From the IMG/VR virus record IMGVR_UViG_3300020074_000041, positions 1-41,746 of that record: a stretch of DNA of 41,746 nucleotides. The stretch is one strand, 5' to 3'. Below the pieces are notes generated by a model. The model ran no database searches. It saw only the letters and a list, made by a program, of their open reading frames with translations, and was not told the DNA's origin. Both the position numbers and the translations under genes were made by a program. Positions 1-41,746 of the stretch are shown here, one piece after another. Position 1 is the first letter of the stretch. Every line of letters begins with the position of its first letter. Source of the DNA: a virus.

Positions 1-1
1 T

Positions 2-256
2 GACTTAACAATTGACACCGATCGTGACAAATTGTTGCGTATCAAGCAGGTGCATCGTGATACTGATGGCGGCCTGTTCCGTGACTACAGTTTTGAATAT
101 GGCGAGGCAGATCAGGTCATGCAGTTCATGTGGGATAACAAGGCAAAGTTGCGTGAACTGAGTATGCGTATGGCTCTTAAGATTGCTGATCTTGTTAAGA
201 TTAGCCCGGCTAACTGGCGAATGTTGGCTGAGAATACTGTTATGAAGCGGGCTTGA
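2..256 (+). CDS. C-terminal part of an unidentified phage protein (5' end outside window)
   Basis: The frame is open from the left edge to the TGA at 254-256, so about 84 residues of a longer protein are seen. A TTG at 32 could serve as a start, but the reading frame continues upstream of it with normal codons, so truncation by the window edge is more likely. The visible part is charged and soluble, ending in a Lys-Arg-Ala tail. No family motif is recognised. By eye its codons are richer in G and C than the genes that follow, a trait shared with the gene at 27287. A terminator lies just behind it. Confidence 0.6.
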   Translation, partial: DLTIDTDRDKLLRIKQVHRDTDGGLFRDYSFEYGEADQVMQFMWDNKAKLRELSMRMALKIADLVKISPANWRMLAENTVMKRA

Positions 257-279
257 TACTCCGTTACCCGCTGAGGCGA

Positions 280-303
280 GAGGGTCGTAATGACCCTCTT
301 TCC
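280..303 (+). terminator. Rho-independent terminator
   Basis: A perfect 7-bp stem (GAGGGTC at 280-286, GACCCTC at 292-298) with loop GTAAT is followed by TTTCCTTT. It closes the transcript of the left-edge gene and separates it from the promoter at 304-332. Confidence 0.8.
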
Positions 304-332
304 TTTACAACAAAATAAAATAATAGTAAAAT
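304..332 (+). promoter_or_regulatory. Sigma70-like promoter, nearly leaderless
   Basis: TTTACA (304-309), 17-nt spacer, TAAAAT (327-332). The ATG of the next gene begins 8 nt after the box, so the predicted transcript starts at or next to the start codon. No Shine-Dalgarno sequence fits in that space. Confidence 0.55.
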
Positions 333-339
333 ATACGAT

Positions 340-1317
340 ATGCTATTAAAAGATGACCTTGTAGATTATCTAACTCAAGGACACATTCATGTAAGTAAGC
401 AAGATTATTTGTTCTTTAGTAATCTTGCCAAAATTGCCGTTGAGCGTAATGTCACGACCGGGCAGAATAAACTATTGGATAAATTGATAGACAAGTACCA
501 AAAGCAATTACGCAATAACAATTTGGATATACAAAGTCTAAAAAATTTATCTTGGAAAAATCCATTACTTGAAACATTAGCCGAATATCGTAAAACTTAT
601 ATTAATGTTACTAATAAAGAAATTACTGTTAGAAATCCTTTTAGTAAGAAATTTATCTCAGCATTACAAAAAAGTCGTAGTGATTTGATATGGAATAAAA
701 AACGTAAATGTTATACGGCTGATTATAATACATTTAATTTAAAACATACATTAGATTTAGTTTATAAAAACTTTGAAGATGTGGTATGTAGTAAAAATAT
801 ACAAGATTTGTTAATCGATATTAAAAAATATGAAAACTGTTACTGGGATCCTACTCTTGTAAAAGTGGGCAATAACTTTTATATTGCAGCACTTAACGAA
901 CCACTTTATAATGTTTTACCAACTAAACTTAGTGATGATTCACAAACAATATTCTTTTTAAGTAAGTATGGAATTAAAATTGACGATGATCTAGTTGTAA
1001 ATGAGGAGCAAAAATTTGCTACCTCACAAATTTATGATATTGATATTGATGAAATTGATATACTAATAAATTATCTACATAACCTAAACATCAAAAAAAT
1101 ACTTATTGAAGGGCATGTGTTATATAGAAATACTCTTTACAAAGAGATAGTGAATAAATTTAAATTATCGGACATAGAAGTTTCAATACCGAGTGATAGC
1201 GATTCTAATGATTTCCAAATAATACTAACTTTTAAAAATAACCCCGCTGTTTGGAATCCGGGCAGAGCGTGTAAAGTTATATTAATAAAAAATTCTAGAC
1301 CTGTATACGTAAAATGA
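340..1317 (+). CDS. Protein of unknown function, possible HARP-like segment, upstream of UvsW
   Basis: 325 residues, soluble, Lys- and Asn-rich. I do not recognise the family firmly. Residues about 97-130 (VRNPFSKKF..LQ..RSDLIWNKKRKCYTADYN) resemble the HARP/SMARCAL1-type pattern, in which a short helix precedes a Trp and a basic loop; that domain binds branched DNA and usually accompanies SF2 helicases. Residues about 18-57 look like a helical segment found in other phage helicase-associated proteins. The gene heads a group with the CWC protein (4-nt overlap) and UvsW, so an accessory role in fork or recombination-intermediate processing is plausible, but this is inference. The start is the ATG directly behind a sigma70-like promoter. 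Confidence 0.6.
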   Translation: MLLKDDLVDYLTQGHIHVSKQDYLFFSNLAKIAVERNVTTGQNKLLDKLIDKYQKQLRNNNLDIQSLKNLSWKNPLLETLAEYRKTYINVTNKEITVRNPFSKKFISALQKSRSDLIWNKKRKCYTADYNTFNLKHTLDLVYKNFEDVVCSKNIQDLLIDIKKYENCYWDPTLVKVGNNFYIAALNEPLYNVLPTKLSDDSQTIFFLSKYGIKIDDDLVVNEEQKFATSQIYDIDIDEIDILINYLHNLNIKKILIEGHVLYRNTLYKEIVNKFKLSDIEVSIPSDSDSNDFQIILTFKNNPAVWNPGRACKVILIKNSRPVYVK

Positions 1318-1499
1318 GAGAGTTAATTTGCGAGAAATGTAGGACTAAATTTATATGTAATGGTTCAGGGTACGATTGTTGGTGTTTTGACCAGCCTTAT
1401 ATTAGATTGGATAAAACTGAACAATATACTGATTGTTTATGCGAAAGATGTGTAATAGAATTATACCATGAGAACAGCGAAAATAATTATCAAAGATGA
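1314..1499 (+). CDS. Small cysteine-rich CWC-type zinc-binding protein
   Basis: 61 residues with the layout of the Cys-rich CWC family: CxxC at 6-9, Cys15, CWCF at 22-25, and CLCERC at 41-46. Seven or eight cysteines in so short a protein imply bound metal, probably zinc. The biochemical role of the family is not known to me. It overlaps the gene before it by 4 nt (ATGA), and its last 32 nt lie inside the start of uvsW in another frame. It is therefore probably translationally coupled to UvsW and made with it. Such proteins occur in marine bacteria and may have been acquired from a host. Confidence 0.75.
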   Translation: MRELICEKCRTKFICNGSGYDCWCFDQPYIRLDKTEQYTDCLCERCVIELYHENSENNYQR

Positions 1500-2922
1500 A
1501 GTCAACTGCAAGATAGAAGGTCTTGAGTTGGACTGCCGTAAGGCATTGATGCGTAAATTTGAACATGAAATTCCGGGCGCACGTTATCTACCCGCAGTCC
1601 GTCTTGGTAGATGGAACGGAAAGGTAAGTTATTGTAGTTTGGCAGGCAGTACATATATAAATTTAATACCAGATGTTGTACCCATACTACAAGAATATGA
1701 TTACGATATTGATCTTGTAGACCTACGCGAGTATCAAACATCATATAGTTTTGATCAGATTAAAGAAGATAGTTTTAGCAATAAGGTTTGGACTAAAGGT
1801 CATACGCAACAAGGCGAACCAATCGTCCTTCGTGATTATCAGGTAGAAATTATCAATAACTTTTTAAATAACACTCAGTGTATTCAAGAGGTAGCCACAG
1901 GTGCAGGTAAGACTATAATGACAGCGGCTCTATCAAAAAGCGTTGAGCATTATGGACGCAGCATAGTGATAGTTCCAAATAAAAGCCTTGTAGTGCAAAC
2001 TGAAGCAGACTACATCAATCTAGGCTTAGATGTTGGTGTGTACTTTGGAGATAGAAAAGAATATAACAAGCAGCATACGATCTGTACTTGGCAAAGCCTT
2101 AACAATATGTTAAAGAATACTAAAGCAGGCGAAGCAGAAGTCAGTATCAAAGAGTTTATCGAGGATGTTGTTTGTGTAATGGTAGATGAAGTACATATGG
2201 CTAAGGCTGATGCGTTAAAGTCCTTACTTACAGGCCCATTTAGTCAAATACCTATACGCTGGGGGTTGACAGGCACTATACCTAAAGCCATGTATGAGCA
2301 AATTAGTTTACTTGTAAGTCTGGGACCTGTAATAGGAAAACTTAGCGCGGCTGAATTACAAGAAAAAGGTGTGTTAGCACAATGTCATGTGAACATAGTT
2401 CAATTAAAAGATGGTGTAGAGTTTACCAATTATCAAAGCGAACTCAAATATTTGTTAGAGCATAGTGAGCGCCTAGACAAAATTGGCCAGTTAATTAACA
2501 AAATTAAAGATAGTGGTAATACACTAGTACTTGTTGATCGTGTCAATGCAGGACGCGAATTACAATCACGTATAGATGATAGTGTATTCATCTCAGGCGA
2601 GACAAAACTAATGGAGCGTAAAGAAGAATATGATGAAATTAAGACTAGCAATACTAAAGTTATTGTTGCCACTTATGGAGTTGCTGCTGTGGGTATTAAT
2701 ATCCCTCGCATTTTCAATCTTGTTCTTATTGAGCCCGGCAAGTCATTTGTCAGAGTTATCCAATCGATTGGACGCGGTATTAGAAAAGCGGAAGACAAGG
2801 ATCATGTAGAGATTTGGGATATTACAAGCGATTGTAAATTTGCCAAACGTCATTTGACACAAAGAAAAGCATTTTATAAGGAAGCAAAGTATCCATTTAC
2901 ATTGGAGAAACTTGACTATTGA
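1468..2922 (+). CDS. uvsW: UvsW-like SF2 DNA/RNA helicase
   Basis: 484 residues, close to T4 UvsW (503). UvsW unwinds branched DNA and R-loops, drives fork regression and branch migration, and in T4 shifts replication from origin-dependent to recombination-dependent. Visible motifs: N-terminal UvsW-type domain (about 1-105), Q-motif-like LRDYQ (121-125), Walker A ATGAGKT (143-149), DEVH box (240-243), LTGT motif III (267-270), VATYGVAAVGIN motif V region (400-411) and QSIGRGIRK motif VI (432-440). The ATG at 1468 gives the full N-terminal domain and lies inside the preceding gene, so coupling to that gene is likely. All catalytic motifs are intact. Confidence 0.93.
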   Translation: MRTAKIIIKDEVNCKIEGLELDCRKALMRKFEHEIPGARYLPAVRLGRWNGKVSYCSLAGSTYINLIPDVVPILQEYDYDIDLVDLREYQTSYSFDQIKEDSFSNKVWTKGHTQQGEPIVLRDYQVEIINNFLNNTQCIQEVATGAGKTIMTAALSKSVEHYGRSIVIVPNKSLVVQTEADYINLGLDVGVYFGDRKEYNKQHTICTWQSLNNMLKNTKAGEAEVSIKEFIEDVVCVMVDEVHMAKADALKSLLTGPFSQIPIRWGLTGTIPKAMYEQISLLVSLGPVIGKLSAAELQEKGVLAQCHVNIVQLKDGVEFTNYQSELKYLLEHSERLDKIGQLINKIKDSGNTLVLVDRVNAGRELQSRIDDSVFISGETKLMERKEEYDEIKTSNTKVIVATYGVAAVGINIPRIFNLVLIEPGKSFVRVIQSIGRGIRKAEDKDHVEIWDITSDCKFAKRHLTQRKAFYKEAKYPFTLEKLDY

Positions 2923-2940
2923 TTTATATAGTAGTAAAAT
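2912..2940 (+). promoter_or_regulatory. Sigma70-like promoter, nearly leaderless
   Basis: TTGACT (2912-2917), 17-nt spacer, TAAAAT (2935-2940). The -35 element lies in the last codons of uvsW. The next ATG (2947) follows the -10 box after 6 nt, leaving almost no 5' leader. Confidence 0.6.
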
Positions 2941-2946
2941 TAGAAC

Positions 2947-3447
2947 ATGCGTATATTAACATTAGATAACATAGCCTATAACTTAGAAACACTACCCGAA
3001 GAAATTGATGACATGCGTTTTGCTATACTGGACAATAGCAATCCTCAAGGTGTAGATTATCATTACATACCATTAATCTTTTTAGAATCATTTAACAGTC
3101 CAGCACTTGTACTTAAGATTGGTAAGCATAAAATTAAGATGCCATTAGATTGGCAAATATTGATTGGTGAAAAGGAATATGGAGACTTAGAAACACTACC
3201 ATTGAGTAGTCTTAATGATAGAGGTTTTAGTGCGTTCGAATATAATCCACTTAGTGCATTCAGTCCTACATTTCAAACAGTAGAAATATTAGATATTTAC
3301 AATGATGTGACATGGTACAGCCCAAGACTACGCAATGGACAATTCTTATGTGTACCATTAAATGATAGTCCTAAACCTCCCTGTGTATATTTTGTAAAAG
3401 AAATTAGTAGAAATTGTGAAGTTGTTGATTATAATCAGGTGTTTTGA
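2947..3447 (+). CDS. Conserved T4-type marine phage protein of unknown function
   Basis: 166 residues. From memory, proteins with the central pattern PLDWQILIG..E.GDLE.LPL..LNDRGF..F.YNPL, followed by a C-terminal FVKEISR..E.VDY, recur in marine T4-type phages, but I know no function. There are no membrane segments or metal motifs. It is the first gene of a new transcript and is followed by a stop/start overlap (TGATG) with the next small gene. The ATG used sits 6 nt behind a -10 box. Confidence 0.7.
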   Translation: MRILTLDNIAYNLETLPEEIDDMRFAILDNSNPQGVDYHYIPLIFLESFNSPALVLKIGKHKIKMPLDWQILIGEKEYGDLETLPLSSLNDRGFSAFEYNPLSAFSPTFQTVEILDIYNDVTWYSPRLRNGQFLCVPLNDSPKPPCVYFVKEISRNCEVVDYNQVF

Positions 3448-3647
3448 TGATGTACGGTATTAAAGTTCCAATATCCTTAGATAATCATGGTGAGTATAAT
3501 GATTGGTTATGGGTTACAGAAGATAGCCAGTTTAAACTTAATCCATTATTATTTGAAGATAAAGAACTAGCTTTAGAATATGCCTTGAAATTATATGGGT
3601 ATAGTGCTATAGTAGAAGAATATGTCCAAAACAAAGACATCAGTTGA
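3447..3647 (+). CDS. Small hypothetical protein
   Basis: 66 residues, acidic with several aromatics (DWLWVTEDSQF). A TTG at 3444 is also in frame, but the ATG at 3447 overlaps the TGA of the previous gene, the arrangement used throughout this region, so it is preferred. The 3' end overlaps the next gene by 26 nt. No family recognised. The tight packing and coding character support it as real. Confidence 0.6.
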   Translation: MMYGIKVPISLDNHGEYNDWLWVTEDSQFKLNPLLFEDKELALEYALKLYGYSAIVEEYVQNKDIS

Positions 3648-4203
3648 TGAAAAGTTAACGAATGTAGATTTTGACCTCTTCGAGGCTTTAGCCGCCATTG
3701 ATAATAAGGATTACAATTATTATGACAACTTAACTGAAGAGCAAAAGCGCAAGTTTAAGCCTTATATGTTATTAATATGGATGTCAAGTGTTAAAGGCAA
3801 AGACCAAAATCTTGCACTCAAACAAACTAATCGTATAGCAAACACACATATGTTTGCAGAAAAAATGCAGGATAATCCTAAATTACAATGGCTAACTTTG
3901 TGTGCAGCCAGTCTAGGCAAAGGAAAACAATTTAGAGAATATCTTCCGACACTTAGTAAATCAGTTGTTGAATACAAAAAGCCCGCTACTAGAGAAGAAG
4001 TTGTAAAATATTTTACAAAATTACATCCTAAGGTTGATGTTAAATTGATAGATGAAATATCTAAGTTATATATTGAACAACAAAAACGAACTTGTTATTT
4101 GGCAGAAAAATTTCCAACTATGAAAATTACAGACCTTAATGTTTTAAATGAGCTTATTACTGATGAAGAAATCCAAGAATACGAAAAAAACGCAGGTAAT
4201 TAA
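3622..4203 (+). CDS. 62: Probable clamp-loader small subunit, gp62-like
   Basis: 193 residues, like T4 gp62 (187). In T4, gp62 joins four gp44 ATPase subunits to load the gp45 sliding clamp. The N-terminal pattern FDLFEALAAIDNK, the KPYMLLIWMS stretch and the later QWLTLCAASLGKGKQFREYL fit the weakly conserved gp62 family (aromatic/basic GK.KQF..YL). There are no enzymatic motifs, as expected. gp44 and gp45 are not adjacent here, unlike in T4 where 45-44-62 are together, so this needs a profile search. The first 26 nt overlap the previous gene. Confidence 0.5.
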   Translation: MSKTKTSVDEKLTNVDFDLFEALAAIDNKDYNYYDNLTEEQKRKFKPYMLLIWMSSVKGKDQNLALKQTNRIANTHMFAEKMQDNPKLQWLTLCAASLGKGKQFREYLPTLSKSVVEYKKPATREEVVKYFTKLHPKVDVKLIDEISKLYIEQQKRTCYLAEKFPTMKITDLNVLNELITDEEIQEYEKNAGN

Positions 4204-4873
4204 ACATGTCTGCGAATTCTGTGGGAAGGAGTTCGCTAGAGAAACAAGTATAATTGTACATATGTGCGAAACAAAACGCAGATATCAACAACGTGATCTT
4301 AAAGGTAATATTATTGGCTATAATACCTGGCTAGAATTTTATAAAAAAAACACAGCAGGCAAGAAGCAACGTCAGTATATGGATTTTATAAAGAGTGCAT
4401 ATTATTCTGCCTTTGTAAAATTTGGACATTACTGCATCGATGCACATGTTATCAATGTAGGAAGATATGCTAATTATTTGATTAAAAATAAGATTAGTAT
4501 TGATCGTTGGGCGAAGGATAAGTCCTATACTGATTTTATTATATCATACTTAAAAGAAGAAGATCCACTAGATGCTATTGCACGTAGTATTGAAACAACT
4601 ATTGATCTTGCTAAACAAGATGGTATACAAACTAAAGATATCTTTAGATATGGTAACAAAAATCGTATTTGTTATAATATAACTAAGGGCAAAATAAGTC
4701 CTTGGATGTTATATCAAAGTGAAAGTGGCACTGAATTCCTGTCTAATTTGGATGAGACACAAATCAAAATGATTGTAGACTATATACAACCAGAACAGTG
4801 GGCTATACGTTTCAAACGTCATAGTGATATGTTGAAAGAAGTTAAAAGTTTATTAAAAGCCGGTGGTTATTGA
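4148..4873 (+). CDS. Zinc-finger protein of unknown function
   Basis: 241 residues. The N-terminus carries a C2H2-like finger (HVCEFCGKEFARETSIIVHMC, residues about 20-40), then an alpha-helical basic body. No other domain is recognised. It overlaps the gp62-like gene by 56 nt; an alternative ATG at 4163 would shorten this overlap and keep the finger. Neither start has a clear Shine-Dalgarno. The conserved finger and position among replication genes suggest a DNA- or RNA-binding role, which is inference. Confidence 0.65.
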   Translation: MSLLLMKKSKNTKKTQVIKHVCEFCGKEFARETSIIVHMCETKRRYQQRDLKGNIIGYNTWLEFYKKNTAGKKQRQYMDFIKSAYYSAFVKFGHYCIDAHVINVGRYANYLIKNKISIDRWAKDKSYTDFIISYLKEEDPLDAIARSIETTIDLAKQDGIQTKDIFRYGNKNRICYNITKGKISPWMLYQSESGTEFLSNLDETQIKMIVDYIQPEQWAIRFKRHSDMLKEVKSLLKAGGY

Positions 4874-5063
4874 CAACAATAAATACCGTGTAAGAATACA
4901 TTGGACTAACTATTACCAAAATTGGAATGATATTTGCGCTATAGCAATAGAATATTTTGGTTTACCGGGTGATAGATTTACTACCAATGTTTGTAAAGAT
5001 TATATGGATTTCTGCTTCAAAGAAGAAACAGATGCGATTTGGTTCAGTCTAAAGGTTGAATAA
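4863..5063 (+). CDS. Small hypothetical protein
   Basis: 66 residues, rich in aromatics (HWTNYYQNWNDICAIAIEYFGLPGDRF..). The start is a GTG that overlaps the end of the zinc-finger gene by 11 nt. The C-terminal half resembles a short alpha/beta fold but no family is recognised. Kept because it fills the space between two solid genes in coding-like sequence. Confidence 0.55.
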   Translation: MVIDNNKYRVRIHWTNYYQNWNDICAIAIEYFGLPGDRFTTNVCKDYMDFCFKEETDAIWFSLKVE

Positions 5064-5064
5064 T

Positions 5065-5703
5065 ATGGATATGACAAATCAAATTTTACATTTGAAAAAT
5101 GTAATTAGTCAAGAAGATTGTAAGAAGCTTATTGATGAATATGAATCAAGACAAGCAAAAGCACATAAAGAAAGTTGTATGCATGCCAATACTGGTATTA
5201 ATACAGTATCAACATATACAAAAGTAGACTTACGACCTATATCATATACCTATAACTTGCTATTCAATAAAACTGAGTACATGATAAATGAATGGGTAAA
5301 GCATCTAGAAAAATTTGAAAGTTTTCATATTCCATTACTAAAAATATATTTAAAATGTAGTCATCGTTATAGACTTATGAAGTATAATCCAGGCGGTTGG
5401 ATACATCCACATATTGACGGCAATCCATTTATCTATGCTAGTTGTACATTTCAACTAAACGATGAATTTGAGGGTGGCATATTCAAATTTTGGAACGGTA
5501 AATATACAATACGTATGAATCAAGGTGATGCTCTTATTTTCCCTGCAGGTCCTTTTTGGGTGCATGAAGTTTCAAATATTGATAGTGGTGTAAGATATAG
5601 TTGTAACAGTTTTATACTAGCATCAAGTCCAGAGTTATTTGAAAAAAGTGAACCTATGATGATTCAATCATTACGAAATATAAAAACTTATGAAGTAGAA
5701 TGA
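5065..5703 (+). CDS. 2OG-Fe(II) oxygenase, prolyl-hydroxylase-like
   Basis: 212 residues with a double-stranded beta-helix dioxygenase signature: HxD iron ligands in WIHPHIDG (His116, Asp118), distal His167 in FWVHEV, and Arg177 in VRYS for binding 2-oxoglutarate. The GGIFKFWNG and GDALIFPAG segments are typical of phage P4H-like enzymes. The substrate is unknown; such enzymes hydroxylate proteins, nucleobases or small metabolites. A TTG at 5056 is also in frame, but ATG 5065 starts just before the conserved region. The stop overlaps the start of a second oxygenase gene (ATGA at 5700), so the two are probably co-translated. Confidence 0.8.
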   Translation: MDMTNQILHLKNVISQEDCKKLIDEYESRQAKAHKESCMHANTGINTVSTYTKVDLRPISYTYNLLFNKTEYMINEWVKHLEKFESFHIPLLKIYLKCSHRYRLMKYNPGGWIHPHIDGNPFIYASCTFQLNDEFEGGIFKFWNGKYTIRMNQGDALIFPAGPFWVHEVSNIDSGVRYSCNSFILASSPELFEKSEPMMIQSLRNIKTYEVE

Positions 5704-6413
5704 ATGTGAAAAATATGCATGAAACACTATCAAGAGGCGAAGGATATATAAATTTGCAAAGTTTTATTCCTAATCATCTAATTACAAACTTCAGAAAACG
5801 CATGTTTGACTTGCGTCCTGTACGTGCCAGCAGCAGCAAGAAAGTTTATGCTGAACGCGACGATATCAAGAACCTAGAAGATATCAGTGTATGGTGGAGC
5901 CAAACAGTAAACGATTATCCAGAAACATTGGCTATACGTAGATTATTGGATCCGTTAGTAACTCAAAATTTCGCCAACTTTGCATTTTACGTAAGTGATG
6001 TTGTAACTATCAATGCTAAATCAACATGGATAAACCCACATGTTGATACTCCGCATAGATTTACTAAATGGAACTATGACCCTAGATTATTAGGCATACA
6101 ATGTATTATTTCACTTGAGGACACTACTAAAGAAAATGGTAGCACTGGATTAGTTCCATATAGTCAAAAGCGCAACTATGAAATCAAACAATGCTATACT
6201 GGAAATTATGATCGCTGGTTTACTGAGAATGCCATACAACCAGATATGCTTAGGGGTACTGTATTATTATATAACTGCCGTATACTTCATAGTAGTATGC
6301 CCAATCCTAGTGTGCATGATCGGCCAGCCCTCTTGATCAATTATCTTGATAGTAGTATACTTGAAGAAGTGAAACAACTGGATAATGTTTGGGCAAGTAA
6401 TGCAAATTCCTAA
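5700..6413 (+). CDS. Phytanoyl-CoA-dioxygenase-like 2OG-Fe(II) oxygenase
   Basis: 237 residues. INPHVDTPHRF supplies HxD (His114, Asp116); CRILHSSMPN supplies the distal His197, and DRPALLINYL supplies Arg208, the 2OG-binding basic residue. ISLEDTTKENGSTGLVPYSQ matches the PhyH family's 'NG.L.~PGSH' loop. The substrate is not predictable. It follows another 2OG oxygenase of a different subfamily with an ATGA overlap, suggesting two steps on one substrate or related targets. All metal ligands are present, so it should be active. Confidence 0.8.
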   Translation: MNVKNMHETLSRGEGYINLQSFIPNHLITNFRKRMFDLRPVRASSSKKVYAERDDIKNLEDISVWWSQTVNDYPETLAIRRLLDPLVTQNFANFAFYVSDVVTINAKSTWINPHVDTPHRFTKWNYDPRLLGIQCIISLEDTTKENGSTGLVPYSQKRNYEIKQCYTGNYDRWFTENAIQPDMLRGTVLLYNCRILHSSMPNPSVHDRPALLINYLDSSILEEVKQLDNVWASNANS

Positions 6414-6672
6414 AGATTTTCAAGATTTTGATGATGACGATCCAAATATAGATAAAAGATTATCACGTTTCAAATATTGGTCAAATCTAAAGAATCTCAA
6501 ACTAGAGTTTTATAACGAAACACAAAGTCGAGATCATAGAGAATTTACTATATGGCTTGAAAACAAATATGGGTTTAGACCAATAGAAACAAACGAAGGT
6601 ATGATGACCGACGATTATAAGGTACTTGACGAGAAGAAGTTTATAGTGTATATTCTTAAGTATGGCAAATGA
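6400..6672 (+). CDS. Small acidic hypothetical protein
   Basis: 90 residues from the ATG at 6400, which has GGG 6 nt upstream; a further in-frame ATG lies at 6385. The N-terminus is strongly acidic (DFDDDDPNID). No family recognised. It overlaps the PhyH-like gene at its 5' end and the exonuclease gene by 11 nt at its 3' end. Confidence 0.55.
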   Translation: MQIPKDFQDFDDDDPNIDKRLSRFKYWSNLKNLKLEFYNETQSRDHREFTIWLENKYGFRPIETNEGMMTDDYKVLDEKKFIVYILKYGK

Positions 6673-7207
6673 TTTAATGATAGATTTGGAAACACTGGAC
6701 ACAAGTCCTTATTGTGTTATCCTTACTATTGGTATTGTAAGATTTGATCCTTATGGTCAAGGTATTGCTGAGGGTTGGACACTAAAGCCTACAATCGAAG
6801 ATCAAACTGAAAAATACAATCGTATCATTTGTGATAGTACTATTCAGTGGTGGAGCCAACAAAATCCTGCTGCGCTTGATGAAGCATTTGATGAACGTGA
6901 CAGACTGCCATTTAAAGACTGTATGGAAATACTATATAAGATAGGTTGGAATCGTAGAGCAGTATGGAGTCATGGCGCGCCATTTGATATTGTTGCTTGT
7001 GAAACAGGTATGCGACAGACTAGTGAAAGGCCTAATCCTATTCCTTGGCCATTCTATACAGTTAGAGATACACGAACTCTTTACGAAATTGCAGATGTTA
7101 AATTAAAAGATGGAGGGCATGTTACTACACATAAGGCTGTAGAAGATGCTGAACGTCAGGCTATTGTTGTACAAGAAGCATATAAGAAACTAAGTATTAA
7201 AAAATGA
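6662..7207 (+). CDS. dexA: DexA-like 3'-5' exonuclease (DEDDh)
   Basis: 181 residues; T4 DexA has 227. The family removes nucleotides from 3' ends of single-stranded DNA (or RNA in Rv2179c-like members). Visible motifs: ExoI DLETL (Asp8, Glu10), the DexA-typical STIQWWSQQ (59-67), ExoII SHGAPFDI (Asp109) and ExoIII HKAVEDAERQA (His157, Asp162). All four acidic residues and the His are in place, so activity is expected. It starts inside the preceding gene and ends with ATGA into the next. Likely part of replication/recombination or nucleotide salvage from host DNA. Confidence 0.85.
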   Translation: MANDLMIDLETLDTSPYCVILTIGIVRFDPYGQGIAEGWTLKPTIEDQTEKYNRIICDSTIQWWSQQNPAALDEAFDERDRLPFKDCMEILYKIGWNRRAVWSHGAPFDIVACETGMRQTSERPNPIPWPFYTVRDTRTLYEIADVKLKDGGHVTTHKAVEDAERQAIVVQEAYKKLSIKK

Positions 7208-7452
7208 ATAAGCGACATACATTGCCATATGATAAAAAAAACGAAGTATTAACATGGCTAACAGAGAATGTACAAGATAATTTTAATGATGCTTTAGGAA
7301 AATATGATATGAATAGCGTATCGCAGTTTGTAGAATGGCGTAGTAAAGATTTGGAGAGTTGGATTTTACGTGTAGCAGGATTTCCTCCGCAACTATTTAT
7401 AGAAATTAAAGATCCAGAAAAAGAGACATGGTTTTTACTAAGATGGAAATGA
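7204..7452 (+). CDS. Small hypothetical protein
   Basis: 82 residues, soluble and charged, with a Trp-rich centre (VEWRSKDLESWILRVAGFPPQLF). It is linked by ATGA overlaps to both the exonuclease gene upstream and the DnaE-like gene downstream, so the three are probably translated in series. No family recognised. Confidence 0.6.
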   Translation: MNKRHTLPYDKKNEVLTWLTENVQDNFNDALGKYDMNSVSQFVEWRSKDLESWILRVAGFPPQLFIEIKDPEKETWFLLRWK

Positions 7453-8060
7453 AATTTCGTAGTGATATTGATATTGATTTTGGAAATCGTGATCTAATCT
7501 TAGAAAAGATCAATCATATTCCTGCGGCAATGTACAACGCAAAAGTATCAAAACAAAAAAATCATCAATCAATCATACGTAAACATGCTACTGGTGTTTA
7601 TGTTACAGAAATACCCTATGATCCTGTATCTGGTATGGCATCCATAGATTATGAAATAGCTGAAGCACGTGGCTACATGAAACTAGACATGCTTAATATA
7701 CATGTATATAAAATGGTACGTGATGAAAAACATTTAGTTGAACTAATGCGTGAACCTAACTGGGCTTTATTTAACGATATAAACTTTGTAAAACAACTAA
7801 TACACGTAGGTAATCATTACAATTCTATACAACGCATGCCTGAGCCAATAAATAGTATACCAAGATTAGCAATGTTTCTAGCAGTTATAAGACCAGGTAA
7901 AAAACATTTGATTGGGTTATCTTGGAAAGAAGTAAGTAAAACAATATGGGATTTAAAGCAGGATACATATAGTTTTAAAAAGTCACACGCTGTTGCTTAT
8001 GCAAATCTTGTCGTAGTGCATATGAATTTATTAAGCGAAAATGCAACTCAAATTACTTGA
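7449..8060 (+). CDS. Miniature DnaE-like (C-family DNA polymerase III alpha) protein
   Basis: 203 residues from ATG 7449, which forms an ATGA overlap with the previous stop; in-frame ATGs at 7428 and 7443 also exist. In order it carries: SDIDIDFGNRDLILE (5-19), like the PDxDxDF..R motif of DnaE with two catalytic Asp (6, 8); KHATGVYVTEIP (45-56), like KHAGGVVI; GYMKLDMLNI (76-85), like LVKFDFLGL with the third catalytic Asp80; AVIRPGKK (145-152), like ALFRPGPL; and SFKKSHAVAYA (176-186), like GFNKSHSAAYA. The PHP, beta-binding and OB regions and most of the fingers are absent; full DnaE is over 1100 residues. It may be a minimal polymerase palm, a binding decoy for the host enzyme, or a relic under new use. 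T4-type phages normally use B-family gp43. Confidence 0.7.
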   Translation: MKFRSDIDIDFGNRDLILEKINHIPAAMYNAKVSKQKNHQSIIRKHATGVYVTEIPYDPVSGMASIDYEIAEARGYMKLDMLNIHVYKMVRDEKHLVELMREPNWALFNDINFVKQLIHVGNHYNSIQRMPEPINSIPRLAMFLAVIRPGKKHLIGLSWKEVSKTIWDLKQDTYSFKKSHAVAYANLVVVHMNLLSENATQIT

Positions 8061-8526
8061 AGAAGGTCATAAACAATTACAAGAAATTAGTTTATTATAT
8101 GATTTTGATATCGACGGCGACCCTTCAGAATTGATCAAAGCCATGACTAAGATTATGTTTGAGAACAATGGTATAGGTCTTGCCGCCCCACAAGTAGGAA
8201 TACAGAAACGATTGTTTATCATGGGTAATGAACAGCAACTCTATGCTATAATTAATCCTTCAATTTTGATAAAAGAGGGTGATGTCATTAAAGATATAGA
8301 AGGCTGTTTGAGTTTTCCTAAACTATGGTTGCGCGTTAATCGTAGTAGTAGGATACAAGTTTCATATCAAGACATATCAGGTCAAAAAATTACAACAGAA
8401 TTTACAGGTATTAAAGCCAGAGTTTTCCAACATGAGATAGATCATTTAGATGGTATATGTTTTGATACTAGGGTTGGACCTGTAGCACTAGCACTCGCTA
8501 AAGAAAAGCGTAGGCGAAAATTATGA
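8041..8526 (+). CDS. def: Peptide deformylase
   Basis: 161 residues with all three PDF motifs: GIGLAAPQVG (44-53), EGCLSFP (87-93, Cys89 metal ligand) and QHEIDHLDG (130-138, His131, Glu132, His135). It removes the N-formyl group from new proteins using Fe2+ or Zn2+. The N-terminus is shorter than in bacterial enzymes, as in other marine phage PDFs, and the C-terminus is short and basic. It overlaps the DnaE-like gene by 20 nt and converges with a minus-strand gene, overlapping by 6 nt. Phage PDFs are thought to sustain turnover of short-lived host proteins during infection. Confidence 0.92.
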   Translation: MQLKLLEEGHKQLQEISLLYDFDIDGDPSELIKAMTKIMFENNGIGLAAPQVGIQKRLFIMGNEQQLYAIINPSILIKEGDVIKDIEGCLSFPKLWLRVNRSSRIQVSYQDISGQKITTEFTGIKARVFQHEIDHLDGICFDTRVGPVALALAKEKRRRKL

Positions 8527-8901
8527 AATTTTACGAACTAAGGTAATACTTTTTCTACGTATTCGCTTTTTGTTAAATTCACTTAAACTTATTATAGGCC
8601 CATGTATTAGTGTTAGATTTTTGTTACTAAAAGTCTTGATGTAGGGTCTAAAAATAGACCATTCCTCTTTTAAAAATATATTAATTGGTATCTGACGATT
8701 GCTTTCCCACCACCAGACTTCTCCTAATTCTAAGAACTTTTGCTTGTTACGCAAATCTGTTATAGCGCCATAATCATATATAGTGGTATAGGAATCATCA
8801 CGGTTTTGCATTATCCCTACATAATCTTGATTTGCTACTGAGCAAACGCTGATAAAAGGATGATTTTCACTTAATTTTTTAAAAAAATCTTTAGGTATCA
8901 T
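8521..8901 (-). CDS. Orphan minus-strand protein of unknown function
   Basis: 126 residues; the only minus-strand gene in the first 23 kb. The middle (LELGEVWWWESNRQIPINIFL) and the basic tail (NKKRIRRKSITLVRK) are distinctive; I believe similar proteins occur in marine T4-type phages but know no function. On the minus strand an AGTAAATA box (complement of 8918-8925) lies 16 nt before the ATG and could be a late promoter; no Shine-Dalgarno is evident. It ends 6 nt inside the deformylase gene with no terminator between them. Confidence 0.65.
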   Translation of the reverse strand: MIPKDFFKKLSENHPFISVCSVANQDYVGIMQNRDDSYTTIYDYGAITDLRNKQKFLELGEVWWWESNRQIPINIFLKEEWSIFRPYIKTFSNKNLTLIHGPIISLSEFNKKRIRRKSITLVRKIS

Positions 8902-8916
8902 GTGTAATAAGTCAGT

Positions 8917-8987
8917 ATTATTTACTCTACTTCACCCATATATAAATTTTACTTTTTATATGAATAAATATTAGTAGGAGCAATAAT
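8917..8987 (+). promoter_or_regulatory. Late promoter with upstream anti-RBS arm (gene 8989)
   Basis: AATAAATA (8963-8970) fits the T4-type late box. The Shine-Dalgarno is TAGGAG (8975-8980). An upstream segment, ATTATTTACTCTACT (8917-8931), can pair with AGTAGGAGCAATAAT (8973-8987) through about 13 pairs with small bulges. A transcript beginning at the late promoter would lack the upstream arm. AT-rich, so weaker support than the cases at 12181 and 37548. Confidence 0.5.
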
Positions 8988-8988
8988 T

Positions 8989-9792
8989 GTGACGGTCACA
9001 AATGTAGGATATAGTACATCAGTTTTACTTTTTACTCAACGTCAGATTGTTGTTCTCTTATCAGGCAACAGTCCGAGGGCCTATATGCCAAACTATGCTA
9101 AAACACTTAATCTACATAAAGGGGTAGATAATAAAATACAGTTTCAGTTCTTAAATCAGGAGCAGAAACCAGTTGATATTACAGGCAAGACAATAACTTG
9201 TCGTATTATTAACTATAATGGTACAATTGTACTAATACAAAAATCGCTAACACTTGAACTACCAGTTACTGGTATAGCATATCTACATTTAGATGCAGCC
9301 GATCTAGAAGATATTCCTGCTCAAAAAGCATATTATAGTTTAGAGATTCCAGTAGGTGATTTCGACTATCCTGTGTTTGTAGATCCAGCAGCCGGTGCGC
9401 GCGGAGATATGAATATATTAAACAGTGTGTTACCAAGTTTTGTGCCAAGTCAAATTGTAACTATTCCAACGGGTCAGCCCTTCCCTAATCTAGATGCTAA
9501 TGTTAATAGTGAAAATCCATTGGCTAATGCTAATACATATTATAGTTCAGTTATCAATACACAAAATAATCCTGTACTCACTATTCAAACTAAACTTACT
9601 GAATATAATGGATATGTTGCTGTAGAAGGCACATTTACTCAAACATTAACTGATTGGTATCCAATTATTACAAGTGATGAATATGAAAACGTGAGCGCAA
9701 CAAAAGGATATACAATAGAAGGTTACCATCCATTTGTACGTATGGTGTTTACTAGTAATGCTGGGGTAGTCACTAATATTTTGGCAAGATAA
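8989..9792 (+). CDS. Virion structural protein, BppU-like N-terminal domain
   Basis: 267 residues from a GTG with a good TAGGAG 8 nt upstream and a late box before it. Residues about 40-120 (LHKGVDNKIQFQFLNQEQKPVDITGKTITCRI...YYSLEIP) show the pattern of the BppU-type baseplate N-terminal domain: a linear 'knob' with D(I/L)TGKTIT and a closing Y.LEI. The C-terminal half is a beta-rich, Asn-rich domain without known motifs. Likely a baseplate or tail-fibre-attachment protein. Late expression agrees with a structural role. Confidence 0.65.
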   Translation: MTVTNVGYSTSVLLFTQRQIVVLLSGNSPRAYMPNYAKTLNLHKGVDNKIQFQFLNQEQKPVDITGKTITCRIINYNGTIVLIQKSLTLELPVTGIAYLHLDAADLEDIPAQKAYYSLEIPVGDFDYPVFVDPAAGARGDMNILNSVLPSFVPSQIVTIPTGQPFPNLDANVNSENPLANANTYYSSVINTQNNPVLTIQTKLTEYNGYVAVEGTFTQTLTDWYPIITSDEYENVSATKGYTIEGYHPFVRMVFTSNAGVVTNILAR

Positions 9793-9806
9793 GTTACCAA
9801 TAGTAT

Positions 9807-9834
9807 TTGTTTCTACGCAACACTGTGTTATAAT
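9807..9834 (+). promoter_or_regulatory. Sigma70-like promoter, leaderless type
   Basis: TTGTTT (9807-9812), 16-nt spacer, TATAAT (9829-9834). The GTG start of the primase is 6 nt further on, so transcription should begin at about the start codon itself. Confidence 0.6.
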
Positions 9835-9840
9835 TACAAA

Positions 9841-10812
9841 GTGTTCGATATTCTTCAAATAATTCCAGGCAAGAAAAAAACAACGCAAAGTGGTTGGCAT
9901 AGTTTTAACGCTGTATGCTGCCAGTATCGTGGACATAAATCTGATCGTAGAGGTCGAGGGGGTATAAAGTTTGATGGCGATAACTGGAGTTATCATTGTT
10001 TCAATTGTGGCTTCAAATCTGGATTTACCTTAGGAAAAAGTTTAAGCAGAAGTACAAGACTATTGTTTTCGTATTGTGGTATTGATAAAGATCAAATTGA
10101 TAGATGGAGTTTTGAAAGTTTACAGCACAAAGATTTAATTGATTTTGTTAAGGCTAAACGAGAAGCACGAATAATTAAATTTAAAGAAATTAAATTACCT
10201 GACGCTGAATTGATTAGTAAAGATAACCAAAAACATAATAGATTTGTAGAATATTTACTAAATCGTAAAATACAATTAGAAGATTATCCTTTTTTATGTA
10301 CTCCTGATGCAGAAGGACGTAATGCAAATCGTATTATTATTCCATATACATTTGAAAATAAAATAGTAGGTTATACTAGCAGATATTTAGATGATCATAA
10401 ACCTAAATTTATAAACGAACAACAAAAAGGATTTGTATTTGGATATGACTTACAAAAGCCCGAATCTAGTGTATGTATTGTTTCAGAGGGTATATTTGAT
10501 GCTCTTAGTATAAATGGTTGTGCCTTGACTACAAATTCTATTAATGATGGGCAAGCTGCTATTCTTTCAAGATTAAACAAAAAAATAATTATTGTTCCAG
10601 ACCAAGATAAGTCAGGATTAGAAATTATAAATCGTGCGCTAGATTTAGGATTTTATGTTAGTATTCCTGAATGGAATCCAGGAATAAAGGACATTAACGA
10701 TAGTGTAGTAAAATATGGACGCTTATCAACTATACTAAGTATTTTACAATCAACTACTAATAGCAAAATTAAAATTGAAGTAAAGAGGAAGCAACTTGAT
10801 AAACGATTATAA
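9841..10812 (+). CDS. 61: DNA primase, gp61-like
   Basis: 323 residues (T4 gp61: 342). It makes RNA primers with the gp41 helicase for lagging-strand synthesis. The N-terminal zinc module uses Cys26/27, His32 and H-C-F-N-C (52-56). The TOPRIM core shows Glu216 in VSEGIFDALSI, the DxD pair Asp254/Asp256 in VPDQDKSG, and KDINDSV (283-289), like the family's KD.ND. Start: GTG at 9841, directly behind a -10 box; it gives the expected N-terminus before the zinc module. The 3' end overlaps gp41 by 17 nt, keeping the T4 61-41 functional pair together. Confidence 0.88.
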   Translation: MFDILQIIPGKKKTTQSGWHSFNAVCCQYRGHKSDRRGRGGIKFDGDNWSYHCFNCGFKSGFTLGKSLSRSTRLLFSYCGIDKDQIDRWSFESLQHKDLIDFVKAKREARIIKFKEIKLPDAELISKDNQKHNRFVEYLLNRKIQLEDYPFLCTPDAEGRNANRIIIPYTFENKIVGYTSRYLDDHKPKFINEQQKGFVFGYDLQKPESSVCIVSEGIFDALSINGCALTTNSINDGQAAILSRLNKKIIIVPDQDKSGLEIINRALDLGFYVSIPEWNPGIKDINDSVVKYGRLSTILSILQSTTNSKIKIEVKRKQLDKRL

Positions 10813-12184
10813 TATAGAAGTTCAAACATTATTTTTACGTATGATGGTAACGAATGCGGAGTTGTATACCCGTGTTATGAACATTATGAATGGTGCTAAC
10901 TTTGATCGTAGATTACGTCCTGTTGCGGAGTTCATAATAGAACATACTAAAAAATATAATGTTATGCCAGATCCAATTCAGATCAAGGCTACTACAGAAA
11001 TCAGTATAGAAACTATTCCAGAATTAGATGAAGGGCATTATGATTGGTTTCTAGAAGAATTTGAATCGTTTACTAAACGACAAGAACTTGAGAGGGCTAT
11101 TCTTAAGAGCGCAGATTATCTTGAGAAGGGCGAATATGGGCCTGTAGAAAAACTGATCAAAGATGCTGTTCAGATTTCTCTACAGAAGGACATGGGTACA
11201 GATTACTTTGCTGACCCACGTGCAAGACTCATGGCATTAAAAAGTAATAATGGACAAAATAGCACAGGCTGGCCTACACTGGATAATAAATTATATGGTG
11301 GTTTCAATCGTGGTGAACTACAAATCTTTGCAGGTGGTAGTGGCTCTGGTAAAAGTTTGATCATGCAAAATCTTGCTGTAAATTGGGTACAGAAAGGTAT
11401 GAATGGGGTATACATTACTCTAGAGTTGAGTGAAGGTTTATGTAGTATGAGATTAGATAGTATGATGACAGATACAAGTACTAGAGAAATCTTTAAGGAT
11501 CTAGATAATGTTGAAATGAAAGTAAAGATGGTATCTAAAAAGTCTGGACAACTGCGTATCAAATATATGCCAGCACAAAGCAATGTCAACGATATAAGAG
11601 CATATGTAAAAGAATTACAGATACAAACAGATATGCGTGTAGACTTCTTGTGTGTAGACTATCTAGATTTAGTCATGCCTGTAAGTGCTAAAGTCAGTCC
11701 CAATGATTTGTTTGTTAAAGACAAGTATGTTAGCGAAGAACTACGCAATCTTGCTAAGGAACTTAATGTAGTGTTTGTAACGGCTAGTCAGTTAAATCGT
11801 AGTGCAGTTGAAGAAATCGAATTTGATCATAGTCATATAGCAGGTGGTATCAGTAAGATCAATACTGCGGATAATGTGTTTGGTATATTTACAAGTCGCA
11901 GTATGCGTGAGCGTGGACTTTATCAGATACAGTTGATGAAAACACGTAGTAGTTCGGGTGTAGGTCAGAAGATTGAACTTGCGTTTGATGTTGAAACACT
12001 ACGTATTACTGATAACAATCATCTAAATGACCCAAAACCGCAGACTACAGGTAGTGAATTATTAGCACAAATTAAGAACACCTCACAGATTACTGCTAAT
12101 ACAATATCAGAAGAATCAAGCAAAGTATCAGCAAATATAGGGGCTTCTAAACTAAAGTCATTATTAAGAGATTTAGGACAATAG
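10796..12184 (+). CDS. 41: Replicative DNA helicase, gp41-like (DnaB family)
   Basis: 462 residues (T4 gp41: 475). A hexameric 5'-3' helicase on the lagging strand, partner of gp61. Motifs: N-terminal helical domain (1-130), Walker A GGSGSGKS (180-187), Glu210 in ITLELS, Walker B CVDYLDL (286-292), SQLNRSA (331-337) and the ISKINTADN region (352-360). The start is TTG at 10796, supported by a strong AGAGGA (10784-10789) 6 nt upstream and by MINDYN matching the expected N-terminus. The C-terminal 45 residues are Ser/Thr-rich and end in a basic KLKSLLRDLG tail. Confidence 0.92.
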   Translation: MINDYNIEVQTLFLRMMVTNAELYTRVMNIMNGANFDRRLRPVAEFIIEHTKKYNVMPDPIQIKATTEISIETIPELDEGHYDWFLEEFESFTKRQELERAILKSADYLEKGEYGPVEKLIKDAVQISLQKDMGTDYFADPRARLMALKSNNGQNSTGWPTLDNKLYGGFNRGELQIFAGGSGSGKSLIMQNLAVNWVQKGMNGVYITLELSEGLCSMRLDSMMTDTSTREIFKDLDNVEMKVKMVSKKSGQLRIKYMPAQSNVNDIRAYVKELQIQTDMRVDFLCVDYLDLVMPVSAKVSPNDLFVKDKYVSEELRNLAKELNVVFVTASQLNRSAVEEIEFDHSHIAGGISKINTADNVFGIFTSRSMRERGLYQIQLMKTRSSSGVGQKIELAFDVETLRITDNNHLNDPKPQTTGSELLAQIKNTSQITANTISEESSKVSANIGASKLKSLLRDLGQ

Positions 12185-12220
12185 ACACCTTTACAAGATA
12201 AATATTAGAAAGGTATCTAT
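12181..12220 (+). promoter_or_regulatory. Late promoter within RBS-masking hairpin (gene 12221)
   Basis: ATAGACACCTTT (12181-12192) and AAAGGTATCTAT (12209-12220) are complementary at 11 of 12 positions. The 16-nt loop contains GATAAATA (12197-12204). The right arm includes the AAAGG Shine-Dalgarno and abuts the ATG. Read-through RNA from gp41 would fold and hide the start; RNA begun at the late box (about 12210) lacks the left arm. The left arm also includes the stop codon of gp41 (TAG, 12182-12184). Confidence 0.7.
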
Positions 12221-12472
12221 ATGCAAAAAAGAACTAAAAGCCTCTTAGAGGAATTAGACTCCATATCTTTAAACCGTGATATTCCACATATTGTCGAAAG
12301 TCGCGGCACTAATATTATTACTAGTGCTATTAATTTAATTAAATTAATGGAGCGCCACTATAATACCGAAACAGCAGAATTATTTGAAAAGAAGTTACTA
12401 AGTTCTATTAAAAATAGAGAGCCTAGTCGATTCGCAAAATCTGTTAAAAAAAACAAACAAATAGATAAATAA
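12221..12472 (+). CDS. Small conserved late protein
   Basis: 83 residues, helical and charged, with a Lys-rich tail (KSVKKNKQIDK). The pattern SRGTNIITSAINLIKLM.......A.LFEKKLLSSI.....SRF.K recalls small conserved proteins of marine T4-type phages; function unknown to me. It is under a late promoter inside a hairpin that would block translation of read-through RNA, which implies a need for strictly late synthesis and so a virion or assembly role. Confidence 0.65.
   Translation: MQKRTKSLLEELDSISLNRDIPHIVESRGTNIITSAINLIKLMERHYNTETAELFEKKLLSSIKNREPSRFAKSVKKNKQIDK
12464..12471 (+). promoter_or_regulatory. Late promoter GATAAATA, leaderless type
   Basis: GATAAATA overlaps the end of the previous gene; ATG 12477 follows after 5 nt (ATAAT), so late RNA would start at or near the start codon. 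Confidence 0.55.
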
Positions 12473-12476
12473 TAAT

Positions 12477-12725
12477 ATGAGAATGCATGAAATTATTAAT
12501 GAAAGTAAAGAGTTGGATGAAGTAAGTCCAACCTCACTAAAAACAGCAGCTGGTTTAAAGAAAACAGCAGCAAAAACTTCAACTCAACCTTCTGCGTCTA
12601 CAAGTCCAGCAGTTACCTCTCAAACACCACGTATACAGAAAGTTGACAAACTTATTAATATTGTTAAAAATCTACCACAGCAACAAAAAGCACAAATAAG
12701 ACAGGCTTTAGGTACACAAGAATAA
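12477..12725 (+). CDS. Small late protein with possible capsid-targeting N-terminus
   Basis: 82 residues: MRMHEIINES, a low-complexity Ala/Ser/Thr/Pro middle (about 27-52) and a basic helical end (KVDKLINIVKNLPQQQKAQIRQAL). The start resembles the T4 internal-protein targeting peptide, which ends in I-x-E, the gp21 protease cleavage site; IIN-E|S fits. A head-packaged or core protein is therefore possible. Expression is from a late box 5 nt upstream. An alternative ATG at 12483 would give MHEIINES. No family recognised. Confidence 0.6.
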   Translation: MRMHEIINESKELDEVSPTSLKTAAGLKKTAAKTSTQPSASTSPAVTSQTPRIQKVDKLINIVKNLPQQQKAQIRQALGTQE

Positions 12726-12741
12726 GTTAAAAAGTCTGTCC

Positions 12742-12812
12742 AAATCCATGTATTTTAGTAAATGGACTAAATAATAGTAGACCTCTTTGAAGGTCAAACA
12801 ACATGGAGATTT
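12742..12812 (+). promoter_or_regulatory. Late promoter, leader hairpin and anti-RBS arm (gene 12818)
   Basis: ACTAAATA (12766-12773) is a late-box variant. AAATCCATGT (12742-12751), upstream of it, is complementary to ACATGGAGATTT (12801-12812, with a 2-nt bulge), which contains the GGAG Shine-Dalgarno. A small hairpin GACCT-CTTTGA-AGGTC (12780-12795) begins where late transcription should start and could shield the late mRNA 5' end. Confidence 0.55.
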
Positions 12813-12817
12813 AAAAA

Positions 12818-13186
12818 ATGGCACAATTCACTAGAGTCTCTGGCGACTTAAAACCAGTATTTCACTTAGATGCAAACTCATACACAAATTCAGGTGTAAA
12901 CGCAGTCAGTTCAGCACTTACTGTACAGCCACAAGGCCCAAAGCTTGATTTTTTCACAATCACAGCAGACGGCGCATTGACTGGTACAGAAGTAAACACA
13001 ATCATGCAAACTGTTCAACAGATTTCAACAGTTATGATTTATGAATATACTGATGCAGCTAACGACACAATCGCACTAGCATTGTATCCAACTGGAGCAT
13101 ATACAGCAGCTACTCTAAAAACAGCAGTAGACGCAGTTGCCCCAGCAGCAGTAACAGTAGCAGCCTCAGCAACTTTCACTAACTAA
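12818..13186 (+). CDS. Small virion structural protein
   Basis: 122 residues, Ala/Thr-rich and beta-prone, with no charged clusters: the look of a capsid or tail decoration protein. GGAG (12805-12808) precedes the ATG by 9 nt. It is a single-gene late unit: strong late leader in front and a strong terminator behind, which suggests high expression. I recall similar short proteins in marine phages but no defined role. Confidence 0.65.
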   Translation: MAQFTRVSGDLKPVFHLDANSYTNSGVNAVSSALTVQPQGPKLDFFTITADGALTGTEVNTIMQTVQQISTVMIYEYTDAANDTIALALYPTGAYTAATLKTAVDAVAPAAVTVAASATFTN

Positions 13187-13213
13187 TAATTAGTTAAAGT
13201 TATGCGACATAGA

Positions 13214-13243
13214 GCCCGGGAACTAAAATTCCCGGGCTTTTTT
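13214..13243 (+). terminator. Strong Rho-independent terminator
   Basis: 9-bp perfect GC-rich stem (GCCCGGGAA at 13214-13222, TTCCCGGGC at 13229-13237), loop CTAAAA, then TTTTTT. It ends the transcript of the small structural gene. Confidence 0.95.
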
Positions 13244-13260
13244 ATGTTTGTAAATAGAGG

Positions 13261-13680
13261 ATGAGCGATAAAATTGCTTGTTATACACTGTTTGATATTA
13301 CGCAGACTGGAATTCCTAATAGGGCTAAACCGCCTGAGGGTATAGATTATAAAGACTGGGTTCATAAACGTAACACACAAATAAACTTTGATACTATAAT
13401 ACAATCTATATCTTTGCGTAGTCAGCCTGAAAATATATCTGTGCCGAAATATATTGATATTTCAGTAAATTATTTTGATATGGATGTTACAAGTTGTTGG
13501 ATGTTTGATTTTGAGATACGTAGTATCGCAGTGTTTAGTGATGGCAACGATGAATTAGCATATCTTAAGGAGGATGTAAAAACTGTGCCTATGCTTATAT
13601 GTGGTACAGAAGATTTAAGATTAAAACCTTACTTAAGCATAGAAAAACCTATAAAAAATATACATTTTATTAAATATTAA
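13261..13680 (+). CDS. Conserved T4-type marine phage protein of unknown function
   Basis: 139 residues. The opening ACYTLFDITQTGIPNR and the motifs KRNTQINFDTIIQSISLRSQPE and VPMLICGTE recur, as I remember, in marine T4-type phages; function unknown. The ATG follows GAGG closely; TGTAAATA (13249-13256) could be a weak late box. The next gene starts 1 nt after its stop, so the two are co-transcribed. Confidence 0.75.
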   Translation: MSDKIACYTLFDITQTGIPNRAKPPEGIDYKDWVHKRNTQINFDTIIQSISLRSQPENISVPKYIDISVNYFDMDVTSCWMFDFEIRSIAVFSDGNDELAYLKEDVKTVPMLICGTEDLRLKPYLSIEKPIKNIHFIKY

Positions 13681-13681
13681 T

Positions 13682-14125
13682 ATGAATCATATTGATTTAT
13701 CAAAAAAGATTAAAGACTTACTAGTCCTTAAACAAGATGATGGCAGTTACCACCTTTTTGGACAATATCAAATAACGAAAGACTCCAAAGGACTATATAC
13801 TGTACAATGGATAAAAGATCCGACTATCATTATAAAGTTTGGACAACTTAAATATGCAGTGACTTGGTGTGTATTTCATAAAAATAATAAGCATAAAGAT
13901 TTAAATAAAATCGTAGAACTAGATGAAACATTGGATAGTTTAAGTGCTACTATTACTAATCATAAACGACTTGTTGATAGAAATATTGAGAATAGATATG
14001 TGCATTTAGCCAAACTATCTGAAGATAAAATTAGACGTAAAACTGCACAAAAAGCCATGAATCTTTACGTTGAATATAGTAAATATTGGCAGAACAAGAC
14101 ATTTAAAGAATACACAACTCATTAA
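13682..14125 (+). CDS. Conserved phage protein of unknown function
   Basis: 147 residues. The N-terminal half is beta-rich (DGSYHLFGQYQITKDSKGLYTVQWI) with a WCVFHKNNKH stretch; the C-terminal half is a long helix (about 80-140). No catalytic motif. It directly follows the 139-residue gene with no promoter between, so the two proteins may work together, probably in head or tail assembly given the late neighbourhood. Confidence 0.65.
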   Translation: MNHIDLSKKIKDLLVLKQDDGSYHLFGQYQITKDSKGLYTVQWIKDPTIIIKFGQLKYAVTWCVFHKNNKHKDLNKIVELDETLDSLSATITNHKRLVDRNIENRYVHLAKLSEDKIRRKTAQKAMNLYVEYSKYWQNKTFKEYTTH

Positions 14126-14142
14126 TAATTTTTTATTTGGAT

Positions 14143-14150
14143 GATAAATA
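14143..14150 (+). promoter_or_regulatory. Late promoter GATAAATA
   Basis: GATAAATA, followed by AGGA (14157-14160) and the ATG at 14170. No complementary masking arm was found here. Confidence 0.6.
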
Positions 14151-14169
14151 CACTATAGGATGTAATACC

Positions 14170-14838
14170 ATGAAACTAGAACATTTTGATAATACGGACG
14201 TTGCCGTATCAGCACTAAAAAATAACTTTAACTATGACTTAGATGTAAGCAAGTTTAATAAAATACAAACTAGAAAAATGCTAGTTCAATTTATGAATGT
14301 TATTGAAGAAACTAAAAAGAAGGCTTCATATGATTCACATAACAATTCATCCTATCTAAAGGCATTAATGATTGCTGAAGCCCTAACACAGCATTATAAA
14401 ACATTTTCTAATTCTTCAATAATTATAGAAAATCAAGCAGTAGAACAGGCAACTGTGACACTTGCGGCTCAAGAAATAGTTGATAAAGTTCAAAAAATGG
14501 TAGAACAATGTAACGATATGTTGGTTAAAGAATTACCAGCATTAGTTGACAGTATGCAAAGCGAAGTTGGAGTAAATGAAGCAAACACATACAACCAAGC
14601 AGCAAGCAGTGCTTTGACACAACTAAATCAAACATTAAGCCAAACACGCTCAACATTAAATGAAGCATTAAATGCTTTAACAGGACAACAAACAGATGGC
14701 GAATTTACGCCTGCAAGCGGCGGCGAAGAAATGGCAGTTACAGATGTAGTTGCTACTACTGAACCAGCAGCACCTGATAAAGCCCCAGTTGAAGAACCAG
14801 AAGAACCAGTTGGAGCAGTTGGCCGCGCAAAGAGATAA
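14170..14838 (+). CDS. Probable scaffold- or capsid-associated protein
   Basis: 222 residues. The ATG at 14170 has AGGA upstream and lies behind a late box; the frame is open further upstream to a TTG at 14137, which would place the late box inside the gene, so the internal ATG is preferred. Helical residues 75-165 include QEIVDKVQKMVEQCNDMLVKELPALVDSM, a pattern I associate with a conserved marine phage structural family. The C-terminal 45 residues are acidic and Pro/Ala/Glu-rich, as in scaffolds. The next gene follows after 3 nt. Confidence 0.6.
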   Translation: MKLEHFDNTDVAVSALKNNFNYDLDVSKFNKIQTRKMLVQFMNVIEETKKKASYDSHNNSSYLKALMIAEALTQHYKTFSNSSIIIENQAVEQATVTLAAQEIVDKVQKMVEQCNDMLVKELPALVDSMQSEVGVNEANTYNQAASSALTQLNQTLSQTRSTLNEALNALTGQQTDGEFTPASGGEEMAVTDVVATTEPAAPDKAPVEEPEEPVGAVGRAKR

Positions 14839-14841
14839 TAA

Positions 14842-15201
14842 ATGTATCTCTTTGAGTTTGAAAATCAAAATGATGAGGTTAATGCGATTTTAGTTGCAGC
14901 TGGCCGTCTTGAAGATTTGCGTAATCAACAACAACTAAAATCTAATTGGTCATTATATCAACTTACTAAATGGATTAATAATTATTTACAGCAAAGCGAT
15001 TCAAACTATACACTTACTGAAAAAGATGTTTTAAAAATGGTTTCTAGTGATAAAAACCCATTTAAGAAAAGTATATTAAATATTCAAAATGGTGAGGTAG
15101 TGTTTAGAGGAAATAAAGAGCAACCACCTCCTGAACCTCAGTCAAGCGAAAGTAGTAAAGACACAGTAAGTAAAATGGCTAAAAAAGCACTAAACAAATA
15201 A
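14842..15201 (+). CDS. Conserved small protein, paired with the previous gene
   Basis: 119 residues: MYLFEFENQ start, helical body (ILVAAGRLEDLRNQQQLKSNWSLYQLTKWIN), a KNPFKKSILNIQNGEVVFRG motif, and a Pro/Ser-rich linker before a basic tail (VSKMAKKALNK). Proteins of this layout accompany the preceding gene type in marine T4-type phages, as far as I recall. Probably structural or assembly-related; not proven. Confidence 0.6.
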   Translation: MYLFEFENQNDEVNAILVAAGRLEDLRNQQQLKSNWSLYQLTKWINNYLQQSDSNYTLTEKDVLKMVSSDKNPFKKSILNIQNGEVVFRGNKEQPPPEPQSSESSKDTVSKMAKKALNK

Positions 15202-15209
15202 TCTATTAC

Positions 15210-15237
15210 TTGACTTTAGGTTGCTTTATATTATAAT
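15210..15237 (+). promoter_or_regulatory. Sigma70-like promoter, leaderless type
   Basis: TTGACT (15210-15215), 16-nt spacer, TATAAT (15232-15237). The iscA-like ATG begins 6 nt later, so its mRNA should be leaderless. This is an early/middle signal placed inside a late gene region. Confidence 0.7.
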
Positions 15238-15243
15238 ATAGAT

Positions 15244-15564
15244 ATGATAACATTAACCAGTAATGCTAAAACTAGATTTAAAGAACAATTAAAAGATCGC
15301 GGCAAAGGATTAGGAATAAGATTGGGTATAACTAAAACAGGATGCAGTGGTTATGCCTATAAAATTGAATTTGCTGATGAATGGAAATCAGAAGATTTTT
15401 TAAGCATACATGATGATGTTTATGTTTGGGTCACAAAAGATGCATATAAGCATCTTGAAGGTATGACAGTTGATTATATTAGACAGGGATTAAATGAAAA
15501 ATTTGAATTTATTAATCCTAATGAAAGTGGACGCTGCGGCTGCGGCGAGAGTTTTACTGTTTGA
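15244..15564 (+). CDS. HesB/IscA-like A-type iron-sulfur carrier protein
   Basis: 106 residues, the normal size of IscA/SufA proteins. Ligands are in the canonical places: Cys34 (KTGCSGYAY) and the C-terminal CGCGESF (Cys98, Cys100). The family passes Fe-S clusters or iron to target enzymes. In a phage it could support Fe-S proteins during infection or supply the iron enzymes encoded nearby (two 2OG oxygenases, deformylase); this is inference. It has its own early-type promoter and its stop overlaps the TTG start of the nuclease gene, tying the two together. Confidence 0.9.
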   Translation: MITLTSNAKTRFKEQLKDRGKGLGIRLGITKTGCSGYAYKIEFADEWKSEDFLSIHDDVYVWVTKDAYKHLEGMTVDYIRQGLNEKFEFINPNESGRCGCGESFTV

Positions 15565-16253
15565 TATATATCCCAACAAAATATCCTTATGCTGAATTAA
15601 AAAAGCAAACTATAGATGGGTCAAGGAAATATGTGACCCCAGACGGATTTGCAGTACCCAGTGTCACCACAATACTAGATGCTACTAAGCCAGAGGAAAA
15701 GAAAAAAGCATTACAAGAATGGCGTAAACGTGTAGGCGAAGAAAAAGCTAAACAGATTACTACTGAGGCTGCTGGTCGTGGCACACGTATGCATAAATGG
15801 TTAGAGAATCATATAAAGACTGGAGAAGCGGGCAATCCAGGCACTAATCCTTATAGTATACAAAGCCATAATATGGCTAAAACTATAATAGAAAAAGGAC
15901 TATGCAAATGTCAGGAATATTGGGGTACAGAAGTAAGTTTATATTATCCTGAAGTCTATGCAGGAACTACTGATCTTGTAGGGGTACATCAAAATAGTGA
16001 TGCTATTATGGATCACAAACAAACTAATAAGCCGAAAAAGCGCGAATGGATTGAAGATTATTTTATACAGTTAGCAGCCTATGCAAATGCGCATAATGAA
16101 GTCTATGGCACTAAAATACGTAAGGGTGTTATCTTTATGTGTAGTGCTGATAATCAATATCAAGAGTTTATTATAGAAGGCATTGAGTTCGATCAATGGA
16201 CAGAATGTTGGTTTAAACGACTAGAACAGTATTATTCAAGTTTCGTTCATTAG
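15561..16253 (+). CDS. RecB-type PD-(D/E)XK nuclease
   Basis: 230 residues with RecB-family nuclease motifs: His78 in TRMHKWLE, Asp138 in AGTTDLVG, DxK (Asp151, Lys153) in IMDHKQT, and QxxxY (Gln170-Tyr174) in FIQLAAYA. Members are DNA exonucleases or nickases acting in recombination or host-DNA degradation. The start is the TTG at 15561, which overlaps the previous TGA and leaves the expected N-terminal PSVTTIL segment. Transcribed from the leaderless early promoter together with the IscA-like gene. All catalytic residues are present. Confidence 0.82.
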   Translation: MIYIPTKYPYAELKKQTIDGSRKYVTPDGFAVPSVTTILDATKPEEKKKALQEWRKRVGEEKAKQITTEAAGRGTRMHKWLENHIKTGEAGNPGTNPYSIQSHNMAKTIIEKGLCKCQEYWGTEVSLYYPEVYAGTTDLVGVHQNSDAIMDHKQTNKPKKREWIEDYFIQLAAYANAHNEVYGTKIRKGVIFMCSADNQYQEFIIEGIEFDQWTECWFKRLEQYYSSFVH

Positions 16254-16262
16254 TCCCAATAG

Positions 16263-21893
<5,631 letters not shown>

Positions 21894-21901
21894 GATAAAT
21901 A
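21894..21901 (+). promoter_or_regulatory. Late promoter GATAAATA, leaderless type
   Basis: It begins at the stop codon of the fibre gene (its G is within 3 nt of the TAA) and ends 5 nt before ATG 21907. Late RNA would be leaderless or nearly so. Confidence 0.55.
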
Positions 21902-21906
21902 ATATT

Positions 21907-22176
21907 ATGGCAGCAGTAATTTACACACCCAGCGGAACAAGTCAACAAACATCAGCCTCAGGCACTGATAAGGTACGTATATCAACTACTACTAGTGCAG
22001 TCGCGGTTGCAGTAGGTAGTAATCCAACAGCAAATTTAACTGGTTGTGAAATAATTCCAGCAAATACTGTAAACAATAGTTTTATTGTAGGTGAAGGAAA
22101 TAAGATTGCTTATATCAGTGTAAGCGGTACTGGTATATTTTCAGTCACAGAACTTGGCGCAGCTATCGGCGAATAA
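21907..22176 (+). CDS. Small virion-type protein
   Basis: 89 residues, Thr/Ser/Ala-rich and beta-prone (VRISTTTSAVAVAVGSNPTANLTGCEIIPANTVNNSFIVGEGNKIAYISV). It looks like a small capsid or fibre decoration or head-outer protein. No family recognised. It lies between the fibre gene and another structural gene and has its own late box. Confidence 0.6.
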   Translation: MAAVIYTPSGTSQQTSASGTDKVRISTTTSAVAVAVGSNPTANLTGCEIIPANTVNNSFIVGEGNKIAYISVSGTGIFSVTELGAAIGE

Positions 22177-22203
22177 TAGTAGCGTAAAAAAATCTACTTT
22201 TTT

Positions 22204-22293
22204 GATAAATAATACTGTTCAATACGTTGTTGTATTGACTTATGCGGTTCCCGCCGCGTATCGGCTAGAACCCGAAATTATAGGAGAAAAACA
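22204..22293 (+). promoter_or_regulatory. Late promoter with long structured leader
   Basis: GATAAATA (22204-22211) precedes the ATG at 22294 by 82 nt, the longest late leader in the window. The leader can form CAATAC-GTTGTT-GTATTG (22220-22237) and GCGG...CCGC (22244-22257) stems and ends with TAGGAG (22281-22286) 7 nt before the ATG. Stable 5' stems of this kind often protect mRNAs of abundant proteins. Confidence 0.6.
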
Positions 22294-23301
22294 ATGGGTC
22301 GTCCACTAAAAATCGCAAAAGCCCAGGCTGTGGTTACATTAACAGCAACAGCAGCGGCAACAGATATCGTAACTACTTCAGCAAACTTTACTACTCTAGG
22401 CATTATTGCAGGCATGCCATTCATTCCAGCAAGCAGCGTAGGTGGTTTAGTAGCAGGTACTACATATTTTATTCTAGAGGTAATTAACGCAGGTGCTAAC
22501 AGTACATTTACTGTGTCTGCAACTACACTTTCTGCAAATCCAACTTCTGAGAAAGTTGATCTTTCAACTACAGCAGCACAATCTGTAGCCCTAACAGTTG
22601 GCGTTGTTGATGCATATTTCAACAATCCAATCAGCGGCGAAGGGTATCCAGCAACTAACACAGCAACATTTGGTGTAGTTGGGGGTAATACTGCAATATT
22701 TGGTAATCAAGTTCTATGTCGCGTTGCAGTTGGCCAGTCAGGTACAGGGACTTTAACAGCAGCTACAAATAGCACTACTGTAACAGGCAGTAGCACTGTA
22801 TTTGATACTCAACTATCAGCAGGTTCAGTATTAGCCAATAGTGATGGAGATTTGATTGGCTATGTAGATAGTATTACTGCTGCTGACGAGCTTGAATTAA
22901 CCGCTAATGCGGCGGTCGCTGTATCAGGCGGAAGTTTTGCATATGCTGACAATGAAGCGGGATTCATCGTGCGTCAAAAAGGCAAACAGAAGTATTTGGT
23001 AAAAGGATCAACATCTGGATTAGTAGGTGCGTGCTATACAGCGAACCTAGCAAACACAGCGTTGTTACCAAACACTATGTCAATCATTGCAACATATGCT
23101 AACGCAGACACTACTCTAGTACAAAGCCTAAGTGATCATACTCTTGAAATATTTACAGCAACTTCTGGCGAGACAGCATTGCCAAATGATGCAGCAAATA
23201 TTAACAATAGTTCACCAGCATTCGGTACATTCAATACTGCTGCTGTGGCTAACGCTGATAATGGTATGCCTTATCCATTAGTAAGTATTAATAAGGCTTG
23301 A
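22294..23301 (+). CDS. Major-type virion structural protein
   Basis: 335 residues, Ala/Thr/Gly-rich. MGRPLKIAKAQ at the N-terminus and the later GVVGGNTAIFGNQVLCRV, EAGFIVRQKGKQKYLVKG and LLPNTMSIIATY resemble, from memory, a conserved structural protein of marine T4-type phages. The middle shows a repeated beta pattern (TGTLTAATNSTTVTGSSTVF...). Strong Shine-Dalgarno and structured leader suggest high expression. Exact position in the particle unknown. Confidence 0.75.
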   Translation: MGRPLKIAKAQAVVTLTATAAATDIVTTSANFTTLGIIAGMPFIPASSVGGLVAGTTYFILEVINAGANSTFTVSATTLSANPTSEKVDLSTTAAQSVALTVGVVDAYFNNPISGEGYPATNTATFGVVGGNTAIFGNQVLCRVAVGQSGTGTLTAATNSTTVTGSSTVFDTQLSAGSVLANSDGDLIGYVDSITAADELELTANAAVAVSGGSFAYADNEAGFIVRQKGKQKYLVKGSTSGLVGACYTANLANTALLPNTMSIIATYANADTTLVQSLSDHTLEIFTATSGETALPNDAANINNSSPAFGTFNTAAVANADNGMPYPLVSINKA

Positions 23302-23314
23302 TAGGAAGTAAAAA

Positions 23315-23626
23315 ATGCCAACAACAGTAAGAAAGCGTTTTGAACAAACTGTTACCGATGTGGCAGTATTGCAATTAGAAGTTCGCAATCTACATGATAA
23401 GGTTGATGAATTGAAAATTGATGTTAAAGATTTACACGAATGTTTAGATCGTAACATGGCTGAAACGAGAGATTTCTTAAAAGAGTTTCAAGACAGCCAA
23501 AATAAAGCACATGAAGAATTAGCAGACAAGGTATCAGGCATTGAAAAGATAAAATGGATGCTAATGGGCGCAGCAGCAATACTGGGCGCTACGGGTGTCG
23601 AAGCAATTCAGATGATTGTAGGCTGA
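23315..23626 (+). CDS. Coiled-coil protein with C-terminal membrane segment (holin-like/XhlA-like)
   Basis: 103 residues. Residues about 8-78 form a heptad-patterned coiled coil (VAVLQLEVRNLHDKVDELKIDVKDLHECL); residues about 81-102 (KWMLMGAAAILGATGVEAIQM) form a likely membrane segment. This layout matches haemolysin XhlA-type proteins that act with holins, so a lysis role is possible. No endolysin gene is adjacent. AGGA (23304-23307) serves as RBS. It is the last gene before a bidirectional terminator. Confidence 0.65.
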   Translation: MPTTVRKRFEQTVTDVAVLQLEVRNLHDKVDELKIDVKDLHECLDRNMAETRDFLKEFQDSQNKAHEELADKVSGIEKIKWMLMGAAAILGATGVEAIQMIVG

Positions 23627-23646
23627 GTATAGTCTATATGACTAGT

Positions 23647-23673
23647 AAAAACGGGGCATAAAGCCCCGTTTTT
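23647..23673. terminator. Bidirectional Rho-independent terminator
   Basis: AAAAACGGGGC (23647-23657), loop ATAAA, GCCCCGTTTTT (23663-23673): a perfect 11-bp stem with a T-run on either strand. It lies between convergent genes and its right edge touches the stop codon of the Nudix gene. Confidence 0.93.
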
Positions 23674-24076
23674 ATTGTGTAAGTGTTTTTAGTTTTTCTT
23701 GCACTACATCAATATTAATAGTTGAAAATAATCCAGGATGTAGTGGTCGTGGATATTGTCCATCGCCTACCCATGCATATCCACAATGTTCATCATTAAG
23801 TAATGGTTTGAATTCTTCATTTATCGCACAGAAAAAAGTATGGTAAGTAAAACTTCCATTCACAAACTTTTGAATAGGAATTAATTTAGCGTTAGTAGGC
23901 CAGTAACTAGTTTCTTCTAAACATTCACGTTTTAATCCATTTAGTAATGTTTCTTCTGGATCTATTTTTCCTCCAGGTATACTCCATACATAGGCTTTAC
24001 CATCGTTTCTAAAAAGATATAAGAAACGTTTTGTTATTTTACAATAAAAGAATATTCCAACTGCTGTATTATTCAT
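23672..24076 (-). CDS. Nudix hydrolase
   Basis: 134 residues with a Nudix box at 36-58: GGKIDPEETLLNGLKRECLEETS, matching Gx5Ex7REUxEE; the final Gly of the consensus is replaced by Ser57, a mild deviation. It hydrolyses nucleoside diphosphates linked to another moiety; T4 NudE cleaves ADP-ribose and Ap3A. The exact substrate is not predictable. It is the last gene of the minus-strand cluster, its ATG overlapping the TAA of gp15 by one base (TAATG). Confidence 0.85.
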   Translation of the reverse strand: MNNTAVGIFFYCKITKRFLYLFRNDGKAYVWSIPGGKIDPEETLLNGLKRECLEETSYWPTNAKLIPIQKFVNGSFTYHTFFCAINEEFKPLLNDEHCGYAWVGDGQYPRPLHPGLFSTINIDVVQEKLKTLTQ

Positions 24077-25458
24077 TAGATCACTATACTGTAATCACCC
24101 TGTTCATACCAACCTTCATATGATTTCATCCATTGTCCTTCTTCTTGAACATATCTATATTGTACATTATTAGCAAGATTAGTTACATATTCAACATCAC
24201 CTTCTTCAGCGTCACTGGCATCAAAGTCTACGCTCCAACTCATGGTCGTCGAACTAAATTGTATAATATCATTAGTGCTTGCAATTAAATCTCCCCAAGC
24301 AGCTGTACTATTATCTTCATGTCCTATATTTTCAACAATTAAATATCTGCGTCCATTTATAGGCCCTGGTAAACCTGCATTTGGGCCTACCATTAGTGGA
24401 TTAATAACACCACTGACTGAAGTTAATGTGTTTTGAGGTAATGTATCAGTGTCTACTTGATAAATTAATATTCTATCATCTAATGGATCTGGAACAATTG
24501 TACCAACAATTTCATCCTCCATATAAGGGTTCTGTAACCATATTTGACTAATGCCTGGTTTCCATTTACCATATACGTTCAATAACGCAGTCCAATATAA
24601 ATTAGTATTTGGAGGTGCTGGCATTTCAAAAGTTTCATTACTTGGATAGAACGGTTCATCGTTAGGTAAAAGTTGTAATGTTCCATTCTGAAATAAAACT
24701 TTATAACCATATGGAGTAATTTTTTGTCGTGTACCTAATAATAAATCTTCATCTTTAATATCAAGTAATGATTTACCTTTATATATACTAGCAATAACTT
24801 TATGAATTACTCCCATCTTTTTCAGTTTACTACTTGTACTGATGAATATAGGCATGTAAAAACGCCAAGTTAATACGTCAATTGGATTGCCTGTACCAAT
24901 AGGTATACTGCGACTACTAAATGTAATACCATCTTGAAAAACAACACTTAATGACGTCCAATCTATAAAGTTGTCTGTACTTTGAATTTCTAATGCAGGA
25001 TTAAAAAGCGTACCTAATTGCTCCATTAATTGTAATTTTTGATTATAATTTGTAGTCCACATATCAACTTGACAACGTAATGTATAAGGTACCGGCATCA
25101 AACGTTCTACAGTAAATGCTTGCCCTTGTGTAGTTTCGTATGTCTGACTTTCAGAATTATATGCACGTTGTCGTACATTAAGTCTATCTATAAATGTAGG
25201 ATCTTGCATACGTCCTTGATCATATTCTAATCCAGTAATATAATAAGTTATTAATGGAGCACTGGGTAAATTACTTGCACTATTTTTTGCAATAATTGTA
25301 CTAGCTTGTCTACTAGCATCGCCGTACATTACAGGAACACGAACAAGTATGTCATTGCCGTTGGGATCCTTACCTTTAGTTACATACCAATTACTAAAAA
25401 TCTTAGCAAATTGTAATAAGAATCTACGTATTTGATTATCGTAAAAAAATTGTGCCAT
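24076..25458 (-). CDS. 15: Tail sheath stabiliser / tail completion protein, gp15-like
   Basis: 460 residues; T4 gp15 has 272. The first 235 residues follow gp15: FFYDNQIRRFLLQFAKIFSNWYV, ILVRVPVMYGDASR, a LNVRQRAYNSESQTY segment, LMPVPYTLRCQVDMWT, QKLQLMEQLGTLFNPALEIQ and TWRFYMPIFIS. In T4, gp15 forms the hexamer that ends the tail and joins it to the head. The extra C-terminal 200 residues are beta-rich and include WSVDFDASDAEEGDVEYVTNLANNVQYRYV. Three nt separate it from the preceding gp14-like gene. Confidence 0.78.
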   Translation of the reverse strand: MAQFFYDNQIRRFLLQFAKIFSNWYVTKGKDPNGNDILVRVPVMYGDASRQASTIIAKNSASNLPSAPLITYYITGLEYDQGRMQDPTFIDRLNVRQRAYNSESQTYETTQGQAFTVERLMPVPYTLRCQVDMWTTNYNQKLQLMEQLGTLFNPALEIQSTDNFIDWTSLSVVFQDGITFSSRSIPIGTGNPIDVLTWRFYMPIFISTSSKLKKMGVIHKVIASIYKGKSLLDIKDEDLLLGTRQKITPYGYKVLFQNGTLQLLPNDEPFYPSNETFEMPAPPNTNLYWTALLNVYGKWKPGISQIWLQNPYMEDEIVGTIVPDPLDDRILIYQVDTDTLPQNTLTSVSGVINPLMVGPNAGLPGPINGRRYLIVENIGHEDNSTAAWGDLIASTNDIIQFSSTTMSWSVDFDASDAEEGDVEYVTNLANNVQYRYVQEEGQWMKSYEGWYEQGDYSIVI

Positions 25459-25461
25459 ATT

Positions 25462-27189
25462 TTATTCTTCTGGTGGTATAGGTGTTTGTGGTAAGTTTAA
25501 TATTTGACTTAATGGCTGTGCTGACTTTATTAATTTCTCTTGATTATTTACGTAGATTTCCCCGTCATCATTAATAAAGCCACTAAGTTGTGATTTATCA
25601 GCATATGTAAATCCTGTGTCAGTTCTTACTTTAGTGCTAATACGTACCCATAGTTGTCCGTCCCAGCGATATAATATTTGTGGCAAATAATCTATACGTA
25701 AGAAATAATCTCCAACTTGTGGACTTTGTGGAAAACTAATACCTGCCCCTGTAGGAATTCCATTTGGTGCCTCTCCAGTGCCATCAAGATAACCGCTAGT
25801 ATACCCAAACGATCTTGGACTGGCTCGCATGATAAACTGAAACGCTGGATCGCAATCTGCACGATAGTTCATAGTTTGTGGTCCATATGGTTCCGTACCT
25901 GTAAAACCAGACGCTACAGGATTTTGGTCAGCCGTAGCATAAGTGTTGTCAGCAGTACCATAAGGGCCAGTTACTGGCCCTAATGGTAATATAGTCAATA
26001 CTCTGTCATTTTCTACTACACGGCTTGTGCCTACGTCCTGTAGTGGGGCAGGTTTATATTCACGTACTTGTAAACTTACTGGATTTTTGCCTACTAATTT
26101 ATCAACACCATCAACTGTCATGTTCCATAAATTTTCTACTGTGGCTTTAGGGATACGCAAAGCAGCACTTTTCATACTGTATGATGGATTCGATACAAAT
26201 AATATTGTGCCGGTACTATTAACATTAGGTGGACCGTCATTTGCTTGTTCTATGCCCTCTGGGGGTGCAGGCTGATCGAACTTATTTGACTTAACACCAT
26301 TTTCTTCAAAGACGCCATATGTAGGTACTATATAAAGTTTGCTACGATCATAACCTGCTTTAGGAACAATACGTTTCGCTTCCTCAAGTTGAGCATTGTT
26401 AATTTCAATATTTCTATTGTATGTAGCAAGTATATCTTTTAGGTTTTGTCCTGTATCTAATCTCCAGTAAGTAGAATCAGGAGGGCTTGTATTTGCCGGT
26501 ACATCAGTAATACTAATATAATTTTTATCGCCAAAACTTACAACATAACCAGCAGCATATGTTTTAGTTTTATCCCAATCTCCTAAATAATTATCTTGAT
26601 TAATTGGTTCTTTAAGTATGTTACTAAATTCTTCACTGTCTACTAATGGTTCACATTTAATACGCCATAGATGTGGATACCATGTTTGACTAAACCCTTC
26701 ACTAGCAAAATTAGAATCTGTAATTTGATAAAAACGTTTAAGTGCTACTGGTATAGTTTCTTTCAAAGGATTATAGTCTAATAAATGTGGCAACTCAAGA
26801 ACATCGCCCACCATTAACTTTCTACCAACGATATCGATCATATCGTTATAGTGAACGGTGATGAATATAATGTCATTATTCAAGAATAAGCCAAACTGGC
26901 TTAGATCGAAGTCTAAGTTTTGAACACTATAATGACCACGTAATCTATAAATGTTTGGATCATATTTACGATCACGATTTTCTAAAAACAATAAATCTTG
27001 TATCTGATTTGGATCAGTTGTCAGGTATTGGGGTTGAGTATAATCAACACTAGGTGTCTGTGCATCTGGGCCTAGATACTTATGAATATATAAGTCAGTG
27101 CCACCAACTGTCAACATTTCGGATATTGTTGTATCCATAAATTTGTAGTCGTTTTGTTTGGTAGGGCTATATAAGGACAGTTTAGGCAT
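25462..27189 (-). CDS. Virion neck-type protein, possibly gp14-like
   Basis: 575 residues. The N-terminal part (DTTISEMLTVGGTDLYIHKYLGPD...LSQFGLFLNNDIIFITVHYNDM...RKLMVGDVLELPHL...RFYQITDSNFASEGFSQTWYPHLWRIKCEPL) has the same order of elements as T4 gp14, a neck protein, but is much longer; the segment IQDLLFLENRDRKYDPN recalls a marine T4-type virion protein. It lies directly before gp15, which fits a neck role. The C-terminal half carries Pro/Gly-rich loops and a YFLRIDYLPQILYRWDGQLWVRI beta module. Late box on the minus strand; gp14 identity is only moderately supported. Confidence 0.7.
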   Translation of the reverse strand: MPKLSLYSPTKQNDYKFMDTTISEMLTVGGTDLYIHKYLGPDAQTPSVDYTQPQYLTTDPNQIQDLLFLENRDRKYDPNIYRLRGHYSVQNLDFDLSQFGLFLNNDIIFITVHYNDMIDIVGRKLMVGDVLELPHLLDYNPLKETIPVALKRFYQITDSNFASEGFSQTWYPHLWRIKCEPLVDSEEFSNILKEPINQDNYLGDWDKTKTYAAGYVVSFGDKNYISITDVPANTSPPDSTYWRLDTGQNLKDILATYNRNIEINNAQLEEAKRIVPKAGYDRSKLYIVPTYGVFEENGVKSNKFDQPAPPEGIEQANDGPPNVNSTGTILFVSNPSYSMKSAALRIPKATVENLWNMTVDGVDKLVGKNPVSLQVREYKPAPLQDVGTSRVVENDRVLTILPLGPVTGPYGTADNTYATADQNPVASGFTGTEPYGPQTMNYRADCDPAFQFIMRASPRSFGYTSGYLDGTGEAPNGIPTGAGISFPQSPQVGDYFLRIDYLPQILYRWDGQLWVRISTKVRTDTGFTYADKSQLSGFINDDGEIYVNNQEKLIKSAQPLSQILNLPQTPIPPEE

Positions 27190-27193
27190 ATAG

Positions 27194-27201
27194 TATTTAG
27201 T
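27194..27201 (-). promoter_or_regulatory. Late promoter ACTAAATA on the minus strand, leaderless type
   Basis: On the minus strand ACTAAATA is followed by CTAT and then ATG (27189), so late RNA for the neck cluster would start at or near the start codon. Confidence 0.55.
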
Positions 27202-27225
27202 TTAAAATCAATGGCTTACATAGAC

Positions 27226-27254
27226 TTGACTCTATTTAAATAAGGCTTTATAAT
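27226..27254 (+). promoter_or_regulatory. Sigma70-like promoter
   Basis: TTGACT (27226-27231), 17-nt spacer, TATAAT (27249-27254). This one has a normal leader: GGAG (27277-27280) 6 nt before ATG 27287. It is the strongest host-type promoter seen and drives the 27287 gene group. Confidence 0.8.
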
Positions 27255-27286
27255 AGTAGGGTTGAAGTATAATTACGGAGTTTTTC

Positions 27287-28417
27287 ATGGTTAAGTCAAA
27301 ATCAGAAATTAAAGAGTTGCACCCACGCGACACTGACGCAAAGTACATTGGGCCCGAACCCACATTCGACTATGCAGCGGTTAGCACTACGTGGGAACTC
27401 GCCAAAGCATTTAATTGGTATAATCACTTTTATGATAATAAGGACGCTAAGGAATTTCTTGCCCAATATCTAGATGTTGTGGGCAAGCAACAAGTTGCGA
27501 AAACGCTACGCCGCGTCAATGATCGTCATGTCAAGCCCACTTATGGTTGGCTTGCACGATGCATTGTCAGGGGCAGCGTAGTAGATAATGATACTCTGTC
27601 TAAGTTGCAATCTGAGATTGATCGTCTTGTGTCACTCACTCAGCCCGATGACACTACAGACGTTCCTGTTGTGGGTAATCGCCCCAATGTGCAGGAGATC
27701 ATGCGTGAGCGTACTCTGAATCTTGGCGGCGAACTTGAAGGCTTGTGGGACGAGTATATAAAAAATGGTGCTGGTAAAGATGGTATCAAGGCAATTGAAG
27801 TGTTGTCACAAAGCAACATATTACCGCAGCACGTTCCTATTCTTATTGAAGCCTGGCAAACTAAACTTGATGAGTACAACGAAGTTGCATCGGGTAAAGA
27901 TGAACAGTTAAACGAGGCGTATGAGCGTTTCGGTAAGATTCAGTTACGTAACATCATAGGCAGTATTGAGACTGTAATTGCCGATCTTAACGCATATGTT
28001 GGTATGAAGAAAGCAGGCAAGAAGCCCCGTGCTAAAAAGACAGTGCCTGTTGAGAAAATTGTCAGACGTTTGAAGTATCTCAAATCTCTCAAACTTGAAA
28101 AATTAGAACTTACAAGTATTAGCCCAACTAAACTGCATGGCTGTAGTGAGGCATGGGTATACGATACTAAGAAGCGTAAACTGCATCATTATGTTGCTGA
28201 TGAGTATACCAAAAGTCTTAGTGTCAAGAGTAATACTCTGATTGGTTTCTGTACTAAGGAATCGCAGATCAAAACTCTACGCAAGCCTGAAGAGCAAATT
28301 AAAGTTATTATGGGTAGCAAGCCTGCTGCGCGTAAATTCTTTGATAGCATTAAGGCAGTAGCAGCAAAGCCTAATGGTCGCTTTAATGCTAACATGATTA
28401 TATTGAGGGCATTCTAA
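27287..28417 (+). CDS. Conserved phage protein of unknown function, strongly expressed type
   Basis: 376 residues, soluble, Lys-rich. Helical N-terminal region (30-120); central acidic part; C-terminal segment (about 285-376) with EAWVYDTKKRKLHHYVAD....LSVKSNTLIGFCTKESQIKTLRKPEEQIK, a pattern I recall from marine T4-type phages without a known role. By eye its codons (CGT, CGC, CTT, GGC) differ from the AT-rich codons of neighbours, as expected for a highly expressed early gene or recent arrival. Promoter and RBS are close to consensus. The next gene overlaps its TAA by one base. Confidence 0.75.
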   Translation: MVKSKSEIKELHPRDTDAKYIGPEPTFDYAAVSTTWELAKAFNWYNHFYDNKDAKEFLAQYLDVVGKQQVAKTLRRVNDRHVKPTYGWLARCIVRGSVVDNDTLSKLQSEIDRLVSLTQPDDTTDVPVVGNRPNVQEIMRERTLNLGGELEGLWDEYIKNGAGKDGIKAIEVLSQSNILPQHVPILIEAWQTKLDEYNEVASGKDEQLNEAYERFGKIQLRNIIGSIETVIADLNAYVGMKKAGKKPRAKKTVPVEKIVRRLKYLKSLKLEKLELTSISPTKLHGCSEAWVYDTKKRKLHHYVADEYTKSLSVKSNTLIGFCTKESQIKTLRKPEEQIKVIMGSKPAARKFFDSIKAVAAKPNGRFNANMIILRAF

Positions 28418-28617
28418 TGGATAATAAATATGAATTTGATCCTATCAAATCAAGAATGGGAACACTAATGCAAATTATAGATACAGCTATACTATCTACC
28501 AATGATCGTAACGATCACTTGATGCTAGCGTGTGCTATGCTGCAACGCACAAGAGAAATTTTTGACTATACATTAGGCGAGAGTGGACGTAAAACGATGT
28601 TTAAGGATTTAGTATGA
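28417..28617 (+). CDS. Small hypothetical protein
   Basis: 66 residues, helical (RNDHLMLACAMLQRTREIFDYTLG). TAATG overlap with the previous gene and ATGA overlap with the MazG-like gene place it in a three-gene translational series. No family recognised. Confidence 0.6.
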   Translation: MDNKYEFDPIKSRMGTLMQIIDTAILSTNDRNDHLMLACAMLQRTREIFDYTLGESGRKTMFKDLV

Positions 28618-29066
28618 GTAACCAAATTGATTTAAAAAAATATCAAGAGTTTGTAAAGGCTGTTACTAGCAAAGAAAGTAATGATCTTACAGAGTTTATG
28701 AATCGTTTGGACCAGTTAGATGCGAATTATGAATCATATGGTCCAGATGGCGAGTATATGCATGGGCCAATGGCTAATGTACCTTTATTACTTACAGGCG
28801 CTATAGGATTGAATAGTGAAGCCGGCGAGTTAATCGAGATCGTAAAAAAGATACTATTTCAAGGTAAACCACTAAGCCAAGAAAACGTCTTTCATATGAA
28901 ACGCGAATTGGGAGATATTATGTGGTACTGGATTAGTACTTGTCGCGCACTTGAGTTAGATCCAAATGATGTAATTGCGGAGAATGTACGTAAACTTGAA
29001 GCACGATACCCTGGCGGCAAGTTTGATGTATATCAAAGTGAACATAGGAAGATTGAAGATATATAA
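28614..29066 (+). CDS. MazG-like nucleotide pyrophosphohydrolase
   Basis: 150 residues of the all-alpha NTP-PPase type. Metal ligands: ExxE in NSEAGELIE (Glu69, Glu72, Glu75) and ExxD in KRELGDIMWYW (Glu98, Asp101); the tail LEARYPGGKF is typical of phage members. The family hydrolyses (d)NTPs to monophosphates. In marine phages MazG was proposed to act on (p)ppGpp, but later work favours dNTPs, so the substrate is left open. Starts with an ATGA overlap. Confidence 0.85.
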   Translation: MSNQIDLKKYQEFVKAVTSKESNDLTEFMNRLDQLDANYESYGPDGEYMHGPMANVPLLLTGAIGLNSEAGELIEIVKKILFQGKPLSQENVFHMKRELGDIMWYWISTCRALELDPNDVIAENVRKLEARYPGGKFDVYQSEHRKIEDI

Positions 29067-29069
29067 AAA

Positions 29070-29825
29070 GTGCAAACAAAATTTACATTTGCAAGTTTAG
29101 GCTGTTCCCATAGTAGTTATTATGCTGGTACACCCTGGCCTATTATGCTTTCACAAAAATTGAATTGTGAACTAAAAATGGCATATAGTGCAGGTGCTGG
29201 GAACGAAATGAATGTAACAAAATTAAATCAACTACTAGTAAACAATAAATTAGATTTAGTAATAGTTCAGTTAACAAGCGCCGGCAGATTAACTTTGGGA
29301 CTAAATTCTGAAAGTTTTAATTTTTATGAACCTATATCATCAGACAAAGACCTTACAGGCACTCATAATGTTAATAACGTAACTTATTATACTTTCAATC
29401 ATACTAGTAATTTAGAAAACCTTAAAAGACATCTTAATAAATCATATCATAGTGATGTTGACGATTTGATTATTAATCACATAATTACAAGCGAATATAA
29501 TTTATATCATAAAATTGTACATACCATTTGCGCCATGGAAAATTTGGCTAGAATGTATGGTATTCCAATTGTTTTCTTTAGTTGGTGTGATGATATAGAA
29601 AAAATTATGAAAGAAAACAATTATGCTACTGTGTATAATAACTTGAATTTTATACCAGGAACTGCTGAAGGTTTTTTCCATGAGAAAAAGATTGAAAGAG
29701 TAAAGACAGGACCCGCTGCTGGACATTATGATACCACAGCACATACAAGTCTTGCATTTGAGTATATTTTACCATATCTCATATCACACAATTTTATACA
29801 ATATCAAGCATCAGATATAGTTTAA
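29070..29825 (+). CDS. SGNH/GDSL-like hydrolase
   Basis: 251 residues from a GTG 3 nt after the MazG stop. Block I ASLGCSHSSYY (candidate nucleophile Ser13 or Ser15), GAGNE (Gly44, Asn45; block III-like) and GHYDTTAHTS (Asp221, His225) fit the SGNH order, with the catalytic Asp/His pair near the C-terminus. These enzymes act as esterases or deacylases, often on polysaccharide acetyl groups. No signal peptide. It may modify or remove surface glycans; being next to virion genes, it could be carried in the particle. Function inferred from motifs only. Confidence 0.6.
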   Translation: MQTKFTFASLGCSHSSYYAGTPWPIMLSQKLNCELKMAYSAGAGNEMNVTKLNQLLVNNKLDLVIVQLTSAGRLTLGLNSESFNFYEPISSDKDLTGTHNVNNVTYYTFNHTSNLENLKRHLNKSYHSDVDDLIINHIITSEYNLYHKIVHTICAMENLARMYGIPIVFFSWCDDIEKIMKENNYATVYNNLNFIPGTAEGFFHEKKIERVKTGPAAGHYDTTAHTSLAFEYILPYLISHNFIQYQASDIV

Positions 29826-29834
29826 CTTATACAT

Positions 29835-29869
29835 AAACTTCCGATAAATAGTTTATTATCGGGAAGTTT
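29835..29869 (+). promoter_or_regulatory. Late promoter inside RBS-masking hairpin (gp13-like gene)
   Basis: AAACTTCCGATAA (29835-29847) pairs with TTATCGGGAAGTTT (29856-29869) over 13 bp with a single bulge. GATAAATA (29843-29850) overlaps the left arm. The right arm contains the GGGAAG Shine-Dalgarno, 4 nt before ATG 29871. Late RNA starting near 29856 has no left arm. Confidence 0.7.
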
Positions 29870-29870
29870 T

Positions 29871-30656
29871 ATGGCTAACGATCCACTAGCAACACCTACA
29901 AATGCTACTTTAGAAGAAGCAAAACAAGGTTTATTCAATAATCTACGCTTGCGTTTAGGTGGTGATATAATTGATCTAGAATTAGATCCGCAACACTATG
30001 AGGCTGCATATAACTACACTATTAAATTATATCGTCAGGCAGCACAAAATGCTAATATAGAGTCTTATACTTTACTTACAATTATTAAAAATATTGATAC
30101 CTATACTCTTCCTGCAGAATTTATAAATGTACGTGCAATATTTCGTAGAACAGTAGGTCTTGAAACAGGACCAAGTAGCACAAGTTTTGATCCATTTTCA
30201 AGTGCTATATTAAACACTTATCTATTAAACTATAACTACACAGGTGGTATGGCTACATACGACTTTTATGCAGGCTATGTTGAATTAGCAGCACGTATGT
30301 TCGGTGGCTATGTTACATACACATTTAATCCAGTAACAAAAGTGTTGAAAATGGTACGTGACTTTAAAGGTACAGGTGAGCGTGTACTTATTTGGGCAGA
30401 TGTTCAGCGACCAGAATTAGAATTATTACTAGATCCCGGCGCAGGCGTTTGGATAGGTAATATGATTTTGGCAGTGCTTAAAGGTATAATTGGCGAAGCC
30501 CGTGAAAAATATGGTAGTATTGCCGGACCCGGTGGTGGCACAACTTTGAATGGTACTGCAATGAAAAATGAAAGTAAAGAAGAGATGAATCGTTTAATGG
30601 ATGAGTTGCGTAAGTATGTAGATTATAGTCAGCCTCTAACTTGGATTCAAGGTTAA
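29871..30656 (+). CDS. 13: Neck protein, gp13-like
   Basis: 261 residues (T4 gp13: 309). The opening FNNLRLRLGGDIIDLELDPQHYEAAYNYTIKLYRQ matches the gp13 N-terminal pattern (a gene-6-connector-like helix bundle), followed by beta segments (YTLPAEFINVRAIFRR) and a C-terminal helix region with REKYGSIAGPGGGTTLNGTAMKNESKEEM, like gp13 of marine T4-type phages. gp13 sits below the portal and joins head to tail with gp14. Late promoter and masking hairpin in front. Confidence 0.65.
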   Translation: MANDPLATPTNATLEEAKQGLFNNLRLRLGGDIIDLELDPQHYEAAYNYTIKLYRQAAQNANIESYTLLTIIKNIDTYTLPAEFINVRAIFRRTVGLETGPSSTSFDPFSSAILNTYLLNYNYTGGMATYDFYAGYVELAARMFGGYVTYTFNPVTKVLKMVRDFKGTGERVLIWADVQRPELELLLDPGAGVWIGNMILAVLKGIIGEAREKYGSIAGPGGGTTLNGTAMKNESKEEMNRLMDELRKYVDYSQPLTWIQG

Positions 30657-30694
30657 AGATTACAGCACTTAGTAGTTTTTAGTTGCATGATTTT

Positions 30695-31984
30695 ATGAAA
30701 TTTCAAATTCTTTCATCTGAAAGGGGATTTCTAAAAGATACACCTAGCGATTTAGACAAGATTAAGTGGCCAGGCAAACAAAATTTTAAACATAGTAATA
30801 AGGCAAATTTACATGCTCCCTGCTATTATAAAATAATCAAGGAAAATTTTTTACAGATAGGCATACAAGTTGATTTGTTACATTTTGAGGAAATAGATAA
30901 AAAATTACCATGGATTGTTGATGTTAGTCTAAATTGGTGGAATTACAGTGAATTTGATGGGAATATTTTAGACAGTATAAATGATGATGTTAAGAAAGAA
31001 TTGATAGAAGGATGTGCTTATCTTGTAATTAACAATAGTTGGGAAAGTCACACTAGATGTTTTTTTGAAAAAACACATCAGCTTTTAAAAAATACACAGT
31101 TACCTGCTCATAAAGTAATCTATGTATGTAATGCCTATAAACTAAATGAACACTATGAAAGTTTTGCAAATGAACAAAATATTAAAGATAAAATTTTAAC
31201 TATATATTCGCCACACTTATTCAATACGTTTAACAAACTTGAATTCCCATTATATGATTACGACAGAACTAAACCTAAAATTAAAACTTATCTTTGTTTG
31301 AATAGAATGCCTAGAGAGCATAGAATAATGATGGTATCATTATTATCTTACTATGATCTTTTACAATATGGATACGTAAGTTTAGGCACCACTCCTAATG
31401 TAAGGTGCTGCGAATTGGATAGAGACGAAAGATTACGTATAGGATTTGAAAAAATTAAACATAAGTTTCCATTAACAGTAGATACAAATGATTTTATTAC
31501 TAATCATGTAGGGTATACGTCATTTCCTATAGAGTTTTGTCAACAAACATATTTCAGTTTAATTATCGGCACATGGGCTTTAGAAGAACAGGAACGTTCA
31601 GTATCTATTAATGAAAAGGAAATTAAATCTATATTGGCAAAACATCCCTTTATTACTTTTGCTAGACCCTATACATTAGAATATATAAAAGACATGGGAT
31701 TTCTTACCTTCTCCAAATGGTTTGATGAAAGTTATGATCAAGAAGTAAACGACATTAAAAGAATGGAAAAAATAGCAATGGAAGTTAAAAGATTGACCAG
31801 TTTAAATGCTAAACAATGGCAAGTAATATTAAACGAAATGGAGCCTATTTTACAACATAACTACAATAGATGTGTAAATTATGTCTCTGATAGATGCTAT
31901 TTTCAATCTGATTTAAAAAAGTTCCTATATTTGGTCGCTTCAACTGATAAGGCGATAGATAGAAAGGCTGGAAGTGCTATATAG
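30695..31984 (+). CDS. Glycosyltransferase-like protein of the phage exostosin-like type
   Basis: 429 residues from ATG 30695; a TTG at 30683 is also in frame. The middle has YLCLNRMPREHRIMMVSLLSY, and the end shows SVSINEKEIKSILAKHPFITFARPYTLEYIKDMGFLTFSKWFDESYDQEVNDIKRM, which matches a pattern (hPFi....p..L..lk.lGF.TF....DESYD) that I know from uncharacterised glycosyltransferase-like proteins of marine phages. No classical DxD motif was identified. It may decorate the virion or the host surface. It has no clear promoter of its own. Confidence 0.5.
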   Translation: MKFQILSSERGFLKDTPSDLDKIKWPGKQNFKHSNKANLHAPCYYKIIKENFLQIGIQVDLLHFEEIDKKLPWIVDVSLNWWNYSEFDGNILDSINDDVKKELIEGCAYLVINNSWESHTRCFFEKTHQLLKNTQLPAHKVIYVCNAYKLNEHYESFANEQNIKDKILTIYSPHLFNTFNKLEFPLYDYDRTKPKIKTYLCLNRMPREHRIMMVSLLSYYDLLQYGYVSLGTTPNVRCCELDRDERLRIGFEKIKHKFPLTVDTNDFITNHVGYTSFPIEFCQQTYFSLIIGTWALEEQERSVSINEKEIKSILAKHPFITFARPYTLEYIKDMGFLTFSKWFDESYDQEVNDIKRMEKIAMEVKRLTSLNAKQWQVILNEMEPILQHNYNRCVNYVSDRCYFQSDLKKFLYLVASTDKAIDRKAGSAI

Positions 31985-32039
31985 TCTTGGTTATTAAATA
32001 TTGGTAAAAATAACGCTAGATTTTTGTAATCAAGCCTTA

Positions 32040-32069
32040 TATAATAGTATTATGGAAATTAGTATATGA
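32040..32069 (+). promoter_or_regulatory. -10 box with five-codon leader ORF coupled to gene 1
   Basis: TATAAT (32040-32045) is followed after 6 nt by ATG 32052, which opens a five-codon frame (MEISI) ending with TGA at 32067-32069. That stop overlaps the ATG of the kinase gene (32066) as ATGA. The -35 region is poor. A leaderless mini-ORF feeding ribosomes onto the kinase start is suggested. Confidence 0.45.
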
Positions 32070-32698
32070 TTATCAGCATTACTGGCTTTATTGGGTCTGG
32101 TAAGGACACGATTGCTGATTATCTTGTAACCTTTAAGGGATTCAGGCGTATGAGTTTTGCGGAACCGCTCAAAGATGCAATTAGCGCAATCTTTGGCTGG
32201 GACCGTGAATTACTTGAAGGTAGAACAGCCCATAGTCGTGAATGGCGAGAGCAAGTTGATATTTGGTGGGCAAAAAGATTAGATTTGCCGCATTTAACGC
32301 CACGTTTTGTATTACAGCAGTGGGGAACAGAAGTAGGCCGTCGTGCGTTTCACGATGATATATGGATTGCTAGCGTAGAAAATAAACTACGTAGTATAAA
32401 AGACAACATAGTATTGAGCGATGCACGTTTCCCTAATGAACTTAAAGCAATTAAAAACGCAGGGGGAAATACAATAAGAGTTAATCGTGGGGAAAACCCT
32501 TTTTGGTATGATGCGGCTCTTGAATATAGTCGTGGTTATTATAGTGCTGGATATATGAATGCTAGAAAAATACTAGAAGAACATAATATTCATGCTAGTG
32601 AATATAGTAGTGTGGGACTTAAATATGATTACTACATTGATAATAATAGCACAGTAGATGAACTACATCGTCAAATTGACTCAATAATCAATCTGTAA
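32066..32698 (+). CDS. 1: Deoxynucleoside monophosphate kinase, gp1-like
   Basis: 210 residues (T4 gp1: 241). P-loop GFIGSGKDT (7-15), then SFAEPLKDAISAIFGWDRELLEG, QQWGTEVGRRAFHDDIW and DARFPNELKAIKNAG, all typical of phage dNMP kinases. It phosphorylates dNMPs to dNDPs for DNA synthesis. An internal GYMNARKILEEHNIHASE region replaces the lid area. The start overlaps a five-codon leader ORF. It ends 18 nt inside the convergent HNH gene. Confidence 0.88.
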   Translation: MIISITGFIGSGKDTIADYLVTFKGFRRMSFAEPLKDAISAIFGWDRELLEGRTAHSREWREQVDIWWAKRLDLPHLTPRFVLQQWGTEVGRRAFHDDIWIASVENKLRSIKDNIVLSDARFPNELKAIKNAGGNTIRVNRGENPFWYDAALEYSRGYYSAGYMNARKILEEHNIHASEYSSVGLKYDYYIDNNSTVDELHRQIDSIINL

Positions 32699-33034
32699 AT
32701 CGCCGCGCTTCCAGGACAATTCTTTTCGCTTAACAATTTCTACACAATTTAAACAAATAGTCCTTAGATTTACAAGTTTAATGTTTTTTAAATTTCCATC
32801 AATGTGAAATACAGTCATTTGACTAGGATATATTGATTTAAAACCACAATTATCACATACTAGTTTCTTTTTATAACCAGCCTTTTCCCAATTAAATAAT
32901 CTTTTTTTTGCTTTAATTTTCTTTTTGCCGCAATCATCACAATGACTGCGATAATGCTTAATATTATCCTTTATATAGTTAATAGCACTATAATTCTTAT
33001 TACAAACAGTACAAATAGGTCTTATTTTAATCAT
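32681..33034 (-). CDS. HNH-type endonuclease-like protein with zinc ribbons
   Basis: 117 residues from ATG 33034; a TTG at 33049 would add five residues. CxxC pairs at CTVCNK, CDDCGK, CDNCGF and CLNCVE bind one or two zinc ions. The segment MTVFHIDGNLKNIKLVNLRTICLNC has the HNH layout (His-Ile-Asp-Gly-Asn ... Asn-Leu). It may be a free-standing homing-type nuclease, consistent with its isolated minus-strand position between gp1 and the sheath gene, but no intron is visible nearby. Confidence 0.75.
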   Translation of the reverse strand: MIKIRPICTVCNKNYSAINYIKDNIKHYRSHCDDCGKKKIKAKKRLFNWEKAGYKKKLVCDNCGFKSIYPSQMTVFHIDGNLKNIKLVNLRTICLNCVEIVKRKELSWKRGDLQIDY

Positions 33035-33050
33035 AAACTTATTTAACAAA

Positions 33051-33066
33051 AAACCTTCGAAGGTTT
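33051..33066. repeat. 16-bp perfect palindrome
   Basis: AAACCTTCGAAGGTTT. On the minus strand it is followed by TTT and lies just upstream of the HNH start, so it could stop antisense transcription coming from the sheath side; on the plus strand there is no T-run. It could also be a protein-binding site. Confidence 0.5.
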
Positions 33067-33080
33067 GCTATTGGGCAGTT

Positions 33081-33151
33081 TTTCCTATTAATTAATAAAT
33101 ATTATTAAGAAACCAGGGTATGTAACCCTCAAAATATTACAACATAGGAAA
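33081..33151 (+). promoter_or_regulatory. Late promoter with upstream anti-RBS arm (tail sheath)
   Basis: AATAAATA (33094-33101) is the late box. TTTCCTAT (33081-33088), upstream of it, is perfectly complementary to ATAGGAAA (33144-33151), which includes the TAGGA Shine-Dalgarno, 7 nt before ATG 33159. A small hairpin AGGGT-ATGTA-ACCCT (33115-33129) lies in the late leader between them. Confidence 0.6.
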
Positions 33152-33158
33152 CAGAAAA

Positions 33159-36100
33159 ATGCCAGCTTTAACATCACCAGGCGTCGAAGTTACAATTATC
33201 GACCAGTCACAATATCTACCCGCAGCAGGCGGAAGTGTACCATTCGTAATGGTTGCTACAGCAGCAAATAAGGCTAACCCAGCAGGCGTAGGTATTGCGC
33301 AAGCAACAACAACTGCAAATGCAGGTAAATTATTTCAAGTCACTAGTCAGAGAGATTTGGTTACACTATATGGTAATCCATTCTTCTATCAGACTGCTGA
33401 CGGTACTCCAATTCAAGGGTATGAATTAAATGAGTATGGTCTATTAGCAGCGTACTCAGTATTGGGTGTAACAAACAATGCTTATATATTAAGGGCAGAT
33501 ATTGATCTAGCAAGTCTAGTAGGTAGAACAGGACGCCCAACTGCAAATCCAGCAGATGGCACATACTGGTTAGATACAACTACAACAACTTGGGGTATCT
33601 ATTGTTGGAGCAACGAAAAACAATCATATTATTATAAGTCACCTGTAGCAATAATCACTGACGAAGAGGATACATCTTCAGGTGCCCCTGCTGCAAGCAT
33701 TGGCGCAATAGGCGATTTTGCTATAGTTGATTATGAAGCCAAAGAAGGCAATCCAGTAACAGAAAAGGCTACTTATTATTATAAGAATTATTTGAATTCT
33801 TGGGTCGAAGTAGGTAGTTTCGATTGGCTAAGTTCTATCCCAATGGTTTCGGGAAGTACTACTAGCCCAACTATTACTATTGGCGATACAGTAACATTTA
33901 CTAATAGCGGAGTAACATATACTGTTACTGCGACTGGAACTACACTAAGTTCACTTGTTGGTCAAATTAATAATACATTAGCAATACAAGATATTGCTGC
34001 AAGTTCAACCAATAATGTACTTAACATATTTGGTCGTAGCCTAATTGACGATGACCCAACTTCCAGTGCAACAAAATGGACATTGGGCGGTACAGCATTA
34101 TCATCACTAGGTATAACTGCAGGTGATTACTATCAACCACAAATGTTCTTTGGTACGTCAGCGCAGCAGCCATTGTGGCAGGGCAGTCTTCCAGCAGTTG
34201 CAGGAACAACACCTGCTCCAACTAATTCAGTATGGATTAAAATCTCAACTGTAACTAATGGATTAAATCCAAAAGTTAGTAGTTTTGATTCAACACTTGC
34301 TACTTGGAGATCACGTACTTGTAACGTATTCCAAAGTGACATGCTAGCCACTAATGCAGTAGATACTCTTGGTGGTAAGAATATTCCAGCAGGTAGCGTA
34401 TATATGCAGGTCGATCCGTATGGAGCATATGATCAATCTCCAGTATATATTTGGAAGCGTAATTCTATAGGGCCAACTGTTGTTACAGGCAGCAACACTA
34501 GCCCAGAATTTAGTTCAGGTGGTACATTAAAAGTTCAAGTAAGTGCTCCTGGCGAAACAGCGTTTCAAAATAATCCATTAACTTCTGAACCTTGGGAAGT
34601 TACTATTGCTGCTAGCAGTAATGCAGCACAGTTTGCAACAGCATGGAGTGCAGCAAATATTAGTTACACTACGGCAGCTGTAAACAGTGATGGCGCAATC
34701 GTAATAACTCACACAGAAGGCGGTGAAATTGTTATCAATGAAAATACTGGTACAAACTATGCGTCAATCGGTGTACTAGACGAGGCAGGTTTAGTATCAG
34801 GTACTACAGATGGCTGTAAGTGGGGACCATCAGTAGCAATTTCTGATACTGCATTTGCAACAACTAATATCTCATCATCAGGTACAGGTCTAACTGTTAA
34901 TTTATCGACTCAATATGGTTATGTAACAGTTGATAGAGATACTTTTGGTAATGCAGGCTCAGGCTATGCTGCTGGCGATACTGTAAAAGTATTAGGCACA
35001 TTAATTGGCGGCGCTGCTACAACTAATGATGTAAACATAAAGATTACAGCAGTAAGCGGCGGAGCCGTCACAGCAGTTGCGTTAGCAGGATCAACAGCAA
35101 GTGTTGCTCCAACTATGTTCACTACTATGTTAAGTAACTGGTATTATGTGGACTACGAACCAAACGAAGGTTTCCCAAATGTTGCCCCGCCAGATAGAAC
35201 TAATTGGTTCTGGGCTGTTGCTGACCAAGCAGATATTATGGTTAGATGCCAAACAGCAGATGCAACAACTGGTGCATACTGGAAGGCATATCGTAACCAA
35301 GCATACGATAAGAATGGTTTCCCAAAAACTACTGGAACAAATACAACTGATCCAAATGGCCCAATTATGGCAGCAAGCGCACCAACAACACAAAGTGATG
35401 GTACTACTGCATTAAGTTATGGTGATCTATGGATTGATACTAGCGACTTAGAAAACTTCCCAGTAATCTATCGTTGGCAAGCAAAGAGAAATAGCAATGG
35501 TACATATGTAGCACCAGAAACAGGTACTTGGGTATTGTTAGATACAAATGATCAAACAAGTGCAACAGGAGTATTGTTTGCAGATGCGCGTTGGGCACTT
35601 AACGGCACAACTAACCCAGCAGATGATCCTATCCCAACTATTAAATCAATGTTGAAAAGCACGGCTACTGTCAACGCCAATTATCTTGATGTTGATGCTC
35701 CTAACTCAAATTTATATCCAACTGGTATACTGTTGTTCAACACACGCCGCTCAGGATATAATGTTAAGCAGTATCGCACAAATTACTTGACTTCAACTAA
35801 TTTCCCAGACAAATCAACATACCCAACAATTTCTTCAACATGGGTTTCAGCGAGTGGATTAGATGATAAAGGTAAGGCGTATATGGGACGCAAGGCACAG
35901 CGCAACATGGTTGTAAAGGCTATGCGTTCGACAATGGACACAAATCAATCACTACGCGATGAAGATAACTTCTTCAACTTAATGGCAACACCTAATTATC
36001 CTGAACTACAACCAAACATGGTCGTATTAAACAATGATCGTGGGCAGACAGGTTATATCTTGGGTGACACTCCAATGGGTCTAGCAGAAAGTGCAACAGA

Positions 36101-36827
36101 TATTCAAGCATGGGCAACTAATGCTGCTGGTGCTACAGGCACTGGTGAAACAGGTTGTGTAACACGCGATACTTATCTTGGCTTGTTCTATCCAAGCGGT
36201 GTCGCTCCAGACTTGAGCGGTAATATAGTTGCTGTCCCAGCAAGTCATATGATGTTGCGTACATTTATTAAAAATGATACAGTTGCATTTCCTTGGTTAG
36301 CGGCTGCTGGTACTCGTCGTGGTCTGATTGACAACGCTACAGGTATCGGTTACTTAGATCGTGACACAGGAGAGTTCGTGGTTAGTAAGACACCACTAGG
36401 CATACGTAATGTATTGTATACTAACTTCATAAACCCACTAGTATTCTTTACTGGTAATGGCTTATTGAACTATGGTAATAAGACATCATTTAATAGTCAA
36501 AGCGCACTTGATCGTACAAACGTAGCACGTTTGGTCGCTTATGTACGTCGTCAATTGACTATCGCAGCAAGACCATTCGTATTCGAACCTAACGATGCGT
36601 TGACTCGTCAACAAATCGCTGGAGTAGTAGAATCACTAATGATTGATCTTGTTGCTAAGAGAGGTATCTATGACTACTTGGTAGTCTGCGATGAATCAAA
36701 CAATACTCCAGCAAGAATAGATCGTAATGAATTGTGGATCGACGTTGCTCTTGAACCAGTCAAGGCAGCAGAATTTATCTACATCCCAGTACGTATATTG
36801 AACACTGGTGAATTGTCAGGAGCATAA
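33159..36827 (+). CDS. 18: Tail sheath protein, gp18-like, with very large central insertion
   Basis: 1222 residues; T4 gp18 has 659. The N-terminus MPALTSPGVEVTIIDQSQYLPAAGGSVPFVMVATA and the C-terminal 320 residues (GRKAQRNMVVKAMRST..., LGLFYPSG, VPASHMMLRTFIKND, FPWLAAAGTRRGLIDN, TNFINPLVFFTGNGLLNYGNKT, FEPNDALTRQQI, PVKAAEFIYIPVRIL) are typical sheath sequence. Between about 115 and 900 lies a beta-rich, Thr/Ser/Asn-rich insertion with recurring (Y/L)W(L/I)DT.....W..Y.W modules (for example DGTYWLDTTTTTWGIYCW), probably exposed decoration domains. Late promoter with an RBS-masking arm; long leader. Next gene: tail tube. Confidence 0.93.
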   Translation: MPALTSPGVEVTIIDQSQYLPAAGGSVPFVMVATAANKANPAGVGIAQATTTANAGKLFQVTSQRDLVTLYGNPFFYQTADGTPIQGYELNEYGLLAAYSVLGVTNNAYILRADIDLASLVGRTGRPTANPADGTYWLDTTTTTWGIYCWSNEKQSYYYKSPVAIITDEEDTSSGAPAASIGAIGDFAIVDYEAKEGNPVTEKATYYYKNYLNSWVEVGSFDWLSSIPMVSGSTTSPTITIGDTVTFTNSGVTYTVTATGTTLSSLVGQINNTLAIQDIAASSTNNVLNIFGRSLIDDDPTSSATKWTLGGTALSSLGITAGDYYQPQMFFGTSAQQPLWQGSLPAVAGTTPAPTNSVWIKISTVTNGLNPKVSSFDSTLATWRSRTCNVFQSDMLATNAVDTLGGKNIPAGSVYMQVDPYGAYDQSPVYIWKRNSIGPTVVTGSNTSPEFSSGGTLKVQVSAPGETAFQNNPLTSEPWEVTIAASSNAAQFATAWSAANISYTTAAVNSDGAIVITHTEGGEIVINENTGTNYASIGVLDEAGLVSGTTDGCKWGPSVAISDTAFATTNISSSGTGLTVNLSTQYGYVTVDRDTFGNAGSGYAAGDTVKVLGTLIGGAATTNDVNIKITAVSGGAVTAVALAGSTASVAPTMFTTMLSNWYYVDYEPNEGFPNVAPPDRTNWFWAVADQADIMVRCQTADATTGAYWKAYRNQAYDKNGFPKTTGTNTTDPNGPIMAASAPTTQSDGTTALSYGDLWIDTSDLENFPVIYRWQAKRNSNGTYVAPETGTWVLLDTNDQTSATGVLFADARWALNGTTNPADDPIPTIKSMLKSTATVNANYLDVDAPNSNLYPTGILLFNTRRSGYNVKQYRTNYLTSTNFPDKSTYPTISSTWVSASGLDDKGKAYMGRKAQRNMVVKAMRSTMDTNQSLRDEDNFFNLMATPNYPELQPNMVVLNNDRGQTGYILGDTPMGLAESATDIQAWATNAAGATGTGETGCVTRDTYLGLFYPSGVAPDLSGNIVAVPASHMMLRTFIKNDTVAFPWLAAAGTRRGLIDNATGIGYLDRDTGEFVVSKTPLGIRNVLYTNFINPLVFFTGNGLLNYGNKTSFNSQSALDRTNVARLVAYVRRQLTIAARPFVFEPNDALTRQQIAGVVESLMIDLVAKRGIYDYLVVCDESNNTPARIDRNELWIDVALEPVKAAEFIYIPVRILNTGELSGA

Positions 36828-36838
36828 TTGAAATAACA

Positions 36839-36860
36839 GTGCGCCATGCAAGTGGCGCAC
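36839..36860 (+). other. Stable hairpin between sheath and tube genes
   Basis: GTGCGCCA (36839-36846), loop TGCAAG, TGGCGCAC (36853-36860): 8-bp perfect stem, no T-run. It begins 12 nt after the sheath stop and ends 4 nt before the tube gene's late box. It may act as an RNA 3'-end stabiliser, processing site or weak terminator. Confidence 0.7.
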
Positions 36861-36864
36861 ACTG

Positions 36865-36872
36865 ACTAAATA
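36865..36872 (+). promoter_or_regulatory. Late promoter ACTAAATA (tail tube)
   Basis: ACTAAATA; GGAG (36883-36886) gives the RBS 7 nt before ATG 36894. It allows the tube gene to be expressed separately from the sheath. Confidence 0.6.
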
Positions 36873-36893
36873 TAGTATATACGGAGAATTAAA

Positions 36894-37532
36894 ATGGCAA
36901 CAGCCTCACAATCATTGTTTAACATGACAGTAGCATCTGATAATGCCGGAGGCAATCAGGGCCTGTTGATGCCTAAACTACAATTTCGCTTTAGAGTAAA
37001 CTTCATTAACTTTGGTGTTGACACGTCCAGCGGTCTACAATTAACAAAGCAAGTAATGAACGTATCACGACCACAAGTTCAGTTTCCTGAAATCACTATC
37101 CCAATTTATAACTCAACTTTATATCTTGCAGGTAGATACGCATGGCAGCCAATAAATGTTTCATTGCGTGATGATGCATCAGGTAGTGTATCAAAAGCAG
37201 TAGGACAACAATTACAGAAACAATTAGATTTCGTAGAAATGTCAAGTGCTGCAACTGGTCAAGATTATAAGTTCCAAACTAATATTGAAGTATTAGATGG
37301 TGGAAATGGAGCAAACAAACCAAACGTTCTTGAAACTTGGGAAATTTATGGTTGCTTTATTCAAACAGCAAACTATAACAACTTAGACTATAACACTAAT
37401 GAACCTGCACAAATTGCATTAACATTACGTTATGATAATGCTATACAATCACCACTAACTAGTGGAGTTGGTCAGGCTATCGGAAGAAGTTTAGCAGGAG
37501 CATCAGTTACTGGTATTGGCGGCGGCAGTTAA
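36894..37532 (+). CDS. 19: Tail tube protein, gp19-like
   Basis: 212 residues (T4 gp19: 163). FRFRVNFINFG, QVMNVSRPQVQFPEITIPIYNSTLYLAGRYAWQPINVSLRDDASGSV and VLETWEIYGCFIQTANYNNLDY..NEPAQIALTLRYDNAIQ are the classic tube-protein elements. It polymerises inside the sheath. The Gly-rich tail (SLAGASVTGIGGGS) extends past the T4 length. Order sheath-tube is conserved with T4. Confidence 0.92.
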   Translation: MATASQSLFNMTVASDNAGGNQGLLMPKLQFRFRVNFINFGVDTSSGLQLTKQVMNVSRPQVQFPEITIPIYNSTLYLAGRYAWQPINVSLRDDASGSVSKAVGQQLQKQLDFVEMSSAATGQDYKFQTNIEVLDGGNGANKPNVLETWEIYGCFIQTANYNNLDYNTNEPAQIALTLRYDNAIQSPLTSGVGQAIGRSLAGASVTGIGGGS

Positions 37533-37547
37533 TTTTAATTTTTAGTA

Positions 37548-37605
37548 TATAAGGATAACCCCATTTTTTCTATTGATAAATAGTTTAAATGGGGTTTACC
37601 TTATA
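37548..37605 (+). promoter_or_regulatory. Late promoter in the loop of a long RBS-masking hairpin
   Basis: TATAAGGATAACCCCATTT (37548-37566) and AAATGGGGTTTACCTTATA (37587-37605) pair at 17 of 19 positions. The 20-nt loop holds GATAAATA (37575-37582). The right arm contains the GGGG RBS and ends on the A of the start codon. Late RNA should begin near 37588 and lack the left arm. This is the clearest example in the window. Confidence 0.8.
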
Positions 37606-39026
37606 TGGGTGTTTTTCAAAATTTACTTAAAGACGTAGGCAGCGGATTTTTCGGCAATGATTATCTGCGAGATTATCGCCACGCAAGTAAAACGTTCGGG
37701 CCTTATGCATATCAAAACGCCCCTAAAAATAAATTTCTATTTCATTGTTATTTTAATGTAAACTCAATAGTTTATGACTTAGATGCAAACCTTGGTACAC
37801 AACAAAATTTTGGTCTATTAGTGCGTGATGTAAAATTGCCTAGTTATCAATTTGCTACTCATCAAATGAATCAATACAATCGTAAACGTATTGTACAAAC
37901 AAAAATAAAATATAATCCAGTACAGTTTACTTTTTTCGACGATAACGGCAACAGTATGAATAAATTGTGGGCTGCATATTATACATATTATTATTATGAT
38001 GGTGCTGTACCTAAAGTTTCATTTAGTGGTACACGCGGCGGTTTCGGTCAAGACCTAAGTAAAAACACACAAACAGGAGAAGTAAGAGGGTTGGCAGGTG
38101 CAGGTAGTAAAACAGCAGCGCCTGTGCAAGATCCTGATTTTAAAAATAGAAACATTTATGAAAATGATTTGTCAGGAAAACTTTTCTATGGATATAATCC
38201 AATAAATGATAGCGCGCCTAAAAAACCTAATTTCTTTAGTGAAATAACTATATATGGATTTTATCAAAAAAACTTTATAGCCTACACTTTAATAAACCCA
38301 ACCATAACAGAATTTGCACATGACACCTATGCCTATGATGAAGCTGCAGGTGTTATGAAAAATATTATGACACTTGATTATGAAACAGTAGTATATAATG
38401 AGGGTGCAATAGACGGAGATAAGCCTAGTAATCTTGTTCCTGGCTTTGGCGATGTAGCAAATTATGATAGAACAAAAAGTCCTATTGCTATGCCTGGGTC
38501 AACTGGAAAGATACTTGGTAAGGACGGATTAATTGATAGCGTCGGCGGGGCATTAAAGGGCGCAGGCGACAATCCACTAGGTGCAATTAGAGCAGCAGGT
38601 GCAGCGTATAAAACATTAAAGAACACTGATATAAAACAAACGCTAAAAACAGAATTAAAGAACTCACTATTAAACAATTTACGTGCAAAACCAAACGAAA
38701 CTAGAAATTTATCTTTTACATTCGATAACAAAGCTAGCCAAGCAACTGATGCACTGGCTGCAGGAGCTCCGACTACAGGAACAGTCTATGGTGGTGAAGA
38801 AAACAAAGTTGATATTAGACAAGGAAATCCAATAATTAATGGTATTAAAACCTTAGGCAAACAAGTATTAGGCGGATTTACCAATGTTGGTGGGGCAGTA
38901 GGTGGCACAATTAAGGATGTAACGGGTATTGACTTAAGAAAGAAAGCAGAAACGCCAGACGGCAAACAATCAGACAAAGGCACTCCTGTTGTTGATAATA
39001 ATGCCCCCAGAGGTAGGGGCGGTTAA
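37605..39026 (+). CDS. Tail-tube-fold protein (gp54- or gp19-related)
   Basis: 473 residues. The first 260 residues have the tube-protein order: KNKFLFHCYFNVN, LLVRDVKLPSYQFATHQMNQYNRKRIVQTKIKYNPVQFTFFDDNGNSMNKLW.AYYTYYY, then NFFSEITIYGFYQKNFIAYTLINPTITEFAHDTYAY and MKNIMTLDYETVVYN. The size and long Gly/Ala/Lys-rich C-terminal extension are unlike gp19 and closer to the tube-initiator gp54 or a baseplate/terminal tube protein. Strictly late translation is suggested by the masking hairpin. Which of these it is cannot be settled here. Confidence 0.65.
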   Translation: MGVFQNLLKDVGSGFFGNDYLRDYRHASKTFGPYAYQNAPKNKFLFHCYFNVNSIVYDLDANLGTQQNFGLLVRDVKLPSYQFATHQMNQYNRKRIVQTKIKYNPVQFTFFDDNGNSMNKLWAAYYTYYYYDGAVPKVSFSGTRGGFGQDLSKNTQTGEVRGLAGAGSKTAAPVQDPDFKNRNIYENDLSGKLFYGYNPINDSAPKKPNFFSEITIYGFYQKNFIAYTLINPTITEFAHDTYAYDEAAGVMKNIMTLDYETVVYNEGAIDGDKPSNLVPGFGDVANYDRTKSPIAMPGSTGKILGKDGLIDSVGGALKGAGDNPLGAIRAAGAAYKTLKNTDIKQTLKTELKNSLLNNLRAKPNETRNLSFTFDNKASQATDALAAGAPTTGTVYGGEENKVDIRQGNPIINGIKTLGKQVLGGFTNVGGAVGGTIKDVTGIDLRKKAETPDGKQSDKGTPVVDNNAPRGRGG

Positions 39027-39067
39027 TTTAAATTTTATGTATATACCGATGACCCCATTTTTCTATT

Positions 39068-39075
39068 GATAAATA
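39068..39075 (+). promoter_or_regulatory. Late promoter GATAAATA in a duplicated intergenic module
   Basis: The surrounding 39017-39077 sequence resembles 37525-37583 from the upstream stop codon through CTATTGATAAATAG. Here the right arm of the hairpin is largely lost; only ATGACC (39049-39054) against GGTTCAT (39084-39090) remains. Confidence 0.6.
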
Positions 39076-39093
39076 GCTAAAGCGGTTCATAGT

Positions 39094-39453
39094 ATGCCAT
39101 ATATTTCTAAAAATCAACAAGATCAAACTACACAAATATTTGATAGTTTTTATAAGACAGATGTTATAGTTCCTACTGCTGAATTTGATTTAGTTCGTAG
39201 TTTTTTTATTTCTGTATGCACAACTGAAAATCAAGCAGAACAATATACGGCATTTTTATTTAGAGTTTCTACAGAGTCGGGCATACCTGCTATCGAATTA
39301 TTAGAACAAATGCAATCTTTAAAAACAGATGAAGTAACTATAAACCAAACATTAATATTCTATCTTAATTCATTTAGACCCAAAACAAACTTATATGGCA
39401 TAAGTACTGAACCTGTTCCGGTATTTCCTGTAGCAAGAAATGTTGTAAGATGA
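39094..39453 (+). CDS. Conserved small phage protein of unknown function
   Basis: 119 residues, mainly helical, ending in FYLNSFRPKTNLYGISTEPVPVFPVARNVVR. A tail of this type (YLN..R....LYG.......P...ARNV) recurs in marine T4-type phages next to gp4, as I remember. Late promoter in front, ATGA overlap with gp4 behind. A head-completion or neck role is plausible from position only. Confidence 0.7.
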   Translation: MPYISKNQQDQTTQIFDSFYKTDVIVPTAEFDLVRSFFISVCTTENQAEQYTAFLFRVSTESGIPAIELLEQMQSLKTDEVTINQTLIFYLNSFRPKTNLYGISTEPVPVFPVARNVVR

Positions 39454-39887
39454 AAAAATTTGCGTCGGGTGTTTATACCCCACAAAACTCACAAAAATAT
39501 GTAGGTAATCATAAGCCTAAATTTCGCAGTGGTTGGGAATTAACCTTTATGAAGTTTTGTGATAATAATGACAATATCATAGCATGGGCTAGTGAAGCAA
39601 TAAAAGTGCCCTATAAAAATCCATTTACTGGCAAGCAAACGGTGTATGTCCCAGATTTTTTCGTAATGTACCAAGACAAACACGGTAATAAACGGGGCGA
39701 GATTGTAGAAATAAAACCAAAAAAGCAAAGTATTATTGAAAGTAAAATTGCAAGTGCTAAAGACCGTGCTACAGTAGCATTGAATTATGCCAAATGGCAA
39801 GCAGCCAGTGTATATTGCAAACGTCAAGGACTAACCTTTCGTGTAATTACAGAAGATGATATTTTCTATAATGGAAAACGGGGTTAA
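39450..39887 (+). CDS. 4: Head completion protein, gp4-like (nuclease fold)
   Basis: 145 residues (T4 gp4 about 150). YTPQNSQKYVGNHKPKFRSGWELTFMKFCDNNDNIIAWASEAIKVPY matches the gp4 N-terminus. PD-(D/E)XK-type residues are present: Glu30 (GWELTF), Asp69 (YVPDFFV) and Glu87-x-Lys89 (VEIKPK). T4 gp4 (with gp2 and gp50/65) finishes DNA-filled heads before tail joining. Linked by ATGA to the gene before it. Confidence 0.85.
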   Translation: MKKFASGVYTPQNSQKYVGNHKPKFRSGWELTFMKFCDNNDNIIAWASEAIKVPYKNPFTGKQTVYVPDFFVMYQDKHGNKRGEIVEIKPKKQSIIESKIASAKDRATVALNYAKWQAASVYCKRQGLTFRVITEDDIFYNGKRG

Positions 39888-39893
39888 TAAATA
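39886..39893 (+). promoter_or_regulatory. Late promoter AATAAATA, leaderless type
   Basis: It starts at the TAA of gp4 and ends 4 nt before ATG 39898, so late RNA would be leaderless or nearly so. Confidence 0.5.
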
Positions 39894-39897
39894 ATGT

Positions 39898-40380
39898 ATG
39901 ACCAAAAAGTTAGAAGAATTGTTTCAGTTAGCAAACGTGTCGTCAGAATCTAATGATGTCGAATTACCACCAGAAACACAAGAAATAACAGAAGCAGCTC
40001 TTAAAAATCTTGACAAGATAGAAAATGCATTACCACAAGTACGTGGCTTAGAAAGTGCCGACATTGAAATGGATGATTTGGCAAATCTCGCACAGAATAG
40101 TTATAAAGATTTAATGGATTTAGGTATGCAAGTTGATAGTCGTTATAGTAGTGAAATATTCGGTGTTGCAGGCACAATGCTAGGACATGCTATTACTGCT
40201 AAAACTGCTAAAGTACAGAAAAAACTTAAAATGATTGAATTGCAGTTAAAGAAAGCAACAATAGATCAAAAACAAGCCAAGAATGAAGAACAACTAGAAT
40301 CTATACCTCTGGGCGAGGGTAAAGCATTAGATCGTACAGAATTGCTTAAAATCTTGACCAATAAAAACAAAGACCAGTGA
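39898..40380 (+). CDS. 16: Probable small terminase subunit, gp16-like
   Basis: 160 residues (T4 gp16: 164). Acidic N-terminal part, then a central helical hairpin (DDLANLAQNSYKDLMDLGMQVDSRYSSEIFGVAGTMLGHAITAKTAKVQKKLKMIELQLKKATIDQ) in the same place as the oligomerising coiled coil of gp16, with the 'D......YE.....' pattern of the family. It recognises DNA and stimulates the gp17 motor. The large subunit is not in the window. Identity rests on size, helix pattern and position beside head genes. Confidence 0.6.
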   Translation: MTKKLEELFQLANVSSESNDVELPPETQEITEAALKNLDKIENALPQVRGLESADIEMDDLANLAQNSYKDLMDLGMQVDSRYSSEIFGVAGTMLGHAITAKTAKVQKKLKMIELQLKKATIDQKQAKNEEQLESIPLGEGKALDRTELLKILTNKNKDQ

Positions 40381-40386
40381 TAAATA
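40379..40386 (+). promoter_or_regulatory. Late promoter GATAAATA
   Basis: It overlaps the TGA of the previous gene; AGGGA (40392-40396) lies 6 nt before ATG 40403. No masking arm found. Confidence 0.6.
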
Positions 40387-40402
40387 TTATTAGGGAACAA
40401 AT

Positions 40403-41032
40403 ATGAAAAGTTTGAAACAATACATTGTAGAAAGCCTACATACATATGATATTACAGTAAAAGTTGCGGGCGAAGTGGATAAAAACTTTTTAGACATGTT
40501 TATGTATAATCTAAAGAAGTTTGAGCCAGTAGAAATGGGACCACCAAAAACTACCCCAGTAATGAAGTCGCCATATGGTTTTCCTAACTTATCAAATCAA
40601 CCTGTTACAATTATTAAGTGTAAGTTTCGTTATCCAGCAACAGAACCAATGATACAACAAATGGCACAATTACTAGGTTATAATATTAATATGGTACGTG
40701 CAGTGAATACAAAGTATGATGAAAGCATTGACACTGAAAGCGAACAATATGAAAATCAAATGTCACACAGTCCAGTTCTAACACATGAACAAATGGAAGA
40801 TGGTGGTGATGCAAGTAAAAAAGCAAGTGCTGATTATGCTAACTCATATTTAAATAGCATTAAAGATCAAAGCAAGGATCAATTTGGCATCAAAGATATT
40901 CCTTTCGCAGCAAAGAAAACTCCAGATAGTTTTGATCCATTCAAGCCATATCAAGATGATAAAAAGATGGGTGATAAGAGTCCATTTTCTAAAATTAAAG
41001 TACCAGATAAACCAAAGACTGGCGCACGCTAA
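40403..41032 (+). CDS. Conserved head-associated protein with capsid-targeting-like N-terminus
   Basis: 209 residues. MKSLKQYIVES closely resembles the T4 internal-protein targeting peptide (MKTYQEFIAE-type), which the gp21 prohead protease cuts after I-x-E; here the cut would fall after Glu10. Residues about 15-115 form a mixed fold (YDITVKVAGEVDKNFLDMFMYNLKKFEPVEMG...NQPVTIIKCKFRYPATEPMIQQMAQLLGY) seen in marine T4-type phages; the rest is charged and disordered. Likely packed in the head. Confidence 0.7.
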   Translation: MKSLKQYIVESLHTYDITVKVAGEVDKNFLDMFMYNLKKFEPVEMGPPKTTPVMKSPYGFPNLSNQPVTIIKCKFRYPATEPMIQQMAQLLGYNINMVRAVNTKYDESIDTESEQYENQMSHSPVLTHEQMEDGGDASKKASADYANSYLNSIKDQSKDQFGIKDIPFAAKKTPDSFDPFKPYQDDKKMGDKSPFSKIKVPDKPKTGAR

Positions 41033-41047
41033 TACAGGGTAATTAAA

Positions 41048-41746
41048 ATGGAATTTAGAGATTTGATTGTAAAATTATACGATGAAAAACAATCTGTTGA
41101 AACAACGGAAGAAGCAACTGTTGAAGTAAAGGCATCAAATCTTCCTTCCTTGAAAAAGATTTTTGAACAACTTTCATCAAACCTTAAAATTGAACCGGAA
41201 AAGCAAGAAACTTCAGTACTTAAAAAAGACGGCGAGGTAGTAGGCAAAGTTACAGATCCCATGTTAGCAAAAACCATGGCTCAAGCAATTAAAGACGGTC
41301 AAATCACTATGAATGACCAACCAATGAAAGAAGAAGAACTTGATGAAAAGTGGGCAGGCGATGCTAAAGTAAAACCAACTGGTCAGTATAAAGATAAGAC
41401 CAAAGAAGAATTGAAGTCAATGTTGGCAAAACTACACAAGAGTGGCCCACATGACAAAGATAGTCCAGCAGCAAAGAAGATGCGTCAAATCAATTTCGCA
41501 TTACGTGCAAAAGGTGGTTGGAAGAGTGGCGAAGGCGCTGCTATGAAAGAAGAATCACTTGACGAAAAAGCAAAGAATCCATATGCAATTGGTATGGCGG
41601 CAGCAATGAAAAGAACTGGTGATACGCCACCATTGAAAAAGTCAACAATTGTAAAGGCACATGATATTGCTAAGAACATCAAGAAAAAAACTGAAGAGGC
41701 AGAAATTCCTAAGTCAGGTCCTGACTACGGTGCAGGTCTAGGCGCC
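41048..41746 (+). CDS. Prohead core-like protein with repeated cleavage-type linkers (3' end outside window)
   Basis: 233 codons to the right edge, no stop reached. AGGG (41036-41039) precedes the ATG by 8 nt. The protein is Lys/Glu-rich. Two short modules follow near-identical linkers MKEE(E/S)LDEK at residues 93-101 and 166-174: the first module contains TGQYKDKTKEELKSMLAKLHKSGPH, a pattern I know from marine phage proteins; the second KNPYAIGMAAAMKRTGDTPPLKKSTI. L-D-E in each linker fits the T4 prohead protease site (L/I-x-E). No late box is seen, so it may share the transcript of the previous gene. Confidence 0.65.
   Translation, partial: MEFRDLIVKLYDEKQSVETTEEATVEVKASNLPSLKKIFEQLSSNLKIEPEKQETSVLKKDGEVVGKVTDPMLAKTMAQAIKDGQITMNDQPMKEEELDEKWAGDAKVKPTGQYKDKTKEELKSMLAKLHKSGPHDKDSPAAKKMRQINFALRAKGGWKSGEGAAMKEESLDEKAKNPYAIGMAAAMKRTGDTPPLKKSTIVKAHDIAKNIKKKTEEAEIPKSGPDYGAGLGA

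Follow-up and report, generated by a model that had tools for sequence, protein, structure and literature searches.

How general is the masking of ribosome-binding sites (RBS) around late promoters in this phage? The window, 41,746 nt of IMG/VR record IMGVR_UViG_3300020074_000041, belongs to a large T4-like phage. A first-pass annotation had proposed that at seven of its genes a segment upstream of the late box, or overlapping it, pairs with the RBS or start codon downstream, as a common design for virion genes. Our results suggest a narrower answer. We consider it likely that a late promoter sits within an RBS-masking hairpin at the neck gene, and probably at genes 37605 and 12221, and that this arrangement insulates a late gene ending an early operon, not all late genes.

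Late boxes and hairpins in the window

The ATAAATA late box occurs 16 times on the + strand and once on the - strand. Shuffled sequences hold 30 on average, more than this total of 17, so the boxes are unusual in strand and position alone. The same scan of the window confirmed the late boxes where the first-pass annotation had placed them. In our main shuffle test, the RBS-opening energy of the read-through RNA was compared with that obtained after dinucleotide-shuffling, 200 times, the 50 nt to the left of the box. Four shuffle tests were run on the window in all, the family-wide one with 60 shuffles, and in one of the four a stricter null took the left arms from other loci. Taken together the set lies above chance: in the main test 4 of 14 box-gene pairs reached p≤0.015 (binomial 4e-5), and Fisher's method applied to the 14 gave p=0.001.

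The shuffle test recovered the T4 positive controls e, soc and I-TevII (p 0.005), soc being scored at TTTAAATA, 20 nt before the ATG, because the script takes the last box. T4 gene 49 was missed (p 0.62) because its arm falls in the stretch left unshuffled; genes 18, 20 and 9 gave p 0.42-0.88, and for gene 13 the 80 nt inspected contain no late box. A duplex test on T4 gave p 0.01 for I-TevII, 0.06 for 49, and 0.035 and 0.443 at the two boxes of e. It missed segB (p 0.9) and reached only 0.114 for soc, and is therefore of limited power.

Genes 37605 and 12221 stood out in all four tests, and the neck gene, 29871, in three. At gene 37605 (tube-like; phrog_13438/4542) the left arm lies at 37546..37566, the late box GATAAATA in the loop at 37575..37582, and the right arm, with the RBS and start codon, at 37587..37607 (these and all features below are on the + strand unless stated). 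Opening energy was 23.8 kcal/mol against 10.4 in shuffles (p 0.005 in the main test; 0.005, 0.005 and 0.016 in the others), and the stricter null also gave p 0.005. The fold goes beyond the 17 out of 19 pairs claimed from 37548: 19 stem pairs surround a 2x2 internal loop. The 6 near-identical contigs with this left arm all have the same arm sequence; such contigs do not vary at these elements, so they give no covariation evidence. In a relative (L006) the box is 5 nt from the ATG and the duplex is weak (-3.2).

The 37605 promoter cassette recurs at 39020..39093, upstream of gene 39094, in a second copy (87.5% over 56 nt) absent from the earlier list of sites. Its right arm matches poorly (p 0.25 in the main shuffle test). 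As an eighth switch this copy was rejected: its left arm pairs better with the right arm of 37605 (-13.0) than with its own (-5.3).

At gene 12221 the left arm (12181..12196) overlaps the stop codon of a DnaB-like helicase gene, followed by the late box GATAAATA (12197..12204) and by the right arm with the RBS (12205..12220). Opening energy was 10.0 against 4.2 kcal/mol in shuffles (p 0.005; 0.045, 0.005 and 0.016 in the other tests), with p 0.085 under the stricter null. The signal is weak across its family, FAM0, with a significant hairpin in 6 of 39 members. A switch like that of T4 e and soc is plausible at both 37605 and 12221, genes conspicuous in the window but not generally conserved.

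The remaining sites fared worse, and folding against dinucleotide-shuffled controls raised some of the seven above the controls, not all. The sheath gene, 33159, depended on settings (p 0.01 in the main test; 0.617, 0.119 and 0.213 in the others), and the masking proposed from 33081 is unsupported by the sheath family; its late box and leader (33094..33158) contain a candidate pseudoknot instead. Gene 12818 was weak (p 0.065 in the main test; 0.478 and 0.213 in two others). Site 16263 gave p 0.83 with the TTG at 16272 and, with the family start ATG at 16299, 0.761 in one test and 0.033 in the family test, holding only with this other start codon. Masking at 8989 was not upheld (p 0.83, main test).

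Database searches of the window gave little. Megablast against GenBank phages found no match for positions 8000-20000. Rfam at E≤5 over the whole window gave two matches, freshwater-2 (RF02980) at 22220-22296 and, on the - strand and below threshold, a snoRNA at 16249-16374; none fell at 12181-12220, 29832-29873 or 37546-37607.

The neck gene and its relatives

The neck gene (29871..30656) encodes a head-tail adaptor Ad2, T4 gp13-like (phrog_211), whose cultured homologs are labelled neck or Ad2; searching the protein against PDB sequences gave no useful match. The left arm of its hairpin (29832..29847) runs into the first bases of the late box GATAAATA (29843..29850), and the right arm (29856..29873) holds the RBS and start codon, so that the box lies in the left part of the fold and the RBS in the right arm. 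T4 late boxes occupy -13..-6 (excerpt of PMC1524935). With this offset +1 is predicted at 29856 and the late RNA is predicted to lack the 5' arm. Opening energy was 14.1 against 8.2 kcal/mol in shuffles (p 0.015), with a stem that extends to the ATG. The other shuffle tests gave p 0.045 and 0.02, and 0.082 with 60 shuffles; the stricter null gave 0.149.

These folds suggest how the switch would work. Read-through RNA from the upstream operon would hold both arms, fold and bury the RBS, and at the neck gene also the start codon. RNA begun at the late box should start about at the right arm, without the left arm, and leave the RBS open. With the read-through RNA folded and the late RNA open, the hairpin would thus keep the virion protein silent until late transcription.

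Relatives support this for the neck gene. Of 256 neck loci, 13 were too short and were dropped; each of the remaining 243 has an [N][A/C]TAAATA match no more than 48 nt from a candidate ATG, and these were reduced to 82 non-redundant loci. In these 82, own arms paired at -11.58 kcal/mol and swapped arms at -7.14 (z -16.4; 0/10,000 permutations). A duplex of -8 kcal/mol or stronger was present in 63, leaving 19 without a strong hairpin, and the mean opening energy of the family was 11.8 for read-through RNA, 5.9 for shuffles and 1.3 for late RNA. Note that an SD-like core is in the right arm of all 63 strong hairpins; the eight SD-like 4-mers concerned are also found in 125 of 146 further late genes with similar spacing, so this core is uninformative.

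RNAalifold on a MAFFT alignment of 29 neck leaders predicted no pairs, loop length varying and the arms being out of register; pairs were therefore counted at fixed register, in all 17 members with a box-ATG distance of 19 and all 15 with a distance of 18 (distances 17, 20, 21 and 22 were left out), each register being the best of 16 scanned. In the 17 sequences 8 of 13 pairs had changed on both sides, with a score of 0.326 against 0.178±0.022 when shuffled (0/500) and 0.05-0.11 when slid. The 15 sequences gave the same count of two-sided changes, 8 of 13 (score 0.290; shuffled 0.144±0.027, 0/500; slid 0.07-0.17). The covariation in relatives that the first-pass annotation had proposed as a check is thus found at the neck gene, where the modelled e/soc-like switch is well supported.

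The upstream operon and competing explanations

The operon that ends at the neck gene follows a sigma70-like, presumably early, promoter (TTGACT-17-TATAAT, 27226..27254, 11/12 matches). Its putative first gene, phrog_11903 (27287..28417), is of unknown function and has homologs upstream of the neck gene in relatives. A MazG-like pyrophosphatase (28614..29066) follows and, in the window, a 251-aa ORF without family match (29070..29825) separates mazG from the neck gene. In 44 of the 82 non-redundant loci, the window not among them, mazG stops no more than 45 nt from the late box of the neck gene. From the operon promoter to the neck hairpin, a simple + strand scan of the window found no other terminator. 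A sigma70-like promoter (≥10/12 within 110 nt) was present in 53 of 61 non-redundant homologous upstream regions, against 16 of 1000 random stretches. A late box is also present in 10 of the 61 regions upstream of the first gene and in 3 of 79 upstream of mazG, so late transcription may reach some of these operons as well.

Of 63 loci whose upstream neighbour is co-directional and 4-40 nt away, 56 had a strong neck hairpin; where the neighbour was far or divergent, 5 of 14 did (raw p 1.8e-5). With phylogeny taken into account this contrast is not significant: among 6 supported independent pairs, about 3 go the expected way and 0 the opposite. We infer a refined rule: the late genes that use masking are those placed directly behind an early operon. 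Gene 37605 follows a late gene, so the rule does not explain that hairpin.

In another reading, the upstream operon ends in an intrinsic terminator, formed by this hairpin and overlapping the late promoter, which late RNAs escape by lacking the left arm. A T-run does follow the right arm in several cultured phages (XaC1, GAP32, BF and PBECO4), five or more T precede the ATG in L342, L009 and L256, and our scan marked a terminator-like element at 29839-29864. We regard this reading as unlikely, since only 3 of the 63 strong neck hairpins (window clade) have at least five T within 8 nt in the SD-ATG interval (4 in the window), and since in 23 of the 63 the right arm extends to the ATG, so that the stem runs into the start codon. 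Termination may be a second function of the hairpin in some phages.

Masking of the RBS, our preferred explanation at the neck gene, does not extend to late genes at large. Late-box genes pooled from the window and its relatives (454 of 695 box-gene pairs after near-duplicate removal; 4/699 lost to edges or N) showed arm pairing at chance, with 28/454 at p≤0.05. In the arm-swap test of 18 gene families at two arm lengths each (36 tests; four families have 3-5 members only), only the neck family was clear (z -9.9, 0/5000 permutations); the 12221 family (159/5000, short arm) and the 12818 family (236/5000, long arm) were nominal. Within the window clade the sheath family scored a z*sqrt(n) of 0.0, and its arm-swap test gave no compensatory changes. 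The RBS of the tube family FAM3 was more open than in shuffles (z*sqrt(n) -3.6), and two other families lean likewise (-1.9, -1.6). Together, the pooled, arm-swap and family tests led us to reject, within the window clade, a general design of all late genes.

A T-tract is conserved before the late box in 21/22 members of the sheath family and 20/26 of the 12818 family. As a terminator it was rejected, with 2/22 and 1/26 against 2 and 2 in shuffles, no excess. Such a tract could pair weakly with any purine-rich RBS, and one could hold all the pairing to be chance or composition, as at 33081, 12742 and 8917. The pooled genes, the loss of significance of 33159 and 12818 with other settings, and the result at 8989 all fit this. 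As a full account we find it improbable, since chance accounts neither for the compensatory changes in the neck-gene arms nor for a stem of 19 pairs at 37605. Improbable too is that the inverted repeat around the late promoter serves as an operator in the DNA, or as a site of RNase III processing, and not as an RBS mask. In many relatives the repeat partly includes the late box, but its arm sequences vary with pairing kept, which speaks against a fixed operator.

Jumbo phages and known switches

In cultured jumbo phages the shuffle test was significant (p≤0.05) for the neck gene in 11 of 15 and for the sheath gene in 8 of 9. The neck gene was not significant in Atu_ph07 (0.51), SCTP-2 (0.36), Vibrio 2.275.O (0.11) and BF (0.10). 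Note that the 15 are not independent: K64-1/RaK2, PBECO4/121Q and GAP32/CBB/XbC2 share genera, and Kaldavass resembles the last group. Phosso (L365), RAS14 (L378) and Mel-JY01 (L370) were left out. The start codons used were moved downstream of those deposited for 121Q, RaK2 and Kaldavass, and 15 nt upstream for PBECO4. In 121Q the first ATG of the neck gene is inside the hairpin.

The sheath gene is masked in 8 of 9 of these distant phages, so the first-pass view of sheath and neck agrees with the wider group, while a common design for virion genes is not supported in the window clade. We give even weight to a broader model, in which masking is a recurrent device of jumbo T4-like phages where an early operon has a virion or lysis gene as its last member (neck, sheath, spannin, or a DnaJ-like gene behind IF3-ClpS). 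Each lineage would rebuild the device with new arm sequences and lose it once the early neighbour moved away.

With these results a classic T4 control, known from genes for lysis, capsid decoration and mobile endonucleases, would also cover the neck gene, and probably the sheath gene, in a large group of phages, with covariation evidence at the neck. They also suggest a simple rule for how phages with mixed early and late operons keep virion genes silent early, and the hairpins may help in correcting annotated start codons in this group. Our literature search brought up no description that we recognised of such a hairpin at neck or sheath genes.

In T4 the hairpins of e, soc, 49 and I-TevI sequester the SD, the AUG or both in an RNA helix, and late transcripts of e start inside the structure, without its 5' part (excerpt of PMC3014915). 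The late promoter of I-TevI sits where the late RNA it starts is unable to form the hairpin, and similar arrangements exist at I-TevII, I-TevIII, segB and Aeh1 mobE (passages of PMC2988022). The first-pass annotation had invoked this T4 logic for all seven sites; it is well supported at the neck gene and plausible at 37605 and 12221, not at the whole set. As in that class, computed SD and start-codon pairing in read-through RNA exceeds chance at the neck gene. The freshwater-2 RNA shares the window and is likewise a leader after a late box, but it belongs to gene 22294, at no masking site. From the models, the mechanism appears to be of the known e, soc and I-TevI kind and the neck gene a new case of it, with other genes (neck, the sheath of cultured jumbo phages, 37605 and 12221) in another phage group. 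The hairpins of homing endonucleases guard mobile endonucleases, whereas here the gene guarded would be a virion gene that ends an apparent early operon.

The neck-gene hairpin and its covariation

The 41,746-base virus record belongs to a T4-like myovirus, the tail sheath of which has its best cultured matches, among those listed, in jumbo phages (Atu_ph07, PA5oct-type, Munch-type and others), with 38-47% identity over about half of the protein among the 40 matches listed. Its late motif is [N][A/C]TAAATA. RNA starts at late boxes were predicted throughout by the T4 offset, -13 to -6 relative to the RNA start as given in PMC1524935. RNA begun at the box of a masked gene would then lack the left arm, while read-through RNA from the upstream operon would keep both arms and its translation would be repressed by the hairpin. 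Our evidence consists of sequence, predicted folds, covariation and promoter-like motifs.

After three added scans we had 256 loci of the neck gene (29871 in the window, T4 gp13-like); 13 were short of upstream sequence and the other 243 all carried the box, leaving 82 non-redundant loci. In these 82, the arms paired with each other at -11.58 kcal/mol, compared to -7.14 kcal/mol when they were swapped (z -16.4, 0/10,000). For fixed-register covariation we took the complete sets of members with a box-ATG distance of 19 (17 sequences) or 18 (15 sequences), and for each set the best of 16 registers scanned. In each set, 8 of the 13 stem pairs had changed on both sides, and the scores were 0.326 vs 0.178 shuffled (17 sequences, 0/500; slid registers up to 0.11) and 0.290 vs 0.144 (15 sequences, 0/500; slid registers up to 0.17). 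Covariation of the arms in relatives, which the first-pass annotation had proposed as a check of its masking hairpins, was found at the neck gene. Note that RNAalifold found no structure when 29 neck leaders were given to it as a gapped MAFFT alignment.

The neck duplex was -8 kcal/mol or stronger in 63/82 loci. In these strong hairpins the right arm extends to the ATG in 23/63, at least five T lie between SD and ATG in 3/63, and the right arm holds one of eight SD-like 4-mers in 63/63. Since the same 4-mers occur between box and ATG in 125/146 other late genes, they alone say little for masking.

Masking in the window and among late genes at large

The first-pass annotation had claimed masking arms at seven late genes, as an apparently common design for virion genes. 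Our main test compared RBS opening energy in the read-through RNA with that of 200 controls in which the 50 nt to the left of the box had been dinucleotide-shuffled. The p values were 0.005 for 37605 (tube-like) and for 12221, 0.015 for 29871, 0.01 for 33159 (sheath), 0.065 for 12818 and 0.83 for both 8989 and 16272. With the left flank cut to 40 nt, 37605 (0.005), 12221 (0.005) and 29871 (0.02) were still significant and 33159 was not (0.119). A 60-shuffle version gave 0.016 for 37605 and 12221, 0.082 for 29871, 0.213 for 33159 and 12818, and 0.033 for site 16263, using the family start ATG 16299. In a simpler arm-duplex test (15 window rows), 37605 had p 0.005 and 29871 and 12221 0.045 each; against arms from other loci, only 37605 was below 0.05. 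Taken together, the 14 box genes of the window exceeded chance in the main test (Fisher p 0.001). In the 40-nt flank test the T4 positive controls e, soc and I-TevII gave p 0.005 each, T4 genes 18, 20 and 9 gave 0.42-0.88, and the gene 49 hairpin was missed. Thus, against shuffled controls, masking held at 37605 and 12221 in all versions and at 29871 in all but one, and failed at 8989; at 33159 it varied with the version used, at 12818 it was weak, and at site 16263 it depended on the start codon taken.

The 454 non-redundant box-gene pairs pooled from the window and its relatives were at about chance (28 with p≤0.05, 6 with p≤0.01). The arm-swap test was run inside each of 18 gene families, four of just 3-5 members, 36 tests altogether. 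The neck family gave z -9.9 (0/5000 permutations), the 12221 (159/5000, short arm) and 12818 (236/5000, long arm) families were nominal among the 36 tests, and the remaining families were null. RBS opening, as z*sqrt(n) in 11 families, agreed with this result: the neck stands out at 15.3, with 3.8 for the 12818 family, 2.4 for the 12221 family, 0.0 for the sheath and -3.6 for the tube. With the pooled pairs at chance and most families null, masking is not supported as a general design for virion genes in the window's own clade.

The 37605 and 12221 hairpins are both strong within the window. 37605 comes after a late gene, and its L006 relative has no comparable hairpin. A second copy of the 37605 promoter cassette, with a poorly fitting right arm, stands ahead of 39094; the two copies (37530-37583 and 39020-39076, before two neighbouring genes) are ~87% identical over 54-56 nt. 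12221 follows a DnaB-like helicase gene, and 6/39 members of its family had p≤0.05 in the 60-shuffle test. With lower confidence, we consider both as lineage-specific uses of the neck-type masking trick.

Other elements accompany late boxes. A tract of at least five T lies upstream of the box in 20/26 members of the 12818 family and 21/22 of the 33159 family, mostly without a terminator stem. In FAM13, a late-box gene family of relatives (MTQQNIDFGAFPDD), a terminator-like stem and T-run occur within 90 nt before the box in 14/16 members (shuffled 1); these putative intrinsic terminators are an alternative route to insulating a late gene. In tube-gene relatives, and at 36839-36860 in the window, a strong G+C hairpin follows the sheath stop and precedes the tube late box. 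By eye it is present, in differing sequences, in most of the 28 members, and 7/28 score as terminators in a simple scan (shuffled 0).

Operon context and late leaders

The end of the MazG gene is no more than 45 nt from the neck late box in 44/82 loci. In 33/82, including the window, it lies 46-1000 nt off, separated from the box by other genes or noncoding DNA, and in 5/82 no MazG gene was found. The first gene of the operon is a homolog of 27287, upstream of which a sigma70-like promoter was present in 53/61 non-redundant regions vs 16/1000 random stretches (57-61 nt before the start among the 12 listed). Such a promoter precedes mazG in 1/79, and a late box also lies upstream of 27287 homologs in 10/61 and of mazG in 3/79. 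With a sigma70-like promoter at the first gene, the neck gene looks like the last gene of an apparently early operon. The strong hairpin was present in 56/63 loci in which a co-directional gene lies 4-40 nt upstream, 5/14 with a far or divergent neighbour, 0/3 with a stop codon that overlaps the box and 2/2 where the sequence is too short to tell; on the tree this neighbour contrast was not significant (6 supported independent pairs, ~3 as expected, none opposite).

Many of the 14 far- or divergent-neighbour loci share a noncoding element of ~400 nt upstream of the neck gene (L064, L202, L329, L027, L218, L039, L317, L050, L068, L316, L322, L309, L011). For these 13 sequences, some closely related, RNAalifold gave -63.1 vs -7.1±3.5 for 30 column-shuffled alignments, with compensatory change in 25/65 pairs and 11/844 cells unpaired. 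The 6 loci searched had no Rfam match at gathering score and no tRNA, two stretches gave sub-threshold Rfam matches only (E≤5), and the L322 copy as blastn query had no GenBank phage match. The element may represent a new structured RNA.

Among the 454 non-redundant late-box genes, the spacing between box and ATG has a sharply bimodal distribution: 4-5 nt in 94, 1-3 nt in 2 and 6-8 nt in 22. In the 4-5 nt class the T4-type RNA start falls on the ATG, and an SD 4-mer (AGGA, GGAG, GAGG) lies within 20 nt in 3/94, compared to 93/149 at 18-23 nt. These genes (window 12477, 21907, 39898 and, on the minus strand, 27189; families FAM2, 7, 12 and 14 in relatives) appear to make up a conserved group with leaderless late mRNAs. 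The sheath late leader (33115-33141) holds a candidate H-type pseudoknot, AGGG/CCCT with TGTAA/TTACA, which occurs in 99/107 distinct sheath leaders by a pattern built for this match; stem 1 appears as AGGT/ACCT, AGGG/CCCT or AGGC/GCCT, and stem 2 as GTTA/TAAC in 16 leaders and GTAA/ATAC in 12. Finally, a freshwater-2 RNA (RF02980; 22220-22296, 66 bits, E 5e-8) follows a late box (22204) and precedes gene 22294, which has a weak tail-fibre match; the RNA also occurs in the relative L039. This suggests that the motif can serve as a phage late leader.

Cultured jumbo phages and known systems

A similar arrangement is found ahead of the neck gene at p≤0.05 (shuffle test) in 11/15 cultured phages tested (Munch, K64-1, RaK2, GAP32, CBB, XbC2, Kaldavass, PBECO4, 121Q, XaC1 and PA5oct); BF, Vibrio 2.275.O, SCTP-2 and Atu_ph07 were not significant. 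Before the sheath it was found in 8/9 (PA5oct, XaC1, PBECO4, Munch, CBB, GAP32, Vibrio 2.275.O and Atu_ph07; SCTP-2 p 0.08). The sheath's upstream neighbour is annotated as dNMP kinase in PA5oct, XaC1, PBECO4 and CBB, and as kinase-GTPase in Munch. Since some of the neck leaders have T-runs, termination may be a second function of the hairpin there. In RaK2 (L373), Kaldavass (L379) and 121Q (L380) the deposited neck start codon lies inside the hairpin, and the true start is likely the ATG 12-18 nt downstream.

Surveyed over all late-box genes, masking was near chance in 121Q (4/62 with p≤0.05, 2 with p≤0.01) and above chance in Munch (10/59 and 5). The matches include Munch 97955 (i-spannin), with the late box inside the masking hairpin and an annotated terminator upstream, and Munch 239064 and 121Q 35078 (DnaJ-like), also with the box inside, directly after IF3-ClpS genes. 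Together with the neck and sheath results, this survey indicates that the RBS-masking device is recurrent but selective.

The CBB genome paper reports 35 occurrences of the late motif ATAAATA, together with a sigma factor resembling gp55 and 74 predicted terminators; the word hairpin is absent from its main text. In a limited literature search we recognised no paper describing such masking at neck or sheath genes. The proposed mechanism itself is the one known from T4, where hairpins act at e, soc, 49 and I-TevI, and from related endonuclease genes, as described in PMC3014915 and PMC2988022.
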